NCBI RefSeq assembly: GCF_026151205.1
Contig: NC_087078.1
Location: 4,669,675-4,733,674 of the forward strand
Source of the DNA: Bolinopsis microptera
Lineage: Eukaryota > Ctenophora > Tentaculata > Lobata > Bolinopsidae
DNA length: 64,000 bases
Direction: 5' to 3'
A model generated the notes under the pieces. The model was not told the origin of the DNA. It saw nothing but the letters and a program-made list of their open reading frames with translations, and did not search any database. Each line of letters begins with the position of its first letter. The stretch's first letter is position 1. The translations under genes and the position numbers were made by a program. Of the stretch, positions 1 through 64,000 are shown one piece after another.

Positions 1-1540
1 ACCAAGGCAGAAGTCCAGGAGAACCGTACTTTAACTGCTCATTTGAAATTTCATCAATTCCAGCACTCTTGTAGTTCTTCAACTTCTTGATAGCTTCCTC
101 AATTTCAAACAAGGACGGTGGTTCATCATCATTACTAAGGTATTCAAAAGAAAGTAAATTTTCATCCTGATCCAATATAGAGAAATCCACCGCATTTGCT
201 GCTGGCGTCAAGAGTTCTTCAAAATATTCGGCCCAGCGATGTGATTGAGCTTCGGGATCTGATATAAGCGTCCCATTCTTATCCCGCACTGCCGCAGATC
301 TGTTTACTCTCTTGTTTGTTAGGGATTTATTTTCTGCCAAACATCTCTTTGTTGACCCTGCTTGGCAGCATCTTCTAATTCCTCAGCTATTCTAACAGCC
401 CAAGCATTATCATCTCTTTTACAGTTCTGCCTAACAAGACCGTTAATCCGCGAGTACTTAGCACGGTTCTCAGCAGTACTGGGTTTCTTTTTAATCTCCC
501 CTCGTTCTTTTAGGAGATTCTTAGTATCCCTTGAGAGATGTTCTGTTCTCTTTTTCCGGCCCCTTTCACCCAGAACTTCAAATGAAACATCAGTTATTAT
601 ATCTCTTAAATTTTGCCACTGTTCTTCTAAAGGAGAGTTTCCATGCTCCTGATCGTTGTTATAGTACTCTTCAGCTATTCTGTTACTATATTCCTGGCTC
701 TTAGATCTATCACGCAGGTGCTCTAAAGCAGGCTGTCTTACACGCTTCTTTCTTTTCTGAGGACACTTAAGTTTAATAGATACATATCCTCTAACCAGAT
801 AGTGAGTAGTATTTATATCTGCTCCTCTCATGCTCCTGACATCAAGCAAAGAATGGCTCCATCTCGTCAAAATACACATATGGTCAATTTGAGTGACGGT
901 GTTACCATTTGGGGATCTCCATGTTGTCTTGTGGATATCCTTGTGTTCAAAGAGTGTGCTTCCAATCGTCAGCTGGTGCATAGTATAGAAATCTAGCATC
1001 CGTTTTCCGTTATCATTCGATTCTGTGTGATATGAGTGTTTTCCTATAACACCAGGGTGAGCATCAGTATCCCTTCCAACACGAGCATTAAAATCTCCTA
1101 AAACTATTTTTATATCATGAGCAGGTAGTCCCGATTGAACATCATTCAATTCCTTGTAGAATGAGTCTTTTAAACTGATTTCTGCATCCTCAGTTGGAGC
1201 ATACACAACTGTAACACTAATGTTGATGTGTTTGCTATGTAAACGGGCAGTCATAAGCGTCGAGATTGTCTTAACCCTGCCTTAGTCAGTTGAAAGTCTG
1301 ATAGCATATGTTCCGTTTGATTTGACCAAACTAATGCCTTTCATTGCTTTATAACCCGTCCTGATACAGGGGTGTATGATATGAGAGTATTCTTCATCTT
1401 TTTGGAAAGAACAACACCAACTCCTTCTCTCCGTACTCCATCGCTCCTGCCAGAATAAACCAAAACAGCCCCATTGCTCAAAGTCTGAGTTCCTGATCCA
1501 GCCATATGTGTTTCAGTTACCCCAATACAGCCTGGCAATT
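1..1540 (-). mobile_element. LINE (non-LTR retrotransposon) fragment, endonuclease plus start of RT
   Basis: Minus-strand remnant of a non-LTR retrotransposon that continues past the left edge. Reading leftwards from about 1540, the first piece has the start of an APE-type endonuclease (GVTETHMAGSG, then SGRSDGVRREGVGVVLS). After a frame break near 1255-1340 the main piece (1254-319) has YAPTEDAE, LGDFNARVGRD and TQIDH, which are the metal-binding and catalytic blocks of LINE endonucleases. The bases below 318 still read as the N-terminal part of a reverse transcriptase (EIEEAIKKLKNYKSAGIDEI). The frame break means the copy is dead. These endonucleases often appear in databases as craniofacial-development-protein-2-like. 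Clade (RTE, CR1 or L2) is not decided. Confidence 0.88.
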
Positions 1541-2579
1541 CTTTATATCCGGATTACATCATATCTTCATTATTCTTAGAAATTGATTATAAGATTGCGT
1601 CAAGTTATCCATCGTGTTTTCAGTAGCCTAGCAACTGATCAATATTGTTCAAGCTCTCGAGTTATTATTAAAATGATGCATATTTATATATATATACATT
1701 AGTTAGCCATAGAAGTTAATAAAACACGCACGTGATCTCGATTGTCTGTCATTAAAACCTTTACAATTATGATATCCTTAAGTTATTTGTTATATTAATA
1801 TAGTAGTTTGAAAATATGATAGAATTAGTGTAATAACACGTGCCTACGGCCGGGACTTCACTATCGCAGTTGAATTGCAAAAGTATTAAATAAACAGTGC
1901 AAAAGTTAAGGCAGTATCCACTATCCAGATAGCCCGACCCCTGTTCGCGAACAACCGTTCGCGAACAGTTGTACACTATATGAGTATATGCAATATGACC
2001 GCTTCAATCTATTGATTGGTTACCAGATCATATGACCGCATATCAATCATGAAATGTTATGAAATTTAATGGTATGTAAGGTATCTTGGATGCAATTAGT
2101 TACGATTAGCATAATTTGCCAATAATTGTAGCGTATTAAATTGCTGGATCAAACTATTCATTGCTCAATGAAATAAATGATAACGATTTAAATGTGTTAT
2201 ATACGTCGTTTGTTTTTGGTGGAGTATTTATATCAGTTGCCATCATCAACAACAACAACAACTATTCCTGACTACTCTTCTGTATACTAGACGAAATTAA
2301 TGGACCCACGGCCTCCCTAGAGAATGCTCGAGACTTCCTATTTCAGAAAAACCCTGCGTGAACCCTGCTTGATTCATTGTCAAGTGGTTCACATCATCGC
2401 AAGCAAGTCTGTGTACTGTTATTATGCAGTCATATGATCTGGTAACCTATCTGGATACTGCCAAAGTCCAATGAACTCGGTTAGTCGAAACCGATCGCAT
2501 TGGAAAACATTTAATTCTGAACACCCAACACGTATCTAATAGTAATACTTAATAGACTCCGCTACCAAATTACCTAATT
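1541..2579. other. No gene seen; old dispersed-repeat pieces
   Basis: AT-rich sequence with no convincing coding exon. Bases around 1839-1990 resemble the head of the dispersed family that is complete at 8846-9340 (the phrase gggacttcactatcgcagtt). A short CAA-rich stretch lies near 2250. Nothing else recognised. Confidence 0.5.
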
Positions 2580-3030
2580 ATGCACCAAAGCTGTAATTAT
2601 GGGAGCTATAAATGGGAGAAAGAGTGTGAGAGAGAGGGAGAAAAAGTGAAACACTTTAGTATCGAATTTGGGGTACAAAACCATCAATTAGACCACTTAT
2701 CGCCGGCAAATTTTTTAAAAATTTGCTTATTGGCTTCGTCAAAGGTTTGTCGAAACTATACCAAAAAACACCAGTCCCATAACTCCAACCGTTTTCTTGA
2801 TTAAGCCGTTCGGAAATTACACACAAACGTACAAACCCATATATTTATTTGGATTATTAGTATAGACTATAATAGATATATATTGAAGCCGTTCGGAAAT
2901 TACACACAGACGTACAAACCCACACATTTATTGGGATTATTAGTATATACTATAGATATATATTTATATATATTGAACCCACATATTTATTGGGATTATT
3001 AGTATAGACTATAGATATAATATATAATTA
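2580..3030. repeat. Partial copy of dispersed family plus tail duplications
   Basis: Contains the block shared by copies near 4500, 8600 and 9100 (gtacaaaaccatcaattaga, then ccgttcggaaattacacac). The tail, from gccgttcggaaattacacac to ggattattagtatagac, is repeated about two and a half times at 2803-3020. No coding evidence. Confidence 0.7.
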
Positions 3031-3492
3031 GCAAACACCTTCTGGATTGATGATCCAGTAAAGCAATAAAGCGATGTAGCTATATCAGATTAATATAGTT
3101 ACATGGTTTGAGCTGATCACTGCCAGCAGTGCCTGAAAGTTTAACCCATATCAACCCAGTAACCACTATATTAAGATACTAGTGTAACCCGGGATTTCAC
3201 TGCCGCAGTTAAAAAGGGTAGGAGTATTTACCCGCTGAGTCAAAACCCGCATTAGGTGATCCAATAGTTTCTTAAACAATAATCTCATAATCATTTATTT
3301 CTTGTGGATCATTAAGTCATTATTAGCCACGAGGCACCACATTCCATGATCATAAGGTCTGAACACCGAGTATTACACCTCATCACTCCCGTCTTGAACC
3401 GCTTTCTATTTTTATTTAAATCGTTATAGAAATTAACCCTTGTTAACTCCGCACCACACCCGCCTATTATATTTGAAAACACGCATAACATT

Positions 3493-4295
3493 CAGGCTTG
3501 TCCGCCGTGGCTGAATGGATCGGCGGCGGCGTTTCACTAAAATTACACCGGCGGCGGCGGCGTACGCCGGCGTGTGCCGTGAAATCAAGGCCAACTGAAT
3601 TGAGGTCTATGAAATATGAATATGATCATGTACTTAATTTGGGTAATTTAGACTTAACTTAAACAAATGATGTTGGTATATTGTTATGGTATTATCTGCT
3701 ATCAAATAAAAGTTGAGACAAATTGATACAATTATTTTATTTAAGGTAAAATACATAAACAATAAATTATTGCTGAAATCAATGGATCTCTCAATCTTTT
3801 TTGTTGGAAACAAAATCATAGTTTTTAGAACAAAACAGTGCATATTTGAAATTTTTAACATTCATCCTAGATCGCTGACTAGAAAGAATTAAACCTGCAG
3901 CCGACCAGGTTCTTTCAATTTCCGCACTACTGGCAGGTATACAATGCACTATTCTTACTATGTTTGAGAGTATTGGGAAAGTTTTTTGCCTATCGGCCCA
4001 AAATCTTAAAAGTTCGAATTGTAAAATTTCTTCTTCAGTCAAACTTATGGGTAGGTATCTGCTCAGTTCTTCTGATAATCAATATTGTTAAGTTAGCTAA
4101 AGGTGTGTATCATGTGTGTGTTGCCCCTAGCCGCTAATCGCTATCAGTAACACTGATATCTTCAAATGAAGACAGAATTATTTTGAAGTCAGAAAATGCA
4201 CGCCGTACGCCGATGTACGCCGGGGTGTATCGGCGGCGTTCGGCGTGGCAAAATCACCCGGCGGCGGCGGCGTTCGGCGGCGGCGGACAAGCCTG
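3493..4295 (-). mobile_element. hAT-superfamily DNA transposon relic with perfect 8-bp target duplication
   Basis: Ends are perfect inverted repeats (CAGGCTTGTCCGCC at the left, its complement at the right), flanked by identical ATAACATT at 3485-3492 and 4296-4303. An 8-bp duplication and CAGG-type tips are hAT hallmarks. The minus-strand reading frame at 4042-3791 keeps the C-terminal hAT dimerisation region (IPASSAEIERTWSAAG, then SQRSRMNVKNF). The rest of the transposase is missing, so it cannot move itself. The subterminal regions are GGC/GCC-rich repeats, unlike the AT-rich surroundings. Confidence 0.92.
3791..4042 (-). pseudogene. hAT transposase C-terminal dimerisation fragment
   Basis: An 83-codon open piece inside the hAT element. 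FPILSNIVRIVHCIPASSAE and ERTWSAAGLILSSQRSRMN match the conserved hAT C-terminal dimerisation signature (Pfam Dimer_Tnp_hAT in outline). The DNA-binding zinc finger and the catalytic core are absent, so it is a remnant. Confidence 0.85.
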
Positions 4296-4680
4296 ATAAC
4301 ATTGTCGTATGAACTCTCTCTCTCTCTCTCTGCAGTCCAAACAGACCCCAAACACTAACAGTCCTCTTCCCCTAATAAGCTTATGGTATTACATTTACAT
4401 TACAGCGAATCTTCCCGGGCTAACGCAATTATGACGCTACTTAAATGCAGCTACATATTATACAGTAATGAGATATAGAGAGTAAGCCCCGTAACTCTTG
4501 CCGTTCTGCTCAAGCCATTTTATGCAACATTTGTGGTACAAAACCGTCAATTAAACCACTTACCACCGGCCGATTTAAAAATATTTGCTTATGGGCTTCA
4601 TCAGAGTTTTGTCGGTACTATACCGAAAAAACCAGTCTCGTAACTCTTACTGTTCTTTTTTGTATAACCGTTCGGAAATT

Positions 4681-5075
<395 letters not shown>

Positions 5076-5620
5076 TTCTGCTGTTATTAAGTTGATTAGA
5101 GTGTAGATAATCATTACCTCACCAGAAATATCTATATGGTACAAAATTCTGTGGTTTTTCAAGAAAAACCCTATATTTTCGGACTAGCAAAATTCCGGTC
5201 ACCGTCATTATTTCCCCAAAAATTATTTTTCATGTGTTTTGCTTAATTATGACTCGATTTACTATCAATATATTAAGTTATAAATATGACTATCAAACAA
5301 ATGAACACTAGTATTCGAGCATGAATATTATTATTATTAATGAAACATCAGAATCCCGAAGCTAGCTAAATTAATCAAAATGGGCCGTGCTCTCGAAAAT
5401 TGGGTTTAATTTCTGTTAAATAAAGAAATGAAAAAATCCCCAAGTATCATGATTTAATTAATTGGACGGTTTTTGGATAAAATCTACATATTTTTGTTTC
5501 CACATCATTTCGGTCACCGGAATTATGTCTGCTGAGGTAGTTAGGAGGGGTGGTGGGATTTATCTATCAGTCAAGAGGGGCTGATGAAAAGGAAATGAAG
5601 TCATAACTTCATTAACAACG
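5076..5620. other. No gene seen
   Basis: AT-rich unique-looking sequence without splice-flanked open frames. Confidence 0.4.
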
Positions 5621-5629
5621 TGCACCATT

Positions 5630-5900
5630 TCAAATAGTTACCATGGAGAGGTGATGCAGAGACACGTGTACCATTTCAAATAGTTACCATGGAGAGGTGA
5701 TGCAGAGACACGTGTGCCATTTCAAATAGTTACCATGGAGAGGTGATGCAGAGACACGTGTGCCATTTCAAATAGTTACCATGGAGAGGTGATGCAGAGA
5801 CACGTGTACCATTTTAAATAGTTACCATGGAGAGGTGATGCAGAGACACGTGTACCATTTCAGATAGTTACCATGGAGTGGTGATGCAGAGACACGGTGA
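5630..5900. repeat. 46-bp minisatellite, about 5 copies
   Basis: Unit contains accatttcaaatagttacca followed by tggagaggtgatgcagagac. Copies differ at one or two positions. No adjacent exon was recognised. Confidence 0.92.
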
Positions 5901-6429
5901 GATTATGATGAACTAATCAAGAAATAACGCTACACTACAGCTGTAGCGTGTAACACTAGGTCTGCAATCTTATTTCACTGCTTTTTGGACTACGTACCTA
6001 CACTTTTTTAGTGTCTGGCGTATAATAGTAATGTAATAAAGAACTAGGCTCAGGATGGTTTAGTGGTTAGTTACTTGTAGCATTCGTTTTCTCTTATAAT
6101 ACTTCTGCTACAGTTGCATTTGTTTTCTCTTCTAATATTTCTAGTAAGCACTTTTAGTATTCGTCTTCTCTTCTAATATTTCTAGTACCTAAGCACTTTT
6201 AGTATTCGTTTTCTCTTATAATATTTCTAGTATTTCATTTTTGGAAAGTGGGATACAAAATCACGTCATTTCAACTGTAAAGATTTGATTAATTCCTATA
6301 AAGTTACAATAGCGACATACCTCTAATATTGCGCAACCAATAATGACATCAAGAATTTTGTTCGCTTCACAAAGATATAACCTTTTTGGGAGTTATCGTA
6401 CACGCCTATCTAACCATCTATTTAACTCC

Positions 6430-6632
6430 ATCCCTTTACATTAGACTTCTTAATCCCTTATATTACACTTCTTAATCCCTTATATTACACTTCTTAATCC
6501 CTTATATTACACTTCTTAATCCCTTATATTACACTTCTTAATCCCTTTTATTACACTTCTTAATCCCTTATATTACACTTCTTAATCCCTTATATTACAA
6601 CTTCTTAATCCCTTTATATTACACTTCTTAAT
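6430..6632. repeat. 22-bp minisatellite, about 9 copies
   Basis: Unit cttcttaatcccttatatta plus ca. Minor insertions in the last copies. Flanked by AT-rich sequence with no gene seen (5900-6430 and 6633-7190). Confidence 0.92.
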
Positions 6633-7194
6633 TTTAGCTTCCGAACTTCTTTATCTTAACCGCGTCAGGAGCGTATTTTACCGTGTTAATGTTACAACTA
6701 TTTATATACACTCACAGGAACCCCTCTAACTCTAAAGTCAAGAGACAAAGATATTTTTCATTTGTGGTTTTCGGTATTTAAATTATTTATTCCTTGGCCA
6801 ATTTTCATTTCTTCAAACTGGTCAAAAGGCCATATTAAAAGTATTCGACCCAGCCAAAAAATTTTCAATAGTATGTGTTTGACGGTTTTCGTGAAGTCGT
6901 GTTAAAATTAATGCCGTGGTGTCAGTAAAATGAATCTCGTTATGTCATTGTCAGATCACTTTCAAAACCCCCCTAGTTCAGTAGATGGTATTGTTTTGAA
7001 GACAGTGTTCTGTTAAATGGTATTGAGTGCCCACGTGCGCACGTCACCAGAGTGTTCTGGTTAATCATAATGTGGTACCGGGGGATGTTGGTACTCGGAA
7101 ACGATAAAATTGAAACGCCGACTATTTTGACAAGTTGCAAGCATTTCTTTGAAGTCGATTGTCAGGGAAATAATGAACTAATCTAACATGGCTT

Positions 7195-7670
7195 ATTGTA
7201 TATATCTATATAATATAGAATTATATAATATAGAGTCTATATAATATTAAAGTCACTATTGTGACAGTACACTAGAACTAGACAGAAACAAAGTGTGAAG
7301 GGCCTGACCGGAACCCCTCGGTTCCAGTTCCTTGTTTAACACTACCGTACAGCAAGGACATCCACCGGGTTCTGATCCAAGGATGGGCACATAGCTCACT
7401 CCACACTATGCTCTGTCAAATGTTGCTTATATACCAAGGATCTACAGGAAATATTTCCTTGTAAGTTTAGAGGGCGATCTGTGAACAAACAACTACCTCA
7501 TTCCCAAATCCCAACTATAGGAACCAGAATTCCTATACTATCCCAACGAGCTACACCAAGCATAGTTTCTATATAATAGTCTATATAATATAGAGTCTAT
7601 ATAATATTGAGTCTATATAATATAGATTATATATAATATAGAGTCTATATAATATAGAGAACGTGTTAGA
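7195..7670. repeat. Imperfect tatataatatagagtc repeats in two clusters
   Basis: Clusters at about 7195-7250 and 7565-7660 share the unit. They flank a ~300-bp GC-richer block (7290-7560) holding a short plus-strand open frame that ends in a GTAAGT-like site near 7461. The clusters may mark the ends of an unidentified element. Confidence 0.5.
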
Positions 7671-8480
7671 ACATTAAGTACTCCCGACGAGTTGAGTAGG
7701 GACATATATTTTATATATATTTTATATATAGGGACTGCATGTCGACATATTTTAACCTTTTAGCGAGTCTGACTGTTTTGGCTATGAGCACTGCTCTGTC
7801 ACAAGGTAACCTCTAGCTATTTAGTTCTCTCTATGTTCAGTAAGTAGCTGTAACATTTACTTCGTGGACATTTAAAGGAGAACTGTCATATCATGGACGT
7901 CATTTACCTACGTAATATCGCGAATTAGAGAATTCCTACACCCCCACTGCTGAACGGGAACCCCCACCCCCCTACAGTATTAGCTGTTAAATCGTGTATT
8001 CTCTTTTGATCTATAGTGATAGTCTGCGTCAACCGTGTCATTACTTTGTATTATAGTACTAGTAGTACAACTAGAATTTCGGCGGGTAACACATAACATT
8101 TCTCCATCACTTTCGATCTGCAGCTAATCTTTTCATACAAATAATCAATCGTGAGTCCATTTGTAATTATTGTATATTCAACTTGCATTTTTTGCATTTT
8201 ATAATATTTTATTCACTTCTTTCACAACTTTGATTTTTTGCTGAATGTAAACGAAAAAGAATAAATTTCTTTTAGCAAAAAAACCTTTCATAGTGTTCAT
8301 TATATAGTGGAAAAGCTTTTATTTCTATAACTAGGCATATGATCATTATAATCATTGTACATACAGCCACATGAGGGTGTCCCCCGATCACGAACGGTTT
8401 CAGTATGTCCTTCATTATTTACAGGGGCTAATTACTGCTCAGAAGTACTGTCTCAGGGTACTGTTTGCTAATACTAATAT
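7671..8480. other. No gene seen
   Basis: AT-rich, without recognisable coding exons, RNA genes or tandem repeats. Confidence 0.4.
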
Positions 8481-8489
8481 ATAATATAT

Positions 8490-8845
8490 AATATGTACTA
8501 GTGTAACCCATGCCTAATACGTCTTGATAGGCAATCTTGAGGTCTAAATTACCTAATTATATAGCAAATCTTTTCTGATATGAGGGGAGAGAGAGCGAGA
8601 GAGGGAGAGTACTGAGACAATTTAGTATCACATTTGGGTCACAAAATGATCACTTAAACCATTTACCACCGACCGATTTGAGAAACCTTATTCATTTGGC
8701 TTCGTCAGAGTTTTGTTGGCACTATACCGAAAAAACTAGTCCCATGATATCTCTTACCGTTTTCTTGATTAAGCCGTTCGGAAATTACACGCGAACGAAC
8801 GAAGTAACGAACACACATCTTGAGATTATTAGTATAGACCTATAG
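8490..8845 (+). repeat. Partial copy of the ~490-bp dispersed family
   Basis: Shares acactagtgtaacccatgcc-type head and the ccgttcggaaattacacgcg tail with the neighbouring full copy, to which it is joined head-to-tail. Confidence 0.7.
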
Positions 8846-9340
8846 ACTAGTGTATCCCGTGCCTACGGTCGGGACTTCACTATCGCAATTGAAATTTAAA
8901 AGTATAAACCCGCCTATTATATTCGATAACACGCATTACATACATTGTCGTATGATTGCCCCGGCCCCTAATAACTATAAGCCTATAGTATTACAAAACA
9001 GTGAATCTTGCCCCTGATACACTGCCAAATAATCTAATTATGATTTATGTACCAACGCTGCATATGCAGTAATGGGAGAGAGAGCGAGGAGGGGAAAAAG
9101 TGAGCCATTTTATGTTAAATTTGTGGTACAAAACCATCAATTAAACCACTTACCACCGGCTGATTAAAAAAATTTGCTTATTGGTTTCGACAGAGTTTTG
9201 TCGAAACTATACCGAAAAAACCAGTCCCGCATAAGTTTGACTTTGACCGTTTTCTTGATTAAGCCGCTCGGACATTACACGCGCACAGACAGACAGACAT
9301 ACACACATTTTGAGATTATTAGTATAGATACTAATGTAAC
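8846..9340 (+). repeat. Full-length copy of the ~490-bp dispersed family
   Basis: Runs from actagtgtatcccgtgccta to attattagtatagatacta. Contains a (GA)n-like stretch near 9080 and the conserved block ending in the ttcggaaattacac-type tail. No protein and no clear inverted tips. A SINE or a MITE are both possible. Confidence 0.65.
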
Positions 9341-9479
9341 CCGTGTCTATTATATAAGTATATATAATACGCGCGATATGACCTCGGGGATCTGAGAAAG
9401 TTGTTCAGAGCTCAAAATAAGTAAGGTGCGAGTTGTGCAATATTAGGTAGTGGCCTACAATATCAAATATGCAACGTTG

Positions 9480-10250
9480 CGCCACTGAGTAAAAACACCA
9501 AAATACTTTTAGTCTATGTAATAAGCGCCATGAGTTGGCAAACAATTTTTCCCTCCGATTTCGATAAATTTGGTACCAAAAGTTGTCTAAAAATGTGAAT
9601 AAAATAATTCCACAGTTTCAGTTATTATGAAATAATTGTTATCGTAATCAGCTCATCGAGACGAAACTTTTAGTATTGATATCACAAGATTTAAAGGAAC
9701 ATTAATATTATTTTCAAATTTTTAAAACCTGAACACAAGTGTAAAATTTCAAACAAATTTTTGAAAAATTTGGTCCATCAAATATTATAATTTTGGTATC
9801 AAAAGTTGCGTCTGACTAAGCTTATTACAATCCTGTAAAAATTATTTCAAAATATTCGCTATTTAAGGAGTTATATGCATTTTAAGCAAGAAATTACCTA
9901 TTTTACATGTAGCAATGCATAGGAGGCCCAGTCCCACATACAGCTCGACTTTATCGTGCTACACGGTGAATTTGCATTATTCACACTTAGAGTCAACTTT
10001 TGATTGCCAACATACTAACAAAATTGATTTGCTCAAAAAATTAAAAAAATGGTTTCGTTGGCCTATTTTTTGAATTATTTAAATCGAGAAAACTCAGTAT
10101 AACCATCTCAGGACCATTTTAATGAATTATACGGTCAAAATACGCCTAGAGAGTTGTATCTGGGGTTCCTAACGTGTCGAGCAGAAAATACCCGTAATAT
10201 TAGTGAGGCCTTACTAATCTTAGCTAAAAACATTTTCGCCGCGTATATTT
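9480..10250. mobile_element. Diverged relative of the 36.4-37.8 kb foldback element
   Basis: Several blocks match the arms of the foldback element: atcgtaatcagctc near 9650, and tcctgtaaaaattatttcaa near 9832 followed by ttatatgcattttaag. This copy is more decayed and the ends are not sharp. Confidence 0.6.
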
Positions 10251-10373
10251 TAGCCGAAAAAAATTGGTTAATCTCTAAAATTAGTTTACGTATCAATTAA
10301 CTATTAAATATATCTAACCGCGATTAATTTCTAGAATGAGTTTACGTAGCAAACTACCAAAAAGAACCTGTAG

Positions 10374-10472
10374 GACTGGCTCCACAAGGTCTACAAGGTC
10401 AGCTCCAGCAAGACCTGATGCCTGCAGTACTGACGAGATATGTCTTATCATCCCCAACGAGCCTTCTAGCAA
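10374..10472 (+). CDS. Gene 3, first recognisable exon
   Basis: Acceptor ...CCTGTAG before 10374 and donor GTAGGT at 10473. Reads TGSTRSTRSAPARP then STDEICLIIPNEPSS. It starts with the third base of a codon (entering phase 2) and ends in phase 2, which joins the next exon exactly. Upstream exons were not found and may lie left of the repeats or outside the window. Confidence 0.65.
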
Positions 10473-10662
10473 GTAGGTTCAGCTGCAATTAAGGTTACTT
10501 AAATACCAATTACTTGCTGCAATTAAGGTTACTTAAATACTAATAATAATATATTAAAATTAGTATCTTAAAATAAGGCCATGGTCCTCATTGACCGATA
10601 TCTTCTATTCCCATTTGATGCACATATGTAGTTTGTCCAGCTTATATTGCTTTATTCCTCAG

Positions 10663-10863
10663 GCTGAATGTGGGGGTGATGATTCAGAACAAAGTGTGGG
10701 AAACCCTAGACGTCAGCAACATCATTTGCCTGCACGACACAGACTACCTAACTCCAGTTGAGTACACAGAGATCTGTGTGGCGTGGATAGAGTTTCACCG
10801 ACCTGACCAGACCAGTGTAGCCATCATTTGGAATACAGTCCCTTTTAGCGCCCTCTGCGACAG
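10663..10863 (+). CDS. Gene 3, exon
   Basis: Acceptor TTTATTCCTCAG before 10663, donor GACAG|GTAATA at 10863/10864. Reads MIQNKVWETLDVSNIICLHD and AWIEFHRPDQTSVAIIWNTV, ending ALCD plus two bases. Phase 2 in and out. Its last 33 bases and donor are the unit of the following 44-bp tandem array. Confidence 0.82.
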
Positions 10864-11070
10864 GTAATAATATGGAATACAGTCCCATTTAGCGCCCTCT
10901 GTGACAGGTAATAATATGGAATACAGTCCCTTTTAGCGCCCTCTGCGACAGGTAATAATATGGAATACAGTCCCATTTAGCGCCCTCTGTGACAGGTAAT
11001 AATATGGAATACAGTCCTTTTAAGCGCCCTCTGCGACAGGTAATAATATGGAATACAGTCTATTATAAGC
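10831..11070 (+). repeat. 44-bp array made of the exon end plus its 5' splice site
   Basis: Copies begin at 10831, 10875, 10919, 10963, 11007 and, partial, 11051. Each unit is the last 33 bases of the preceding exon (ending GCGACAG or GTGACAG) followed by GTAATAATATG from the intron. Copies 1 and 3 carry ccctttt/gcgacag and copies 2 and 4 carry cccattt/gtgacag, so the array grew as an 88-bp dimer. The first copy is the functional exon end. Confidence 0.93.
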
Positions 11071-11095
11071 ATATTTTAAAGTACTTATACGGCAG

Positions 11096-11247
11096 GTATA
11101 TTTGGGATCTGAAGAACCATCTCACGGACCACCTGAAGTACGATGTACACGCTAGAGCTTCTAAAAACAGACATATTATTAGTTACTCCTTCCCATGTAA
11201 TCCTACTGAGCTCAAATACAAAAAGGAGACGTGGCAGGAGTGGCAAG
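11096..11247 (+). CDS. Gene 3, exon
   Basis: Acceptor TATACGGCAG before 11096, donor GGCAAG|GTAATT. Reads YIWDLKNHLTDHLKYDVHAR and ELKYKKETWQEWQ. Phase 2 in, phase 1 out; joins the neighbours in frame. Confidence 0.82.
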
Positions 11248-11325
11248 GTAATTTCAAGTACAGGGAGGGGGGGGGGGCAAGGTAATATTAAGTACAGGGG
11301 GGGGGGGGGGGAGGGTAATTCAAAT
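11242..11325 (+). repeat. Donor-site duplication, about 3 copies with G-runs
   Basis: The exon end and donor (GGCAAG|GTAATTTCAAGTACAGGG) recur as GGCAAG|GTAATATTAAGTACAGGG and a degenerate GAGG|GTAATTCAA, separated by runs of G. Confidence 0.85.
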
Positions 11326-11419
11326 CAATCGATTTTGTTAAACTTAAGATATTCCCGTTAAACCCTTAAGATAAGAAGATAATGAAAATAACTTTATATA
11401 AATAACACGTGCATTGTAG

Positions 11420-11763
11420 GGTGCGGGATGGTTGACTGCACCCACATTAGAAACCACGCAGTAAAACTGCAGCTGAAGCAGACAGGAGAGGGGGTGCCCC
11501 TATATATTCGGGACAAGAAAGTGAAGTACCCGGCGTGCAGCAAGATCAGTGTCAGACATTACCACCCGGGCTGTGTGGTGCACTGGTGGGGGTGGACTGA
11601 CACCTGGAAGTACAGACAGCTCCCTTCTCATATGGCTAGTGTAGAGTTCGACTCACTAGACGACGAGTATTGCAAAAGAACTTTTGTCAGTCTTTTAACA
11701 AACACCATGGACGAGTTTTTTGAAAATATTAACAAAGGGGGATGGAAATATATAGCCTGTATG
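11420..11763 (+). CDS. Gene 3, long exon, function unknown
   Basis: Acceptor GTGCATTGTAG before 11420 and donor TGTATG|GTGAGA at 11763/11764. Begins with two bases completing a Gly codon (phase 1 in) and ends phase 0. Reads CGMVDCTHIRNHAV, then KVKYPACSKISVRHYHPGC, HWWGWTDTWKYRQLPS and NKGGWKYIACM. The many Trp, His and Cys residues suggest a compact globular domain. I do not recognise the family. Confidence 0.85.
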
Positions 11764-12600
11764 GTGAGACTGAGGTGAAATGTATATAGCCTGTTTGGTG
11801 AGACTGAGGTGAAATATATAGCCTGTTTGGTGAGACTGAGGTGAAATATATAGCATGTATGGTGAGACTGAGGTAAAATATATAGCCCGTATGGTGAGAC
11901 TGAGGTAAAATATAGTATAGCCCGTATGGTGAGACTGAGGTGAAATATGTAGCCTGTATGGTGAGACTGAGGTGAAATATATAGCCCGTACGGTGAGACT
12001 GAGGTAAAATATAGTATAGCCTGTATGATGAGACTGAGGTGAAATATATAGCCTGTTTGGTGAGACTGAGGTGAAATATATAGCCTGTATGGTGAGACTG
12101 AGGTGAAATATATAGCCTGTATGGTGAGACTGAGGTGAAATATATAGCCTGTATGGTGAGACTGAGGTGAAATATATAGCCTGTATGGTGAGACTGAGGT
12201 GAAATGTATATAGCCTGTTTGGTGAGACTGAGGTGAAATATATAGCCTGTATGGTGAGACTGAGGTAAAATATAGTATAGCCTGTATGATGAGACTGAGG
12301 TGAAATATATAGCCTGTTTGGTGAGACTGAGGTGAAATATATAGCCTGTATGGTGAGACTGAGGTAAAATATAGTATAGCCTGTATGATGAGAATGAGGT
12401 GAAATATATAGCCTGTATGGTGAGACTGAGGTGAAATATATAGCCTGTATGGTGAGACTGAGGTGAAATATATAGCCTGTACGGTGAGACTGAGGTGAAA
12501 TATATAGCCTGTATGGTGGGCTACTAATGTGAAATATATAGCCTGTATGGTGGGCTACTAATGTGAAATATATAGCCTGTATGATGGGCTACTAATGGTA
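11746..12600 (+). repeat. ~32-bp array made of the exon end plus its 5' splice site, about 26 copies
   Basis: Unit AAATATATAGCCTGTATG followed by GTGAGACTGAGGTG. The first 18 bases are the exact end of the preceding exon (KYIACM) and the rest is its donor and the start of the intron. Some copies have lengthened spacers (aaatatagtatagcc) and the last three carry gggctactaatg instead of the donor. Confidence 0.95.
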
Positions 12601-12603
12601 AAG

Positions 12604-12738
12604 GAGGCTCACTACCAAAAAGGTCTGGTTCCGCACCCGCCGCGCTTATATGATGTCCCATGTCCTATACCTGTTGCCTCAGGGTCTGAGAGTAAGATGA
12701 ATTTATCACAACAGTTTTATGGCGAGGTTTTTATCTGA
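12604..12738 (+). CDS. Gene 3, probable terminal exon
   Basis: After GGTAAAG the frame reads EAHYQKGLVPHPPRLYDVP and CPIPVASGSESKMNLSQQFY, ending GEVFI and a TGA at 12736-12738. It enters in phase 0, as the previous exon requires. The acceptor lacks a pyrimidine tract, so the exact start is uncertain. A GTAAGA inside it (after SGSE) could be a donor instead, in which case the gene continues. With this exon the five exons give 309 residues plus stop. Confidence 0.55.
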   Translation, partial: EAHYQKGLVPHPPRLYDVPCPIPVASGSESKMNLSQQFYGEVFI

Positions 12739-13616
12739 TATATCTCAGATTATTCGACTGAAATAGGTGTGCTTTGAATGACAAAATAATATATCTACAA
12801 AGTGACTAAATACGCAACTCCGCAAGCAACCGAACTTTAAAATTTATATTTCCCATACAATCAGGTGAGAACTTATTAAGTATTTTGTTACTAATTTGTT
12901 TGAGTTCTAAGCTTTACGATAGCTTTCTGTAAAGATTACACTGTGTTGGATTGCTTTTAAAATTTCTTTGAAATTCTTTTAACAATACCCTAATACATGT
13001 TTTACTGCCTATCCAACTTTAATATTACCCTAATCTGCTAATATAGAACAGAAATTACAACTGTCAATACTCTTACCAGGCACATACTCTAACGTTGATT
13101 TGTAGATCAAACAGTTTGTTAAATATCTTAATTAAGTTTTCATCCCCAGTAATCTATCACATGATCGACCCACTCAAGAGAACGAAAAACGAAACAACTT
13201 AATTAAATTACACAAAAATGTTTGGTTCCGAGTAACTTAGAGCTTTAATATTTACTAAGCAATGAAAGTGAATTATAAAAATAAATGGTACCAATTATAG
13301 GGACAAATCTTTCAAGAATTTCTAATGCTAAATTCTAAAAAATAAAAATAGCATCTAAAACTACACTGGTACACTGGTCACTTTTATACTTTTATAGACA
13401 CCACTTTACCAGGTCCTCAGATTTCTAAAAGGGGTTGTTGCTGGGTGGAAACAAATCAGTTATTTAGTGAACAACTCTATAGCTCAAATTAGCTCCAACC
13501 TAAAAGGGCTTGGTGTGTATACTGTCCAGCAGCTAGACGTTCAAAACTAGGACTTATAGATATTTATAGGTACTTAGTGGACGAGATTAATCGTATGATA
13601 GTCTTTGTAGAGATCA
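12739..13616. other. Convergent intergenic sequence, nothing recognised
   Basis: AT-rich stretch between the 3' ends of plus-strand gene 3 and minus-strand gene 2. No repeats or open frames of note. Confidence 0.5.
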
Positions 13617-13817
13617 TCACACAAAAAATACCCTATTTTCTCTTAGACCTCCCTCGCCGTCCACCCCACCCTCCTCCTCCCCTTCCTCCTCCCCTTCCTC
13701 CTCTTCCTCTTCTTCTTCATCATGATCCCCGAACATATGGTGTTGGGACATTTCCCCGTGGCCATCATCTACCTGCATCACCAGTCGCGGGTCTATCAAT
13801 CTGTTGACAGGAGTCCT
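13617..13817 (-). CDS. Gene 2 exon 19 (terminal), acidic tail
   Basis: Acceptor TATTGCAG then [18 protein letters not shown], then a Glu-run ([20 protein letters not shown]) and a TGA at 13619-13617. Enters in phase 0. The GAG/GAA run is also a purine repeat, so its length may vary between individuals. An AGG|GTATTT near the end could act as an alternative donor. Confidence 0.72.
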   Translation of the reverse strand, partial: RTPVNRLIDPRLVMQVDDGHGEMSQHHMFGDHDEEEEEEEEGEEEGEEEGGVDGEGGLRENRVFFV

Positions 13818-16800
13818 CTGCAATACTTTCAGTTAAATTATATTTTATAAATACATGTATAAATAAATTATAGGTCAAATGAAAAAAAGTTCAAATGGCA
13901 AGTAACAAGTTCAACTTCAAGTTTCATACTATAGCAATTAAACTAAAGCAATTGTCAGGAAATTAGATTAGATCTAAAAATATTCTCTTAAGACAGTTTG
14001 CTCCTTCATAAACTTAGTCTTAACAGCAGTGCATTATTAGGAATTTCCTCGAGTGCCTGAATTTTGAGATTTGATTTAATCTGACACTTTCCTGGCGGTG
14101 GACAATTCGTTTTGTTTCAAGTTGTGGAATCTTGGTCGGTGTAGTCACCTTGTTGTTGTTTGAGGACCTTTTGGCTGTGTGCCTTTAGTAGCCAGCCAAC
14201 GTTGGGCATACAACAGTAGCTTAATTTAACCGTGTTTCTGTTGATGACCTTGTGGAGGTGGTGGTGCTTTGGGAAATACGTGTCTAGGATGTTGAAGAAT
14301 TTCTTCCCAATATTAGTTTCCACATTTGAGCTAAAGGGTGGGTTAAACAATGTTACATTTCTTTTTGTATTTTTTCTGGGTGCTGTGTGCTCCTGGTATT
14401 GTAGCTCTTCATCAAAACCACTATGTTTGAGAGCGGACTCGTATACGTGTTTTGTACCAAGGAAAGATCTTTTGTCACTTTATAGGTTGCTGAGTCGTGT
14501 TGAGACCATGTCAGGGATGTTATTGATTATGCTCTTTGGATGGCTTTTTAGGCTTTTTGTTGGGTCTGTGTGATTTGTCAGTTACATTGAGCGAGATATC
14601 CAAGAATTGTCTACGCTTTCGTCACACAACTCTACAGTTATCTTAAGCCTTTCTTCTTTGAAAGTTTGGTGTAACTTCTTTCTGATCCTGTCAAGCTTTT
14701 GACCATTGCAGTTTGTTATGAATGCAAGTCCATCGTCGCGGTACAGGCTGAGGTGTCCGTTTTCAATGATCTTTGAGACTTTGCTTAATAAGTCTATAAG
14801 TAAAGCCCTACTAGCTCAGAGGTCTCTGCTCCGTCGAAGCTCCGATTGTAAATTCAAACTCAGGGCTGGTTTTTTTTCTCCAAGGTTTTCCCTCCGCTGA
14901 ATAATAAAGATTCCTTGCTCAGTTTTATAATTTATTCCTCGTCCGTTGTGATGTTGATGTAGGATCGGGCGTGTTCTATGGCTCTGGTTAGCAGTGAACA
15001 TGATATGGATGGGTAAAACTAAAACTCTTGTACGTCAAACTTTATGAAACGTGGCTTGGATGAGGGTTGTAAGTCTTTGAACCATTGCAGAACGTTAGAT
15101 GAGCTTTTCCAGAGCTTGTGTTCTGAGTTTGTATTTGTTTGATGATTTTCTTTAGTATTGTTTTACTGACGATGCCCAAGTTTGACTTAGCTGGATTAAT
15201 TAATCTGCACACCTTGCTTGTGGCAAAATATTCTTTATGGTCTTTTAGTGTGTAAATAAATTATATATTTTCATGGGATTATATATTTTCATGGAGTAGT
15301 CAGCAGTAATTATATATTTTTCTGGAGAAGTCAGCAGTAATTATATATTTTCCTGGAGTAGTCAGCAGTAATTATATATATTTTCCTGGAGTAGTCAGCA
15401 GTAATTATATATTTCCATGAAGTAGTCAGTAATAATTATGTATTTTCCTGGAGGAGCCAGCAGTAATTATATTGCAGAAATTAATTAATTAATTACAGTA
15501 ATTACAGTAATTAACTACAGTAATTACAGTAATTAATCACAGTAATTAATTACAGTAATTAATTGCAGTAATTACAATATATATATATTGCAGAAATGCA
15601 AATAAAACTGAAACTTATGCTCTAACCTCAGAATCATATTCGTCACTAGTGACACTGTTAAGAGAAACCATTGAGGATATGTGACTTGTAGTGCCAGAAA
15701 GCTGGCAACTCTGACCACTAGTTCTTCGGGAGGAGTAGTTAGAGTAGCTGGACGGGTAACTGAACCTAGGGGAGGAGGAGAGTTAATCCTAGGAGGAGAG
15801 TAGCTGAACGTGTAACTGAACCTAGGGGGAGGATGAGAGTCAATCCTAGGAGTAGAGTAGCTGGACGTGTAACTGAACCTAGGGGAGGAGGAGAGTTAAT
15901 CCTAGGAGGAAAGTAACTGGACGTGTAACTGAACCTAGGGGGAGGAGGAGAGTTAATCCTAGGAGGAGAGTAGCTGGACGGGTAACTGAACCTAGGGGGA
16001 GGATGAGAGTTAATCCTAAAAGGAGAGTTAATTATCACGGTTACAGTTACATTAACGAAAGATATATTTTCATCACCAATAAATATTTGCCTGGAATTAG
16101 AGCCGGATTCAGAGCAGGTGAGCAGGTTGACGTACTGACCAGCGTCCCTCTGCAGCTCTGTGGACCTCTCCAGGTTCTCGCTGGACAACGCTTCTAGGGA
16201 GGAGGATTTGATTATAATTTGATTGAGGAGCACTATAACTCGAAGCCATTACTCGGCCCTATTGTATTGTATTGTATTAGATGCCATCGTGTAGTAGGTG
16301 GTCTCCTGCACCTTTTCTCCCTCGACATAAAAGAAGAAACCTAGACATGCAACCTGCAATCCGAATGTGACTGCAGCCCTTACGGAAGACTATGAGGTCT
16401 TCATGCTTTTATAATTAATGATGCATAATATCACTCACCCATTTCCTTGAAGCTAGATCTAACTGGACTGCAGTAAGTGATGGGCTCCATAGTTCTGACA
16501 GTGCTCACGCTCATAGTGTCATCCTGGTGAAGAAGAGACTCCAGATCGTCAGCAGCTTCCCGCGCCGCAACTTCTGGTCCATTATCCATAGCAGGAGCTT
16601 CTTTAGAGTCCAGCCTGCAAATTGTGCTAACCTTACCGGTAATAGTTACTTACCTTGATCAAGGCTCGATCGGGATCCCGGCTTAATCCTGGTACCGGCC
16701 AAAATGCCGAATTTTGGCCGGGACCAAATCGGGATTTTTTCTCAATTTTTGATTATTTTTTATATACTGAGAAACTGTTTGCACAAATGAACGATTGGAA

Positions 16801-19800
16801 AAACTTAAGTTTAAAGCAACATTATTTACCAATTAATCAACAAAACAGTGTCAGAGTTAAGTGCCGGTTTTTTCAGTGAGCTGTGCTTGTAATCAGTAAA
16901 AGATACCAGGGTTGTCGTGTCAGAGTTAATTGCTGGTTTGTTGGGTAAGCTGTGATTGTGCTTGTAATCAGTAAAGGATACCAGGGTTGGAGTTGAGTAA
17001 ATTAATGCTACTCTACGAAATGTCGTCATCATCTTATTCGTCAGTAAATCTAACTGCCTCTTCATCAGAATCCGTAACCATGCTATTTCGTAGTTTATTG
17101 CTCTTTAGTTGTATTTAATAATCAAGTTAATTTATAAGTTTTCCGGCCTTTTTTTCGTAAGCAACTGAGTGAGGAGGTAGATGCAGATAAATCCAGACAA
17201 GCTGGTACAAAGAGTGATGTTTCCTCCAGAACTCCAGGGGTTCCAGTCACCTGATCCCACGTAATGAATGAGGTCTTTATGCTTGACTTAACCCTAAACC
17301 TAAACCTAAACCTAAACCTAAACCTAAACCTAAACCTAAACCTAAACCTAAACCTAAACCTAAACCTAAACCTAAACCTAAACCTAAACCTAAACCTAAA
17401 CCTAAACCTAAACCTAAACCTAAACCTTAACCTAAACCTAACCCTAAACCTAACCCTAAACCTAACCCTAAACCTAACCCTAAACCTAACCCTAAACCTA
17501 ACCCTGAACCTAACCCTAAACCTAACCCTGAACCTAACCCTGAACCTAACCCTAAACCTAAACCTAAACCTAAACCTAACCCTAAACCTAACCCTAAACC
17601 TAACCCTAAACCTAACCCTAAATCTAACCCTAAACCTAACCCTAAGGCTAAACCTAACCCTATAAATCAATAAATAGACTAAAATGGGCCCATTCTAGTG
17701 TTTACCTCATCTGAAGTGTACTGATCATAGCATGAAGTGGATGGAAATCTAGCTTCCGCCCGAAAACAAACACGGGCGAAATTCTAGTTAAATTTAACAT
17801 CGAATTTTTTGGACTGAATGCGTTTATAAGACAGTTTTTATCTCCTGTTTTTGTAGTTTTATTTTTAAAAGCTTACACAAGTTGAGTATTTTGGTGTGCC
17901 AACTCCCCAATCTTTATATTTGCATATTTAGCTTCTTGAGTGGCGAAGTCCTTTTCGCACTTCAACCTCTTTAGTTCATCTAATATCTGAATATTTGGTA
18001 AATTAATACTACAACCTCTTTAGTTCATCTACTATCTGAATATTTGATAATTAAAACTTCAATCTATTTAGTTCATCTAATATCTGAATGTTGGGTAATT
18101 GAAACTGATAACTGATTGAACCGAGTTAAGGTTGATCGATGAAAATGAGTACCAGTAACCATGGTATCAGTCCCAGACAAATGTAAAAGTTTAATTACAT
18201 TTTGGTATTTTTGTTCAGTTTCTTCGGTTTTTCTTTCAGCTTCTTTTCGTTTCCTGTCAGCTTCTTTTCGATTTTTTTGTTCTGACTGAAATTCAACTGT
18301 CAAATATGAACATGCTATTATTCCATATTGGTGGTTTTTCTCTTTTAATGCAGTTTCAAGTATTAAACTTAAAATACAGAATAAGAAAGATAGTTATGTG
18401 ATAATAATATAAAGCGTTATATTACTAGTAATGTAGGGACCGTATTTCAATCACACCACCCATCACCCCAGCTATGATAGCTCATTAGGAGATTAAGGTC
18501 GCTACCCTCGCTCCCACTAAATCACCATGGTTACAGGTACTAACATTAAGGTCGCTACCCTCGCTCCCACTAAATCACCATGTTTACAGGTACTAACATT
18601 AAGGTCGCTACCCTCGCTCCCACTAAATCACCATGTTTACAGCTACTAACATTAAGGTCGCTACCCTCGCTCCCACTAAATCACCATGGTTACAGGTACT
18701 GACTAACCTCGCTCCCACTAAATCACCATGGTTACAGGTACTATCATTAAGGTCGCTACCCTCGCTCCCATTAAATCACCATGGTTACAGGTACTGACCA
18801 CCCTCGCTCCCACTAAATCACCATGGTTACAGGTACTATCATTAAGGTCGCTACCCTCACTCCCATTAAATCACCATGGTTACAGGTACTGACTACCCTC
18901 GCTCCCGCTAAATCACCATGGTTACAGCTTTACAGGTACTAACATAAAGGTCGCTCCCACTAAATCACCATGGTTACAGGTACTGACTAACCTCGCTCCC
19001 ACTAAATTACCATGGTTACAGGTACTGACTAGAGTGACTACCCTCGCTCCCACTTAATCACCATGGTTACAGGTACTAACTTTAAGGTCGCTACCCTCGC
19101 TCCCACTAAATCACCATGGTTAGTGGTTACAGGTACTAACATTAAGGTAGCTACCCTCGCTCCCACTAAATCACCATGGTTACAAGTACTGACTAACCTC
19201 GCTCCCACTAAATCACCATGGTTACAGGTACTAACATAAATGTGTTAATAGAAACCTTGAGCTCCTCTTCCAAGTAGTCCTGCCGGGCGTAATGAAATTG
19301 ATTTAAATTAGGAGTTCCATCTTCAGCCTCGCTAACACGACTAAGCTTGCAGCTACTGTTTATCCTGCCAAACATTTAGAATTAGAAGAATGAGTTTTTA
19401 AAAAAGTTGTGCTAATGTTTTGATTTTTTTGCGGGTTCCAGTGAAAAGTGAAAAGTTTATCACAGATATTACACATTGCTACTGGGGTGTTTTCCTTCAT
19501 CTCACGATTAAAGTTTTTTTAAACTTTTAAAGCTATTATACCTTTCAAGGTCGTTTGTGTCAATCTGAATAGTTTTCTTTGGTGACGAATTGTTGCAAGT
19601 GAAGAAGGGATCAATGCGATCTTTGTTCTTAATAAGGCGGAAATCCCCATTTTCCATTGCTGCAGCACTTCGTTTAGGGTCCTGTTATAAGGGGCTTGTA
19701 ATAAGGGTCCTGTTATAAGGGGCTTTTATTTGTTATATAGCAGTATTGAAAGTATTAATACCTTCAATACTACTATAAACAACAGATTTGATATTATTTG

Positions 19801-22800
19801 TTATATATTATCTGTTAAATATAACAAACTAGAAACCCACTAGACGAAAGATTTGTATGAGTAAATTTTAGAAATCAATTATTTCTTTCCATCATCTAGC
19901 TCTGTAGAAAGTATGTATATTATATACTTACCAGCCACTTGTTTCCCACAGCATTTAATATTTCTTTATGATCCTTCTTAGTTACGGGAACATCGTCACA
20001 TTTAGCTCTCCTGCCCATGGTCAGGGTCAGATGAGGCTGGTTCTTCATTAGTCTCAGTGCTTCCTCTTGCTTTATTCCTACAAAACTAGCTCCTGAACAA
20101 GGACAATATTCATTAGTCTCAGTGCTTCCTCTTGCTTTATTCCTACAAAACTAGCTCCTGAACAAGGACAATATTCATTAGTCTCAGTGCTTCCTCTTGC
20201 TTTATTCCTACAAAACTAGCTCCTGGACAAGGACAATATTCATTAGTCTCAGTGCTTCCTCTTGCTTTATTCCTACAAAACTAGCTCCTGAACAAGGACA
20301 ATATTCATTAGTCTCAGTGCTTCCTCTTGCTTTATTCCTACAAAACTAGCTCCTGAACAAGGACAATATTCATTAGTCTCAGTGCTTCCTCTTGCTTTAT
20401 TCCTACAAAACTAGCTCCTGAACAAGGACAATATTCATTAGTCTCAGTGCTTCCTCTTGCTTTATTCCTACAAAACTAGCTCCTGAACAAGGACAATATT
20501 CATTAGTCTCAGTGCTTCCTCTTGCTTTATTCCTACAAAACTAGCTCCTGAACAAGGACAATATTCATTAGTCTCAGTGCTTCCTCTTGCTTTATTCCTA
20601 CAAAACTAGCTCCTGAACAAGGACAATATTCATAAGTCTCAGTGCTTCCTCTTGCTTTATTCCTACAAAACTAGCTCCTGAACAAGGACAATATTCATTA
20701 GTCTCAGTGCTTCCTCTTGCTTTATTCCTACAAAACTAGCTCCTGAACAAGGACAATATTCATTAGTCTCAGTGCTTCCTCTTGCTTTATTCCTACAAAA
20801 CTAGCTCCTGAACAAGGACAATATTCATTAGTCTCAGTGCTTCCTCTTGCTTTATTCCTACAAAACTAGCTCCTGAACAAGGACAATATTCATTAGTCTC
20901 AGTGCTTCCTCTTGCTTTATTCCTACAAAACTAGCTCCTGAACAAGGACAATATTCATTAGTCTCAGTGCTTCCTCTTGCTTTATTCCTACAAAACTAGC
21001 TCCTGAACAAGGACAATATTCATTAGTCTCAGTGCTTCCTCTTGCTTTATTCCTACAAAACTAGCTCCTGAACAAGGACAATATTCATTAGTCTCAGTGC
21101 TTCCTCTTGCTTTATTCCTACAAAACTAGCTCCTGAACAAGGACAATATTCATTAGTCTCAGTGCTTCCTCTTGCTTTATTCCTACAAAACTAGCTCCTG
21201 AACAAGGACAATATTCATTAGTCTCAGTGCTTCCTCTTGCTTTATTCCTACAAAACTAGCTCCTGAACAAGGACAATATTCATTAGTCTCAGTGCTTCCT
21301 CTTGCTTTATTCCTACAAAACTAGCTCCTGAACAAGGACAATATTCATTAGTCTCAGTGCTTCCTCTTGCTTTATTCCTACAAAACTAGCTCCTGAACAA
21401 GGACAATATTCATTAGTCTCAGTGCTTCCTCTTGCTTTATTCCTACAAAACTAGCTCCTGAACAAGGACAATATTCATTAGTCTCAGTGCTTCCTCTTGC
21501 TTTATTCCTACAAAACTAGCTCCTGAACAAGGACAATATTCATTAGTCTCAGTGCTTCCTCTTGCTTTATTCCTACAAAACTAGCTCCTGAACAAGGACA
21601 ATATTCATTAGTCTCAGTGCTTCCTCTTGCTTTATTCCTACAAAACTAGCTCCTGAACAAGGATAATATTCATTAGTCTCAGTGCTTCCTCTTGCTTTAT
21701 TCCTACAAAACTAGCTCCTGAACAAGGACAATATTCATTAGTCTCAGTGCTTCCTCTTGCTTTATTCCTACAAAACTAGCTCCTGAACAAGGACAATATT
21801 CATTAGTCTCAGTGCTTCCTCTTGCTTTATTCCTACAAAACTAGCTCCTGAACAAGGACAATATTCATTAGTCTCAGTGCTTCCTCTTGCTTTATTCCTA
21901 CAAAACTAGCTCCTGAACAAGGACAATATTCATTAGTCTCAGTGCTTCCTCTTGCTTTATTCCTACAAAACTAGCTCCTGAACAAGGACAATATTCATTA
22001 GTCTCAGTGCTTCCTCTTGCTTTATTCCTACAAAACTAGCTCCTGAACAAGGACAATATTCATTAGTCTCAGTGCTTCCTCTTGCTTTATTCCTACAAAA
22101 CTAGCTCCTGAACAAGGACAATATTCATTAGTCTCAGTGCTTCCTCTTGCTTTATTCCTACAAAACTAGCTCCTGAACAAGGACAATATTCATTAGTCTC
22201 AGTGCTTCCTCTTGCTTTATTCCTACAAAACTAGCTCCTGAACAAGGACAATATTCATTAGTCTCAGTGCTTCCTCTTGCTTTATTCCTACAAAACTAGC
22301 TCCTGAACAAGGACAATATTCATTAGTCTCAGTGCTTCCTCTTGCTTTATTCCTACAAAACTAGCTCCTGAACAAGGACAATATTCATTAGTCTCAGTGC
22401 TTCCTCTTGCTTTATTCCTACAAAACTAGCTCCTGAACAAGGACAATATTCATTAGTCTCAGTGCTTCCTCTTGCTTTATTCCTACAAAACTAGCTCCTG
22501 AACAAGGACAATATTCATTAGTCTCAGTGCTTCCTCTTGCTTTATTCCTACAAAACTAGCTCCTGAACAAGGACAATATTCATTAGTCTCAGTGCTTCCT
22601 CTTGCTTTATTCCTACAAAACTAGCTCCTGAACAAGGACAATATTCATTAGTCTCAGTGCTTCCTCTTGCTTTATTCCTACAAAACTAGCTCCTGAACAA
22701 GGACAATATTCATTAGTCTCAGTGCTTCCTCTTGCTTTATTCCTACAAAACTAGCTCCTGAACAAGGACAATATTCATTAGTCTCAGTGCTTCCTCTTGC

Positions 22801-25800
22801 TTTATTCCTACAAAACTAGCTCCTGAACAAGGACAATATTCATTAGTCTCAGTGCTTCCTCTTGCTTTATTCCTACAAAACTAGCTCCTGAACAAGGACA
22901 ATATTCATTAGTCTCAGTGCTTCCTCTTGCTTTATTCCTACAAAACTAGCTCCTGAACAAGGACAATATTCATTAGTCTCAGTGCTTCCTCTTGCTTTAT
23001 TCCTACAAAACTAGCTCCTGAACAAGGACAATATTCATTAGTCTCAGTGCTTCCTCTTGCTTTATTCCTACAAAACTAGCTCCTGAACAAGGACAATATT
23101 CATTAGTCTCAGTGCTTCCTCTTGCTTTATTCCTACAAAACTAGCTCCTGAACAAGGACAATATTCATTAGTCTCAGTGCTTCCTCTTGCTTTATTCCTA
23201 CAAAACTAGCTCCTGAACAAGGACAATATTCATTAGTCTCAGTGCTTCCTCTTGCTTTATTCCTACAAAACTAGCTCCTGAACAAGGACAATATTCATTA
23301 GTCTCAGTGCTTCCTCTTGCTTTATTCCTACAAAACTAGCTCCTGAACAAGGACAATATTCATTAGTCTCAGTGCTTCCTCTTGCTTTATTCCTACAAAA
23401 CTAGCTCCTGAACAAGGACAATATTCATTAGTCTCAGTGCTTCCTCTTGCTTTATTCCTACAAAACTAGCTCCTGAACAAGGACAATATTCATTAGTCTC
23501 AGTGCTTCCTCTTGCTTTATTCCTACAAAACTAGCTCCTGAACAAGGACAATATTCATTAGTCTCAGTGCTTCCTCTTGCTTTATTCCTACAAAACTAGC
23601 TCCTGAACAAGGACAATATTCATTAGTCTCAGTGCTTCCTCTTGCTTTATTCCTACAAAACTAGCTCCTGAACAAGGACAATATTCATTAGTCTCAGTGC
23701 TTCCTCTTGCTTTATTCCTACAAAACTAGCTCCTGAACAAGGACAATATTCATTAGTCTCAGTGCTTCCTCTTGCTTTATTCCTACAAAACTAGCTCCTG
23801 AACAAGGACAATATTCATTAGTCTCAGTGCTTCCTCTTGCTTTATTCCTACAAAACTAGCTCCTGAACAAGGACAATATTCATTAGTCTCAGTGCTTCCT
23901 CTTGCTTTATTCCTACAAAACTAGCTCCTGAACAAGGACAATATTCATTAGTCTCAGTGCTTCCTCTTGCTTTATTCCTACAAAACTAGCTCCTGAACAA
24001 GGACAATATTCATTAGTCTCAGTGCTTCCTCTTGCTTTATTCCTACAAAACTAGCTCCTGAACAAGGACAATATTCATTAGTCTCAGTGCTTCCTCTTGC
24101 TTTATTCCTACAAAACTAGCTCCTGAACAAGGACAATATTCATTAGTCTCAGTGCTTCCTCTTGCTTTATTCCTACAAAACTAGCTCCTGAACAAGGACA
24201 ATATTCATTAGTCTCAGTGCTTCCTCTTGCTTTATTCCTACAAAACTAGCTCCTGAACAAGGACAATATTCATTAGTCTCAGTGCTTCCTCTTGCTTTAT
24301 TCCTACAAAACTAGCTCCTGAACAAGGACAATATTCATTAGTCTCAGTGCTTCCTCTTGCTTTATTCCTACAAAACTAGCTCCTGAACAAGGACAATATT
24401 CATTAGTCTCAGTGCTTCCTCTTGCTTTATTCCTACAAAACTAGCTCCTGAACAAGGACAATATTCATTAGTCTCAGTGCTTCCTCTTGCTTTATTCCTA
24501 CAAAACTAGCTCCTGAACAAGGACAATATTCATTAGTCTCAGTGCTTCCTCTTGCTTTATTCCTACAAAACTAGCTCCTGAACAAGGACAATATTCATTA
24601 GTCTCAGTGCTTCCTCTTGCTTTATTCCTACAAAACTAGCTCCTGAACAAGGACAATATTCATTAGTCTCAGTGCTTCCTCTTGCTTTATTCCTACAAAA
24701 CTAGCTCCTGAACAAGGACAATATTCATTAGTCTCAGTGCTTCCTCTTGCTTTATTCCTACAAAACTAGCTCCTGAACAAGGACAATATTCATTAGTCTC
24801 AGTGCTTCCTCTTGCTTTATTCCTACAAAACTAGCTCCTGAACAAGGACAATATTCATTAGTCTCAGTGCTTCCTCTTGCTTTATTCCTACAAAACTAGC
24901 TCCTGAACAAGGACAATATTCATTAGTCTCAGTGCTTCCTCTTGCTTTATTCCTACAAAACTAGCTCCTGAACAAGGACAATATTCATTAGTCTCAGTGC
25001 TTCCTCTTGCTTTATTCCTACAAAACTAGCTCCTGAACAAGGACAATATTCATTTCTATCCAATACGCTATTTAAAGTATCGTGATTTGAACTATCCCTA
25101 CATATATGTAATAATATAACAATAACATAATAATAATCGCATAGTACAATATACGGGAAACAGTTCGCTCCCAAATGACTCACTGCCACACTTGATGATC
25201 TGATCGTGTGGCTTGATAGTGCCTTGTCTGTCCACGTAGCCCCCCTTTATAACGTCCTTCACAAATATACTAACGTACGGCACCAATCTGTCCGGACCCA
25301 GTCCGTAAAGGTAAAAACCAAGTCCAAAAGCGTTGTCTTTTTCCAACTCTACCTGGATACCGCAGATGGGAATACAAAAATTACTTTTAAAATATTTTAC
25401 TGATTATTCTATTAAAATTCTGTTAAGAGCAGATGCAATGGGACAAATGTAAGCAGATGGGACAAATGTAAAGCTGAGTTTGTTACTATGGTAACCAGTT
25501 TGTGAAATAAGAAAATACCTGGTACAGGTGAGTTTCTGGGGAGAGCGCTGCGTGGAGCTGGGCGATGCACCAATTCTTATCAAGATTTAAATTATCGTAT
25601 CTGGAGAGTAAAAATATTGATTTAGCTACAGCTGTCTATATAACACAGACACACTTCGCCGGAACGAGACACAGTAGTTACACAGTAGTTACACAGTAGT
25701 TACACAGTAGTTACACAGTAGTTACACAGTAGTTACACAGTAGTTACACAGTAGTTACACAGTAGTTACACAGTAGTTACACAGTAGTTACACAGTAGTT

Positions 25801-28800
25801 ACACAGTAGTTACACAGTAGTTACACAGTAGTTACACAGTAGTTACACAGTAGTTACACAGTAGTTACACAGTAGTTACACAGTAGTTACACAGTAGTTA
25901 CACAGTAGTTACACAGTAGTTACACAGTAGTTACACAGTAGTTACACAGTAGTTACACAGTAGTTACACAGTAGTTACACAGTAGTTACACAGTAGTTAC
26001 ACAGTAGTTACACAGTAGTTACACAGTAGTTACACAGTAGTTACACAGTAGTTACACAGTAGTTACACAGTAGTTACACAGTAGTTACACAGTAGTTACA
26101 CAGTAGTTACACAGTAGTTACACAGTAGTTACACAGTAGTTACACAGTAGTTACACAGTAGTTACACAGTAGTTACACAGTAAGTAGTTACACAGTAGTT
26201 ACACAGTAGTTACACAGTAGTTACACAGTAGTTACACAGTAGTTACACAGTAGTTACACAGTAGTTACACAGTAGTTACACAGTAGTTACACAGTAGTTA
26301 CACAGTAGTTACACAGTAGTTACACAGTAGTTACACAGTAGTTACACAGTAGTTACACAGTAGTTACACAGTAGTTACACAGTAGTTACACAGTAGTTAC
26401 ACAGTAGTTACACAGTAGTTACACAGTAGTTACACAGTAGTTACACAGTAGTTACACAGTAGTTACACAGTAGTTACACAGTAGTTACACAGTAGTTACA
26501 CAGTAGTTACACAGTAGTTACACAGTAGTTACACAGTAGTTACACAGTAGTTACACAGTAGTTACACAGTAGTTACACAGTAGTTACACAGTAGTTACAC
26601 AGTAGTTACACAGTAGTTACACAGTAGTTACACAGTAGTTACACAGTAGTTACACAGTAGTTACACAGTAGTTACACAGTAGTTACACAGTAGTTACACA
26701 GTAGTTACACAGTAGTTACACAGTAGTTTACGTATCTAGCGCGTATCTAGCGCCAATTTCATAAAATTATTAACATTGAACATGGCTATTTTTTGTTAAC
26801 TTGAACAATGAAATCGAATATTTTGAACTAAAAATAAACTTGCTAAACGACTTTTGATCAGTCTAAATGAAAATGAAAAATGGTAAAGGGGGTATAAAAG
26901 TTGACGGTCGTGCTTGCCAGCATCGCGGCGACTCACGCTTGTTTTCTTTGATCAATCAACTCTAGCTCCTCCTTAGTGTACATTAACGCTATTATTTGTT
27001 CCTTGACGGAGAAACGGACCGAGAGAAACTTGCCGGCAACATCTGCAGAGTATTTGATTATAAAGGGTTCAGTTAGTGAGGACCACAGAAAGTATTTATT
27101 AACATCACGAGATTATAGAAAGTTAATTTTCAACATATTGACATTTGTATAATTGTGAAATAGTTCGGATTCTAATCAATAAACTTTAAGTTCATACAAT
27201 ATTTGTGTAACTATAAAAAAACCGTAAATATGAAAACAAATTGAAACCTCGATGGCGTTTTTTCAGCTCTTTCTTTTGTTCTGTAAGTAGACATGACTTC
27301 GTGCCGGGTGCTTTATCTTCTAACTTACTTCTTTTCTTGCCGGTCGAGAATATTCCTAGAAACATTACTGATTGAGAATTTCTTTGAGAATGATCTGGTT
27401 ACCAGAATAACATGTATCCTAAATTAGTAGAATTCAAAAATCATCTTTGTCAGACAAATTGTCTTAAATCATTTTGTAAAAGTATCAATCATAAATACAA
27501 ATGAGTATGATATGAATGAGAACTGATATAATCCCTAATAAATCCCTATGATGAAAAATAAAAAAAACTATTTCGAAAGTTTGGGAAGTTAATTAAATGA
27601 ATTTCCACTCATTCCTAAATAAATTTGGTTGGTCTTATTGACAATGAAAGTTGGATAAGTAAGTGGGTCACCCTGCTATATTAGGCCATCTCATTCATTG
27701 AAAATGAACAAAGAGCTGTCATGGAGGTAAGCTCTTAATTAAATTTAACGATTGGCACTGAAGCTATGAGTGTCGGAGCTAATAATGTGATCCTAAATAA
27801 TGTGGTTCGAGATGAAAATTTGATTTGGTTTATTTACTGTCTTGGTTTATCCGCTGTCTCTCTATCGTAACAATTTTGATAACAAAAATATAGAGCAAAC
27901 AATTCGTATTTAATAAAATAGGTAAAAATACTTTAGGTTCAATAAAATGTTCTAGGATATTACATACCTGCGAGGCTCGGCATATTACAGAAATGAAAAT
28001 AAAAACCAAATTCTTAAGAAAATAATCGGGAAAGAGACGAGATAAAGTGACGGAAATAGGATTTATGAGGAGTAATAGGATTACAAGGCTACCCCGAATA
28101 ACCAAAATAACCTAATTCAAATCTACGAGAAATAATGGTATAAAGGGACGCGCCTCCAATAAATCCAGCAAATGTAAAGCGGCTCATTCCTCGGAATAAT
28201 TTATCTGGGGTTGCAGAGTCCTATAGATATATAAAACATGATAAATATTATGAATATTAAGTTGTGAAATTTTTCAGACTGTTATAGGGTAACACCCACC
28301 TGTAGTAACTTGATCTGGTGTGATAAGATGGTTTACTTTTAGTCTAGAACCATTTGCAATGCTAATGTTATATTTATAACTGCTGGCCGGTTAACAGTAG
28401 AAATAGGTGAAATTAACGATCTTCTAAAAATAAGCGTGAGTTCAGAGACAGGAAAGTATGACTAATGAACTCATAAGGGTTATACCTATATTTATATAAG
28501 TATAATATTTGATATTAGACAACATTGTAACAACACCAATTGGGGACAAGAGAGCTGGGCGTAGTCAAAGGGGGATTGGAGGGGCGTACGGAGGGACGTA
28601 CGCTCCCCCCTGAAAAAGGAAAGTCCCTCACAAAGCGCGGGACCGTGTGGCTGCAGCTTACTACCTAGCTTCTTACAGTAATACTAATTACTTACTAGTT
28701 ATAGTGGTTCTATTTTCTAATTGAACCTCATAATCAGCCTGCTGTTCATTTTTACACCCTGAATGACTTTTTGATTTGCAGGTGCTCTCCGAGTCTAAAA

Positions 28801-31800
28801 TTAACACAAGATCCTGAACATTTTGATGGGGATAAGAGAGCGGTACGTAGTACGTACGTTTAAAACCTCTCCCTTCCTTTCTGTCCTTTGGTTTGCGGTT
28901 GAAGATGATAGAGCCGTCGTCAAATAACTCCCCCTCGTGGTCCTCAATGTACTTTCCTATGTACTTCTTTTTTGGAATACCTGCGGGTAAATTAACTCAC
29001 TATAATAACTAATAGGAACCGGAAATTTGGTATCACGAGGAGATAATTAAAGATTCAACAGTAAAAATTTTGATATGATTTAGACTTATTGATTGAAATC
29101 GAAGAAATTAAAAAGTGGTCATATCCTGGCCTTGACAATAAGTTCGTAGTGGAATACTTCTGGCCTGGGGAAATTTTGATTTTGACGGTCATTAAAATGA
29201 ACGCTAGGGCCTCCAATTAATATCCGTTCAAATAAAGTCCGATAAGTGCTCTAACTGAACAATAACCTTCAGGAACTGTCTCAGAAGTCGGATCCTCCTC
29301 CGGCTTAGATTTGGTGGAAGCACTGCGTTTCTGAAATAAACATTATCTGCTTCAGATTGCGTACTTTTTTGAAAGGTGAAGCTTATCTGATCATCAAACC
29401 AAAGACTGTACGATGACTTTTAATTTCGGGGCCGCTTTGGCAGTCGCTATCATAATTTGCAAAGTTTCATGACTGATTGTGACATTACTTTGATAATTTA
29501 CAGATTTACCTATTGTACATAATCTAAAACGATTATTAGAACACGTGATGAACATAGAATAAGTAATAACACTTACCAATTTAATATGAACACCAGATGA
29601 TTAATATTATGTAGGAGCAATTACACTCACCAATTTAATATGAACACCAGATAATTAATATTATGTAGGAGCAATTACACTCACTAATTTAATATGAACA
29701 CCAGATAATTAATTTTATGTAGGAGCAATTAAACTCACCAATTTAATATGAACACCAGATAATTGATATTATGTATGAGCAATTACATTTACCAATAAAA
29801 TATGAACAGCAGATAATTAATATTATGTAGGAGCAATTACACTCACCAATTTAATATGAACACCAGATAATTATAGTATCATGTAGAAGGGGAAAATGGA
29901 CGATTAGGTTTGGCCTCTATACGGCCACTATACGGCCTTTATACGGCCTCTATACGGCCTCTATACGGCCTTTATACGACCTTTATACGGCCTTTATACG
30001 GCTACTATACGGCCTTTATACGGTTATTATACGGCCACTATACGGCCTCTATACGGCCTCTATACGGCCTTTATACGGCCACTATACGGCCACTTAAAAG
30101 ATATTTTACATGAAACCGGCTACTAACCGGCACTTAAAAAGTGGCTACTAGCCGGCTAGCTAGTGACCACAAAGTGGCTACTAACCAGCTACTAGGCGGT
30201 CACTAGCCGGCTATTAGCTGAGCTCTAAAGCAGACCTACTTTCTCGAGGTTCCAAACCGGCTACTAGCCGGCTACTAGCCGGCTCTTGAAAAGTGGTCAC
30301 TAGCCGGTTACTAACCGGCTACTAACCGGCACTTAGCTACGTTATAAAGAAGACCCGATTATTCGAGGTTCCAAACCGGCTACTAACGGGTGATGACTAA
30401 AAAATGGGACTTTTTTCAAGGGTCTTTTTAGTGTCGATAAAACTATTTTTAGTTCAAACCAATGAAACAGCGTTGTAAAGCGGGCAATTTTGAACAAGTA
30501 TGGTCAATGACAAGCGCCCATGAGCCCATTTTTATTGGTTCAAGAGGGCTTCTTTCTTCAAGCTCAAAAATCCGTCTTCACAGTTGGGCCTAAAATCGTG
30601 TTGGCGCAGTCTCTTCTTTTGTGCCCTAAGGCCCATGTATGCTTGCTAGCCATATTCTGGGCATGGACATGTGTTGCCAGGACTCCAAAGAAGTCCTCTA
30701 TGGGTTGAGATTGTCAAAATTTACTTTGGTCGATAACTTTTGGGACGAAATTAACCCTATGGGCTGCAAGTAAAGATGTGGTTTTCGCAGAAAAATACGA
30801 TCTAGCCCCATCCTAACGAACCACCTTTCACCCTTTGGGGATATTTTCTTGTAGGAACAACACCAGGCAAGGCTCCAAGCACTTTGATTTTTGCGTGGTA
30901 CCATTATAGACCATGCTAAAGCCGATAGTTTGACCTAGCCTCGATCTTTCACACGGTAAAATTTTACCCCTCAGGTTGTTTTGAGCTCAAATATCTTCTA
31001 ACCGGTTTTAGCTACGCTGATGGGTGTTGAACCCTAGTCTTAAGCATACAATTCCCTACTTCTTGACGTATGGACAACAGTCAGACCGAAATACTTCTTC
31101 TCAACAATAGCAAAATATAGCGTTTAGTCAAGATTATACATATTTTCGAATTTGCTCACGACTTCCCATTTTTGGGTGTTATCTCTAATCTTAGGGGCTT
31201 TGACACCTTTCAGACAACAAACATTTAGTCATGGGACTGCCCTGGAAATATAACCGAGAGTACAGCCAAAACGGATCACCAGGGATCTCGGTAGGGTGCC
31301 GGTTATGTGGCTCACCAGCAGTTCCTATTGGGTCATTTTCGTAAGTGCTATAATACAGGATGGCCTTTTTGTCTCTGTAGCTCTAGCTACCGACCTCTGC
31401 TGCTAAAATCGCTTTAGGATGTGATAGATAGGAAGTTTAGGCATACTCTCTGCTAACAATTTTTTGGTATGGAAGCTTTAACTAACCGTGAGGCGACTTC
31501 TGTGAACAGTGCTTTTCTGTAAAATGTTTATAGGACCCCTCCCCTAGTTCGAGACCATTATCGGGGACAAAGATCAACCAATTTGATCAAATGGGGGCGG
31601 AAACTGTTCGAGTATCGTTCAGAGTAACTGGTGGTTGTGGTAAAATATCAAAATTTTGTTCAGGTGGAAGCTGAGGAATTTAAAACATGTAGTCCCATTT
31701 TTTATTCATCACCCGTTAATCGGCCACTACTTGCTATTTTCCGATTAGTTGCAGTCAAATAGTCACAGCAGGTCACAATTTAACTTTGATTCTTTCTTAC

Positions 31801-34800
31801 AGTAGGCAACTAACCGTATAAAGGCCGTATAGTGGCCGTGTTGGGGCCATATAGAGGCCGTATAAAGGCCGTATGAAGGCCATATAGAGGCTGTATAGAG
31901 ACCGTATAGTGGCCGTATAGAGGCCAAACCTAATCGCCCATATTCCCTGTAGAAGCAATTACACTTACCAGTTTGTCCGAAACACAGCTTTTAGATCTTG
32001 TCGGTTTGTTGGAGTCCGTCTCTTCTAGACTCACTTGTTTCTGAAGAGGAGATAAGATAAGGGTGGCAGGGGGCTAGGGGTAGTGGGGGGGGGGTGGGGT
32101 TAGGGGGCACACTTTAAGTTTACCCTCTAGTAACTTTACTGAATCATCAGAGCTTCAGGTTATAGGATTGAGAATTTAGGCAGTTCTTTTATGCAGGGTA
32201 CTGATCACGTGCAGGGTACTGATCACGTGCAGGGTACTGATCACGTGCAGGGTAATGATCACGTACAGGGTACTGATCACGTTCAGGGTACTGATCACTT
32301 GCAGGGTACTGATCACGTGCAGGGTACTGATCACTTGCAGGGTACTGATCACGTGCAGGGTACTGATCACGTGCAGGGTACTGATCACGTGCAGGGTACT
32401 GATCACTTGCAGGGTACTGATCACGTGCAGGGTACTGATCACTTGCAGGGTACTGATCACGTGCAGGGTACTGATCACGTGCAGGTTACTGATCACGTGC
32501 AGGGTACTGATCACGTGCAGGGTACTGATCACGTGCAGGGTACTGATCACGTGCAGGGTACTGATCACGTGCAGGGTACTGATCACGTGTACCTGTTTAT
32601 CAAAAGTCAGCTTCTTCTGGTTTTCTCTAAACAGCTCCAAGACATATTTCCTATCCTCAAAACTAGCTGGACTTGTTGGCGTGTAGGGGGCTTGGTCTGA
32701 AGCTGTTTGGAAATTGGAGATTGGTTTATACCCTATAAAGCTGTAACAGTATACCTTATCGGACGTTATTCGATCGGACATTGCGTGAACGGACATTAAA
32801 ATGAACAATCGAAGGCATTCATGATCGGTATCTAATTTGAGTACCTCATCGGACTTTATTTGAACGGATCACATTAAAATTAACTCCGGCGTCCAATCAA
32901 TGTCCGTTCAAATTAAATCTGATACGGTATGTATTATATAATAGCTTCAATAACACATCAACAATAACGGTAAATAAAACATAAAGCTGTTTTATGTTAA
33001 GAAACAGCATAGATGGTGTATGTTTATCTCAGCGCACGTTATTTTTAAACAATGTACGTGTATAAAAGAGCGAGATAATACCAAACAGAACGAGTTGGAA
33101 CATTGCCAAAGGTAGTTCGACTACTCACTACTGTTAACAACAGTAGACTACTGTAAAACTACTGTAAAACAACGTGGGGACTTTCTCAGAACACTGAGTG
33201 AGAACTCGATATAATGTAGTGCAGTATATTTTACTATAATAGATATAACTCGCCCTGCTGTATAATAGATATAGATTATTTAAGGATGAGAATCAATGAA
33301 GAATTGACACATACGAACGTGCATGATAAATTAGAATAACAGAGAGAAGAAAGGAATATTGTGACATTGTAAAGTGAGACTTGGTGTGTAATTCTTGAGT
33401 AACGGATGATCAGGTTGCTATGGTGATTAATTTGTAGATAATGGACCCATGTATGACTAGGAAGATAATGTGTTGTGGGAACTTCAGGCGAGGGAGGGAG
33501 GTGGGGATGACAAAATGACTTACCTTGCTCGCTCATACTGCCGATAACAAATAACAGTCTCAGCAATAATCGGGAAATTAGCGACAAAACGCAACTTATA
33601 AAAGTTGTAATGTAAAATATTTTGAACTGATTGCCCTTCGTATTTTGTGAGGCTGCTCCAAATTACGCTGCTTTTCTCAGAATTAGATTATTATCAGCCA
33701 TCTCGTGTTTCATGGGCTACTGGTAGTCACGTGATGCCCATATAAGGGAGTGGTGTTTAATCAACTTTTTAACATTTGTTGAACTCTTATCTATGTCTGA
33801 ATTTCGACGGTTCGGCACATAGTCCGCACATATATTATATGGGTACGAGGGTTAAGGGTCCGTTATCTATATCAATATATTGGGTACGAGGGTTGAGGGT
33901 CTGTTATCTATATCAATATATTATATAGGTACGACGGTTGAGGGTCCTTTATCTATATCAATATATTATATGGATACGAGGGTTGAGGGTCCTTTATCTA
34001 TATCAATATAATATATGGGTACGAAGGTTGAAGGTCCGTTATCTATATCAAAATATTATATGGGTACGAGGGTTGAGGGTCCTTTACCTATATCAGAATA
34101 TTACATGCGTACGAGGGTTGAGGGTCCGTTATCTATATCAATATATTGGGTACGAGGGTTGAGGGTCCGTTATCTATATCAATATATTATGTGGGTACGA
34201 GGGTTGATGGTCCGTTACCTATATCAGAATATTATTTGGGTACGAGGGTTGAGGGTCCGTTATCTAAATCAATATATTGGGTACGAGGGTTGAGGGTCCG
34301 TTATCTATATCAGAATATTACATGGGTACGAGGGTTGAGGGTCCGTTACCTATATCAGAATATTATATGGGTACGAGAGTTGAGGGTCCGTTATCTAAAT
34401 CAATATATTGGGTACGAGGGTTGAGGGTCCGTTACATATATCAGAATATTATATGGGTACGAGGGTTGAGGGTCCGTTACCTATTTCTTGCTCCTTAGGG
34501 ATGTCCAAGAAGTTAGGAACAGACCTATGAATAGAGGATCTGCTTCTCACTCTATGCACTACATTATCTGTGCTAGGAGTGCTAGTTGCCTGATAACTGG
34601 TGCTAGGAGTGCTATTTGGCTGGTGACACGTTACAGAACTACAATCTGGCGTCTGCTCATGGTCAGGATTTGAAGAGTTTTGCAGGACTTCTTTTCCTGC
34701 AAGTAGTTTGGGAGATCTATTAGTGGTTCTAGATCTGATCTAGTAGTTAGTACTCTAGTAGCAGGGTTATTAGAGTTTTGGGAGATCTATTGGTGGTTCT

Positions 34801-37800
34801 AGATCTGATCTAGTAGTTTGTACTCTAGTAAGAGTAGCAGGGTTACTAGAGTATTGGGAGATCTATTAGTGGTTCTAGATCTGATCTAGTAGTTTGTACT
34901 CTAGTAGCAGGGTTACTAGAGTATTGGGAGATCTATTAGTGGTTCTAGATCTGATCTAGTAGTTCGTACTCTAGTAGCAGGGTTACTAGAGTAGGTACTG
35001 GGAGATCTATTAGTGGTTCTATATCTGATCTAGTAGTTTGTACTCTAGTAGCAGGGTTACTAGAGTACTGGGAGATCTATTAGTGGTTCTAGATCTGATC
35101 TAGTAGTTCGTACTCTAGTAGCAGGGTTACTAGAGTATTGGGAGATCTATTAGTGGTTCTAGATCTGATCTAGTAGTTAGTACTCTAGTAGCAGGGTTAC
35201 TAGAGTTTTGGGAGATCTATTGGTGGTTCTAGATCTGATCTAGTAGTTTGTACTCTAGTAAGAGTAGCAGGGTTACTCGAGTTTTGGGAGATCTATTAGT
35301 GGTTCTAGATCTGATCTAGTAGTTCGTACTCTAGTAGCAGGGCTACTAGAGTACTGGGAGATCTATTAGTGGTTCTAGATCTGATCTAGTAGTTTGTACT
35401 CTAGTAGCAGGGTTACTAGAGTACTGGGAGATCTATTAGTGGTTCTAGATCTGATCTAGTAGTTCGTACTCTAGTAGCAGGGTTACTAGAGTACTGGGAG
35501 ATCTATTGGTGGTTCTAGATCTGATCTAGTAGTTTGTACTCTAGTAAGAGTAGCAGGGTTACTAGAGTACTGGGAGATCTGTTAGTGGTTCTAGATCTGA
35601 TCTAGTAGTTTGTACTCTAGTAGCAGGGTTACTAGAGTATTGGGAGATCTATTAGTGGTTCTTGATCTGATCTATTAGTTTGTACTCTAGTAGCAGGGTT
35701 ACTAGAGTACTGGGAGATCTATTAGTGGTTCTAGATCTGATCTAGTAGTTTGTACTCTAGTAGCAGGGTTACTAGAGTACTGGGAGATCTATTAGTGGTT
35801 CTAGATCTGATCTAGTAGTTCGTACTCTAGTAGCAGGGTTACTAGAGTATTGGGAGATCTATTAGTGGTTCTAGATCTGATCTAGTAGTTAGTACTCTAG
35901 TAGCAGGGTAACTAGAGTACTGGGAGATCTATTGGTGGTTCTAGATCTGATCTAGTAGTTTGTACTCTAGTAAGAGTAGCAGGGTTACTAGAGTATTGGG
36001 AGATCTGTTAGTGGTTCTAGATCTGATCTAGTAGTTTATACTCTAGTAGCAGGGTTACTAGAGTACTGGGAGATCTGTTAGTGGTTCTAGATCTGATCTA
36101 GTAGTTTGTACTCTAGTAGCAGGGTTACTAGAGTATTGGGAGATCTATTAGTGGTTCTTGATCTGATCTAGTAGTTTGTACTCTAGTAGCAGGGTTACTA
36201 GAGTATTGGGAGATCTATTAGTGGTTCTAGATCTGATCTAGTAGTTTGTACTCTAGTAGCAGGGTTACTAGAGTATTGGGAGATCAAGAACCATTTTTGA
36301 ACAAATTTAATAAGAATCTAAAGAACCCCCACAAAATGTTTTCCATCGCCAATCGATGGGCATAACTTTCTACAACAAGTTGAAGTTGGTCATGTTTGGT
36401 GGTTCCTGAGGTGAAGAACTTCATCAGAATTACTGCAATTATCACATTAAGGGGACATATACAAAAAGCTTTTATGTTCTGAACAACTGTAACTTCATAT
36501 TAAGAAAGTATACATTAAAACAATAAGATTTGATACATTAAAAATTATTTTTGAGGAACCGCACTTTCGAAAAAATAAATATTTTCTTTTTCGAAAATTT
36601 TGAAAATTTTGAGAAGTCTGTCACTGTTATACCGATATTTCAGTCGTTTTTAACTTTTTTTGGCTGATTTTTTAACTGAACATTATTCGCAATCCGTATA
36701 TAATTAAAATATAGATGACGAAGTTACAGACCAAACAAGGTCGAGAGAAGCAAAATTGAAATTTTTGTACAAATCAAAGTTGTATATTTTACCATTCACC
36801 CAGGTCATAAGATATCGCTTTAAAAATTCTTGTGAGTGTAGCTGATGATCATATCCAACTTTTTGGAACAGGATTTCTCTCAGTTTTGAGTTTTAAGGTA
36901 TGAAATGTGGCCTAAACGACTTAGTAAAATTCATCGTAAAAAAGGGCCAAACATGGCAGATTTAAGGCTTAAAATGCATATAACTCAAAAAATATCAGTT
37001 TTTTTGAAATAATTTTTACAGAATCGTAATCAGCTCGAGAAGACGAATCTTTTAGTACCAAATAGGTGATTTTAGAAGACAAATTGTCTTAATAATTTTC
37101 CAGCTCGAACACAAGGGTCCCCCCTTGTATAAATTTTGTACAAATTGTACACATTTAAAAATAAATTTTGTGTCTTTAACTATTATAAATTTGGTACTAA
37201 AAGATTTGTCTTACTAAGCTGATTACGATCCTGTAAAAATTATTTCAAAAAACTGATACTTTTTGAGTTATAGGCATTTTAAGCCTTAAATCTGCCACGT
37301 TTGGCCCTTTTTTATGATGAATTTTATTAAGTCGTTTAGGCCACATTTCATACCTTAAAACTCAAAACTGAGAGAAATCCTGTTCCAAAAAGTTGGATAT
37401 GATCATCAGCTACACTCACAAGAATTTTTAAAGCGATATCTTATGACCTGGGTGAATGGTAAAATATACAACTTTGATTTTTACAAAAATTTCAATTTTG
37501 CTTCTCTCGACCTTGTTTGGTCTGTAACTTCGTCATCTATATTTTAATTATGAAATCCTTTGAAGGGCTTCTTGTACGGATTGCAAATAATGTTCAGGAA
37601 AAAAATCAGCCAAAAAAAGTTAAAAACGACTGAAATATCGGTATAACAGTGACAGACTTCTCAAAATTTTCAAAATTTTCGAAAAAGAAAATATTTATTT
37701 TTTCGAAAGTGCGGTTCCTCAAAAATAATTTTTAATGTATTAAATCTTATTGTTTTAATGTATACTTTCTTAATATGAAGTTACAGCCTGTTCAGAACAT

Positions 37801-40800
37801 AAAAGCTTTTTGTATATGTCCCCTTAATGGGGGCAAATGATGGTTTGGAAGCTCTTAGTCAATTAATTTGTAAGCTATGATGACATATCATATTATGACG
37901 CATTTAAATTGTTGACCAATTTCTTAACAACATACGCTGAGAAAAAATCTTATTATTTTTTCACAGATGGTTCTCCCATGCTAAGTGGTAAGTGTAATTA
38001 TGAATTATGTAGAATTTTTTTAAATTTCCGAACATATTTAATCGAAGAACATTTTGTTGCAAGCGCAAAACCACACACCTGACCTTGTCATGTCAAATCT
38101 TTGTACCGTGTAGTAGTTGCCCATAGCGATTAGAGACCGGTCTCTCAGATCCCGGAGGTCTGTTAGATCCCTCAGATTGACTCTGTTCATCTGACTGATG
38201 TGACCATCAGACACAGCCCGGCTCATTCCCGACCTGGCAGAGTTGCTAGAACCCTCACTTTCGTACCTGAACAACAACATTTTAACTATCATGCTTGCTA
38301 AGTGCTTACATTGCCCATACTTAGAACCCACCAAATTAGGGCCTTACAGACTGGGTAGTGACAGACCTACGGTCACAAAAAGTGATCCATCGTTAGAATT
38401 TGATTGGCCTAAAAATGGTTAGATCAGAGTATCTGAGCCGACCCGGTGTTAATACGCGGCCTAGATCCTAGGTATAAATATTGGAAGATTGAAGACATTA
38501 GTTATATCGCATTTTACCAATTGTCAGCCGATAAGGTATTCAAATATTTTATTTAGAAGCACTATCCTTGGTTTAGAACTTTTATTTGATAATATATAAT
38601 ACACGAAGATTACCCTAGCAACATGAAGTTTACCCTAGTCCCTAAGCAACATGAAGATTGCCCTGGCAACATGAAGATTGCCCTAGTAACATGAAGATTA
38701 CCCTACTAACATGAAAATTACCCTAGCAGCAGGGATTGGGCGACCTCTGTCCGACAGCGACATCTGTCCGACTCAGACAATAGGTTATTCGGACAATAGT
38801 TTATGTCGGATCCTACCGTACGATTTTCTTGAAACTTTCCATAAAGTATGGTGGTTATAGGACAAATAATCTGTGTAAGTTTGAGCGAGTTTCTATGTGC
38901 CAAATTTGAGATATCTCCTTAAACACACAAAATAACTAAAATTCGGTTTGCAGTGGTACCAAGGCATATATCTGGAGATCGAACGATACGATTTTCTTGA
39001 AACTTTCTAGATAGTAAGATAGCTTTAAGACAAATAATTTGTGTAAATTTGAGATATCACTTCAAACACAATAAAATAGTGCTGTCGGACAGATGTCGCT
39101 GTCGGACAGATGTCGTGTTACCGCAACATGACAATTACCCTAGCAACATGAAGGTTACCCTAGCAACATGAAGGTTACCCTAGGTAACAACGTAAGTCCA
39201 AAAACTGCAAACCAGTAGAAAATATACTAGTAGAATTGAATACAGGTTGAAGAGTATATTATGTATAAGAACAACAGAAAAAGAACAAAAACTAACAATA
39301 CACCCAAAATGACAGTGATTATAAAAAGGTAGTTGGTCAGAACACCGGAAACTTTAGCTGTGACAGCTTTACAGCTGCTGATAATTAAAATTTGATCCAC
39401 AGTTGAGCGAAAAGGGACGTTTGAGGTAAATGAGGCTGTTAAACAAAAGGTGGACACTACGGTGGACAAACAATACTCAATTTAACATGGACACTACGGT
39501 GGAGAACAAGATAGCGGACAAACAATACTCACTTTAACATGGACACCACGGTAGAGAACAAGATAGCGGACAATATAGATCAAGATAGCGGACACACAAT
39601 AGTCATTTTAACATGGACATCACAGCGGAGGACCCAAACAGCTCAATGATACAAAAATATTGGACAATATTGCGGAGTGTCCTGATACTTTTAGGTACCA
39701 TAATAAATGCAAAAGGGATAATAAATAGAACAGTGTTTCAAGAGTTTTAGCAGCAAGTTTAAAAGGTTCCCTCCACCAGCTCCTGCTCCAGAACCTAAAA
39801 CTAAAAGGGCCCTCCACCAGCTCCTGCTCCAGAACCTACAACTAAAGGGGTCCTCCACCAACTCCTGCTCCAGAACCTACAACTAAAGGGGCCCTCCACC
39901 AACTCCTGCTCCAGAACCTACAACTAAAGGGGCCCTCCACCAGCTCCTGCTCCAGAACCTACAACTAAAGGGGTCCTCCACCAGCTCCTGCTCCAGAACC
40001 TAAAACTAAAAGGGCCCTCCACCAGCTCCTGCTCCAGAACCTACAACTAAAGGGGTCCTCCACCAACTCCTGCTCCAGAACCTACAACTAAAGGGGCCCT
40101 CCACCAACTCCTGCTCCAGAACCTACAACTAAAGGGGCCCTCCACCAGCTCCTGCTCCAGAACCTACAACTAAAGGGGTCCTCCACCAACTCCTGCTCCA
40201 GAACATACAACTAAAGGGGTCCTCCACCAACTCTTGCTCCAGAACATAAAACTAAAGGGGTCCTCCACCAGCTCCTGCTCCAGAACCTACAACTAAAGGG
40301 GTCCTCCACCAGCTCCTGCTCCAGAACATACAACTAAAGGGGTCCTCCACCAGCTCCTGCTCTAGAACCTACAACTAAAGGAGCCCTCCGCCAGCTCCTG
40401 CTCCAGAACCTACAACTAAAGGCGCCCTCCACCAACTCCTGCTCCAAAACCTACAACTAAAGGAGCCCTCCACCAACTCCTGCTCCAAAACCTACAACTA
40501 AAGGGGCCCTCCACCAGCTCCTGCTCCAGAACCTACAACTAAAGGGGCCCTCCACCAACTCCTGCTCCAGAACCTACAACTAAAGGGGTCCTCCACCAAC
40601 TCCTGCTCCAGAACCTACAACTAAAGGGGTCCTCCACCAGCTCCTGCTTCAGAACCTACAACTAAAGGAGCCCTCCACCAGCTCATGCTCCAGAACATAC
40701 AACTAAAGGGGTCCTCCACCAGCTTCTGCTCCAGAACCTACAACTAAAGGGGCCCTCCACCAACTCCTGCTCCAGAACCTACAACTAAAGGGGCCCTCCA

Positions 40801-42106
40801 CCAATTCCTGCTCCAGAACATACAACTAAAGGGGTCCTCCACCAGCTCCTGCTCTAGAGCCTACAACTAAAGGAGCCCTCCACCAGCTCCTGCTCCAGAA
40901 CCTACAACTAAAGGGGCCCTCCACCAACTCCTGCTCCAGAACATACTCAACATACTAAGGGGTCCTCCACCAGCTCCTGCTCCAGAACCTACAACTAAAG
41001 GGGTCCTCAACCAGCTCCTGCTCCAGAACATACAACTAAAGGGGTCCTCCACCAGCTCCTGCTCTAGAACCTACAACTAAAGGAGCCCTCCGCCAGCTCC
41101 TGCTCCAGAACCTACAACTAAAGGAGCCCTCCACCAACTCCTGCTCCAAAACCTACAACTAAAGGAGCCCTCCACCAACTCCTGCTCCAGAACCTACAAC
41201 TAAAGGGGCCCTCCACCAGCTCCTGCTCCAGAACCTACAACTAAAGGGGCCCTCCACCAACTCCTGCTCCAGAACCTACAACTAAAGGGGTCCTCCACCA
41301 ACTCCTGCTCCAGAACCTACAACTAAAGGGGTCCTCCACCAGCTCCTGCTCTAGAACCTACAACTAAAGGAGCCCTCCACCAGCTCATGCTCCAGAACAT
41401 ACAACTAAAGGGGCCCTCCACCAGCTTCTGCTCCAGAACCTACAACTAAAGGGGCCCTCCACCAACTACTGCTCCAGAACCTACAACTAAAGGGGCCCTC
41501 CACCAATTCCTGCTCCAGAACATACAACTAAAGGGGTCCTCCACCAGCTCCTGCTCTAGAACCTACAACTAAAGGAGCCCTCCACCAGCTCCTGCTCCAG
41601 AACCTACAACTAAAGGAGCCCTCCACCAACTCCTGCTCCAAAACCTACAACTAAAGGGGCCCTCCACCAGCTCCTGCTCCAGAACCTACAACTAAAGGGG
41701 CCCTCCACCAGCTCCTGCTCCAGAACATACAACTAAAGAGGTCCTCCACAAGCTTCTGCTCCATAACGTACAACTAAACGGGTCCTCCACCAGCTCCAGA
41801 ACCAACTCTGGGATCTGGAAAGACCCCGTGTCGGTGGTTAGTGGCAGTGTTGGAAACAGCCACAAACTATTTCGGATTTCAGAAATGAAAGTCGGGGACT
41901 CAAGAGCATTAAGATTTCTCAGTCCCATGAAGTTTAACGAAGACAACATCCATAAAAAAGTGTATCTTTTATTTTATAAAAGTTTATTTTATAAAGTGTA
42001 TCTTTTGTCAAACATACCTGGCTCTAATGATACTGCGAGCACTGCCACACTCACTGGCGGAACTCCTTGGCCTTTTTAACACTCTCTGTTTCAGCTTCCT
42101 CAACAT
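13617..42106 (-). CDS. Gene 2 (joined exons): PDZ plus coiled-coil scaffold, neurabin/spinophilin-like
   Basis: Probable cytoskeletal scaffold. Nineteen exons, from the start codon at 42106 to the stop at 13617: 42106-42018, 38266-38079, 34696-34481, 32702-32593, 32040-31969, 29330-29267, 28980-28696, 28204-28093, 25600-25519, 25352-25184, 20089-19932, 19681-19542, 19364-19256, 18285-18160, 17986-17877, 16614-16439, 16193-16091, 15765-15627, 13817-13617. All phases agree and the sum is 2649 nt (882 residues). Order: Ser/Arg-rich N-terminus, long linker, PDZ (about 407-495, with GLGF at 416-419), coiled coil (about 585-680), Ser-rich segment, Glu-rich tail. VELEKD just before GLGF, and [10 protein letters not shown] then DQIIKCG, resemble the neurabin/spinophilin PDZ, and PDZ followed by coiled coil is that family's order. 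I see no clear protein-phosphatase-1 docking motif and no C-terminal SAM domain. Individual exon edges are inferred. Confidence 0.8.
14110..15245 (-). mobile_element. Penelope-like retroelement RT fragment in a gene 2 intron
   Basis: Reading leftwards: [27 protein letters not shown] (block A), [19 protein letters not shown] with the YRDD catalytic block near 14735, and [15 protein letters not shown] with [15 protein letters not shown]. This order matches Penelope-like element reverse transcriptases. The copy has frameshifts and stops, so it is dead. It sits between the last two exons of gene 2, in the same orientation as the gene. Confidence 0.82.
15250..15480. repeat. ~32-bp minisatellite, about 6 copies
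   Basis: Unit agtaattatatattttcctg then gagtagtcagc. Lies in the last intron of gene 2, between the Penelope fragment and exon 18. Confidence 0.9.
15481..15592. repeat. (taattacag)-type short repeats
   Basis: Irregular taattaca and acagtaatta units, about 110 bp. Confidence 0.85.
15627..15765 (-). CDS. Gene 2 exon 18, Ser/Tyr-rich
   Basis: Acceptor CCTCCCCTAG, donor TCTGAG|GTTAGA. Reads [20 protein letters not shown] then [21 protein letters not shown] is a basophilic-kinase-type site. Phase 2 in, phase 0 out. Its acceptor and first ~24 bases are the unit of the adjoining array. Confidence 0.78.
15742..16022 (-). repeat. 56-57-bp array carrying the exon 18 acceptor and exon start
   Basis: In the gene's orientation each unit has a pyrimidine tract ending CCCCTAG, then GTTCAGTTACCCGTCCAGCT (start of exon 18), then TCCTAGGATTAACTC. 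Acceptor copies lie near 15765, 15821, 15878, 15934 and 15991. Only the copy nearest the exon continues into it. Confidence 0.93.
16091..16193 (-). CDS. Gene 2 exon 17, with a likely GC donor
   Basis: Acceptor CCTCCCTAG, reads [20 protein letters not shown] and [13 protein letters not shown]. The only donor that keeps the frame is CCAG|GCAAAT, a GC rather than GT donor. Phase 1 in, phase 2 out, and the junction makes an Arg codon with exon 18. Confidence 0.75.
16439..16614 (-). CDS. Gene 2 exon 16
   Basis: Acceptor AATTTGCAG, donor GAAATGG|GTGAGT. Reads [40 protein letters not shown] and [14 protein letters not shown]. Phase 2 in, phase 1 out. Confidence 0.85.
16615..17270. other. Gene 2 intron, mostly unique; minor local duplication
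   Basis: Holds a ~90-bp imperfect duplication near 16850-17000 (agtaaaggataccagggttg). An open stretch at 17250-17122 has a good acceptor but is not needed by the exon chain (see rejected). Confidence 0.5.
17283..17665. repeat. Interstitial telomere-like array, CCTAAA and CCCTAAACCTAA units
   Basis: The first ~140 bp is nearly pure CCTAAA (TTTAGG on the gene strand). The rest alternates CCTAAA and CCCTAA, with a few CCCTGAA variants. It lies in the intron between gene 2 exons 15 and 16. TTTAG is also a 3' splice-site-like motif, so the gene strand carries dozens of weak acceptor look-alikes. Confidence 0.95.
17877..17986 (-). CDS. Gene 2 exon 15, coiled coil
   Basis: Acceptor AATATTCAG, donor CTTGT|GTAAGC. 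Reads [20 protein letters not shown] then [16 protein letters not shown], a heptad-like coiled coil. Phase 0 in, phase 2 out. The acceptor and first ~25 bases exist three times in tandem. Confidence 0.85.
17961..18112 (-). repeat. 48-49-bp triplication of the exon 15 acceptor and exon start
   Basis: In gene orientation: AATATTCAG (or AACATTCAG), then ATATTAGATGAACTAAA, then a short linker. Units are anchored at plus-strand 17970, 18019 and 18067. The middle copy has ATAGTAG. Confidence 0.92.
18160..18285 (-). CDS. Gene 2 exon 14, coiled coil
   Basis: Acceptor TTGAATTTCAG. Reads [20 protein letters not shown] and [20 protein letters not shown], highly charged helical sequence. Donor taken as ACCATG|GTTACT, which gives phase 0 in and out. 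The frame is also open upstream of the acceptor ([10 protein letters not shown]), so a longer exon from about 18374 is possible. Confidence 0.72.
18480..19245. repeat. ~53-bp minisatellite in a gene 2 intron, about 14 copies
   Basis: Unit ctccctaaatcaccatggtt-like with acaggtactaacattaaggt and cgctaccctcg. Several copies lack the middle block. Starts about 12 bases past the exon 13 donor. Confidence 0.9.
19256..19364 (-). CDS. Gene 2 exon 13
   Basis: Acceptor TTTGGCAG, donor CTCAAG|GTTTCT. Reads [20 protein letters not shown] and [14 protein letters not shown], entering the coiled coil. Phase 2 in, 0 out. Confidence 0.83.
19542..19681 (-). CDS. Gene 2 exon 12
   Basis: Acceptor CTTATAACAG, donor GAAAG|GTATAA. 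Reads [20 protein letters not shown], then [20 protein letters not shown] and DLE. Phase 0 in, 2 out. Confidence 0.83.
19675..19730 (-). repeat. 28-bp duplication of the exon 12 acceptor and exon start
   Basis: GCCCCTTATAACAG then GACCCT occurs twice, 28 bases apart. Only the lower-coordinate copy leads into the exon. Confidence 0.9.
19932..20089 (-). CDS. Gene 2 exon 11, second half of the PDZ domain
   Basis: Reads [20 protein letters not shown] then [19 protein letters not shown], and ends NKWL before donor [20 protein letters not shown] matches the last helix of a PDZ domain and LTLTMGR its last strand. The acceptor is a CAGGAG tandem: using the first AG gives Gly-Arg-Ala-Ser, the second gives Gly-Thr-Ser. 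The second fits PDZ consensus (GTSxVG) better. Phase 1 in, 0 out. The exon start is amplified 77-fold upstream. Confidence 0.9.
20046..25050 (-). repeat. 65-bp x 77 array: 3' splice site plus start of the second PDZ exon
   Basis: Exactly 5005 bp of 65-bp units with almost no divergence (single changes seen near 20225, 20633 and 21663). In gene orientation a unit is GAATATTGTCCTTGTTCAG, then GAGCTAGTTTTGTAGGAATA and the next ~29 exon bases through GACTAATGAA. So each unit is a branch/acceptor region plus about 49 bases of PDZ coding sequence with no donor. Only the lowest-coordinate unit continues into the full exon. 65 is not a multiple of 3, so including extra units would shift the frame. 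Confidence 0.98.
25184..25352 (-). CDS. Gene 2 exon 10, first half of the PDZ domain
   Basis: Acceptor CGGTATCCAG, donor GGCA|GTGAGT. Reads [52 protein letters not shown] is the carboxylate-binding loop of PDZ domains. Spacing and VELEKD resemble the neurabin/spinophilin PDZ. Phase 0 in, 1 out. Confidence 0.92.
25519..25600 (-). CDS. Gene 2 exon 9
   Basis: Acceptor TACTCTCCAG, donor TACCAG|GTATTT. Reads [20 protein letters not shown] then PETHLYQ, followed in frame by VELEKD of the PDZ exon. Phase 2 in, 0 out. Confidence 0.83.
25667..26732. repeat. 11-bp minisatellite (acagtagttac), about 96 copies
   Basis: Nearly perfect 11-bp unit with one irregular copy near 26180. Lies in the intron between gene 2 exons 8 and 9. 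Confidence 0.98.
26733..28092. other. Gene 2 intron, no features recognised
   Basis: AT-rich unique sequence. No coding exon with matching phase was found. Confidence 0.5.
28093..28204 (-). CDS. Gene 2 exon 8
   Basis: Acceptor CTGCAACCCCAG, donor taken as TCGGG|GTAGCC. Reads [20 protein letters not shown] and [16 protein letters not shown]. Phase 1 in, 2 out, as both neighbours need. The hydrophobic stretch before the PDZ lies where neurabins carry their phosphatase-docking region, but no clear RVxF motif is visible. A GAATTAG|GTTATT donor is the alternative, but its phase would not fit exon 9. Confidence 0.62.
28696..28980 (-). CDS. Gene 2 exon 7, largest exon
   Basis: Acceptor TTACCCGCAG, donor AACTA|GTAAGT. 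Reads [60 protein letters not shown] and [15 protein letters not shown]. Phase 1 in and out. No known domain recognised. Confidence 0.8.
29267..29330 (-). CDS. Gene 2 exon 6
   Basis: Acceptor TTTATTTCAG, donor CTGAAG|GTTATT. Reads [20 protein letters not shown] then E. RSAS is a possible kinase site. Phase 0 in, 1 out, joining exon 7 through a Gly codon. Confidence 0.75.
29577..29881 (-). repeat. 54-bp array carrying a copy of the exon 5 donor, about 5-6 copies
   Basis: In gene orientation each unit reads ATTAAATTG|GTGAGTGTAATTGC, closely matching the exon 5 junction CAAACTG|GTAAGTGTAATTGC. A 2-kb transposon now separates most units from the exon. Confidence 0.85.
29890..31947. mobile_element. 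2.06-kb non-autonomous DNA transposon with repeat-built inverted ends, 8-bp TSD
   Basis: Tips GGGAAAATGGACGATTAGGT and the complement of GGGAATATGGGCGATTAGGT, each followed by tandem tatacggcc-type subrepeats (about 20 in the left arm, 8 in the right). Flanked by identical TGTAGAAG at 29882-29889 and 31948-31955. Internally, Gly/Cys-poor ccggctactaaccggc-type palindromic units lie at 30110-30380. No transposase. An 8-bp duplication suggests hAT, but the tips are not typical. It landed within a donor-repeat array in a gene 2 intron. Confidence 0.88.
31969..32040 (-). CDS. Gene 2 exon 5
   Basis: Acceptor CTCCTCTTCAG, donor AAACTG|GTAAGT. 24 codons: [20 protein letters not shown] then SDKL. Phase 0 in and out. 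Confidence 0.87.
32188..32592 (-). repeat. 18-bp array starting at the exon 4 donor, about 22 copies
   Basis: Unit CACGTGATCAGTACCCTG in gene orientation. The exon 4 donor itself reads CAG|GTACACGTGATCAGTACC and merges into the array. Each unit holds BclI-like TGATCA and mostly CACGTG (E-box) palindromes. Because 18 is divisible by 3 the array is open in several frames, which is not evidence of coding. Confidence 0.93.
32593..32702 (-). CDS. Gene 2 exon 4
   Basis: Acceptor TTTCCAAACAG, donor AAACAG|GTACAC. Reads [20 protein letters not shown] and [16 protein letters not shown]. Phase 1 in, 0 out. Confidence 0.83.
32703..33830. other. Gene 2 intron with a diverged dispersed-repeat piece
   Basis: Bases 32815-32930 (ggactttatttgaacgg, ccgttcaaattaaatctgat) resemble 29180-29250, so the two are scattered copies of one old element. 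Otherwise nothing recognised. Confidence 0.5.
33838..34480 (-). repeat. ~31-49-bp array carrying the exon 3 donor, about 15 copies
   Basis: In gene orientation units read GATATAG|GTAACGGACCCTCAACCC, then TCGTACCCATATAATATT. The exon 3 junction is GAAATAG|GTAACGGACCCTCAACCC, so the donor and first intron bases are repeated. Starts directly at the exon boundary. Confidence 0.92.
34481..34696 (-). CDS. Gene 2 exon 3, Ser/Thr/Pro-rich linker
   Basis: Acceptor AACTACTTGCAG, donor AAATAG|GTAACG. 216 bp reading [39 protein letters not shown] and [20 protein letters not shown]. Phase 1 in and out. Confidence 0.85.
34705..36288. repeat. ~70-bp minisatellite upstream of the exon 3 acceptor, about 22 copies
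   Basis: Unit tgggagatctattagtggtt, ctagatctgatctagtagtt, tgtactctagtagcagggtt, actagagtac. Some copies have an extra agagtag. Contains many AGATCT and CTAG palindromes. Ends about 8 bases from the exon acceptor, but does not include exon sequence. Confidence 0.97.
36451..37823. mobile_element. 1.37-kb foldback/MITE element at a TTAA target
   Basis: Two ~630-bp arms are near-perfect inverted copies around a ~100-bp centre (about 37090-37180). Tips GGGGACATATACAAAAAGCT and its complement, flanked on both sides by TTAA (36447-36450 and 37824-37827). TTAA targets suggest a piggyBac-type mobiliser. No coding capacity. Lying in a gene 2 intron, its transcript would fold into a long hairpin. Confidence 0.92.
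38079..38266 (-). CDS. Gene 2 exon 2, Ser/Arg-rich
   Basis: Acceptor TTGTTGTTCAG, donor GTCAG|GTGTGT (phase 1); an AAG|GTCAGG donor eight bases earlier would break the frame. Reads [39 protein letters not shown] and [11 protein letters not shown]. Phase 2 in. Confidence 0.8.
38590..39185. repeat. 19-bp repeats (taccctagcaacatgaag) split by a MITE
   Basis: Five or six units at 38605-38735 and three at 39120-39185, interrupted by the inverted-repeat element at 38741-39115. Confidence 0.85.
38741..39115. mobile_element. 375-bp MITE with 32-bp terminal inverted repeats
   Basis: CGACCTCTGTCCGACAGCGA at the left matches the complement of the right end (38741-38772 against 39084-39115) with one mismatch over 32 bases. 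Each end is itself a duplicated gacatctgtccgac. Target duplication not clear. Sits within the 19-bp array. Confidence 0.85.
39460..39610. repeat. Short duplications (ttaacatggacactacggtg)
   Basis: About three imperfect copies of a 50-60-bp unit containing gagaacaagatagcggacaa. Confidence 0.8.
39770..41812. repeat. 41-bp minisatellite in gene 2 intron 1, about 49 copies
   Basis: Unit ctccaccagctcctgctcca then gaacctacaactaaaggggt and c, with frequent gcc/gtc and c/t variants. No exon junction was recognised at its edges. Confidence 0.97.
42018..42106 (-). CDS. Gene 2 exon 1 with start codon
   Basis: ATG at 42106-42104 after GTAGTG (G at -3). Reads [20 protein letters not shown] then GSARSIIRA, and ends AG|GTATGT in phase 2, giving Arg with exon 2. 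An acceptor AAACAG just inside the frame (at 42086) is an alternative if the true start lies upstream. Confidence 0.72.
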
Positions 42107-42114
42107 CACTACAA

Positions 42115-42262
42115 CCTATACTAATAGTACTAGTATTATACTACTGTACTGTATAAAAGTAAAACTATACTAGTAGTATTATACTAGTGTACTGTATAAA
42201 AGTATAAACTACACTAGTAGTATTATACTAGTGTACTGTATAAAAGTATATACAAACCAAAC
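42115..42262. repeat. ~41-bp repeat, 3 copies, just upstream of gene 2
   Basis: Unit actagtagtattatactagt then gtactgtataaaagtata. Immediately 5' of the proposed start codon. The TATAAAAG motifs face the plus strand, so they are not evident TATA boxes for gene 2. Confidence 0.85.
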
Positions 42263-42429
42263 TGCAGTGGAACTAGGCTTGGCAAGACAAAGTAGCGTTA
42301 TCTATATCCCTCGCCACGGGAAATGAAACTTGAAACTTGATCGTGAACAGATAAAGACATATTTCTCAAAAATTGGGGTGGAATTTTCATTTATATATAG
42401 TACGTCATTCTGAAGTACATGATATTTGT

Positions 42430-44610
42430 AGCCTTGGATTTGTGCCAGCTGTTTCGTATTCTCAATACAGCGTACAAAGTGTAAATGTACGCGTTCTTGT
42501 GCTGACATTGTATTTGTATTCTCAATACAGCGTACAAAGTATAAACGTACCCGTTCTTGTGTTGACATTGTATTTGTATTCTTAATACAGTGTAAAAAGT
42601 ATAAACGTACCCGTTCTTGTGCTGACATTGTATTTGTATTTTCAATACAGTGTACAAAGTGTAAACGTACCCGTTCTTGTGCTGACATTGTATTTGTATT
42701 CTCAATACAGCGTAAAAAGTATAAACGTACCAGTTCTTGTGATGATATTGTATTTGTATTCTCAATACAGCGTAAAAAGTATAAACGTACCAGTTCTTGT
42801 GATGACATTGTATTTGTATTCTCAATACAGCGTAAAAAGTATAAACGTACCAGTTCTTGTGATGACATTGTATTTGTATTCTCAATACAGCGTAAAAAGT
42901 ATAAACGTACCCGTTCTTGTGCTGACATTGTATTTGTATTCCCAATACAGCGTACAAAGTGTAAATGTACCAGTTCTTGTGATGGTATTGTATTTGTATT
43001 CTCAATACAGCGTAAAAAGTATAAACGTACCAGTTCTTGTGATGACATTGTATTTGTATTTTCAATACAGTGTACAAAGTGTAAACGTACCCGTTCTTGT
43101 GCTGACATTGTATTTGTATTCTCAATACAGCGTAAAAAGTATAAACGTACCAGTTCTTGTGATGGTATTGTATTTGTATTCTCAATACAGCGTAAAAAGT
43201 ATAAACGTACCAGTTCTTGTGATGACATTGTATTTGTATTCTCAATACAGCGTAAAAAGTATAAACGTACCAGTTCTTGTGATGACATTGTATTTGTATT
43301 CTCAATACAGCGTAAAAAGTATAAACGTACCCGTTCTTGTGATGACATTGTATTTGTATTCTCAATACAGCGTACGAAGTGTAAACGTACCCGTTCTTGT
43401 GCTGACATTGTATTTGTATTCTCAATACAGTGTACAAAGTATAAACGTACCCGTTCTTGTGCTGACATTGTATTTGTATTCTCAATACAGCGTAAAAAGT
43501 ATAAACGTACCAGTTCTTGTGATGACATTGTATTTGTATTCTCAATACAGCGTAAAAAGTATAAACGTACCCGTTCTTGTGCTGACATTGTATTTGTATT
43601 CTCAATACAGCGTAAAAAGTATAAACGTACCAGTTCTTGTGATGACATTGTATTTGTATTCTCAATACAGTGTACAAAGTATAAACGTACCCGTTCTTGT
43701 GCTGATATTGTATTTGTATTCTCAATACAGTGTACAAAGTATAAACGTACCCGTTCTTGTGCTGATATTGTATTTGTATTCTCAATACAGCGTACGAAGT
43801 GTAAACGTACCCGTTCTTGTGCTGACATTGTATTTGTATTCTCAATACAGTGTATTAAGTATAAACGTACCAGTTCTTGTGCTGACATTCACATTGTATT
43901 TGTATTCTCAATACAGCGTACAAAGTACAAATGTACCCGTTCTTGTGCTGACATTGTATTTGTATTCTCAATACAACTTACAAAGTATAAACGTACCCGT
44001 TCTTGTGCTGACATTGTATTTGTATTCTCAATACAGTGTATTAAGTATAAACGTACCAGTTCTTGTGCTGACATTCACATTGTATTTGTATTCTCAATAC
44101 AGCGTACAAAGTATAAACGTACCCGTTCTTGTGCTGACATTGTATTTGTATTCTCAATACAACTTACAAAGTATAAACGTACCCGTTCTTGTGCTGACAT
44201 TGTATTTGTATTCTCAATACAGCGTACAAAGTATAAACGTACCCGTTCTTGTGCTGACATTGTATTTGTATTCTCAATACAACTTACAAAGTATAAACGT
44301 ACTCGTTATTGTGCTGACATTGTATTTGTATTCTCAATACAGCGTAAAAAGTATAAACGTACCCGTTCTTGTGCTGACATTGTATTTGTATTCTCAATAC
44401 AACTTACAAAGTATAAACGTACTCGTTATTGTGCTGACATTGTATTTGTATTCTCAATACAGCGTACAAAGTATAAAAGTACTCGTTCTTGTGCTGACAT
44501 TGTATTTGTATTCTCAATACAGCGTACAAAGTATAAAAGTACTCGTTCTTGTGCTGACATTGTATTTGTATTCTCAATACAGCGTACGAAGTATAAACGT
44601 ACCTGTTTAA
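42430..44610. repeat. 60-bp minisatellite, about 36 copies, between genes 1 and 2
   Basis: Unit tgacattgtatttgtattct, caatacagcgtacaaagtat, aaacgtacccgttcttgtgc. A few units carry a 6-bp insert (acattc). 60 is 20 codons, so ORFs of 484-663 codons appear on both strands; the simultaneous openness in opposite strands marks them as artefacts. Confidence 0.97.
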
Positions 44611-46195
44611 AAAGGAGCCGGAACTTGTTTAACTTCCAGGACACGTGACAAAGTGGCCTGTACTAGTTGTTTCTCAAGTGAATTAAAGTTATCAAATAAG
44701 TTATTGAATCATTTAGTACTCCAGTAGCAGGGTGTGATTGACTTAGTATCTACATCTTAAAGCGAAGATTTTGATTTTCAGGGCATCCTATTACACATTT
44801 ACAGTGAGCCAAGCAATTGGTGAGAAATCAAGGATGTACATTTGCTAACAGGCAATTGACCACTTGACCAAGTAGTTTAAGTGACTCCGAAAACAGTCCT
44901 GGATATAATATTTTTCTGACCAACTTATTTTGGACATTTATGTCTTGGAACTTATAGGGACCATTTTAAGTCCCGAACAATTGCCTAACTAACGGTTGAT
45001 TGAAGTTTCACTGTAGTTTTTGGATAGGGATTAAAAACAAGTTGTGGACTAAAATAAATGTAGAAATATAGAAATATAAATCATTTTGATTTCCAACATT
45101 TTCTGATCTCTCGTTTATACGCAGAATGGTGACTGTTTTTCAGGAACTTACAGTTAATATTATACGAGTTTCTGCTAGTGACTATAACTAATACTATTAT
45201 TAGAAAAGATTCTGCTTTTCTTATCATCTAGCTAGGTTGTTGATGATATTGTTCTCTTTTTGTCGAATGATAGTATTTAAAAAAAATAAAAACCATGGTT
45301 TAAAAATGTACTCATTTATGATATACATATTTAAACAAATTTTTAAACATTATAGACAGCATTAACATTTTGGAATTATCCTGCTCGTTCCTTGCTTTAT
45401 CAAACGGTTCATAATTTGTACACTCATCTCAATTGAACCGCATGTAAATATAAAAACAATTATACTGACTAACTCTCCATTAAATTTAATCATGTCTCTT
45501 TCGCCTGAAGACGCATCCTAATTTAACATTTAATCGGAAAATTAAACTTTCTATAAAAATGTAAATCACACTTCCTTAAGAGCTCAGATGTGAAAATAAT
45601 CGAAAAAGTAGTTAATTTCAACCATCTAAGCATCTAGTAACTTACTTTATGTCACTTTCTTACTTTAGTAGATTGTGATATGATTTTTATTACCTCATCG
45701 ACCTTAATTTGTCTGTCTCTAATTTAGCAGAAATTCGGCCGCTAATGCTATGGCCATACTTAGTGCCTTAAAGACTTATTGGTTGACCAAATTTATCTGG
45801 AAAAATTCCAGCAAATCGGAATTTTTATTGATACGGATACCATAACATTAGTATAGTTATTGGTTACACTCTGCTACTAGATTAGTAGAGTGGTTTGGAA
45901 TTTATTTTATTATGACCTTATATATAGCAATCAATTGACAATGGTCAATTATTCTGTGCTTGATCAGGAAACCTATGAAAGTTGTTTCTTTTTTCTTTCC
46001 TTTCTTCAAAAATCCAGCTTGTCACCTTACTTAGGGCCAGATTAAATAGGGTCGGTAAATTAGGCCTCAACAATTATTCACATTCTATCCCGATTAGCTC
46101 GATTTGTTAAATGAGCAAAATAATAATTAAAAAAGGTTTTTTAGTTTAACCACAGCAATCTGAATACTTTATATTATTCTAGGAACTGCACGTAT
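44611..46195. other. Intergenic sequence, nothing recognised
   Basis: AT-rich unique sequence 3' of gene 1. Probably holds its 3' UTR and polyadenylation site, but no site could be fixed with confidence. Confidence 0.45.
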
Positions 46196-46371
46196 TATTA
46201 ATAATATTAATAATATTAGTAATATTAGTAATATTAGTAATATTAGTAATATTAGTAATATTAGTAATATTAGTAATATTAGTAATATTAGTAATATTAG
46301 TAATATTAGTAATATTAGTAATATTAGTAATATTAGTAATATTAGTAATATTAGTAATATTAGTAATATTA
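46196..46371. repeat. 9-bp microsatellite (attagtaat)n touching the gene 1 stop codon
   Basis: About 19 copies. In gene orientation the stop codon TAG is followed at once by TAATATTAC and the repeat, so the whole 3' UTR start is the array. Confidence 0.95.
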
Positions 46372-46471
46372 CTACTCGTAATAAACCCCGTATACAGTGC
46401 CCACTGCAAACAAGTGTTCGTTGTTGTAGTGGTATGTTGCAAACCGGTCGCACTGAGGGTACCACAGGCAC
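46372..46471 (-). CDS. Gene 1 exon 8 (terminal)
   Basis: Acceptor ACTTGTTTCAG. Reads CLWYPQCDRFATYHYNNEHL then FAVGTVYGVYYE and TAG. This is the diagnostic last strand pair of Tctex1 domains. Phase 2 in. Confidence 0.93.
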
Positions 46472-49400
46472 CTGAAACAAGTGAACAAGTAAAACCCTCG
46501 TAAAGGGAGTGTCTCTAACAATGATAAAATTAATCGATGGTACATATTATATAAGTATATATGTAATTAATACATTTTAATAGTTCCAAACCTAGAAGCG
46601 CATCTGACTCCTTGCCCTTCCATGGATCCAATTAGCACCATTACTACTATTTTAAATCTGAAACAATATTAATTTTTTAAATATGAAACAATATTACTAT
46701 TTTAAATACAAATATGAAACAACAATACACGCCTTTTCGGTAACTGTTATGCGCTGTTGTCCATTCTACCTAAGACATTGAACTCTTTTCTTCTTTTGTA
46801 AAGTTTCAGATTAAAATCTGTTTTGAATTTTCAAGTTGTTAACTTTTAAATTGCTTTCATTAGTCTAACCTGATTTTATTTTTATAGGCTAGTGATGTAA
46901 ATCTACGAAGAATTCACCTATATTTGTGCTGTCTTACTATGTGTCCAAACCAAAATGAATATGAAACAATACTACTATTTTAGCATTTACTGTTTAGATC
47001 TTGTAAAATTAAAACAAGAATTTCGCTGCGGTTATAGTTATACCACGCACGATCAATTTTTTATTGTACCAGAAATCTCTATTATAATTCGAAGGTGTCT
47101 GTCTGTTTGTCTGTCCGCCCACGTGCAAATTAGATGAGAAATAGGAAGTTGCATAGTAATGAGGTTGTTATGCGCACGTGTACGTGCAATAATTGTTGCA
47201 ACGGCATTTTTATCGGTTTTGTGGTATTTACGTTGTGTTACTGTTTAGAGTGATTTACATTTAAATCGATTGTATCATTGGGATACCTTTTTTTGATGCG
47301 ATAAAAACTGACTTATCAAAATATACTATTCACAGCACATGGTATACGAATATTTCTACTATAATTCAGAAAATTATTTATGCTGTATAATGTCTGTACG
47401 ACCGCCCACGTGCAAATTAGGTTAAAAACAAAAGGTTGCATAGTAACCATGGTAACGAGGGTTGTTACACGCACGTGCAATTATTTTAAAGTGTTTTACA
47501 TTTAAATCGGCTGTATTTTTGGTTGGGGTGGATATTTTTGTATGCGCTTAAAACTTTATTTCAAAGAATACTACTATAGCTTCCTCCCTGTTACCACGGG
47601 CTTTCTAGTACCATATCTATATTATAATTCAAAGAATTATCTTTGTACAATGTACACTGTACACTGTACGACCGCCCACGTGCAAATTAGGCAAAAAGCA
47701 AAAGGTTGCAAAGTAACCATGGTAACGAGGGTTGTTACACGCACGTGCACGTGCAAAGATTGTTAAAACGGCATTTTTATCGGTTTTGTTGATATTACGT
47801 TGTGTTTAGTGCGAGCAACATTTTAATCGGCTGTATCTTCGGTGGAGATGAATACTTTTTGACACGATTAAAACTGACTGCCAAAGAATACTATTAGAGT
47901 ATTAGATTCCTCCCTGGGACCCCGGACCATGGGTTTTCTAGTACTCATATAAAGTAGTGTTACTATGGTAACACAGCACATTGTTTACCTATTTTGTTTG
48001 CCGAGTTCTTGCTTTACTTGAGTCCTGATAAGTTCTGATAGGTTTGTTGTCAGATTCCTCGAGCTGTCGGAGATGTACTTCTTGTCCCTCAAGTTGGAAT
48101 TGAATATCGCCTGTATCAACTTGAGGTAAGTTTTGTTTTGGTTATGCCATATTAAGCCCAAAAAATTTGGTCTTTATTTCCCATGCTACCCAGTTTAGGA
48201 AAAGTACAAATTAGGTGAAGCTGTCCGGTAGCCCATAGCAATGATTTGCTATGATCACTAATTCGGGGAATATATCAAATCAAAAAATATGCATGTTCAT
48301 TTTTTTCGAATGAAGGTTCATTTTCGCATTTATTTGATGGTTTGAATAATCGGATCGAGTCAACTTGTATTGAATTGTGTTTGGCCATTCAAGTTGCATT
48401 GGACCTGAAAAATTAAAGTTCTAGCTTCTCAGATGACCGAGATATGAAGCATACGTGTGATCAGGTGATTGGGTTGACACTAGATCGGCATTATGGGAAT
48501 CCCGGAATCGTGCAGAGAACCCAATTTTGGTGTCATAGCACGCTATCACATGATTATTGATTAGATGATCATTGATTACCCAGTTAATCTTGTTATCGAG
48601 ACAAACAAACTGAATAAATTTGTCATTTTAAATCCGGTTCGCACCATATTTTCAGATCATATTCCGGATTTGATGTAATTGCAATATTGTCACCTCCCAA
48701 GTAAAAGGGTAAAAGTCAAGATACACCCTTTTTTGGAGTCTTAGTACCAATGGTCAACTATTCCCAAAAGATGGGAATCATCTTCTAGCAGTCTAGCACA
48801 CAATTATGATTTATAGTGAAAAGCATACATATATCCTTTTAATTATCATTAATTGTTCGATAAATTAACCAATCATTAATAAATAAAAGAGTATATGTTG
48901 ACATATACCCCATATTATAATACAAATAACTTGAAAAATTTAGTTCAAAGGGTATATTATGTTCATCCCCACTTTTAAGACTCACAAAGAGGTGTAACTG
49001 AAAATTAATACTTTGTCTAATTCTTCACCCGGGACACTTGCCTATGCAGCAGGAACTTGTTTACCAGTCCTTTAGTTGTAAACAACAAGCAGTTTTTATT
49101 GATTATCTCAAAATGGAATTTTAGAGATATACCCTTTTACTTGGGAGGTGACGATATGTTACAATGGATTTTCTAACATGTTCACAAACAGTAGTATAAG
49201 CAATGTTGATTAGGTGTGGCTTCTGAAAATCGAATTTTTGAATTTTGGCGAATGATTAGTTAGGTAACACTTTAACAGAGTAACAATGTACCATCTGTAA
49301 GGTTACAGGTCTAAATTATGAAACACGGCGGTGGTAAAAGACCCAACGTATGTAAATTGACTTTTGGCCACCCCCCCTGTATAATGTATATGTTACACTG

Positions 49401-52400
49401 TTAACACTAAACATAGTATTCTTTCGAACCTATGAAGAGTGTAATTTCACACTGCATAAAACGCGAGACGGGAAGTCGGGCTTGAGTACAAAATTTCAAA
49501 ATTAAATCATAATTATAATGTTACCTTGATGACATCCTCTGCTTTTTTGGTTGGGAATTTCTGATTATCTTTAGGCTCGAGTTGGAATGTATTTTCATAA
49601 AGGACGGCTGGCCCTTTAGGACCATCCTGAAATACAATGTCAAAATCATTATAGAACTACTAACTGTCACGTGACTGATGCTGATTCATTAGAAATACTA
49701 ACTGTCACGTGACTGAAGCTGATTCATTAGAAATACTAACTGTCACGTGACTGAAGCTGATTCATTAGAAATACTAACTGTCACGTGACTGAAGCTGATT
49801 CATTAGAAATACTAACTGTCACGTGACTGAAGCTGGTTCATTAGAAATACTAACTGTCACGTGACTGAAGCTGATTCATTAGAAATACTAACTGTCACGT
49901 GACTGAAGCTGATTCATTAGAAATACTAACTATCACGTGACTGAAGCTGATTCATTAGAAATACTAACTGTCACGTGACTGAAGCTGATTCATTAGAAAT
50001 ACTAACTGTCACGTGACTGAAGCTGATTCATTAGAAATACTAACTGTCACGTGACTGAAGCTGATTCATTAGAAATACTAACTATCACGTGACTGAAGCT
50101 GATTCATTAGAAATACTAACTGTCACGTGACTGAAGCTGATTCATTAGAAATACTAACTGTCACGTGACTGAAGCTGATTCATTAGAAATACTAACTATC
50201 ACGTGACTGAAGCTGATTCATTAGAAATACTAACTGTCACGTGACTGAAGCTGATTCATTAGAAATACTTACTGTCACGTGACTGATGCTGATTCATTAG
50301 AAATACTAACTGTCACGTGACTGATGCTGATTCATTAGAAATACCAAGGATGGTAAATGCGTTTTGGGGAGACTACGCGTAGGTACTACGCATACGTATT
50401 TCCCGATGATAAATTACGTATTTCAAATTAAGTTGCAGTAACGCGCGAACATCTATATATAAATATTACATTACAGTATATGGAATCGTGGCCTAATTGG
50501 TTAATACGCTAGCTCCATATCAGCAGATTGCGAGTTCGAGACTCGGATAGGATAATTTTTCCCCATACTTTTTGGCAATTATGAATAACTAATGAATAAC
50601 TAAAAATACCTCTGTAATATAACTAGCAAGGTGAAATGAAATCGTCATCCGGCCGAAAAATTTATTATAGCCGTTTTAAAAGTTTATTATAGCCGTTTTT
50701 TCTTTCCAGGCTGGATTCCTAGTCACTTTTTAAACTTATGCCACTGGGAAGTCTGTGTTAATCCGGTAACCGGTTTCAAAATTCAAGCAAGAGAGACTTG
50801 TGATCTTAGTCTGCGAATATTGTAATAGATAAAAATGCACTGGAACTGGGTCTCGGTTGAAAGTCTATTCCTCGAGGGAGGCATAACTGCTTTATAACCT
50901 GAGAAGCTCTGCTCTGCAGCAGACCGACTGATTGGTTGCAGTTCAGCATAAGAATAGCAAGTCGCTGCAGCGTTTTCATTCGAGCACCGTGAAGTCTCCA
51001 AAACGACTGTCAGTATTGCTATATTAATATACCACTGGGCCAGCGACGCACGCGCAAATATCACTAATCTGTAATCACGTATTTCGAAAGAGATACGCGC
51101 GTATTTTGAGAAATTTTACCATCAAAGAATTTAAGCGCCAAATTTTGCCGTATTTCACGTATTTCTTAGAATTTTTGAATACGGCGTATTTACAGGCGAT
51201 TTTTTGACGTATTTACCATCGATGAGAAATACTAACTGTCACGTGACTGAAGCTGATTCATTAGAAATACTAACTGTCACGTGACTGAAGCTGATTCATT
51301 AGAAATACTAACTGTCACGTGACTGAAGCTGATTCATTAGAAATACTAACTGTCACGTGACTGAAGCTGATTCATTAGAAATACTAACTGTCACGTGACT
51401 GAAGCTGATTCATTAGAAATACTAACTGTCACGTGACTGAAGCTGATTCATTAGAAATACTAACTGTCACGTGACTGAAGCTGATTCATTAGAAATACTA
51501 ACTATCACGTGACTGAAGCTGATTCATTAGAAATACTAACTGTCACGTGACTGAAGCTGATTCATTAGAAATACTAACTGTCACGTGACTGAAGCTGATT
51601 CATTAGAACTACTAACTGTCACGTGACTGAAGCTGATTCATTAGAACTACTAACTGTCACGTGACTGAAGCTGATTCATTAGAAATACTAACTATCACGT
51701 GACTGAAGCTGATTCATTAGAAATACTAACTGTCACGTGACTGAAGCTGATTCATTAGAAATACTAACTGTCACGTGACTGAAGCTGATTCATTAGAACT
51801 ACTAACTGTCACGTGACTGAAGCTGATTCATTAGAACTACTAACTGTCACGTGACTGAATACTAACGTCTACTTCACTGTCGCTGTGGAAACTGCCCCCC
51901 CTCGTGGACATTGAACTCTTTCTCGTGGTCTGCAAGTTTAGAGACACTCTGTTGATGGCATCCTGCCACCGTTTCTGAAACATTAGTGCTCTTTTACGTT
52001 TTTATATTTTTTTGTTAGTATACCTAGTTTGTTATAGTTTGTCTTACTTTATTTATATTTCTGCAAGGGCGGAAAATGAAATCATGTAGACCAAAATTTT
52101 TAATAATTTCAGTGAAATGACCATGACCACTCGAGTCCATGGCAACCCAAGTCCATGGCAACCCGTCGGAACAACAGATATTTTACCTGACCAAGCCCGC
52201 CAAATTTTTTTCGCATCATCCTAAAAGTAGTGTAGTCAGCAGCTTGTCCTTCGAACAGGACCGAACAAGAATAACAACAACAAAAATACCACAACCTAAA
52301 GAGTCTACAAGCGCTCAGTATTATAATATAGTATTAATATATACGCACTACTATAATATCATGTCTCTATATGATGGCTACAATTATGGACCATCGCCAC

Positions 52401-55400
52401 AGCAATATTATGTGTTAAATGTTAAAATAGACAGGAGAGTGGTTGAGATTACGAGTTGAACCAGTAACTGTACATGCTATGCTTGCAAAGACAAAGCACT
52501 ATAAACTACATATCATGCTGGCGGAGAGGATTGGATACTAATTGAAGTGTCACTACTGTCTACCGCTCTTTCACATCACTCATGTACATGTGCATGATTA
52601 CTTGCTGCTTAGGGCGGGTGTGCGCTTCTTCACATTAGATTGATGACGCCCCCTTAATTATTAAGAAGAAGTTGCATTGAGTTAAAAGACATGCACAATT
52701 TGCACATTGCGCAAATATTACTTCATCATATTATATCATAGAGCCAGTCATCACATTTTGCCTATGAACGTTATTTGTAATGCAAAAGATGTTCTGAGGC
52801 TCATTTCGTTGATTATTTCAACCTCAATAAAAATATGTTGATGATTTGGGTCCACTTACCAGTGGATTGTTTCTGGAAACAAAAACTCGTCTTAAAAGTG
52901 AGGATCTCTTTATTAACATGACTGATTTGTATTGAAACAAGCTTGTGAAAGAGATAAAGTAAAACTGATGACTGGAGAAATGAAATAAACGAACTAAAGA
53001 GGGTTACCATGGTTACTGGGGGTTCGCTCTGATAAACAATGTTAGTAATAATTTGTTTACCTCGGAGAAAGCGCGTTGCCAAGCAACAATCAGTCAGAGC
53101 GGGAGGTTACTACACTCTGCTACTCTATTTGAGGTTCGCTAACCTAGTCTCACTCTTGGAATTTATTTTTCCAAGTAACCAATGAATTAATTCTAAATTT
53201 TGTTGATTTCAAGAAAATTATCATTTTAGTCCTACCAGGCTCTCTAAATTGTGTTAAAATGAAAATCGTGTAATGTTACTGTTAGTGTTATCTTTGGAGC
53301 TATGTTTATTTTGTTGTTGATATGTGATATAATATTAATAACTAAGGTCAGATTGGTTTAACTTTAATGTTTTTGTGAACTGTATCATTATTTAACTTTG
53401 AACAAACAAACAAACAAACATATAATAGCACTTATAATAGTTACCATGGTTACTTGGGTACAATAGCAGTTACAGTTACAAGGCGTAACTACTAACCCTT
53501 AATTTGCAATTACACTGCTAATAGCACCTACTTAAAAGGACTTAATAATTTAGAGGGAGCTCGACTTAGCATGTTCTTGTTTGACGCCAGCAGTGTAGTA
53601 AGTGGTAACATGTTAGCTGGGGGGGGGGGGGGGGGGGGCGGGGGGCTCTCTAACGCTTTGGTTACTATACTGGTAAATTAACGGCCTGGTAAGTTAGCTA
53701 GGGGGGTTGGGGGGGGGGGGGGAAAGGGGGCTCGTTATATTTTATATCTCGGTCATCCGAGAAGCTAGAACTCTAATTTTTCAGGTCAAGTGTAATTTGA
53801 ATGGCCAAAAACAATTCAATACAATTTGGCTCGATCCGATTATTCAAACCATCAAATAAATGTGAAAATTAACCTTCATTCGAAAAAAATTAGCATATGC
53901 AAATTGTTTGATTTAATATATTCCTCGAATGTTCAATGTAATATGTATGTAAACTGACTTTTGACCCCCCCCCCCTGTATAGTGTATAGTGTACCTTAAT
54001 TCCCAAAAATTTGGGCGACCAAAAATTTGAGCGGGCCTCTCGCCCAAATTTTTTGCAGACCAAATTAATTGCATAAATCTTTTCCGTCTGCTAAATTTTT
54101 TGCTAACCAAACTTTTGGCATTTGGCCTGTGGCCCTGAAATCTATAGAAAGATGGCTTTTTCTTCATATATAATCCAAGTGAAATAATATTTGAAATTTT
54201 AGTTTTCTAATCTGTCATTCATGGCTTGACCAAGTAAAAAGGCTTATGAGTATTGCTGAAAGCACAGTGTAAGGCCTACACGGACCGCCTCTAACTAGCC
54301 AATCCCTGTTTACATGCCGTGTAGCAGGGGACTAGAAAGAGCTAAACTAGTAAGCGGGGCATAGCCAATACACTATACTCCCATCATTGAGTATATTACC
54401 AACCAGAAGGAAAATTTCCTTGTGTTTGGAATCTACCAAGACGAAAGTTGTACAATCCAGCGAAATTCCATTTATAATTTAAATGAATAGAAATAACTGG
54501 AATTAGACTTCAAGACCTTTGGTCCGGGTTTACAGTAGTTCGCTACACACAATTATGTACACCTTTGTTTCCCCCAAAGCTAAGCGTATGTGCCGCTTAG
54601 TTTGATAGATCATGATGTAAACCTTCTAATTTTCTTCCAAACCTTTCGACCATCTGGTGAGGCGTCATAATGAAAATTGTATGTGAAAATTGTATGATAA
54701 GATATGCTGAGTGTAAGTAGACTAAACTATCTGATTGAGAGACTAAATATCACTATTGTATGTATATCTATCATTTTGTACTTTTTTTTTCTTTTTTTTT
54801 TTAGAGAGGCTGGGCCTGGTTGGCCCACGAGAGGATAGCATATGAATGCTTTGCCTACCTCTGGGGTATGGCAGTCCTGTGGGAGGATGCCAGTGGAATC
54901 AAGATGTGTAATCAAGGATGATGGAAAGTGTTGTGGGGTGTGTCATAGATAAACGCTTAAGTGGTGGTTGAGTGTGGAAGAGAGAGGCGAAATAAGACGG
55001 CGTTAAAGTAGTCGCTATGTTACACCTGTCTGGTCCAACTCCTCTGGCACCACTAAGCGTTTAGTGTGGTTTGTAAAGTTGACAATGGTGGAGATTTGTT
55101 GGTTGTCGAATATGTCATTGACAGAGAGGTAGTAGTCCCGGAAATATTGACCTCTTATTTGGGCAATAGCCGGGCACTGTCCGAGAAAGTGTGAGACAGT
55201 CTCCTCTTCGTCGCCGCATTTAGGACAAGCACTTGTGTCTGATTTGCGAATGGTGTGTAGGTGTTTGTTGAGGCCACAATGTCCCGTGATGAGGTGCACT
55301 GCAGTTCTATAATTTTGTCTGTTGTTACTGAGTGTAGTGTTGAGATTTTTGATGATGTTGATGTTTTTATGTCCAAGTGTCAGTTTAGTGTGTCTGGGAC

Positions 55401-58296
55401 CATCAGTAATCCATGATTCTTGATTAAGTTTTGTGACTTTGTCGTTGATCAGGCGTTTGATGTAAGATTGTGGAATTGGGCAATTCAAAGTGGATTCACT
55501 GGTTGTACCATTTTTGGCCAGCTCGTCTGCTTTTTCATTACCCCACAATCCAATGTGTGCAGCTATCCATCTGATCTCTAAGGTGTTAGTGGATCCGAGT
55601 GTATTGAGGGTGTCGTAACAGTCTCTAGTAGTCCTACTCCTCGTTGAAGGTGAGGATATGGCTTGAATAGAGGAGAGACTGTCTGACCATATGATGATGT
55701 GTGTGTTTGTATAAGTTGATAGATATTTACAAGCTTCGATGATGGCAGTGAGTTCTGTTTGATAAACGGTGCAATAATCGGGAAGCTTGAATGATCTTTC
55801 ATCTAGTGTAGTGTTGTTGTTGTCTGTGGTGATAATATAACCAGCCCCGCTACCTGAGTCTGTGCGTGACCCGTCTGTGTAGCAGGTGATGGTTTCACTG
55901 GGGATGTTGTCGATGGTGTTTTGGAGTGAGCCTCTATAACCAATGTTGTCAGCTCCAGGAGTGGTGACCGTGAAGCGTCGTTCAAGCATCATGGTTGGTA
56001 TAGATAGGTCTCTCATCATTTTGTACTGTGCCATCATCACTGTATTTTTTAGTAGTTACTGGGCAGATCGTAAATTTCATAATGGGAAACAACTCAGACT
56101 ACCACCTACATGCTTAAAATTGAAAGCAAAATGACTGGAATAATAAGGAATAATAATGAACTAAGGCAAATATCTAACTGAAATTTTAGTGGAAAATCGT
56201 TCATTTTTCGAAGAATTTGTGCCCAAATTTTCGGTCGCCCAAATGAGTTCAAATTTTCTGCCCAAATTTTTCGGGCTCAAATAAATTGTGCTCAATATAA
56301 TGGCACACAAATTTTTGGGAACTAAGGTATATATTTTGTAGCTGAACTTCTACACAGTGATTGAGTGATAACTTGATAAGCTGTGTTGACTAAATCCTCG
56401 TTATTCTTTGCATCATTGTACATATTATAATCTCAATAAATTTCTATAATTAATGTAGCTGTGAAAGTAGCTCAAAAAAAAACTATATGTATATAGGCTA
56501 GGGACTTAATTATGTCCTCATATGAGCATATTCAAATTTCAATAGTCCAGTACTCCAGTTTTGAGTTATCAGTAGGTGCCCGTCAAGCGACAACGATAAA
56601 ATATTTTGTGATTTTGACACCACCTCGGTGTCCAGTTTTCAAAAGGGCATAAAAGCTCATAGTAAAGTCGTGTTAAAGTTGATTTCGTGGTTTCAGTAAA
56701 ATGGTAACAGATATACCTAGCTGCTATATAATCTTACTATATATAGTAAGACTTACTTATATATAAGTATATACTTATATATAAAGCGAAACGATATATA
56801 GTATAGATAGTAAAATTACTCACCATATGTCCTAATCCCGTAAATCCGACACTTTTCTTAATACTAGAGCTAGTCGACTCTCCTGAGTTTATGCGACTCA
56901 TCATCAAAAATATTACAGGGTGGGCTAATAGTAGCTTTACAGGGTGGGCCAATAGTAGCTTTACGGGGTGGTTTGAGATTAATATGCGTAATACAATGAC
57001 AAAATTTAAATATTGTCTGCGACAAAAGAAAAGTAATGGACTTAAAATCTCATCTTGTCCTTTAAGTTTATCAATATTCAATAAACACGTATTCAATAAA
57101 TCAAACTATAGCTGGCTCTTATTTCCAACCTTACAGCTTTTGAACATTAGAGGCTTGTAAAAGAAATAAAAAAGCTGAACATAAAACTCTCAAAAAGTGT
57201 ACTTATAAAAGAAGTGATAATAAATATAGCAGCAAAACTGAAAAGTGCCGAAGCATCTGCCTCATCTTCTTGCTAAAGCAATCAATACGAAACACTGAGG
57301 GAGCGTGGTATTGTCACTAGTATATATACTATATTATATAGAGCGTAGTATTTAATATACTCCCAATATGCTCTAACAGACCCACCAGCTGATAAAATAA
57401 ACGCTCAAGTGCAGTTACCTTTACAACCTACCTATGTGACCTACAAGGTGGCTCGTACATCGCCGCCCCCCTCTGAGAATATATTTATTTTTCTGTTTTA
57501 ATCACAATGTGATATATATAATGAGTTAGCAGGGTACCTAGCATGTATAACCAGAGAACTGCGGTTACTTACTCAAACAGCTCGGCGTGCGGATCTGTGA
57601 CTGTGAACGTTGGAGTAAACAACGACACCACCCAACAGTAGGAGTAAAAACAAAAACCTCCAGAGAGTTACCCTGGTTACTTCACTCTGTCTCCTGCTTC
57701 CTCCAGAGAGTTGCCCTGGTTACTTCACTCTGTCTCCTGCTTCCTCCAGAGAGTTGCCCTGGTTACTTCACTCTGTCTCCTGCTTCCTCCAGAGAGTTGC
57801 CCTGGTTACTTCACTCTGTCTCCTGTTTCCTCCAGAGAGTTGCCCTGGTTACTTCACTCTGTCTCCTGCTTCCTCCAGAGAGTTGCCATGGTTACCTCAC
57901 TCATCCAATGTGGACACACACATGCCAGCTAAATAAGTCTTTGTAAGCAAAGACTCTGAATTCCAGATCCTTGCCCTCCCAAAAAGAGGGATAGACCGGG
58001 TATAGAGCGGCACCCCCCTCATTAGGGGCACCACCCCAGGAAGGGCAGCAGTACTATAAGAGCATAAGTATTAAGCATACAGGCCTCTCACCCCATTTAT
58101 TTAATTGTCTCACCTGATCCCTCTGATCCGCAAAGCTCATCATTCTGGACGTTCGCCGGGACTGAGCGTAGTTTTCTGAAACCCCACTGGTGGAGGCCAC
58201 ACTCCCCTTCCTCGATCCGAGCACACTCATTCTCCGAGGAGCAACTAAGCTCATTCTGCGTGAGACGGCGCTTTCTCGCCTTACTGTTTCATTCAT
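46372..58296 (-). CDS. Gene 1 (joined exons): Tctex-type dynein light chain with Ser/Arg-rich N-terminus
   Basis: Axonemal or cytoplasmic dynein light chain of the Tctex1-domain (DYNLT/TCTEX1D) family. Exons: 58296-58114, 57600-57573, 56924-56824, 51974-51867, 49626-49525, 48119-47989, 46657-46592, 46471-46372. They sum to 819 nt (272 residues) with agreeing phases. The C-terminal ~125 residues carry the family signatures: YENTFQLEPKDNQKFP, LTTNLSELIRTQVKQ, FKIVVMVLIGSMEGQGVRC, ASRCLWYPQCD and LFAVGTVYGVYYE before the stop. The N-terminal extension has repeated basophilic-kinase-type sites (SRRMS, PRRMS, SRKGS, SRRTS), similar in style to the N-terminus of vertebrate TCTEX1D4. Exons 2 and 3 are the least certain. 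Confidence 0.87.
46592..46657 (-). CDS. Gene 1 exon 7
   Basis: Acceptor ATATTGTTTCAG, donor CTTCTAG|GTTTGG. Reads FKIVVMVLIGSMEGQGVRCA then S. Phase 2 in and out. Confidence 0.9.
47085..47930. repeat. ~270-290-bp tandem repeat, 3 copies, in a gene 1 intron
   Basis: cgcccacgtgcaaattag recurs at about 47113, 47402 and 47673, followed each time by gcacgtgcaattatt-like and tttaaatcggctgtat-like blocks. Copies differ by several percent. Confidence 0.85.
47989..48119 (-). CDS. Gene 1 exon 6
   Basis: Acceptor CTTACCTCAAG, donor AAATAG|GTAAAC. Reads LIQAIFNSNLRDKKYISDSS, RNLTTNLSELIRTQVKQELG, KQN. Matches the helical middle of a Tctex1 domain. Phase 0 in, 2 out. Confidence 0.9.
48235..48450. repeat. 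Dispersed repeat, inverted copy of 53750-53940
   Basis: tttgatggtttgaataatcg and ggccattcaagttg here are the complement of the sequence at 53750-53940 with moderate divergence. Both copies lie in gene 1 introns. Confidence 0.75.
48689..49152. mobile_element. 464-bp MITE with 23-bp terminal inverted repeats
   Basis: GTCACCTCCCAAGTAAAAGG at the left is perfectly complementary to the right end (cttttacttgggaggtgac). No coding capacity and no clear target duplication. In the intron between gene 1 exons 5 and 6. Confidence 0.85.
49525..49626 (-). CDS. Gene 1 exon 5, start of the Tctex1 domain
   Basis: Acceptor TTGTATTTCAG, donor ATCAAG|GTAACA. 34 codons: DGPKGPAVLYENTFQLEPK then DNQKFPTKKAEDVIK. 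Phase 0 in and out. Confidence 0.93.
49655..50344 (-). repeat. 38-bp array (first part), about 18 copies
   Basis: Unit gaaatactaactgtcacgtg then actgaagctgattcatta. In gene orientation each unit has GACA|GTTAGTATT, close to the exon 4 junction GAC|GTTAGTATT. Each unit also has a CACGTG E-box. The same array resumes after the hAT-like insertion. Confidence 0.93.
50345..51224. mobile_element. 880-bp hAT-like non-autonomous element with a tRNA-like core
   Basis: Imperfect inverted tips (CAAGGATGGTAAATGCG against CATCGATGGTAAATACG) flanked by identical AGAAATAC (50337-50344 and 51225-51232), an 8-bp duplication taken from the 38-bp array unit. It therefore inserted after the array had expanded. 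No transposase. Contains a tRNA-like segment at about 50484-50555. Confidence 0.85.
50484..50555 (+). tRNA. tRNA-like sequence (probably tRNA-derived, not functional)
   Basis: Has an A-box-like TGGCCTAATTGG and a B-box-like GAGTTCGAGACTC at tRNA spacing. The acceptor and anticodon stems pair poorly, so a working tRNA is unlikely. Probably an internal RNA polymerase III promoter from a captured tRNA or SINE. Confidence 0.55.
51225..51860 (-). repeat. 38-bp array (second part), about 17 copies
   Basis: Continuation of the array at 49655-50344, running up to the exon 4 donor. Variants tatcac and gaactac recur at intervals, suggesting block duplication. Confidence 0.93.
51867..51974 (-). CDS. 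Gene 1 exon 4
   Basis: Acceptor CTAATGTTTCAG. Reads KRWQDAINRVSLNLQTTRKS and STRGGSFHSDSEVD. Donor taken as GTAGAC|GTTAGT; GTGAA|GTAGAC six bases earlier also keeps phase 0 and would drop two residues. Confidence 0.82.
51975..53600. other. Gene 1 intron, nothing recognised
   Basis: Unique AT-rich sequence with short open frames that lack matching splice sites. A CAAA run lies at 53402-53420. Confidence 0.45.
53620..53722. repeat. Two poly-G tracts (16-20 G each)
   Basis: G-runs at about 53620-53646 and 53701-53728, each preceded by a taagttagct- or tgttagctgg-like sequence, so a ~80-bp duplication. G-quadruplex potential on the plus strand. Confidence 0.9.
53994..56327. mobile_element. ~1.1-kb TA-target MITE interrupted by a nested LINE
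   Basis: Tips CCTTAATTCCCAAAAATTTG and the complement of CCTTAGTTCCCAAAAATTTG, flanked by TA on each side (Tc1/mariner-type target). Subterminal aaatttgggc/gcccaaattt palindromes. It was split by the LINE insertion at 54781-56014. Confidence 0.82.
54781..56014 (-). mobile_element. 5'-truncated LINE with RNase H, poly(A) tail and 13-bp target duplication
   Basis: The minus-strand frame ending at 55015 has an RNase H domain: CYTDGSRTDSGSGAGY (first Asp), QTELTAIIEAC (Glu), WSDSLSSIQAI (second Asp) and WIAAHIGLWGNEKADELAK (His and last Asp). A CPKCGDEEETVSHFLGQCP zinc knuckle follows. This layout belongs to I/Jockey-type LINEs. Its poly(A) lies at 54781-54803. ATCATTTTGTACT at 54770-54782 and 56015-56027 is the target duplication, so the first residues of the frame (MMMAQYKM) come from flanking DNA. 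The endonuclease and RT are absent. Confidence 0.92.
56328..56823. other. Gene 1 intron, AT-rich with a TA-rich palindromic tract
   Basis: Bases 56715-56810 are tatatataagta-type repeats. No exon seen. Confidence 0.5.
56824..56924 (-). CDS. Gene 1 exon 3, Ser-rich
   Basis: Strong donor CATATG|GTGAGT. Reads SRINSGESTSSSIKKSVGFT then GLGHM. The acceptor is uncertain: TACTATTAG at 56925 gives phase 1 in and the right frame, adding HPVIFLMM; GATGATGAG further inside is the alternative but its phase does not match. Confidence 0.62.
56915..56975 (-). repeat. 24-bp duplication over the exon 3 acceptor
   Basis: acagggtgggctaatagtag and acagggtgggccaatagtag sit 24 bases apart, with a third partial copy. 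The proposed acceptor (CTATTAG) is in the copy nearest the exon. Confidence 0.8.
57573..57600 (-). CDS. Gene 1 exon 2, small and tentative
   Basis: Donor GTTTGA|GTAAGT is very strong. Acceptor CGTTCACAG (or CACAG six bases later). In the frame set by exon 1 it reads SQIRTPSCL or IRTPSCL and ends in phase 1, which is what exon 3 needs. Confidence 0.5.
57658..57897. repeat. 43-bp minisatellite, about 5 copies
   Basis: Unit ctccagagagttgccctggt then tacttcactctgtctcctgc and ttc. Lies in the intron between gene 1 exons 1 and 2. Confidence 0.95.
58114..58296 (-). CDS. Gene 1 exon 1 with start codon
   Basis: ATG at 58296-58294, 61 codons, donor GATCAG|GTGAGA, phase 0. Reads MNETVRRESAVSRRMSLVA, PRRMSVLGSRKGSVASTSGV and SRRTSRMMSFADQRDQ. 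The recurring R-R/K-x-S pattern suggests phosphorylation by PKA-like kinases. Confidence 0.85.
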
Positions 58297-59300
58297 GTTG
58301 TCCTGGTGTCTTGGTAATACTGATAGTCAAATATTAATAAGTGAACACTGATCAATGTTTAAACTTTCGGATACAAAAAGTAAAAGCAAGCCGAAGACGA
58401 TTAACACATGTATTTTGAAAGCTCCTGTTAAAACAAACTTTTCGTATCTCTTATATGTTTTAAAACAAATCCCCCTCCAAGTAAAAGCAAGGTTCATATT
58501 TGAGACAAAAGAAAAGCGCCTTCCAGCGCCCTCCAGCGGCCTTTAGCGCCCTGTAGCGCCCACAAAATGTCTTATCAAAAGATTGCAATGAGGTGTGATA
58601 ACCTCGAAGAAAACTGCAAACAATAACAGTTCCTAAAGGCGATGTTTAACGATTCGGTGATCACCTTAACAGTTAGTGTTGGTAGTTACATCGTTATCGT
58701 CATGGTAACGCTAATGATTTATACTGATAGACAACACCACGTGGTGTCAAGTCTCTTGGTAATCGATCTGTAATTAACTAGCCTCAAATTCGTTAACAAT
58801 TAGATGAGCATATTCGATCAAGTAACTAGTGTAATGAAGCATAGAGTTGTGAAACTATTAAACTTTATATTCTTTGAACAAGTCAGGAAAAAAGTTCGAT
58901 TGGGGAAAAAAAACCATTCAGGTTTTTCATATCAGGGTACCTATAAATCATTAAGTATAACTATAAGCTCTAACTTTAAGACTTTGCAACAAAATTGCGA
59001 CAGAATATATTAACTATATTATTAAATAATATATTTAATATATTAACTATAATATTACTTAGTAATATAGTTAATATTACTTAGTGATAAAAGTAATATA
59101 GTTAATATTAATTCATTTTAAAATCTTTAAGACGTTCTCGTGCAATAGTACGTTTAAATGAGTGTATGGTATTTTCAGTTTTAAAGATATCAAAGTCACC
59201 ACGATGAAGGACAACTTGCTTTATGATTTGCTGGCAGACTAAAGAAAAAATTAAACATTTTTATGAATTTAATTAGATAAGAAATATTGTTGCGTGCAAT
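58297..59300. other. Upstream region of gene 1
   Basis: Contains a short ccagcgccct/tagcgccct repeat at 58518-58560, about 220 bp upstream of the start codon, and TA-rich palindromic stretches near 59010-59110 (ttaatatattaactat). No TATA box or start site could be fixed. Confidence 0.45.
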
Positions 59301-59965
59301 AAATGCTCGGGTCGATTGTTAAGTGTTTGTCATCGAAGGTTATGAAGGTTCCACCAGAGCACCAGTAGACATAAGCATCGAAAGCAGGGCTTTGGCTCGA
59401 CTTCCGAGGCGGGGTGTCCGTGAGGACCCTGGTCGTAATCAGCTGATCTGCACTGTTTTAGTGTATCCTGATACTTGAAATCTCGGAAACTGCCTACGTA
59501 CGGGGTAGACAGCCACGGATGATTTTGTTTGTGAGGTTTTCATCACTTCCTGAATCCTGACATGAGCCAGACCTTAGCTGGATCCTTCCCATCCCTTTTT
59601 CTTTACTTCCCGTCACGTTCAGTCTACATCTTCAGTTTTCATTATCAGTTAGAGCTGCCTTGCTCTCGAACAGTTCATCACGGTACCTTATTTGGAGGCC
59701 TCCTGCGGGGTAACACCGGATCTCAGGACTCAGACACTGCAGCTAGTGGCTAACTTACCGCACACGGCTTAGTTTCTGTGTCTTTTCCGTGTGTGCCGTT
59801 TTGTGCCGCCGGCCTCTTTGCTGTTCTCGCGTTTGTATTGTGCTCACCCACTCCTCAGTTGTATCACGTCGTGACCCCCATTGTCGTTTCACTAAGTGGT
59901 AGTATCGTGGCCACGATACAGCCGCGCAGTCGTGCGGGGCAGGTCTACAACGTATGACAACTCCT
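59300..59965. other. GC-richer unidentified segment ending in a dispersed repeat
   Basis: Composition differs from its surroundings. The end (59875-59962) matches the flanks of the MITE at 61876-62737 and so is a second copy of that host repeat without the insertion. It includes an 18-bp perfect palindrome GTATCGTGGCCACGATAC near 59912. Confidence 0.55.
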
Positions 59966-60204
59966 CAGTTTGCTGTTCATTTGACAGAGTTACTGAAACT
60001 ACAAAGTTCTCACTCACCATCACAGCCCAATCAAAATTATGCAATCAAAATCACTATACACCCACGATCATATGATCAAAACACAAAGTTTTGAAATATA
60101 CTTTTTCTGTTTGAGATTTGAATAAGGATGATAATTAATCACTCTACACTCGACTGTCACGTGACTTTTTCAACCCGTTCTCTAGCTGGTCCTGAACGAC
60201 TATT

Positions 60205-60290
60205 CGAAACCCTAACCCTCTTATCTGATCCCAACCCTAACCCTAACCCAATCCTTAACAAAAGCAGATGCTGAAACCCTAACCCTAACG
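60205..60290. repeat. Degenerate telomere-like CCCTAA repeats
   Basis: aaccctaaccctcttatctg, then cccaaccctaaccctaaccc and gaaaccctaaccctaacgag. Short and interrupted; an interstitial patch, not a chromosome end. Confidence 0.85.
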
Positions 60291-60479
60291 AGAAATTAGA
60301 CTAACTTCCTTATACGGTCATATCACGTGATCGAGACAGTTTTTCGCCTATATCTCGTCAGGGGAGCATTTTAACCTTAAGTCATGGGGGTGATTCGGAA
60401 TCAGCGTCCGAAAATACATCGATTGAAGTTGGTTTCAACTGTCGGGGGCCCTTTTAAAGCAATCTCGAAGATCGACTGT

Positions 60480-61800
60480 AGAGTGATTTAGTACGCTTGT
60501 TTGAATAACGTTACTGTAATGTTCCAAATTATATTTCAAACTATTCTGTTTTATAAAAATCATGAAATATCAGGGGCGATATATATGTCTGTGAATACTT
60601 ACAATCTGTACCAGCAGTTAGTTAGAAGAGATAAATGGGATGTCCAATGGCAATACATGTAATTCGTAGAATGTAAGTTAATTTTTGTGAAAAGGCGATA
60701 AAATTAAGTGAGGTCGCAAAATTATTTGCTCGAACAGTGATTTAGAAAAAAAGATAATTTATTTAGAAATTCATGGCATTTTATTTGCCCTTTAAGCGGA
60801 TAGATATTTTTATCCGCGTCCATATTTAAAGATAATTAAAAATCAAAATCTTCGTGCAAGAATAGTCTCAATATTGAGGTTCTGTATTGAAAAAAGAAAA
60901 TTTAATTCATACATTTATAAGAAACTTATCGACTAATAAATTCGATAGAAATAGCAATAGCAATACATCTGTTTAAACGATTCTATTAAGTTTAACTGCA
61001 GGGAAGAAAATCTTTAAAATTTTTATAAAACTTGAAGCAAATTAATAGAATGACTTATGTTAATAACATTGTAACATTGTTACTATTACACAGCGATAAA
61101 GACAGAAGATGATTACATTACAATGATTGTAATGGGACGAGTTGGAGTGGGGCGACATGTTGAAGTCACAGGATTCGTTTATTTGAGGATTGTTAGAAGG
61201 AGAGTCTTGAAGTCCCCACTCGTGTCTTCCTGCAAAGTAATCACAATCATTCCCAAAAAATTGATAAGTCATTCCGGACTGTCGCCGTACCCATACGCAA
61301 AATGATACTGAGAATGAAACCGGCCTGCAGACTACCACAAGCTCAGTTAGTGCAGCAGTGAAGTGACTCTATTCTTGGTATCATTTTGCAAATGGGTACG
61401 GTAACTTAACTTGATATCATTTCCTTTTGTTTGAAAAAAGGAGACACTGGCGATTCATGTCCACTTTACCTAATTTAGGGCTTTGGTTAAAACTATTACT
61501 TCCTTTTGGTTGATGTAAGGGTCCTTTACAAAGTTAAATTGTAAAAGTAAAACTGAGAACTCCATTGAGCTGAATCGTGAAGTAATTTCAACGATCTCAA
61601 AATTATATCTTTTAAAACATTTACTTGTATTTGAATCAGCATATTTCTTGATATCTGACTGAATATAGCACTTTATATCCATTCAAGTTGCAGTATTATA
61701 TTGATATATGTAATTTAATTTTAACAGTTTTGGGAAAGCATGATCTAATCGATTTTCAACTTTTAAACCAGCATATGTGTCAATATATACCTATAAAAAG
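60480..61800. other. Intergenic sequence, no firm gene
   Basis: AT-rich. An open minus-strand stretch at 61290-61110 has a TTTGCAG acceptor look-alike and reads HEWGLQDSPSNNP, but no partner exons were found. Confidence 0.4.
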
Positions 61801-61875
61801 CTTGTATCACATCGTGACCCCCACGGTCGTTTTACTATAATAGAGTTTCAACGATACAGGGGGAGCCGCGCACTA

Positions 61876-62737
61876 TAGTAGAGGCTCTTACGGGCATTGT
61901 CTGCTCGATACGTTAGGGACCCCAGATACACCTTACTAGACGTATTTTTGACCGTAGAATCGATTGAAAGTGGTTTCAAGATGATTGGACTGATTGTTCT
62001 GGGGTAAAATCGCAAAAAACCGATTTTTGGGCCAAAAATAGGCCAAAAAACCATGTTTTTTGATATTTTGAGCAAGTTAATTTTGTTGGCATGTCGGCAA
62101 AACTTGCATAAAGATAGCTAAAAGACAGCCGCACAAGATTGTATAAAAATAAAACAAATCCCTCTATTTGTTCTGAGGTAAAAATCCAAAAAAGTGGTAA
62201 AAATTTTGACTTTTTTGCTTGAAGTTTGAATAATTTTTTGCAGTTGTATTAAATCAACCCAAAAATAGTCACATCGTGTTTGCCTAAATTTTTCCTTTCC
62301 GAGAAGTACCCACTTCATATACTTTATCGAAGTTTGAATATTGTCACTCCGCAAGCGTTTTTGCCAAATTTTCGACGCGCACTACGCGCAAAAGCATTTA
62401 GTTGTTATCAATTGGCACCCGCGCGTTCATCATAAATTTCAAACAGCTATAACTCAGCGAGATTATGTCCGTTCTAGCTCATATTTTCACACTAAATAGA
62501 AAATAATGTGATCTTATTGCTGACAAAATATGAATATAATTACTTTATTTGCCTTAGAGTAATAGACTGTCAAAGTTTAAAACGCGCATTGGTATAGCAC
62601 GTGACTAATAAGGCCAAATTTATACTTCTTAACATATTATCGATCCTTAGACATCATACTATTGTGTCCAATTAGCGGTTAGGTCTCTAAACTCGTAGCA
62701 GAAAACACGTCTTTTTGCCCGTAAGAGCCTCTACTAC
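61876..62737. mobile_element. 862-bp TA-target MITE in a dispersed repeat
   Basis: Ends AGTAGAGGCTCTTACGGGC and its complement, flanked by TA. The surrounding host repeat (cacatcgtgacccccacggt ... gtcatacaacgtatgacaa) exists without the insertion at 59875-59962, which defines the boundaries. No transposase visible. Confidence 0.85.
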
Positions 62738-62769
62738 TAGTGCGCGGCGGGTCATACAACGTATGACAA

Positions 62770-63120
62770 TAAAAAGCAGAACTGAGCTCCAAAACCTAAG
62801 GGATGGCCCAACACCAGAAAATACTAAATCACAAAATTATTTTTTTTACAAAGTAACTAAAAAAAATTGACTTGAAGATCTGTAGTCCGAAATGACTGTA
62901 GGTATTTCGTATAACTATAAATCTGCGGACATTTGAATTCAGGCTACAACTGAGAGGCAAACCGTCCTGAATATATATTTAGTTTATGTATGTTTATACT
63001 TTTATCTTTTTACATATATTACCGATTACGTCTTACGACAATCTGTCGTAGAACAAAAAAAAAACTACTTCCCGATAGTCATGAAGCTGCAAAATTGCTT
63101 TTTTTGTGCACCTGAATATA
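62770..63120. other. No gene seen
   Basis: AT-rich sequence before the terminal minisatellite. Nothing recognised. Confidence 0.4.
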
Positions 63121-63127
63121 GCGATTT

Positions 63128-64000
63128 TGGGTCTCGGAGAGGTTTGTTACTAACTTTAATGAAGTCTCGGAGAGGTTTGTTACCAACTTTAATGAAGTCT
63201 CGGAGAGGTTTGTTACTAACTTTAATGAAGTCTCGGAGAGGTTTGTTACTAACTTCAATGAAGTCTCGGAGAGGTTTGTTACTAACTTTAATGAAGTCTC
63301 GGAGAGGTTTGTTACTAACTTTAATGAAGTCTCGGAGAGAAGTCTCGGAGAGGTTTGTTACTAACTTTAATGAAGTCTCGGAGAGGTTTGTTACTAACTT
63401 CAATGAAGTCTCGGAGAGGTTTGTTACTAACTTTAATGAAGTCTCGGAGAGGTTTGTTACTAACTATAATGAAGTCTCGGAGAGGTTTGTTACTAACTTT
63501 AATGAAGTCTCGGAGAGGTTTGTTACTAACTTTAATGAAGTCTGGGAGAGGTTTGTTACTAACTTTAATGAAGTCTGGGAGAGGTTTGTTACTAACTTTA
63601 ATGAAGTCTCGGAGAGGTTTGTTACTAACTTTAATGAAGTCTCGGAGAGGTTTGTTACTAACTTTAATGAAGTCTCGGAGAGGTTTGTTACTAACTTCAA
63701 TGAAGTCTCGGAGAGGTTTGTTACTAACTTTAATGAAGTCTCGGAGAGGTTTGTTACTAACTTCAATGAAGTCTCGGAGAGGTTTGTTACTAACTTTAAT
63801 GAAGTCTCGGAGAGGTTTGTTACTAACTTTAATGAAGTCTGGGAGAGGTTTGTTACTAACTATAATGAAGTCTCGGAGAGGTTTGTTACTAACTTTAATG
63901 AAGTCTGGGAGAGGTTTGTTACTAACTTTAATGAAGTCTCGGAGAGGTTTGTTACTAACTTTAATGAAGTCTCGGAGAGGTTTGTTACCTAACTTTAATG
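63128..64000. repeat. 33-bp minisatellite, about 26 copies, running off the right edge
   Basis: Unit tctcggagaggtttgttact then aactttaatgaag, with one irregular join at 63337-63350. 33 bp is 11 codons, so it is open as SERFVTNFNEV on the plus strand and also in the minus strand. No start context or splice site supports coding. Confidence 0.96.

Follow-up and report, generated by a model that had tools for sequence, protein, structure and literature searches.

Minisatellite arrays spanning splice junctions in the ctenophore Bolinopsis microptera and their likeness to the mirages of amphioxus

Introduction

Tandem duplications of exon/intron boundaries, termed mirages, have been described in several amphioxus genes, i.e., Adh3, the globins BflGb6 and BflGb9, TnC and PGBD5 (PMC3087553, PMC3902484). 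In these reports, both 5' and 3' boundaries are affected, splice signals are present in many of the repeats, mRNA splicing is described as undisturbed, and array length varies between haplotypes and, at Adh3, somatically; mirages are considered possibly general in cephalochordates, and a role in intron gain is proposed for them (PMC3087553, PMC3902484). Unit lengths are given as 10–72 bp for Adh3 and 150–160 bp for the globins (PMC3087553). A related scheme, the AGGT model of intron gain by tandem genomic duplication, has a duplicated segment with splice-like signals spliced out as an intron (PMC3443670), and internal tandem repeats at exon–intron boundaries are described for human paralogs in a further report (PMC2812944).

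Among ctenophores, TRF repeats are reported to amount to 13% of the Hormiphora genome (PMC8527503). A search of the open-licence literature returned no report of mirages in a ctenophore, and the terms 'tandem repeat', 'intron' and 'satellite' are absent from the main text of a Beroe paper (PMC11184263).

The window analyzed here is the whole stretch of 64,000 nucleotides from Bolinopsis microptera (contig NC_087078.1, positions 4,669,675 to 4,733,674, forward strand). The original prediction for this window described tandem arrays with splice junctions inside the repeat unit, for which it knew no standard name, although they had already been named mirages (PMC3087553, PMC3902484). We find that the Bolinopsis arrays are a real instance of this named structure, large in size and in a distant animal lineage that is new for it.

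Methods

Tandem repeats were listed with TRF, and every array named in the original prediction is present in that list. Junctions were called with a purpose-written two-strand exon/intron finder; its training set was a 304-kb sample, about 0.1% of the genome, in which exons are mostly ab initio predictions. The initial splice-site matrices were taken from general knowledge and then retrained on the finder's own predictions, and frame consistency between exons is imposed by the finder and is therefore not independent evidence. A first setting, in which 1,303 exons were lumped into 15 genes, was discarded, a second fused neighboring genes, and the third was kept. Runs with arrays masked and unmasked were both analyzed; masking disfavors exons that extend into arrays and leads to an undercount, and unmasked runs place exons within arrays and lead to an overcount.

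Exons of dynein heavy chains, for which Pfam DHC_N2 gave 72 matches, served as a benchmark for the finder. Within 25 fetched loci, which hold 63 of the 72 matches, it recovered 57 of the 63 homology-defined exon matches, the junctions of the six unpredicted ones being left uncounted. Locus L032 (2 kb) was left out of the analysis, and loci L001–L008 lie in and around the window's 20–25 kb array. Two dynein heavy-chain matches (C3:8952495-8953706 and C1:6101794-6103008) are situated in open reading frames of 3357 and 3703 codons, respectively, and apparently have few or no introns; most other matches fall in short open reading frames.

For the crossing test, which covers arrays in introns between predicted exons, each array was collapsed to one unit and, in 20,000 draws, its seed was put with equal probability at any position that touches the intron. 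A site was scored as acceptor-like when its score reached at least the lower quartile of predicted acceptors.

Arrays at splice junctions in the window

Tandem repeats cover 34% of the window and about 27% of the 304 kb sampled (weighted over six blocks, with shares of 29.7, 26.7, 26.1, 21.9, 2.1 and 20.0%; GC is 0.386 in the sampled C7 block). The sample contains 199 merged arrays with units of at least 10 bp, or one per 1.5 kb, with a median unit of about 22 bp; array-bearing introns, once their arrays are collapsed, have a median length of 306–913 bp depending on the setting.

Thirteen arrays or duplications, counting those at 49.7–51.9 kb as two, had been assigned to splice junctions in the original prediction. 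This holds for five, which cross a predicted exon edge (10.8, 11.25, 18.0, 19.7 and 20.0–25.05 kb); the other eight comprise one borderline case (33.9 kb), one that is adjacent (32.2 kb), four that are ambiguous (11.75, 15.8, 49.7 and 51.2–51.9 kb) and two without an exon (29.6 and 56.9 kb). Three of the thirteen belong to gene 1:

10829..11060, plus strand: array of 44 bp x 5.3 at the donor of gene 1 exon 10663-10863; supported
11242..11320, plus strand: duplication of about 34 bp x 2.4 spanning the donor AAG/GTAATT after 11247; supported
11745..12583, plus strand: array of 32 bp x 25.6 at the end of the gene 1 exon starting at 11420; ambiguous

The unit of the first array consists of 35 exon bp and 9 intron bp with the junction CAG/GTAATAATA (donor CAG/GTAATA), and the end of the exon is placed at 10791, before the array, in the masked run and at 10863 in the unmasked run. 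The second includes 6 exon bp of gene 1 exon 11096-11247. In the third, the candidate donor is ATG/GTGAGA at 11764, or the array may merely take in the last coding bases and the stop; the finder favors a terminal exon ending within the array over a donor. In gene 1, arrays thus touch two or three donors in a row, two of them supported and one ambiguous. Pfam gave no match to gene 1 above the cut-off (best 13.4 bits vs 28.5).

The acceptor arrays are located on the minus strand, the largest of them in a gene with a PDZ domain:

20044..25054, minus strand: array of 65 bp x 77 at the acceptor TTGTTCAG/GAGC of the PDZ exon; supported
19932..20092, minus strand: exon coding for the second portion of the PDZ domain (finder and Pfam PDZ)
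25184..25352, minus strand: exon coding for the first portion of the PDZ domain (finder and Pfam PDZ)
17959..18106, minus strand: array of 48 bp x 3.1 at the acceptor of predicted exon 17877-17986; supported
19683..19729, minus strand: two-copy duplication at the acceptor of predicted exon 19542-19681; supported
15740..16028, minus strand: 57-bp array with eight good acceptor-like sites; ambiguous

Each unit of the 65-bp array holds 49 exon bp of exon 19932-20092, and the Pfam PDZ profile is matched across the acceptor junction (8.8e-10, residues 27-108 aligned with profile positions 1-79). Among the five supported cases in the window, homology backing is confined to this acceptor, the basis for the other four junctions being coding score and splice signals alone. 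The 48-bp array overlaps 28 bp of predicted exon 17877-17986, and the duplication at 19.7 kb is a repeated 22-mer with 6 exon bases, the overlap being judged by eye. The exon calls beside the 57-bp array are weak, with coding scores of 4–5. A CCTAAA/CCCTAA-like repeat block at 17289-17662, in a predicted intron, resembles degenerate telomeric sequence by eye.

The remaining arrays are as follows:

33832..34484, minus strand: 45-bp array at the donor TAG/GTAACG of predicted exon 34481-34696; borderline
32192..32589, minus strand: 18-bp array at the donor CAG/GTACAC of exon 32593-32732; adjacent, not crossing
29565..29886, minus strand: 54-bp array with the donor-like TTG/GTGAGT; unsupported
49652..50344, minus strand: 38-bp array, with the acceptor of predicted exon 49525-49626 lying 25 bp downstream; ambiguous
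51225..51859, minus strand: 38-bp array, unit as in 49652-50344, with the weak donor GAC/GTTAGT; ambiguous
56913..56971, no strand assigned: 24-bp x 2.5 repeat; unsupported

The 45-bp array overlaps its predicted exon in the final 4 bp, and the 18-bp array begins 3 bp into the intron. The finder gave no exon neighboring the 54-bp array and none adjoining the 24-bp repeat on either strand, and the exon at 51225-51859 was called in a discarded finder setting only. The two 38-bp-unit arrays are separated by an insert of about 0.9 kb (50345-51224) with inverted ends GATGGTAAAT and ATTTACCATC, which is probably a DNA transposon inserted into a single array. The window also contains a large inverted repeat at 36487-37786 (arms of 317 and 212 nt, 97–98% complementary) and, at 1-1281 and 55026-56039 (minus strand), open reading frames that by eye resemble non-LTR retrotransposon endonuclease/reverse transcriptase and RNase H.

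Junction arrays in conserved genes

Homology-backed cases outside the window, i.e., DDRGK1, two annexins and one dynein, are stronger than those inside it:

C1 block 56548-59978 (L026:6548-9978), minus strand: DDRGK1 donor array of 47 bp x 72, at the exon ending EETQRNLLLEFI
C1 block 53797-56341 (L026:3797-6341; C1:2053797-2056341), minus strand: DDRGK1 135-bp array, about 18 copies, at the next donor
65158-65393 in window numbering (L015:1158-1393): annexin acceptor array, Pfam Annexin
105175-105863 in window numbering (L019:1175-1863): annexin donor array of 44 bp x 15.6, Pfam Annexin
L047, donor at 1640: dynein donor duplication of 49 bp x 2.1 at a homology-defined exon

Two successive donors of DDRGK1 lie in arrays, and the exon with its donor in the 135-bp array ends EDGTIN(G). 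When the repeated stretch is counted once, the spliced protein matches Pfam DDRGK without net gap (5.7e-46, residues 85-249 aligned with profile positions 2-166), and the printed alignment with PDB entry 8qfc (4.9e-37) is ungapped at both junctions. In the annexin with the acceptor array, the repeat that holds the junction matches Pfam Annexin with 1.9e-12 (residues 18-54, profile positions 4-40) and the whole protein with 8.4e-70; for the annexin with the donor array the value is 7e-58, with residues 17-80 (profile positions 2-65) spanning the junction. The units of the homology-backed arrays span 34–135 bp.

These cases bear on the possibility that the junctions are artefacts of gene prediction, either because the many splice sites in arrays prompt exon calls or because the junctions themselves are wrong. 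Several of the originally proposed junctions indeed lack exon support and exons appear inside arrays in unfiltered runs, but protein homology spans the junctions in DDRGK1, in the annexins and in the PDZ gene, and we regard such an artefact as barely credible. The original prediction is right that splice junctions are truly present in some arrays, that this occurs in either orientation and in genes unrelated to each other, and that such arrays lengthen introns. The accompanying claim that donor arrays never hold an acceptor, nor the reverse, does not hold when splice sites are scored: there are 22 acceptor-like sites in the DDRGK1 135-bp donor array, 5 in the annexin donor array, and 2 each in 10829-11060 and 11242-11320, and the acceptor array 17959-18106 has one donor-like site by an equivalent cut-off.

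Three further candidates for crossings are rejected or doubtful. At L044:1-156, 26-bp units like TACTAATACCCACAG stand directly before a dynein acceptor; by eye they are stacked 3' splice-site-like sequences with a branch-point-like TACTAAT and zero exon bases, and the array, which ends at the acceptor without an exon base, was not counted. A crossing at L056 is a misprediction, its donor CAAAG/GTACTG preceding the array. The array at C1 block 78401-79519 was a crossing in the masked run but a single in-frame coding array in the unmasked run, and hence probably holds no junction; this array of 33 bp x 34 (L028:8401-9519; C1:2078401-2079519), in frame and with an EDGGDENKPRT-like repeat, is probably a coding minisatellite.

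Crossings compared with chance

Observed and expected crossings are, in masked runs, 7 and 7.79 (68 arrays), 5 and 6.92 (42) and 9 and 10.74 (113), and in unmasked runs 9 and 7.87 (64 arrays), 5 and 6.25 (41) and 11 and 9.94 (97). No excess over uniform seeds is seen in these six settings (ratios 0.72–1.14, P for excess 0.37–0.88), with upper 95% limits of the ratio of 1.59–2.17 by setting, so that a twofold enrichment falls within the limits. The DDRGK1 135-bp array is missing from the 12 crossing arrays of this test despite its homology support, and the addition of one crossing for it to each of the six settings yields ratios of 0.87–1.27. Short collapsed introns and the size of the median unit lead to the expectation that about one seed in ten crosses a junction; crossings occur at roughly 1–4% of the sampled junctions (9/366 and 14/399; dyneins 1/124).

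An earlier form of the test gave the same outcome in 18 settings, except for four unmasked ones without a coding-score filter, in which 37–40 crossings were counted against 20–21 expected (P 0.0001–0.0004). We judge this excess to be an artefact of exons called inside arrays, since dropping exons that are more than 60% array (with collapsed introns to 3 kb) gives 11 against 9.94.

At the dynein loci, a single donor out of 62 is crossed and none of the 62 acceptors (one misprediction removed), and 1.1 crossings are expected from the array-edge density in the flanking intron. No array lies wholly within a dynein exon in 11,496 bp, against 11.4 expected, where, as these exons were found by homology, array-disrupted exons may be missed. 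In these data, arrays are excluded from exons yet not from junctions.

The original prediction favored a genome-wide process that seeds duplications at or across boundaries, with replication slippage or repair at AGGT micro-homologies as a possible mechanism; R-loops would be a further conceivable trigger, and any such process should put more arrays on junctions than chance would. Such a process would fit the clustering of arrays in two genes, on three successive donors of gene 1 (with the one ambiguous case) and on the two of DDRGK1, as well as the apparent excess in unmasked, unfiltered runs and the gathering of array ends just upstream of acceptors, where the final 50 bp of intron ahead of predicted acceptors hold 24 array 3' ends and the 300-bp stretch between -400 and -100 holds 44, a pile-up that may be partly due to short introns. 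It is not supported by the crossing counts (5–11 vs 6.25–10.74 expected in the six settings, 1 vs 1.1 in the dyneins), and against it stands the lower density of array 5' edges on the exon side of donors (at 183 donors in the masked run, 5 in the last 46 exon bp vs 22 in the first 100 intron bp). We consider this origin unlikely; these arrays have no need of a junction-seeking process. The second option of the original prediction, selection that tolerates such duplications, fits the data.

Variation among copies

Divergence between copies of one array is 0–5% in most cases and reaches 10% for the array at 18.0 kb, in its intron part. Eight arrays were listed for a comparison of exon- and intron-derived divergence and the annexin acceptor array was skipped; six of the seven arrays tested show no difference, and the seventh, the annexin donor array, is more diverged in its exon part than in its intron part (P 0.024). 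Of the exon-part variants pooled from six arrays, 12/26 are synonymous (P 0.021). The copies mostly evolve like unconstrained sequence.

The DDRGK1 135-bp array is where a function for the copies, as alternative splice sites, as cassette exons or as a reservoir exchanging sequence with the coding copy, would be sought. All 18 matched copies encode one peptide followed by GTGGGT, an acceptor-like AG precedes the peptide-coding stretch, the unit has sub-repeats with acceptor-like sites, and there are four places where the finder predicts 63-nt exons. Furthermore, the exon-part variants are synonymous in 3/3 cases in this array and in 7/9 over both DDRGK1 arrays (about 26% expected; P 0.0017 for a comparison chosen post hoc), an excess that might stem from sequence exchange with the coding copy, which is under selection. 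Against a function stand the equal divergence of exon and intron parts of the same array (1.54% and 1.07%, P 0.36), the few synonymous variants and the stops in the annexin donor array (1/8, two copies with a stop) and the array at 18.0 kb (1/4, one copy with a stop), and amphioxus splicing, which is said to be undisturbed (PMC3087553). Functional arrays are in our view quite improbable. The same low credence applies to the broader idea that the ctenophore arrays are not inert, the exon edge being repeatedly replaced by unequal exchange, or the 63-nt stretches of DDRGK1 serving as in-frame cassette exons; if it were true, exon ends would evolve by array turnover, and minisatellite length would yield protein variants.

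Discussion

The explanation that we think probably correct is that the mirages are ordinary minisatellites whose founding duplication chanced to straddle an exon/intron boundary. Minisatellite seeds would arise at random in a genome with many minisatellites and short introns, and those wholly within exons would be purged by selection, as duplication of exon sequence adds or shifts codons. A duplication over a donor would leave the exon and its donor, followed, within the intron, by another copy of the exon edge with its donor; with the first donor used, the protein would be unchanged, and acceptors would present the mirror image. Junction-crossing seeds would survive because the rest of the exon keeps, beside it, one undamaged edge with a functional splice site. 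The exon-proximal copy would be spliced and the extra copies would turn into intron, making junction-straddling duplications nearly as harmless as intronic ones, and subsequent growth by replication slippage or unequal exchange, even to dozens of copies, would add intron only. Directly observed within this explanation are the arrays, the homology-backed anatomy of the junctions, the lack of arrays in the dynein exons analyzed and the random-like crossing rate.

On this explanation, mirages would be expected wherever a genome combines rampant minisatellites with short introns, which would change them from an oddity to a predictable by-product. Introns with dozens of near-identical splice sites would, moreover, be a natural set for testing how the spliceosome chooses among them.

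In structure, the Bolinopsis arrays agree with the amphioxus mirages: the unit in DDRGK1, the annexins, the PDZ gene and L047 combines exon sequence, splice signal and intron, and donors (DDRGK1, annexin, dynein) as well as acceptors (PDZ gene, annexin) are affected. Units of 34–135 bp fit the mirage range, 135 bp lying between the two reported groups (PMC3087553). Copy number differs, with up to 77 copies in Bolinopsis vs 3 and 6 units in the two BflGb6 haplotypes (PMC3087553). The frequency in Bolinopsis is the roughly 1–4% of sampled junctions given above, and the arrays are known here from the sequence of one assembly. The host is a ctenophore here and a cephalochordate in the mirage reports cited, and taxon is not part of the definition of the structure.

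Human introns derived from tandem arrays were reportedly described by Zhuo et al. in 2007. The human cases are similar to the Bolinopsis arrays in that gene structure is altered at boundaries, but they appear to be new or alternatively spliced introns, whereas the Bolinopsis arrays cross ordinary conserved junctions (PMC2812944). In the AGGT model, a new intron is made from a duplicated exon; in Bolinopsis, in contrast, it is existing introns that appear to grow (PMC3443670).
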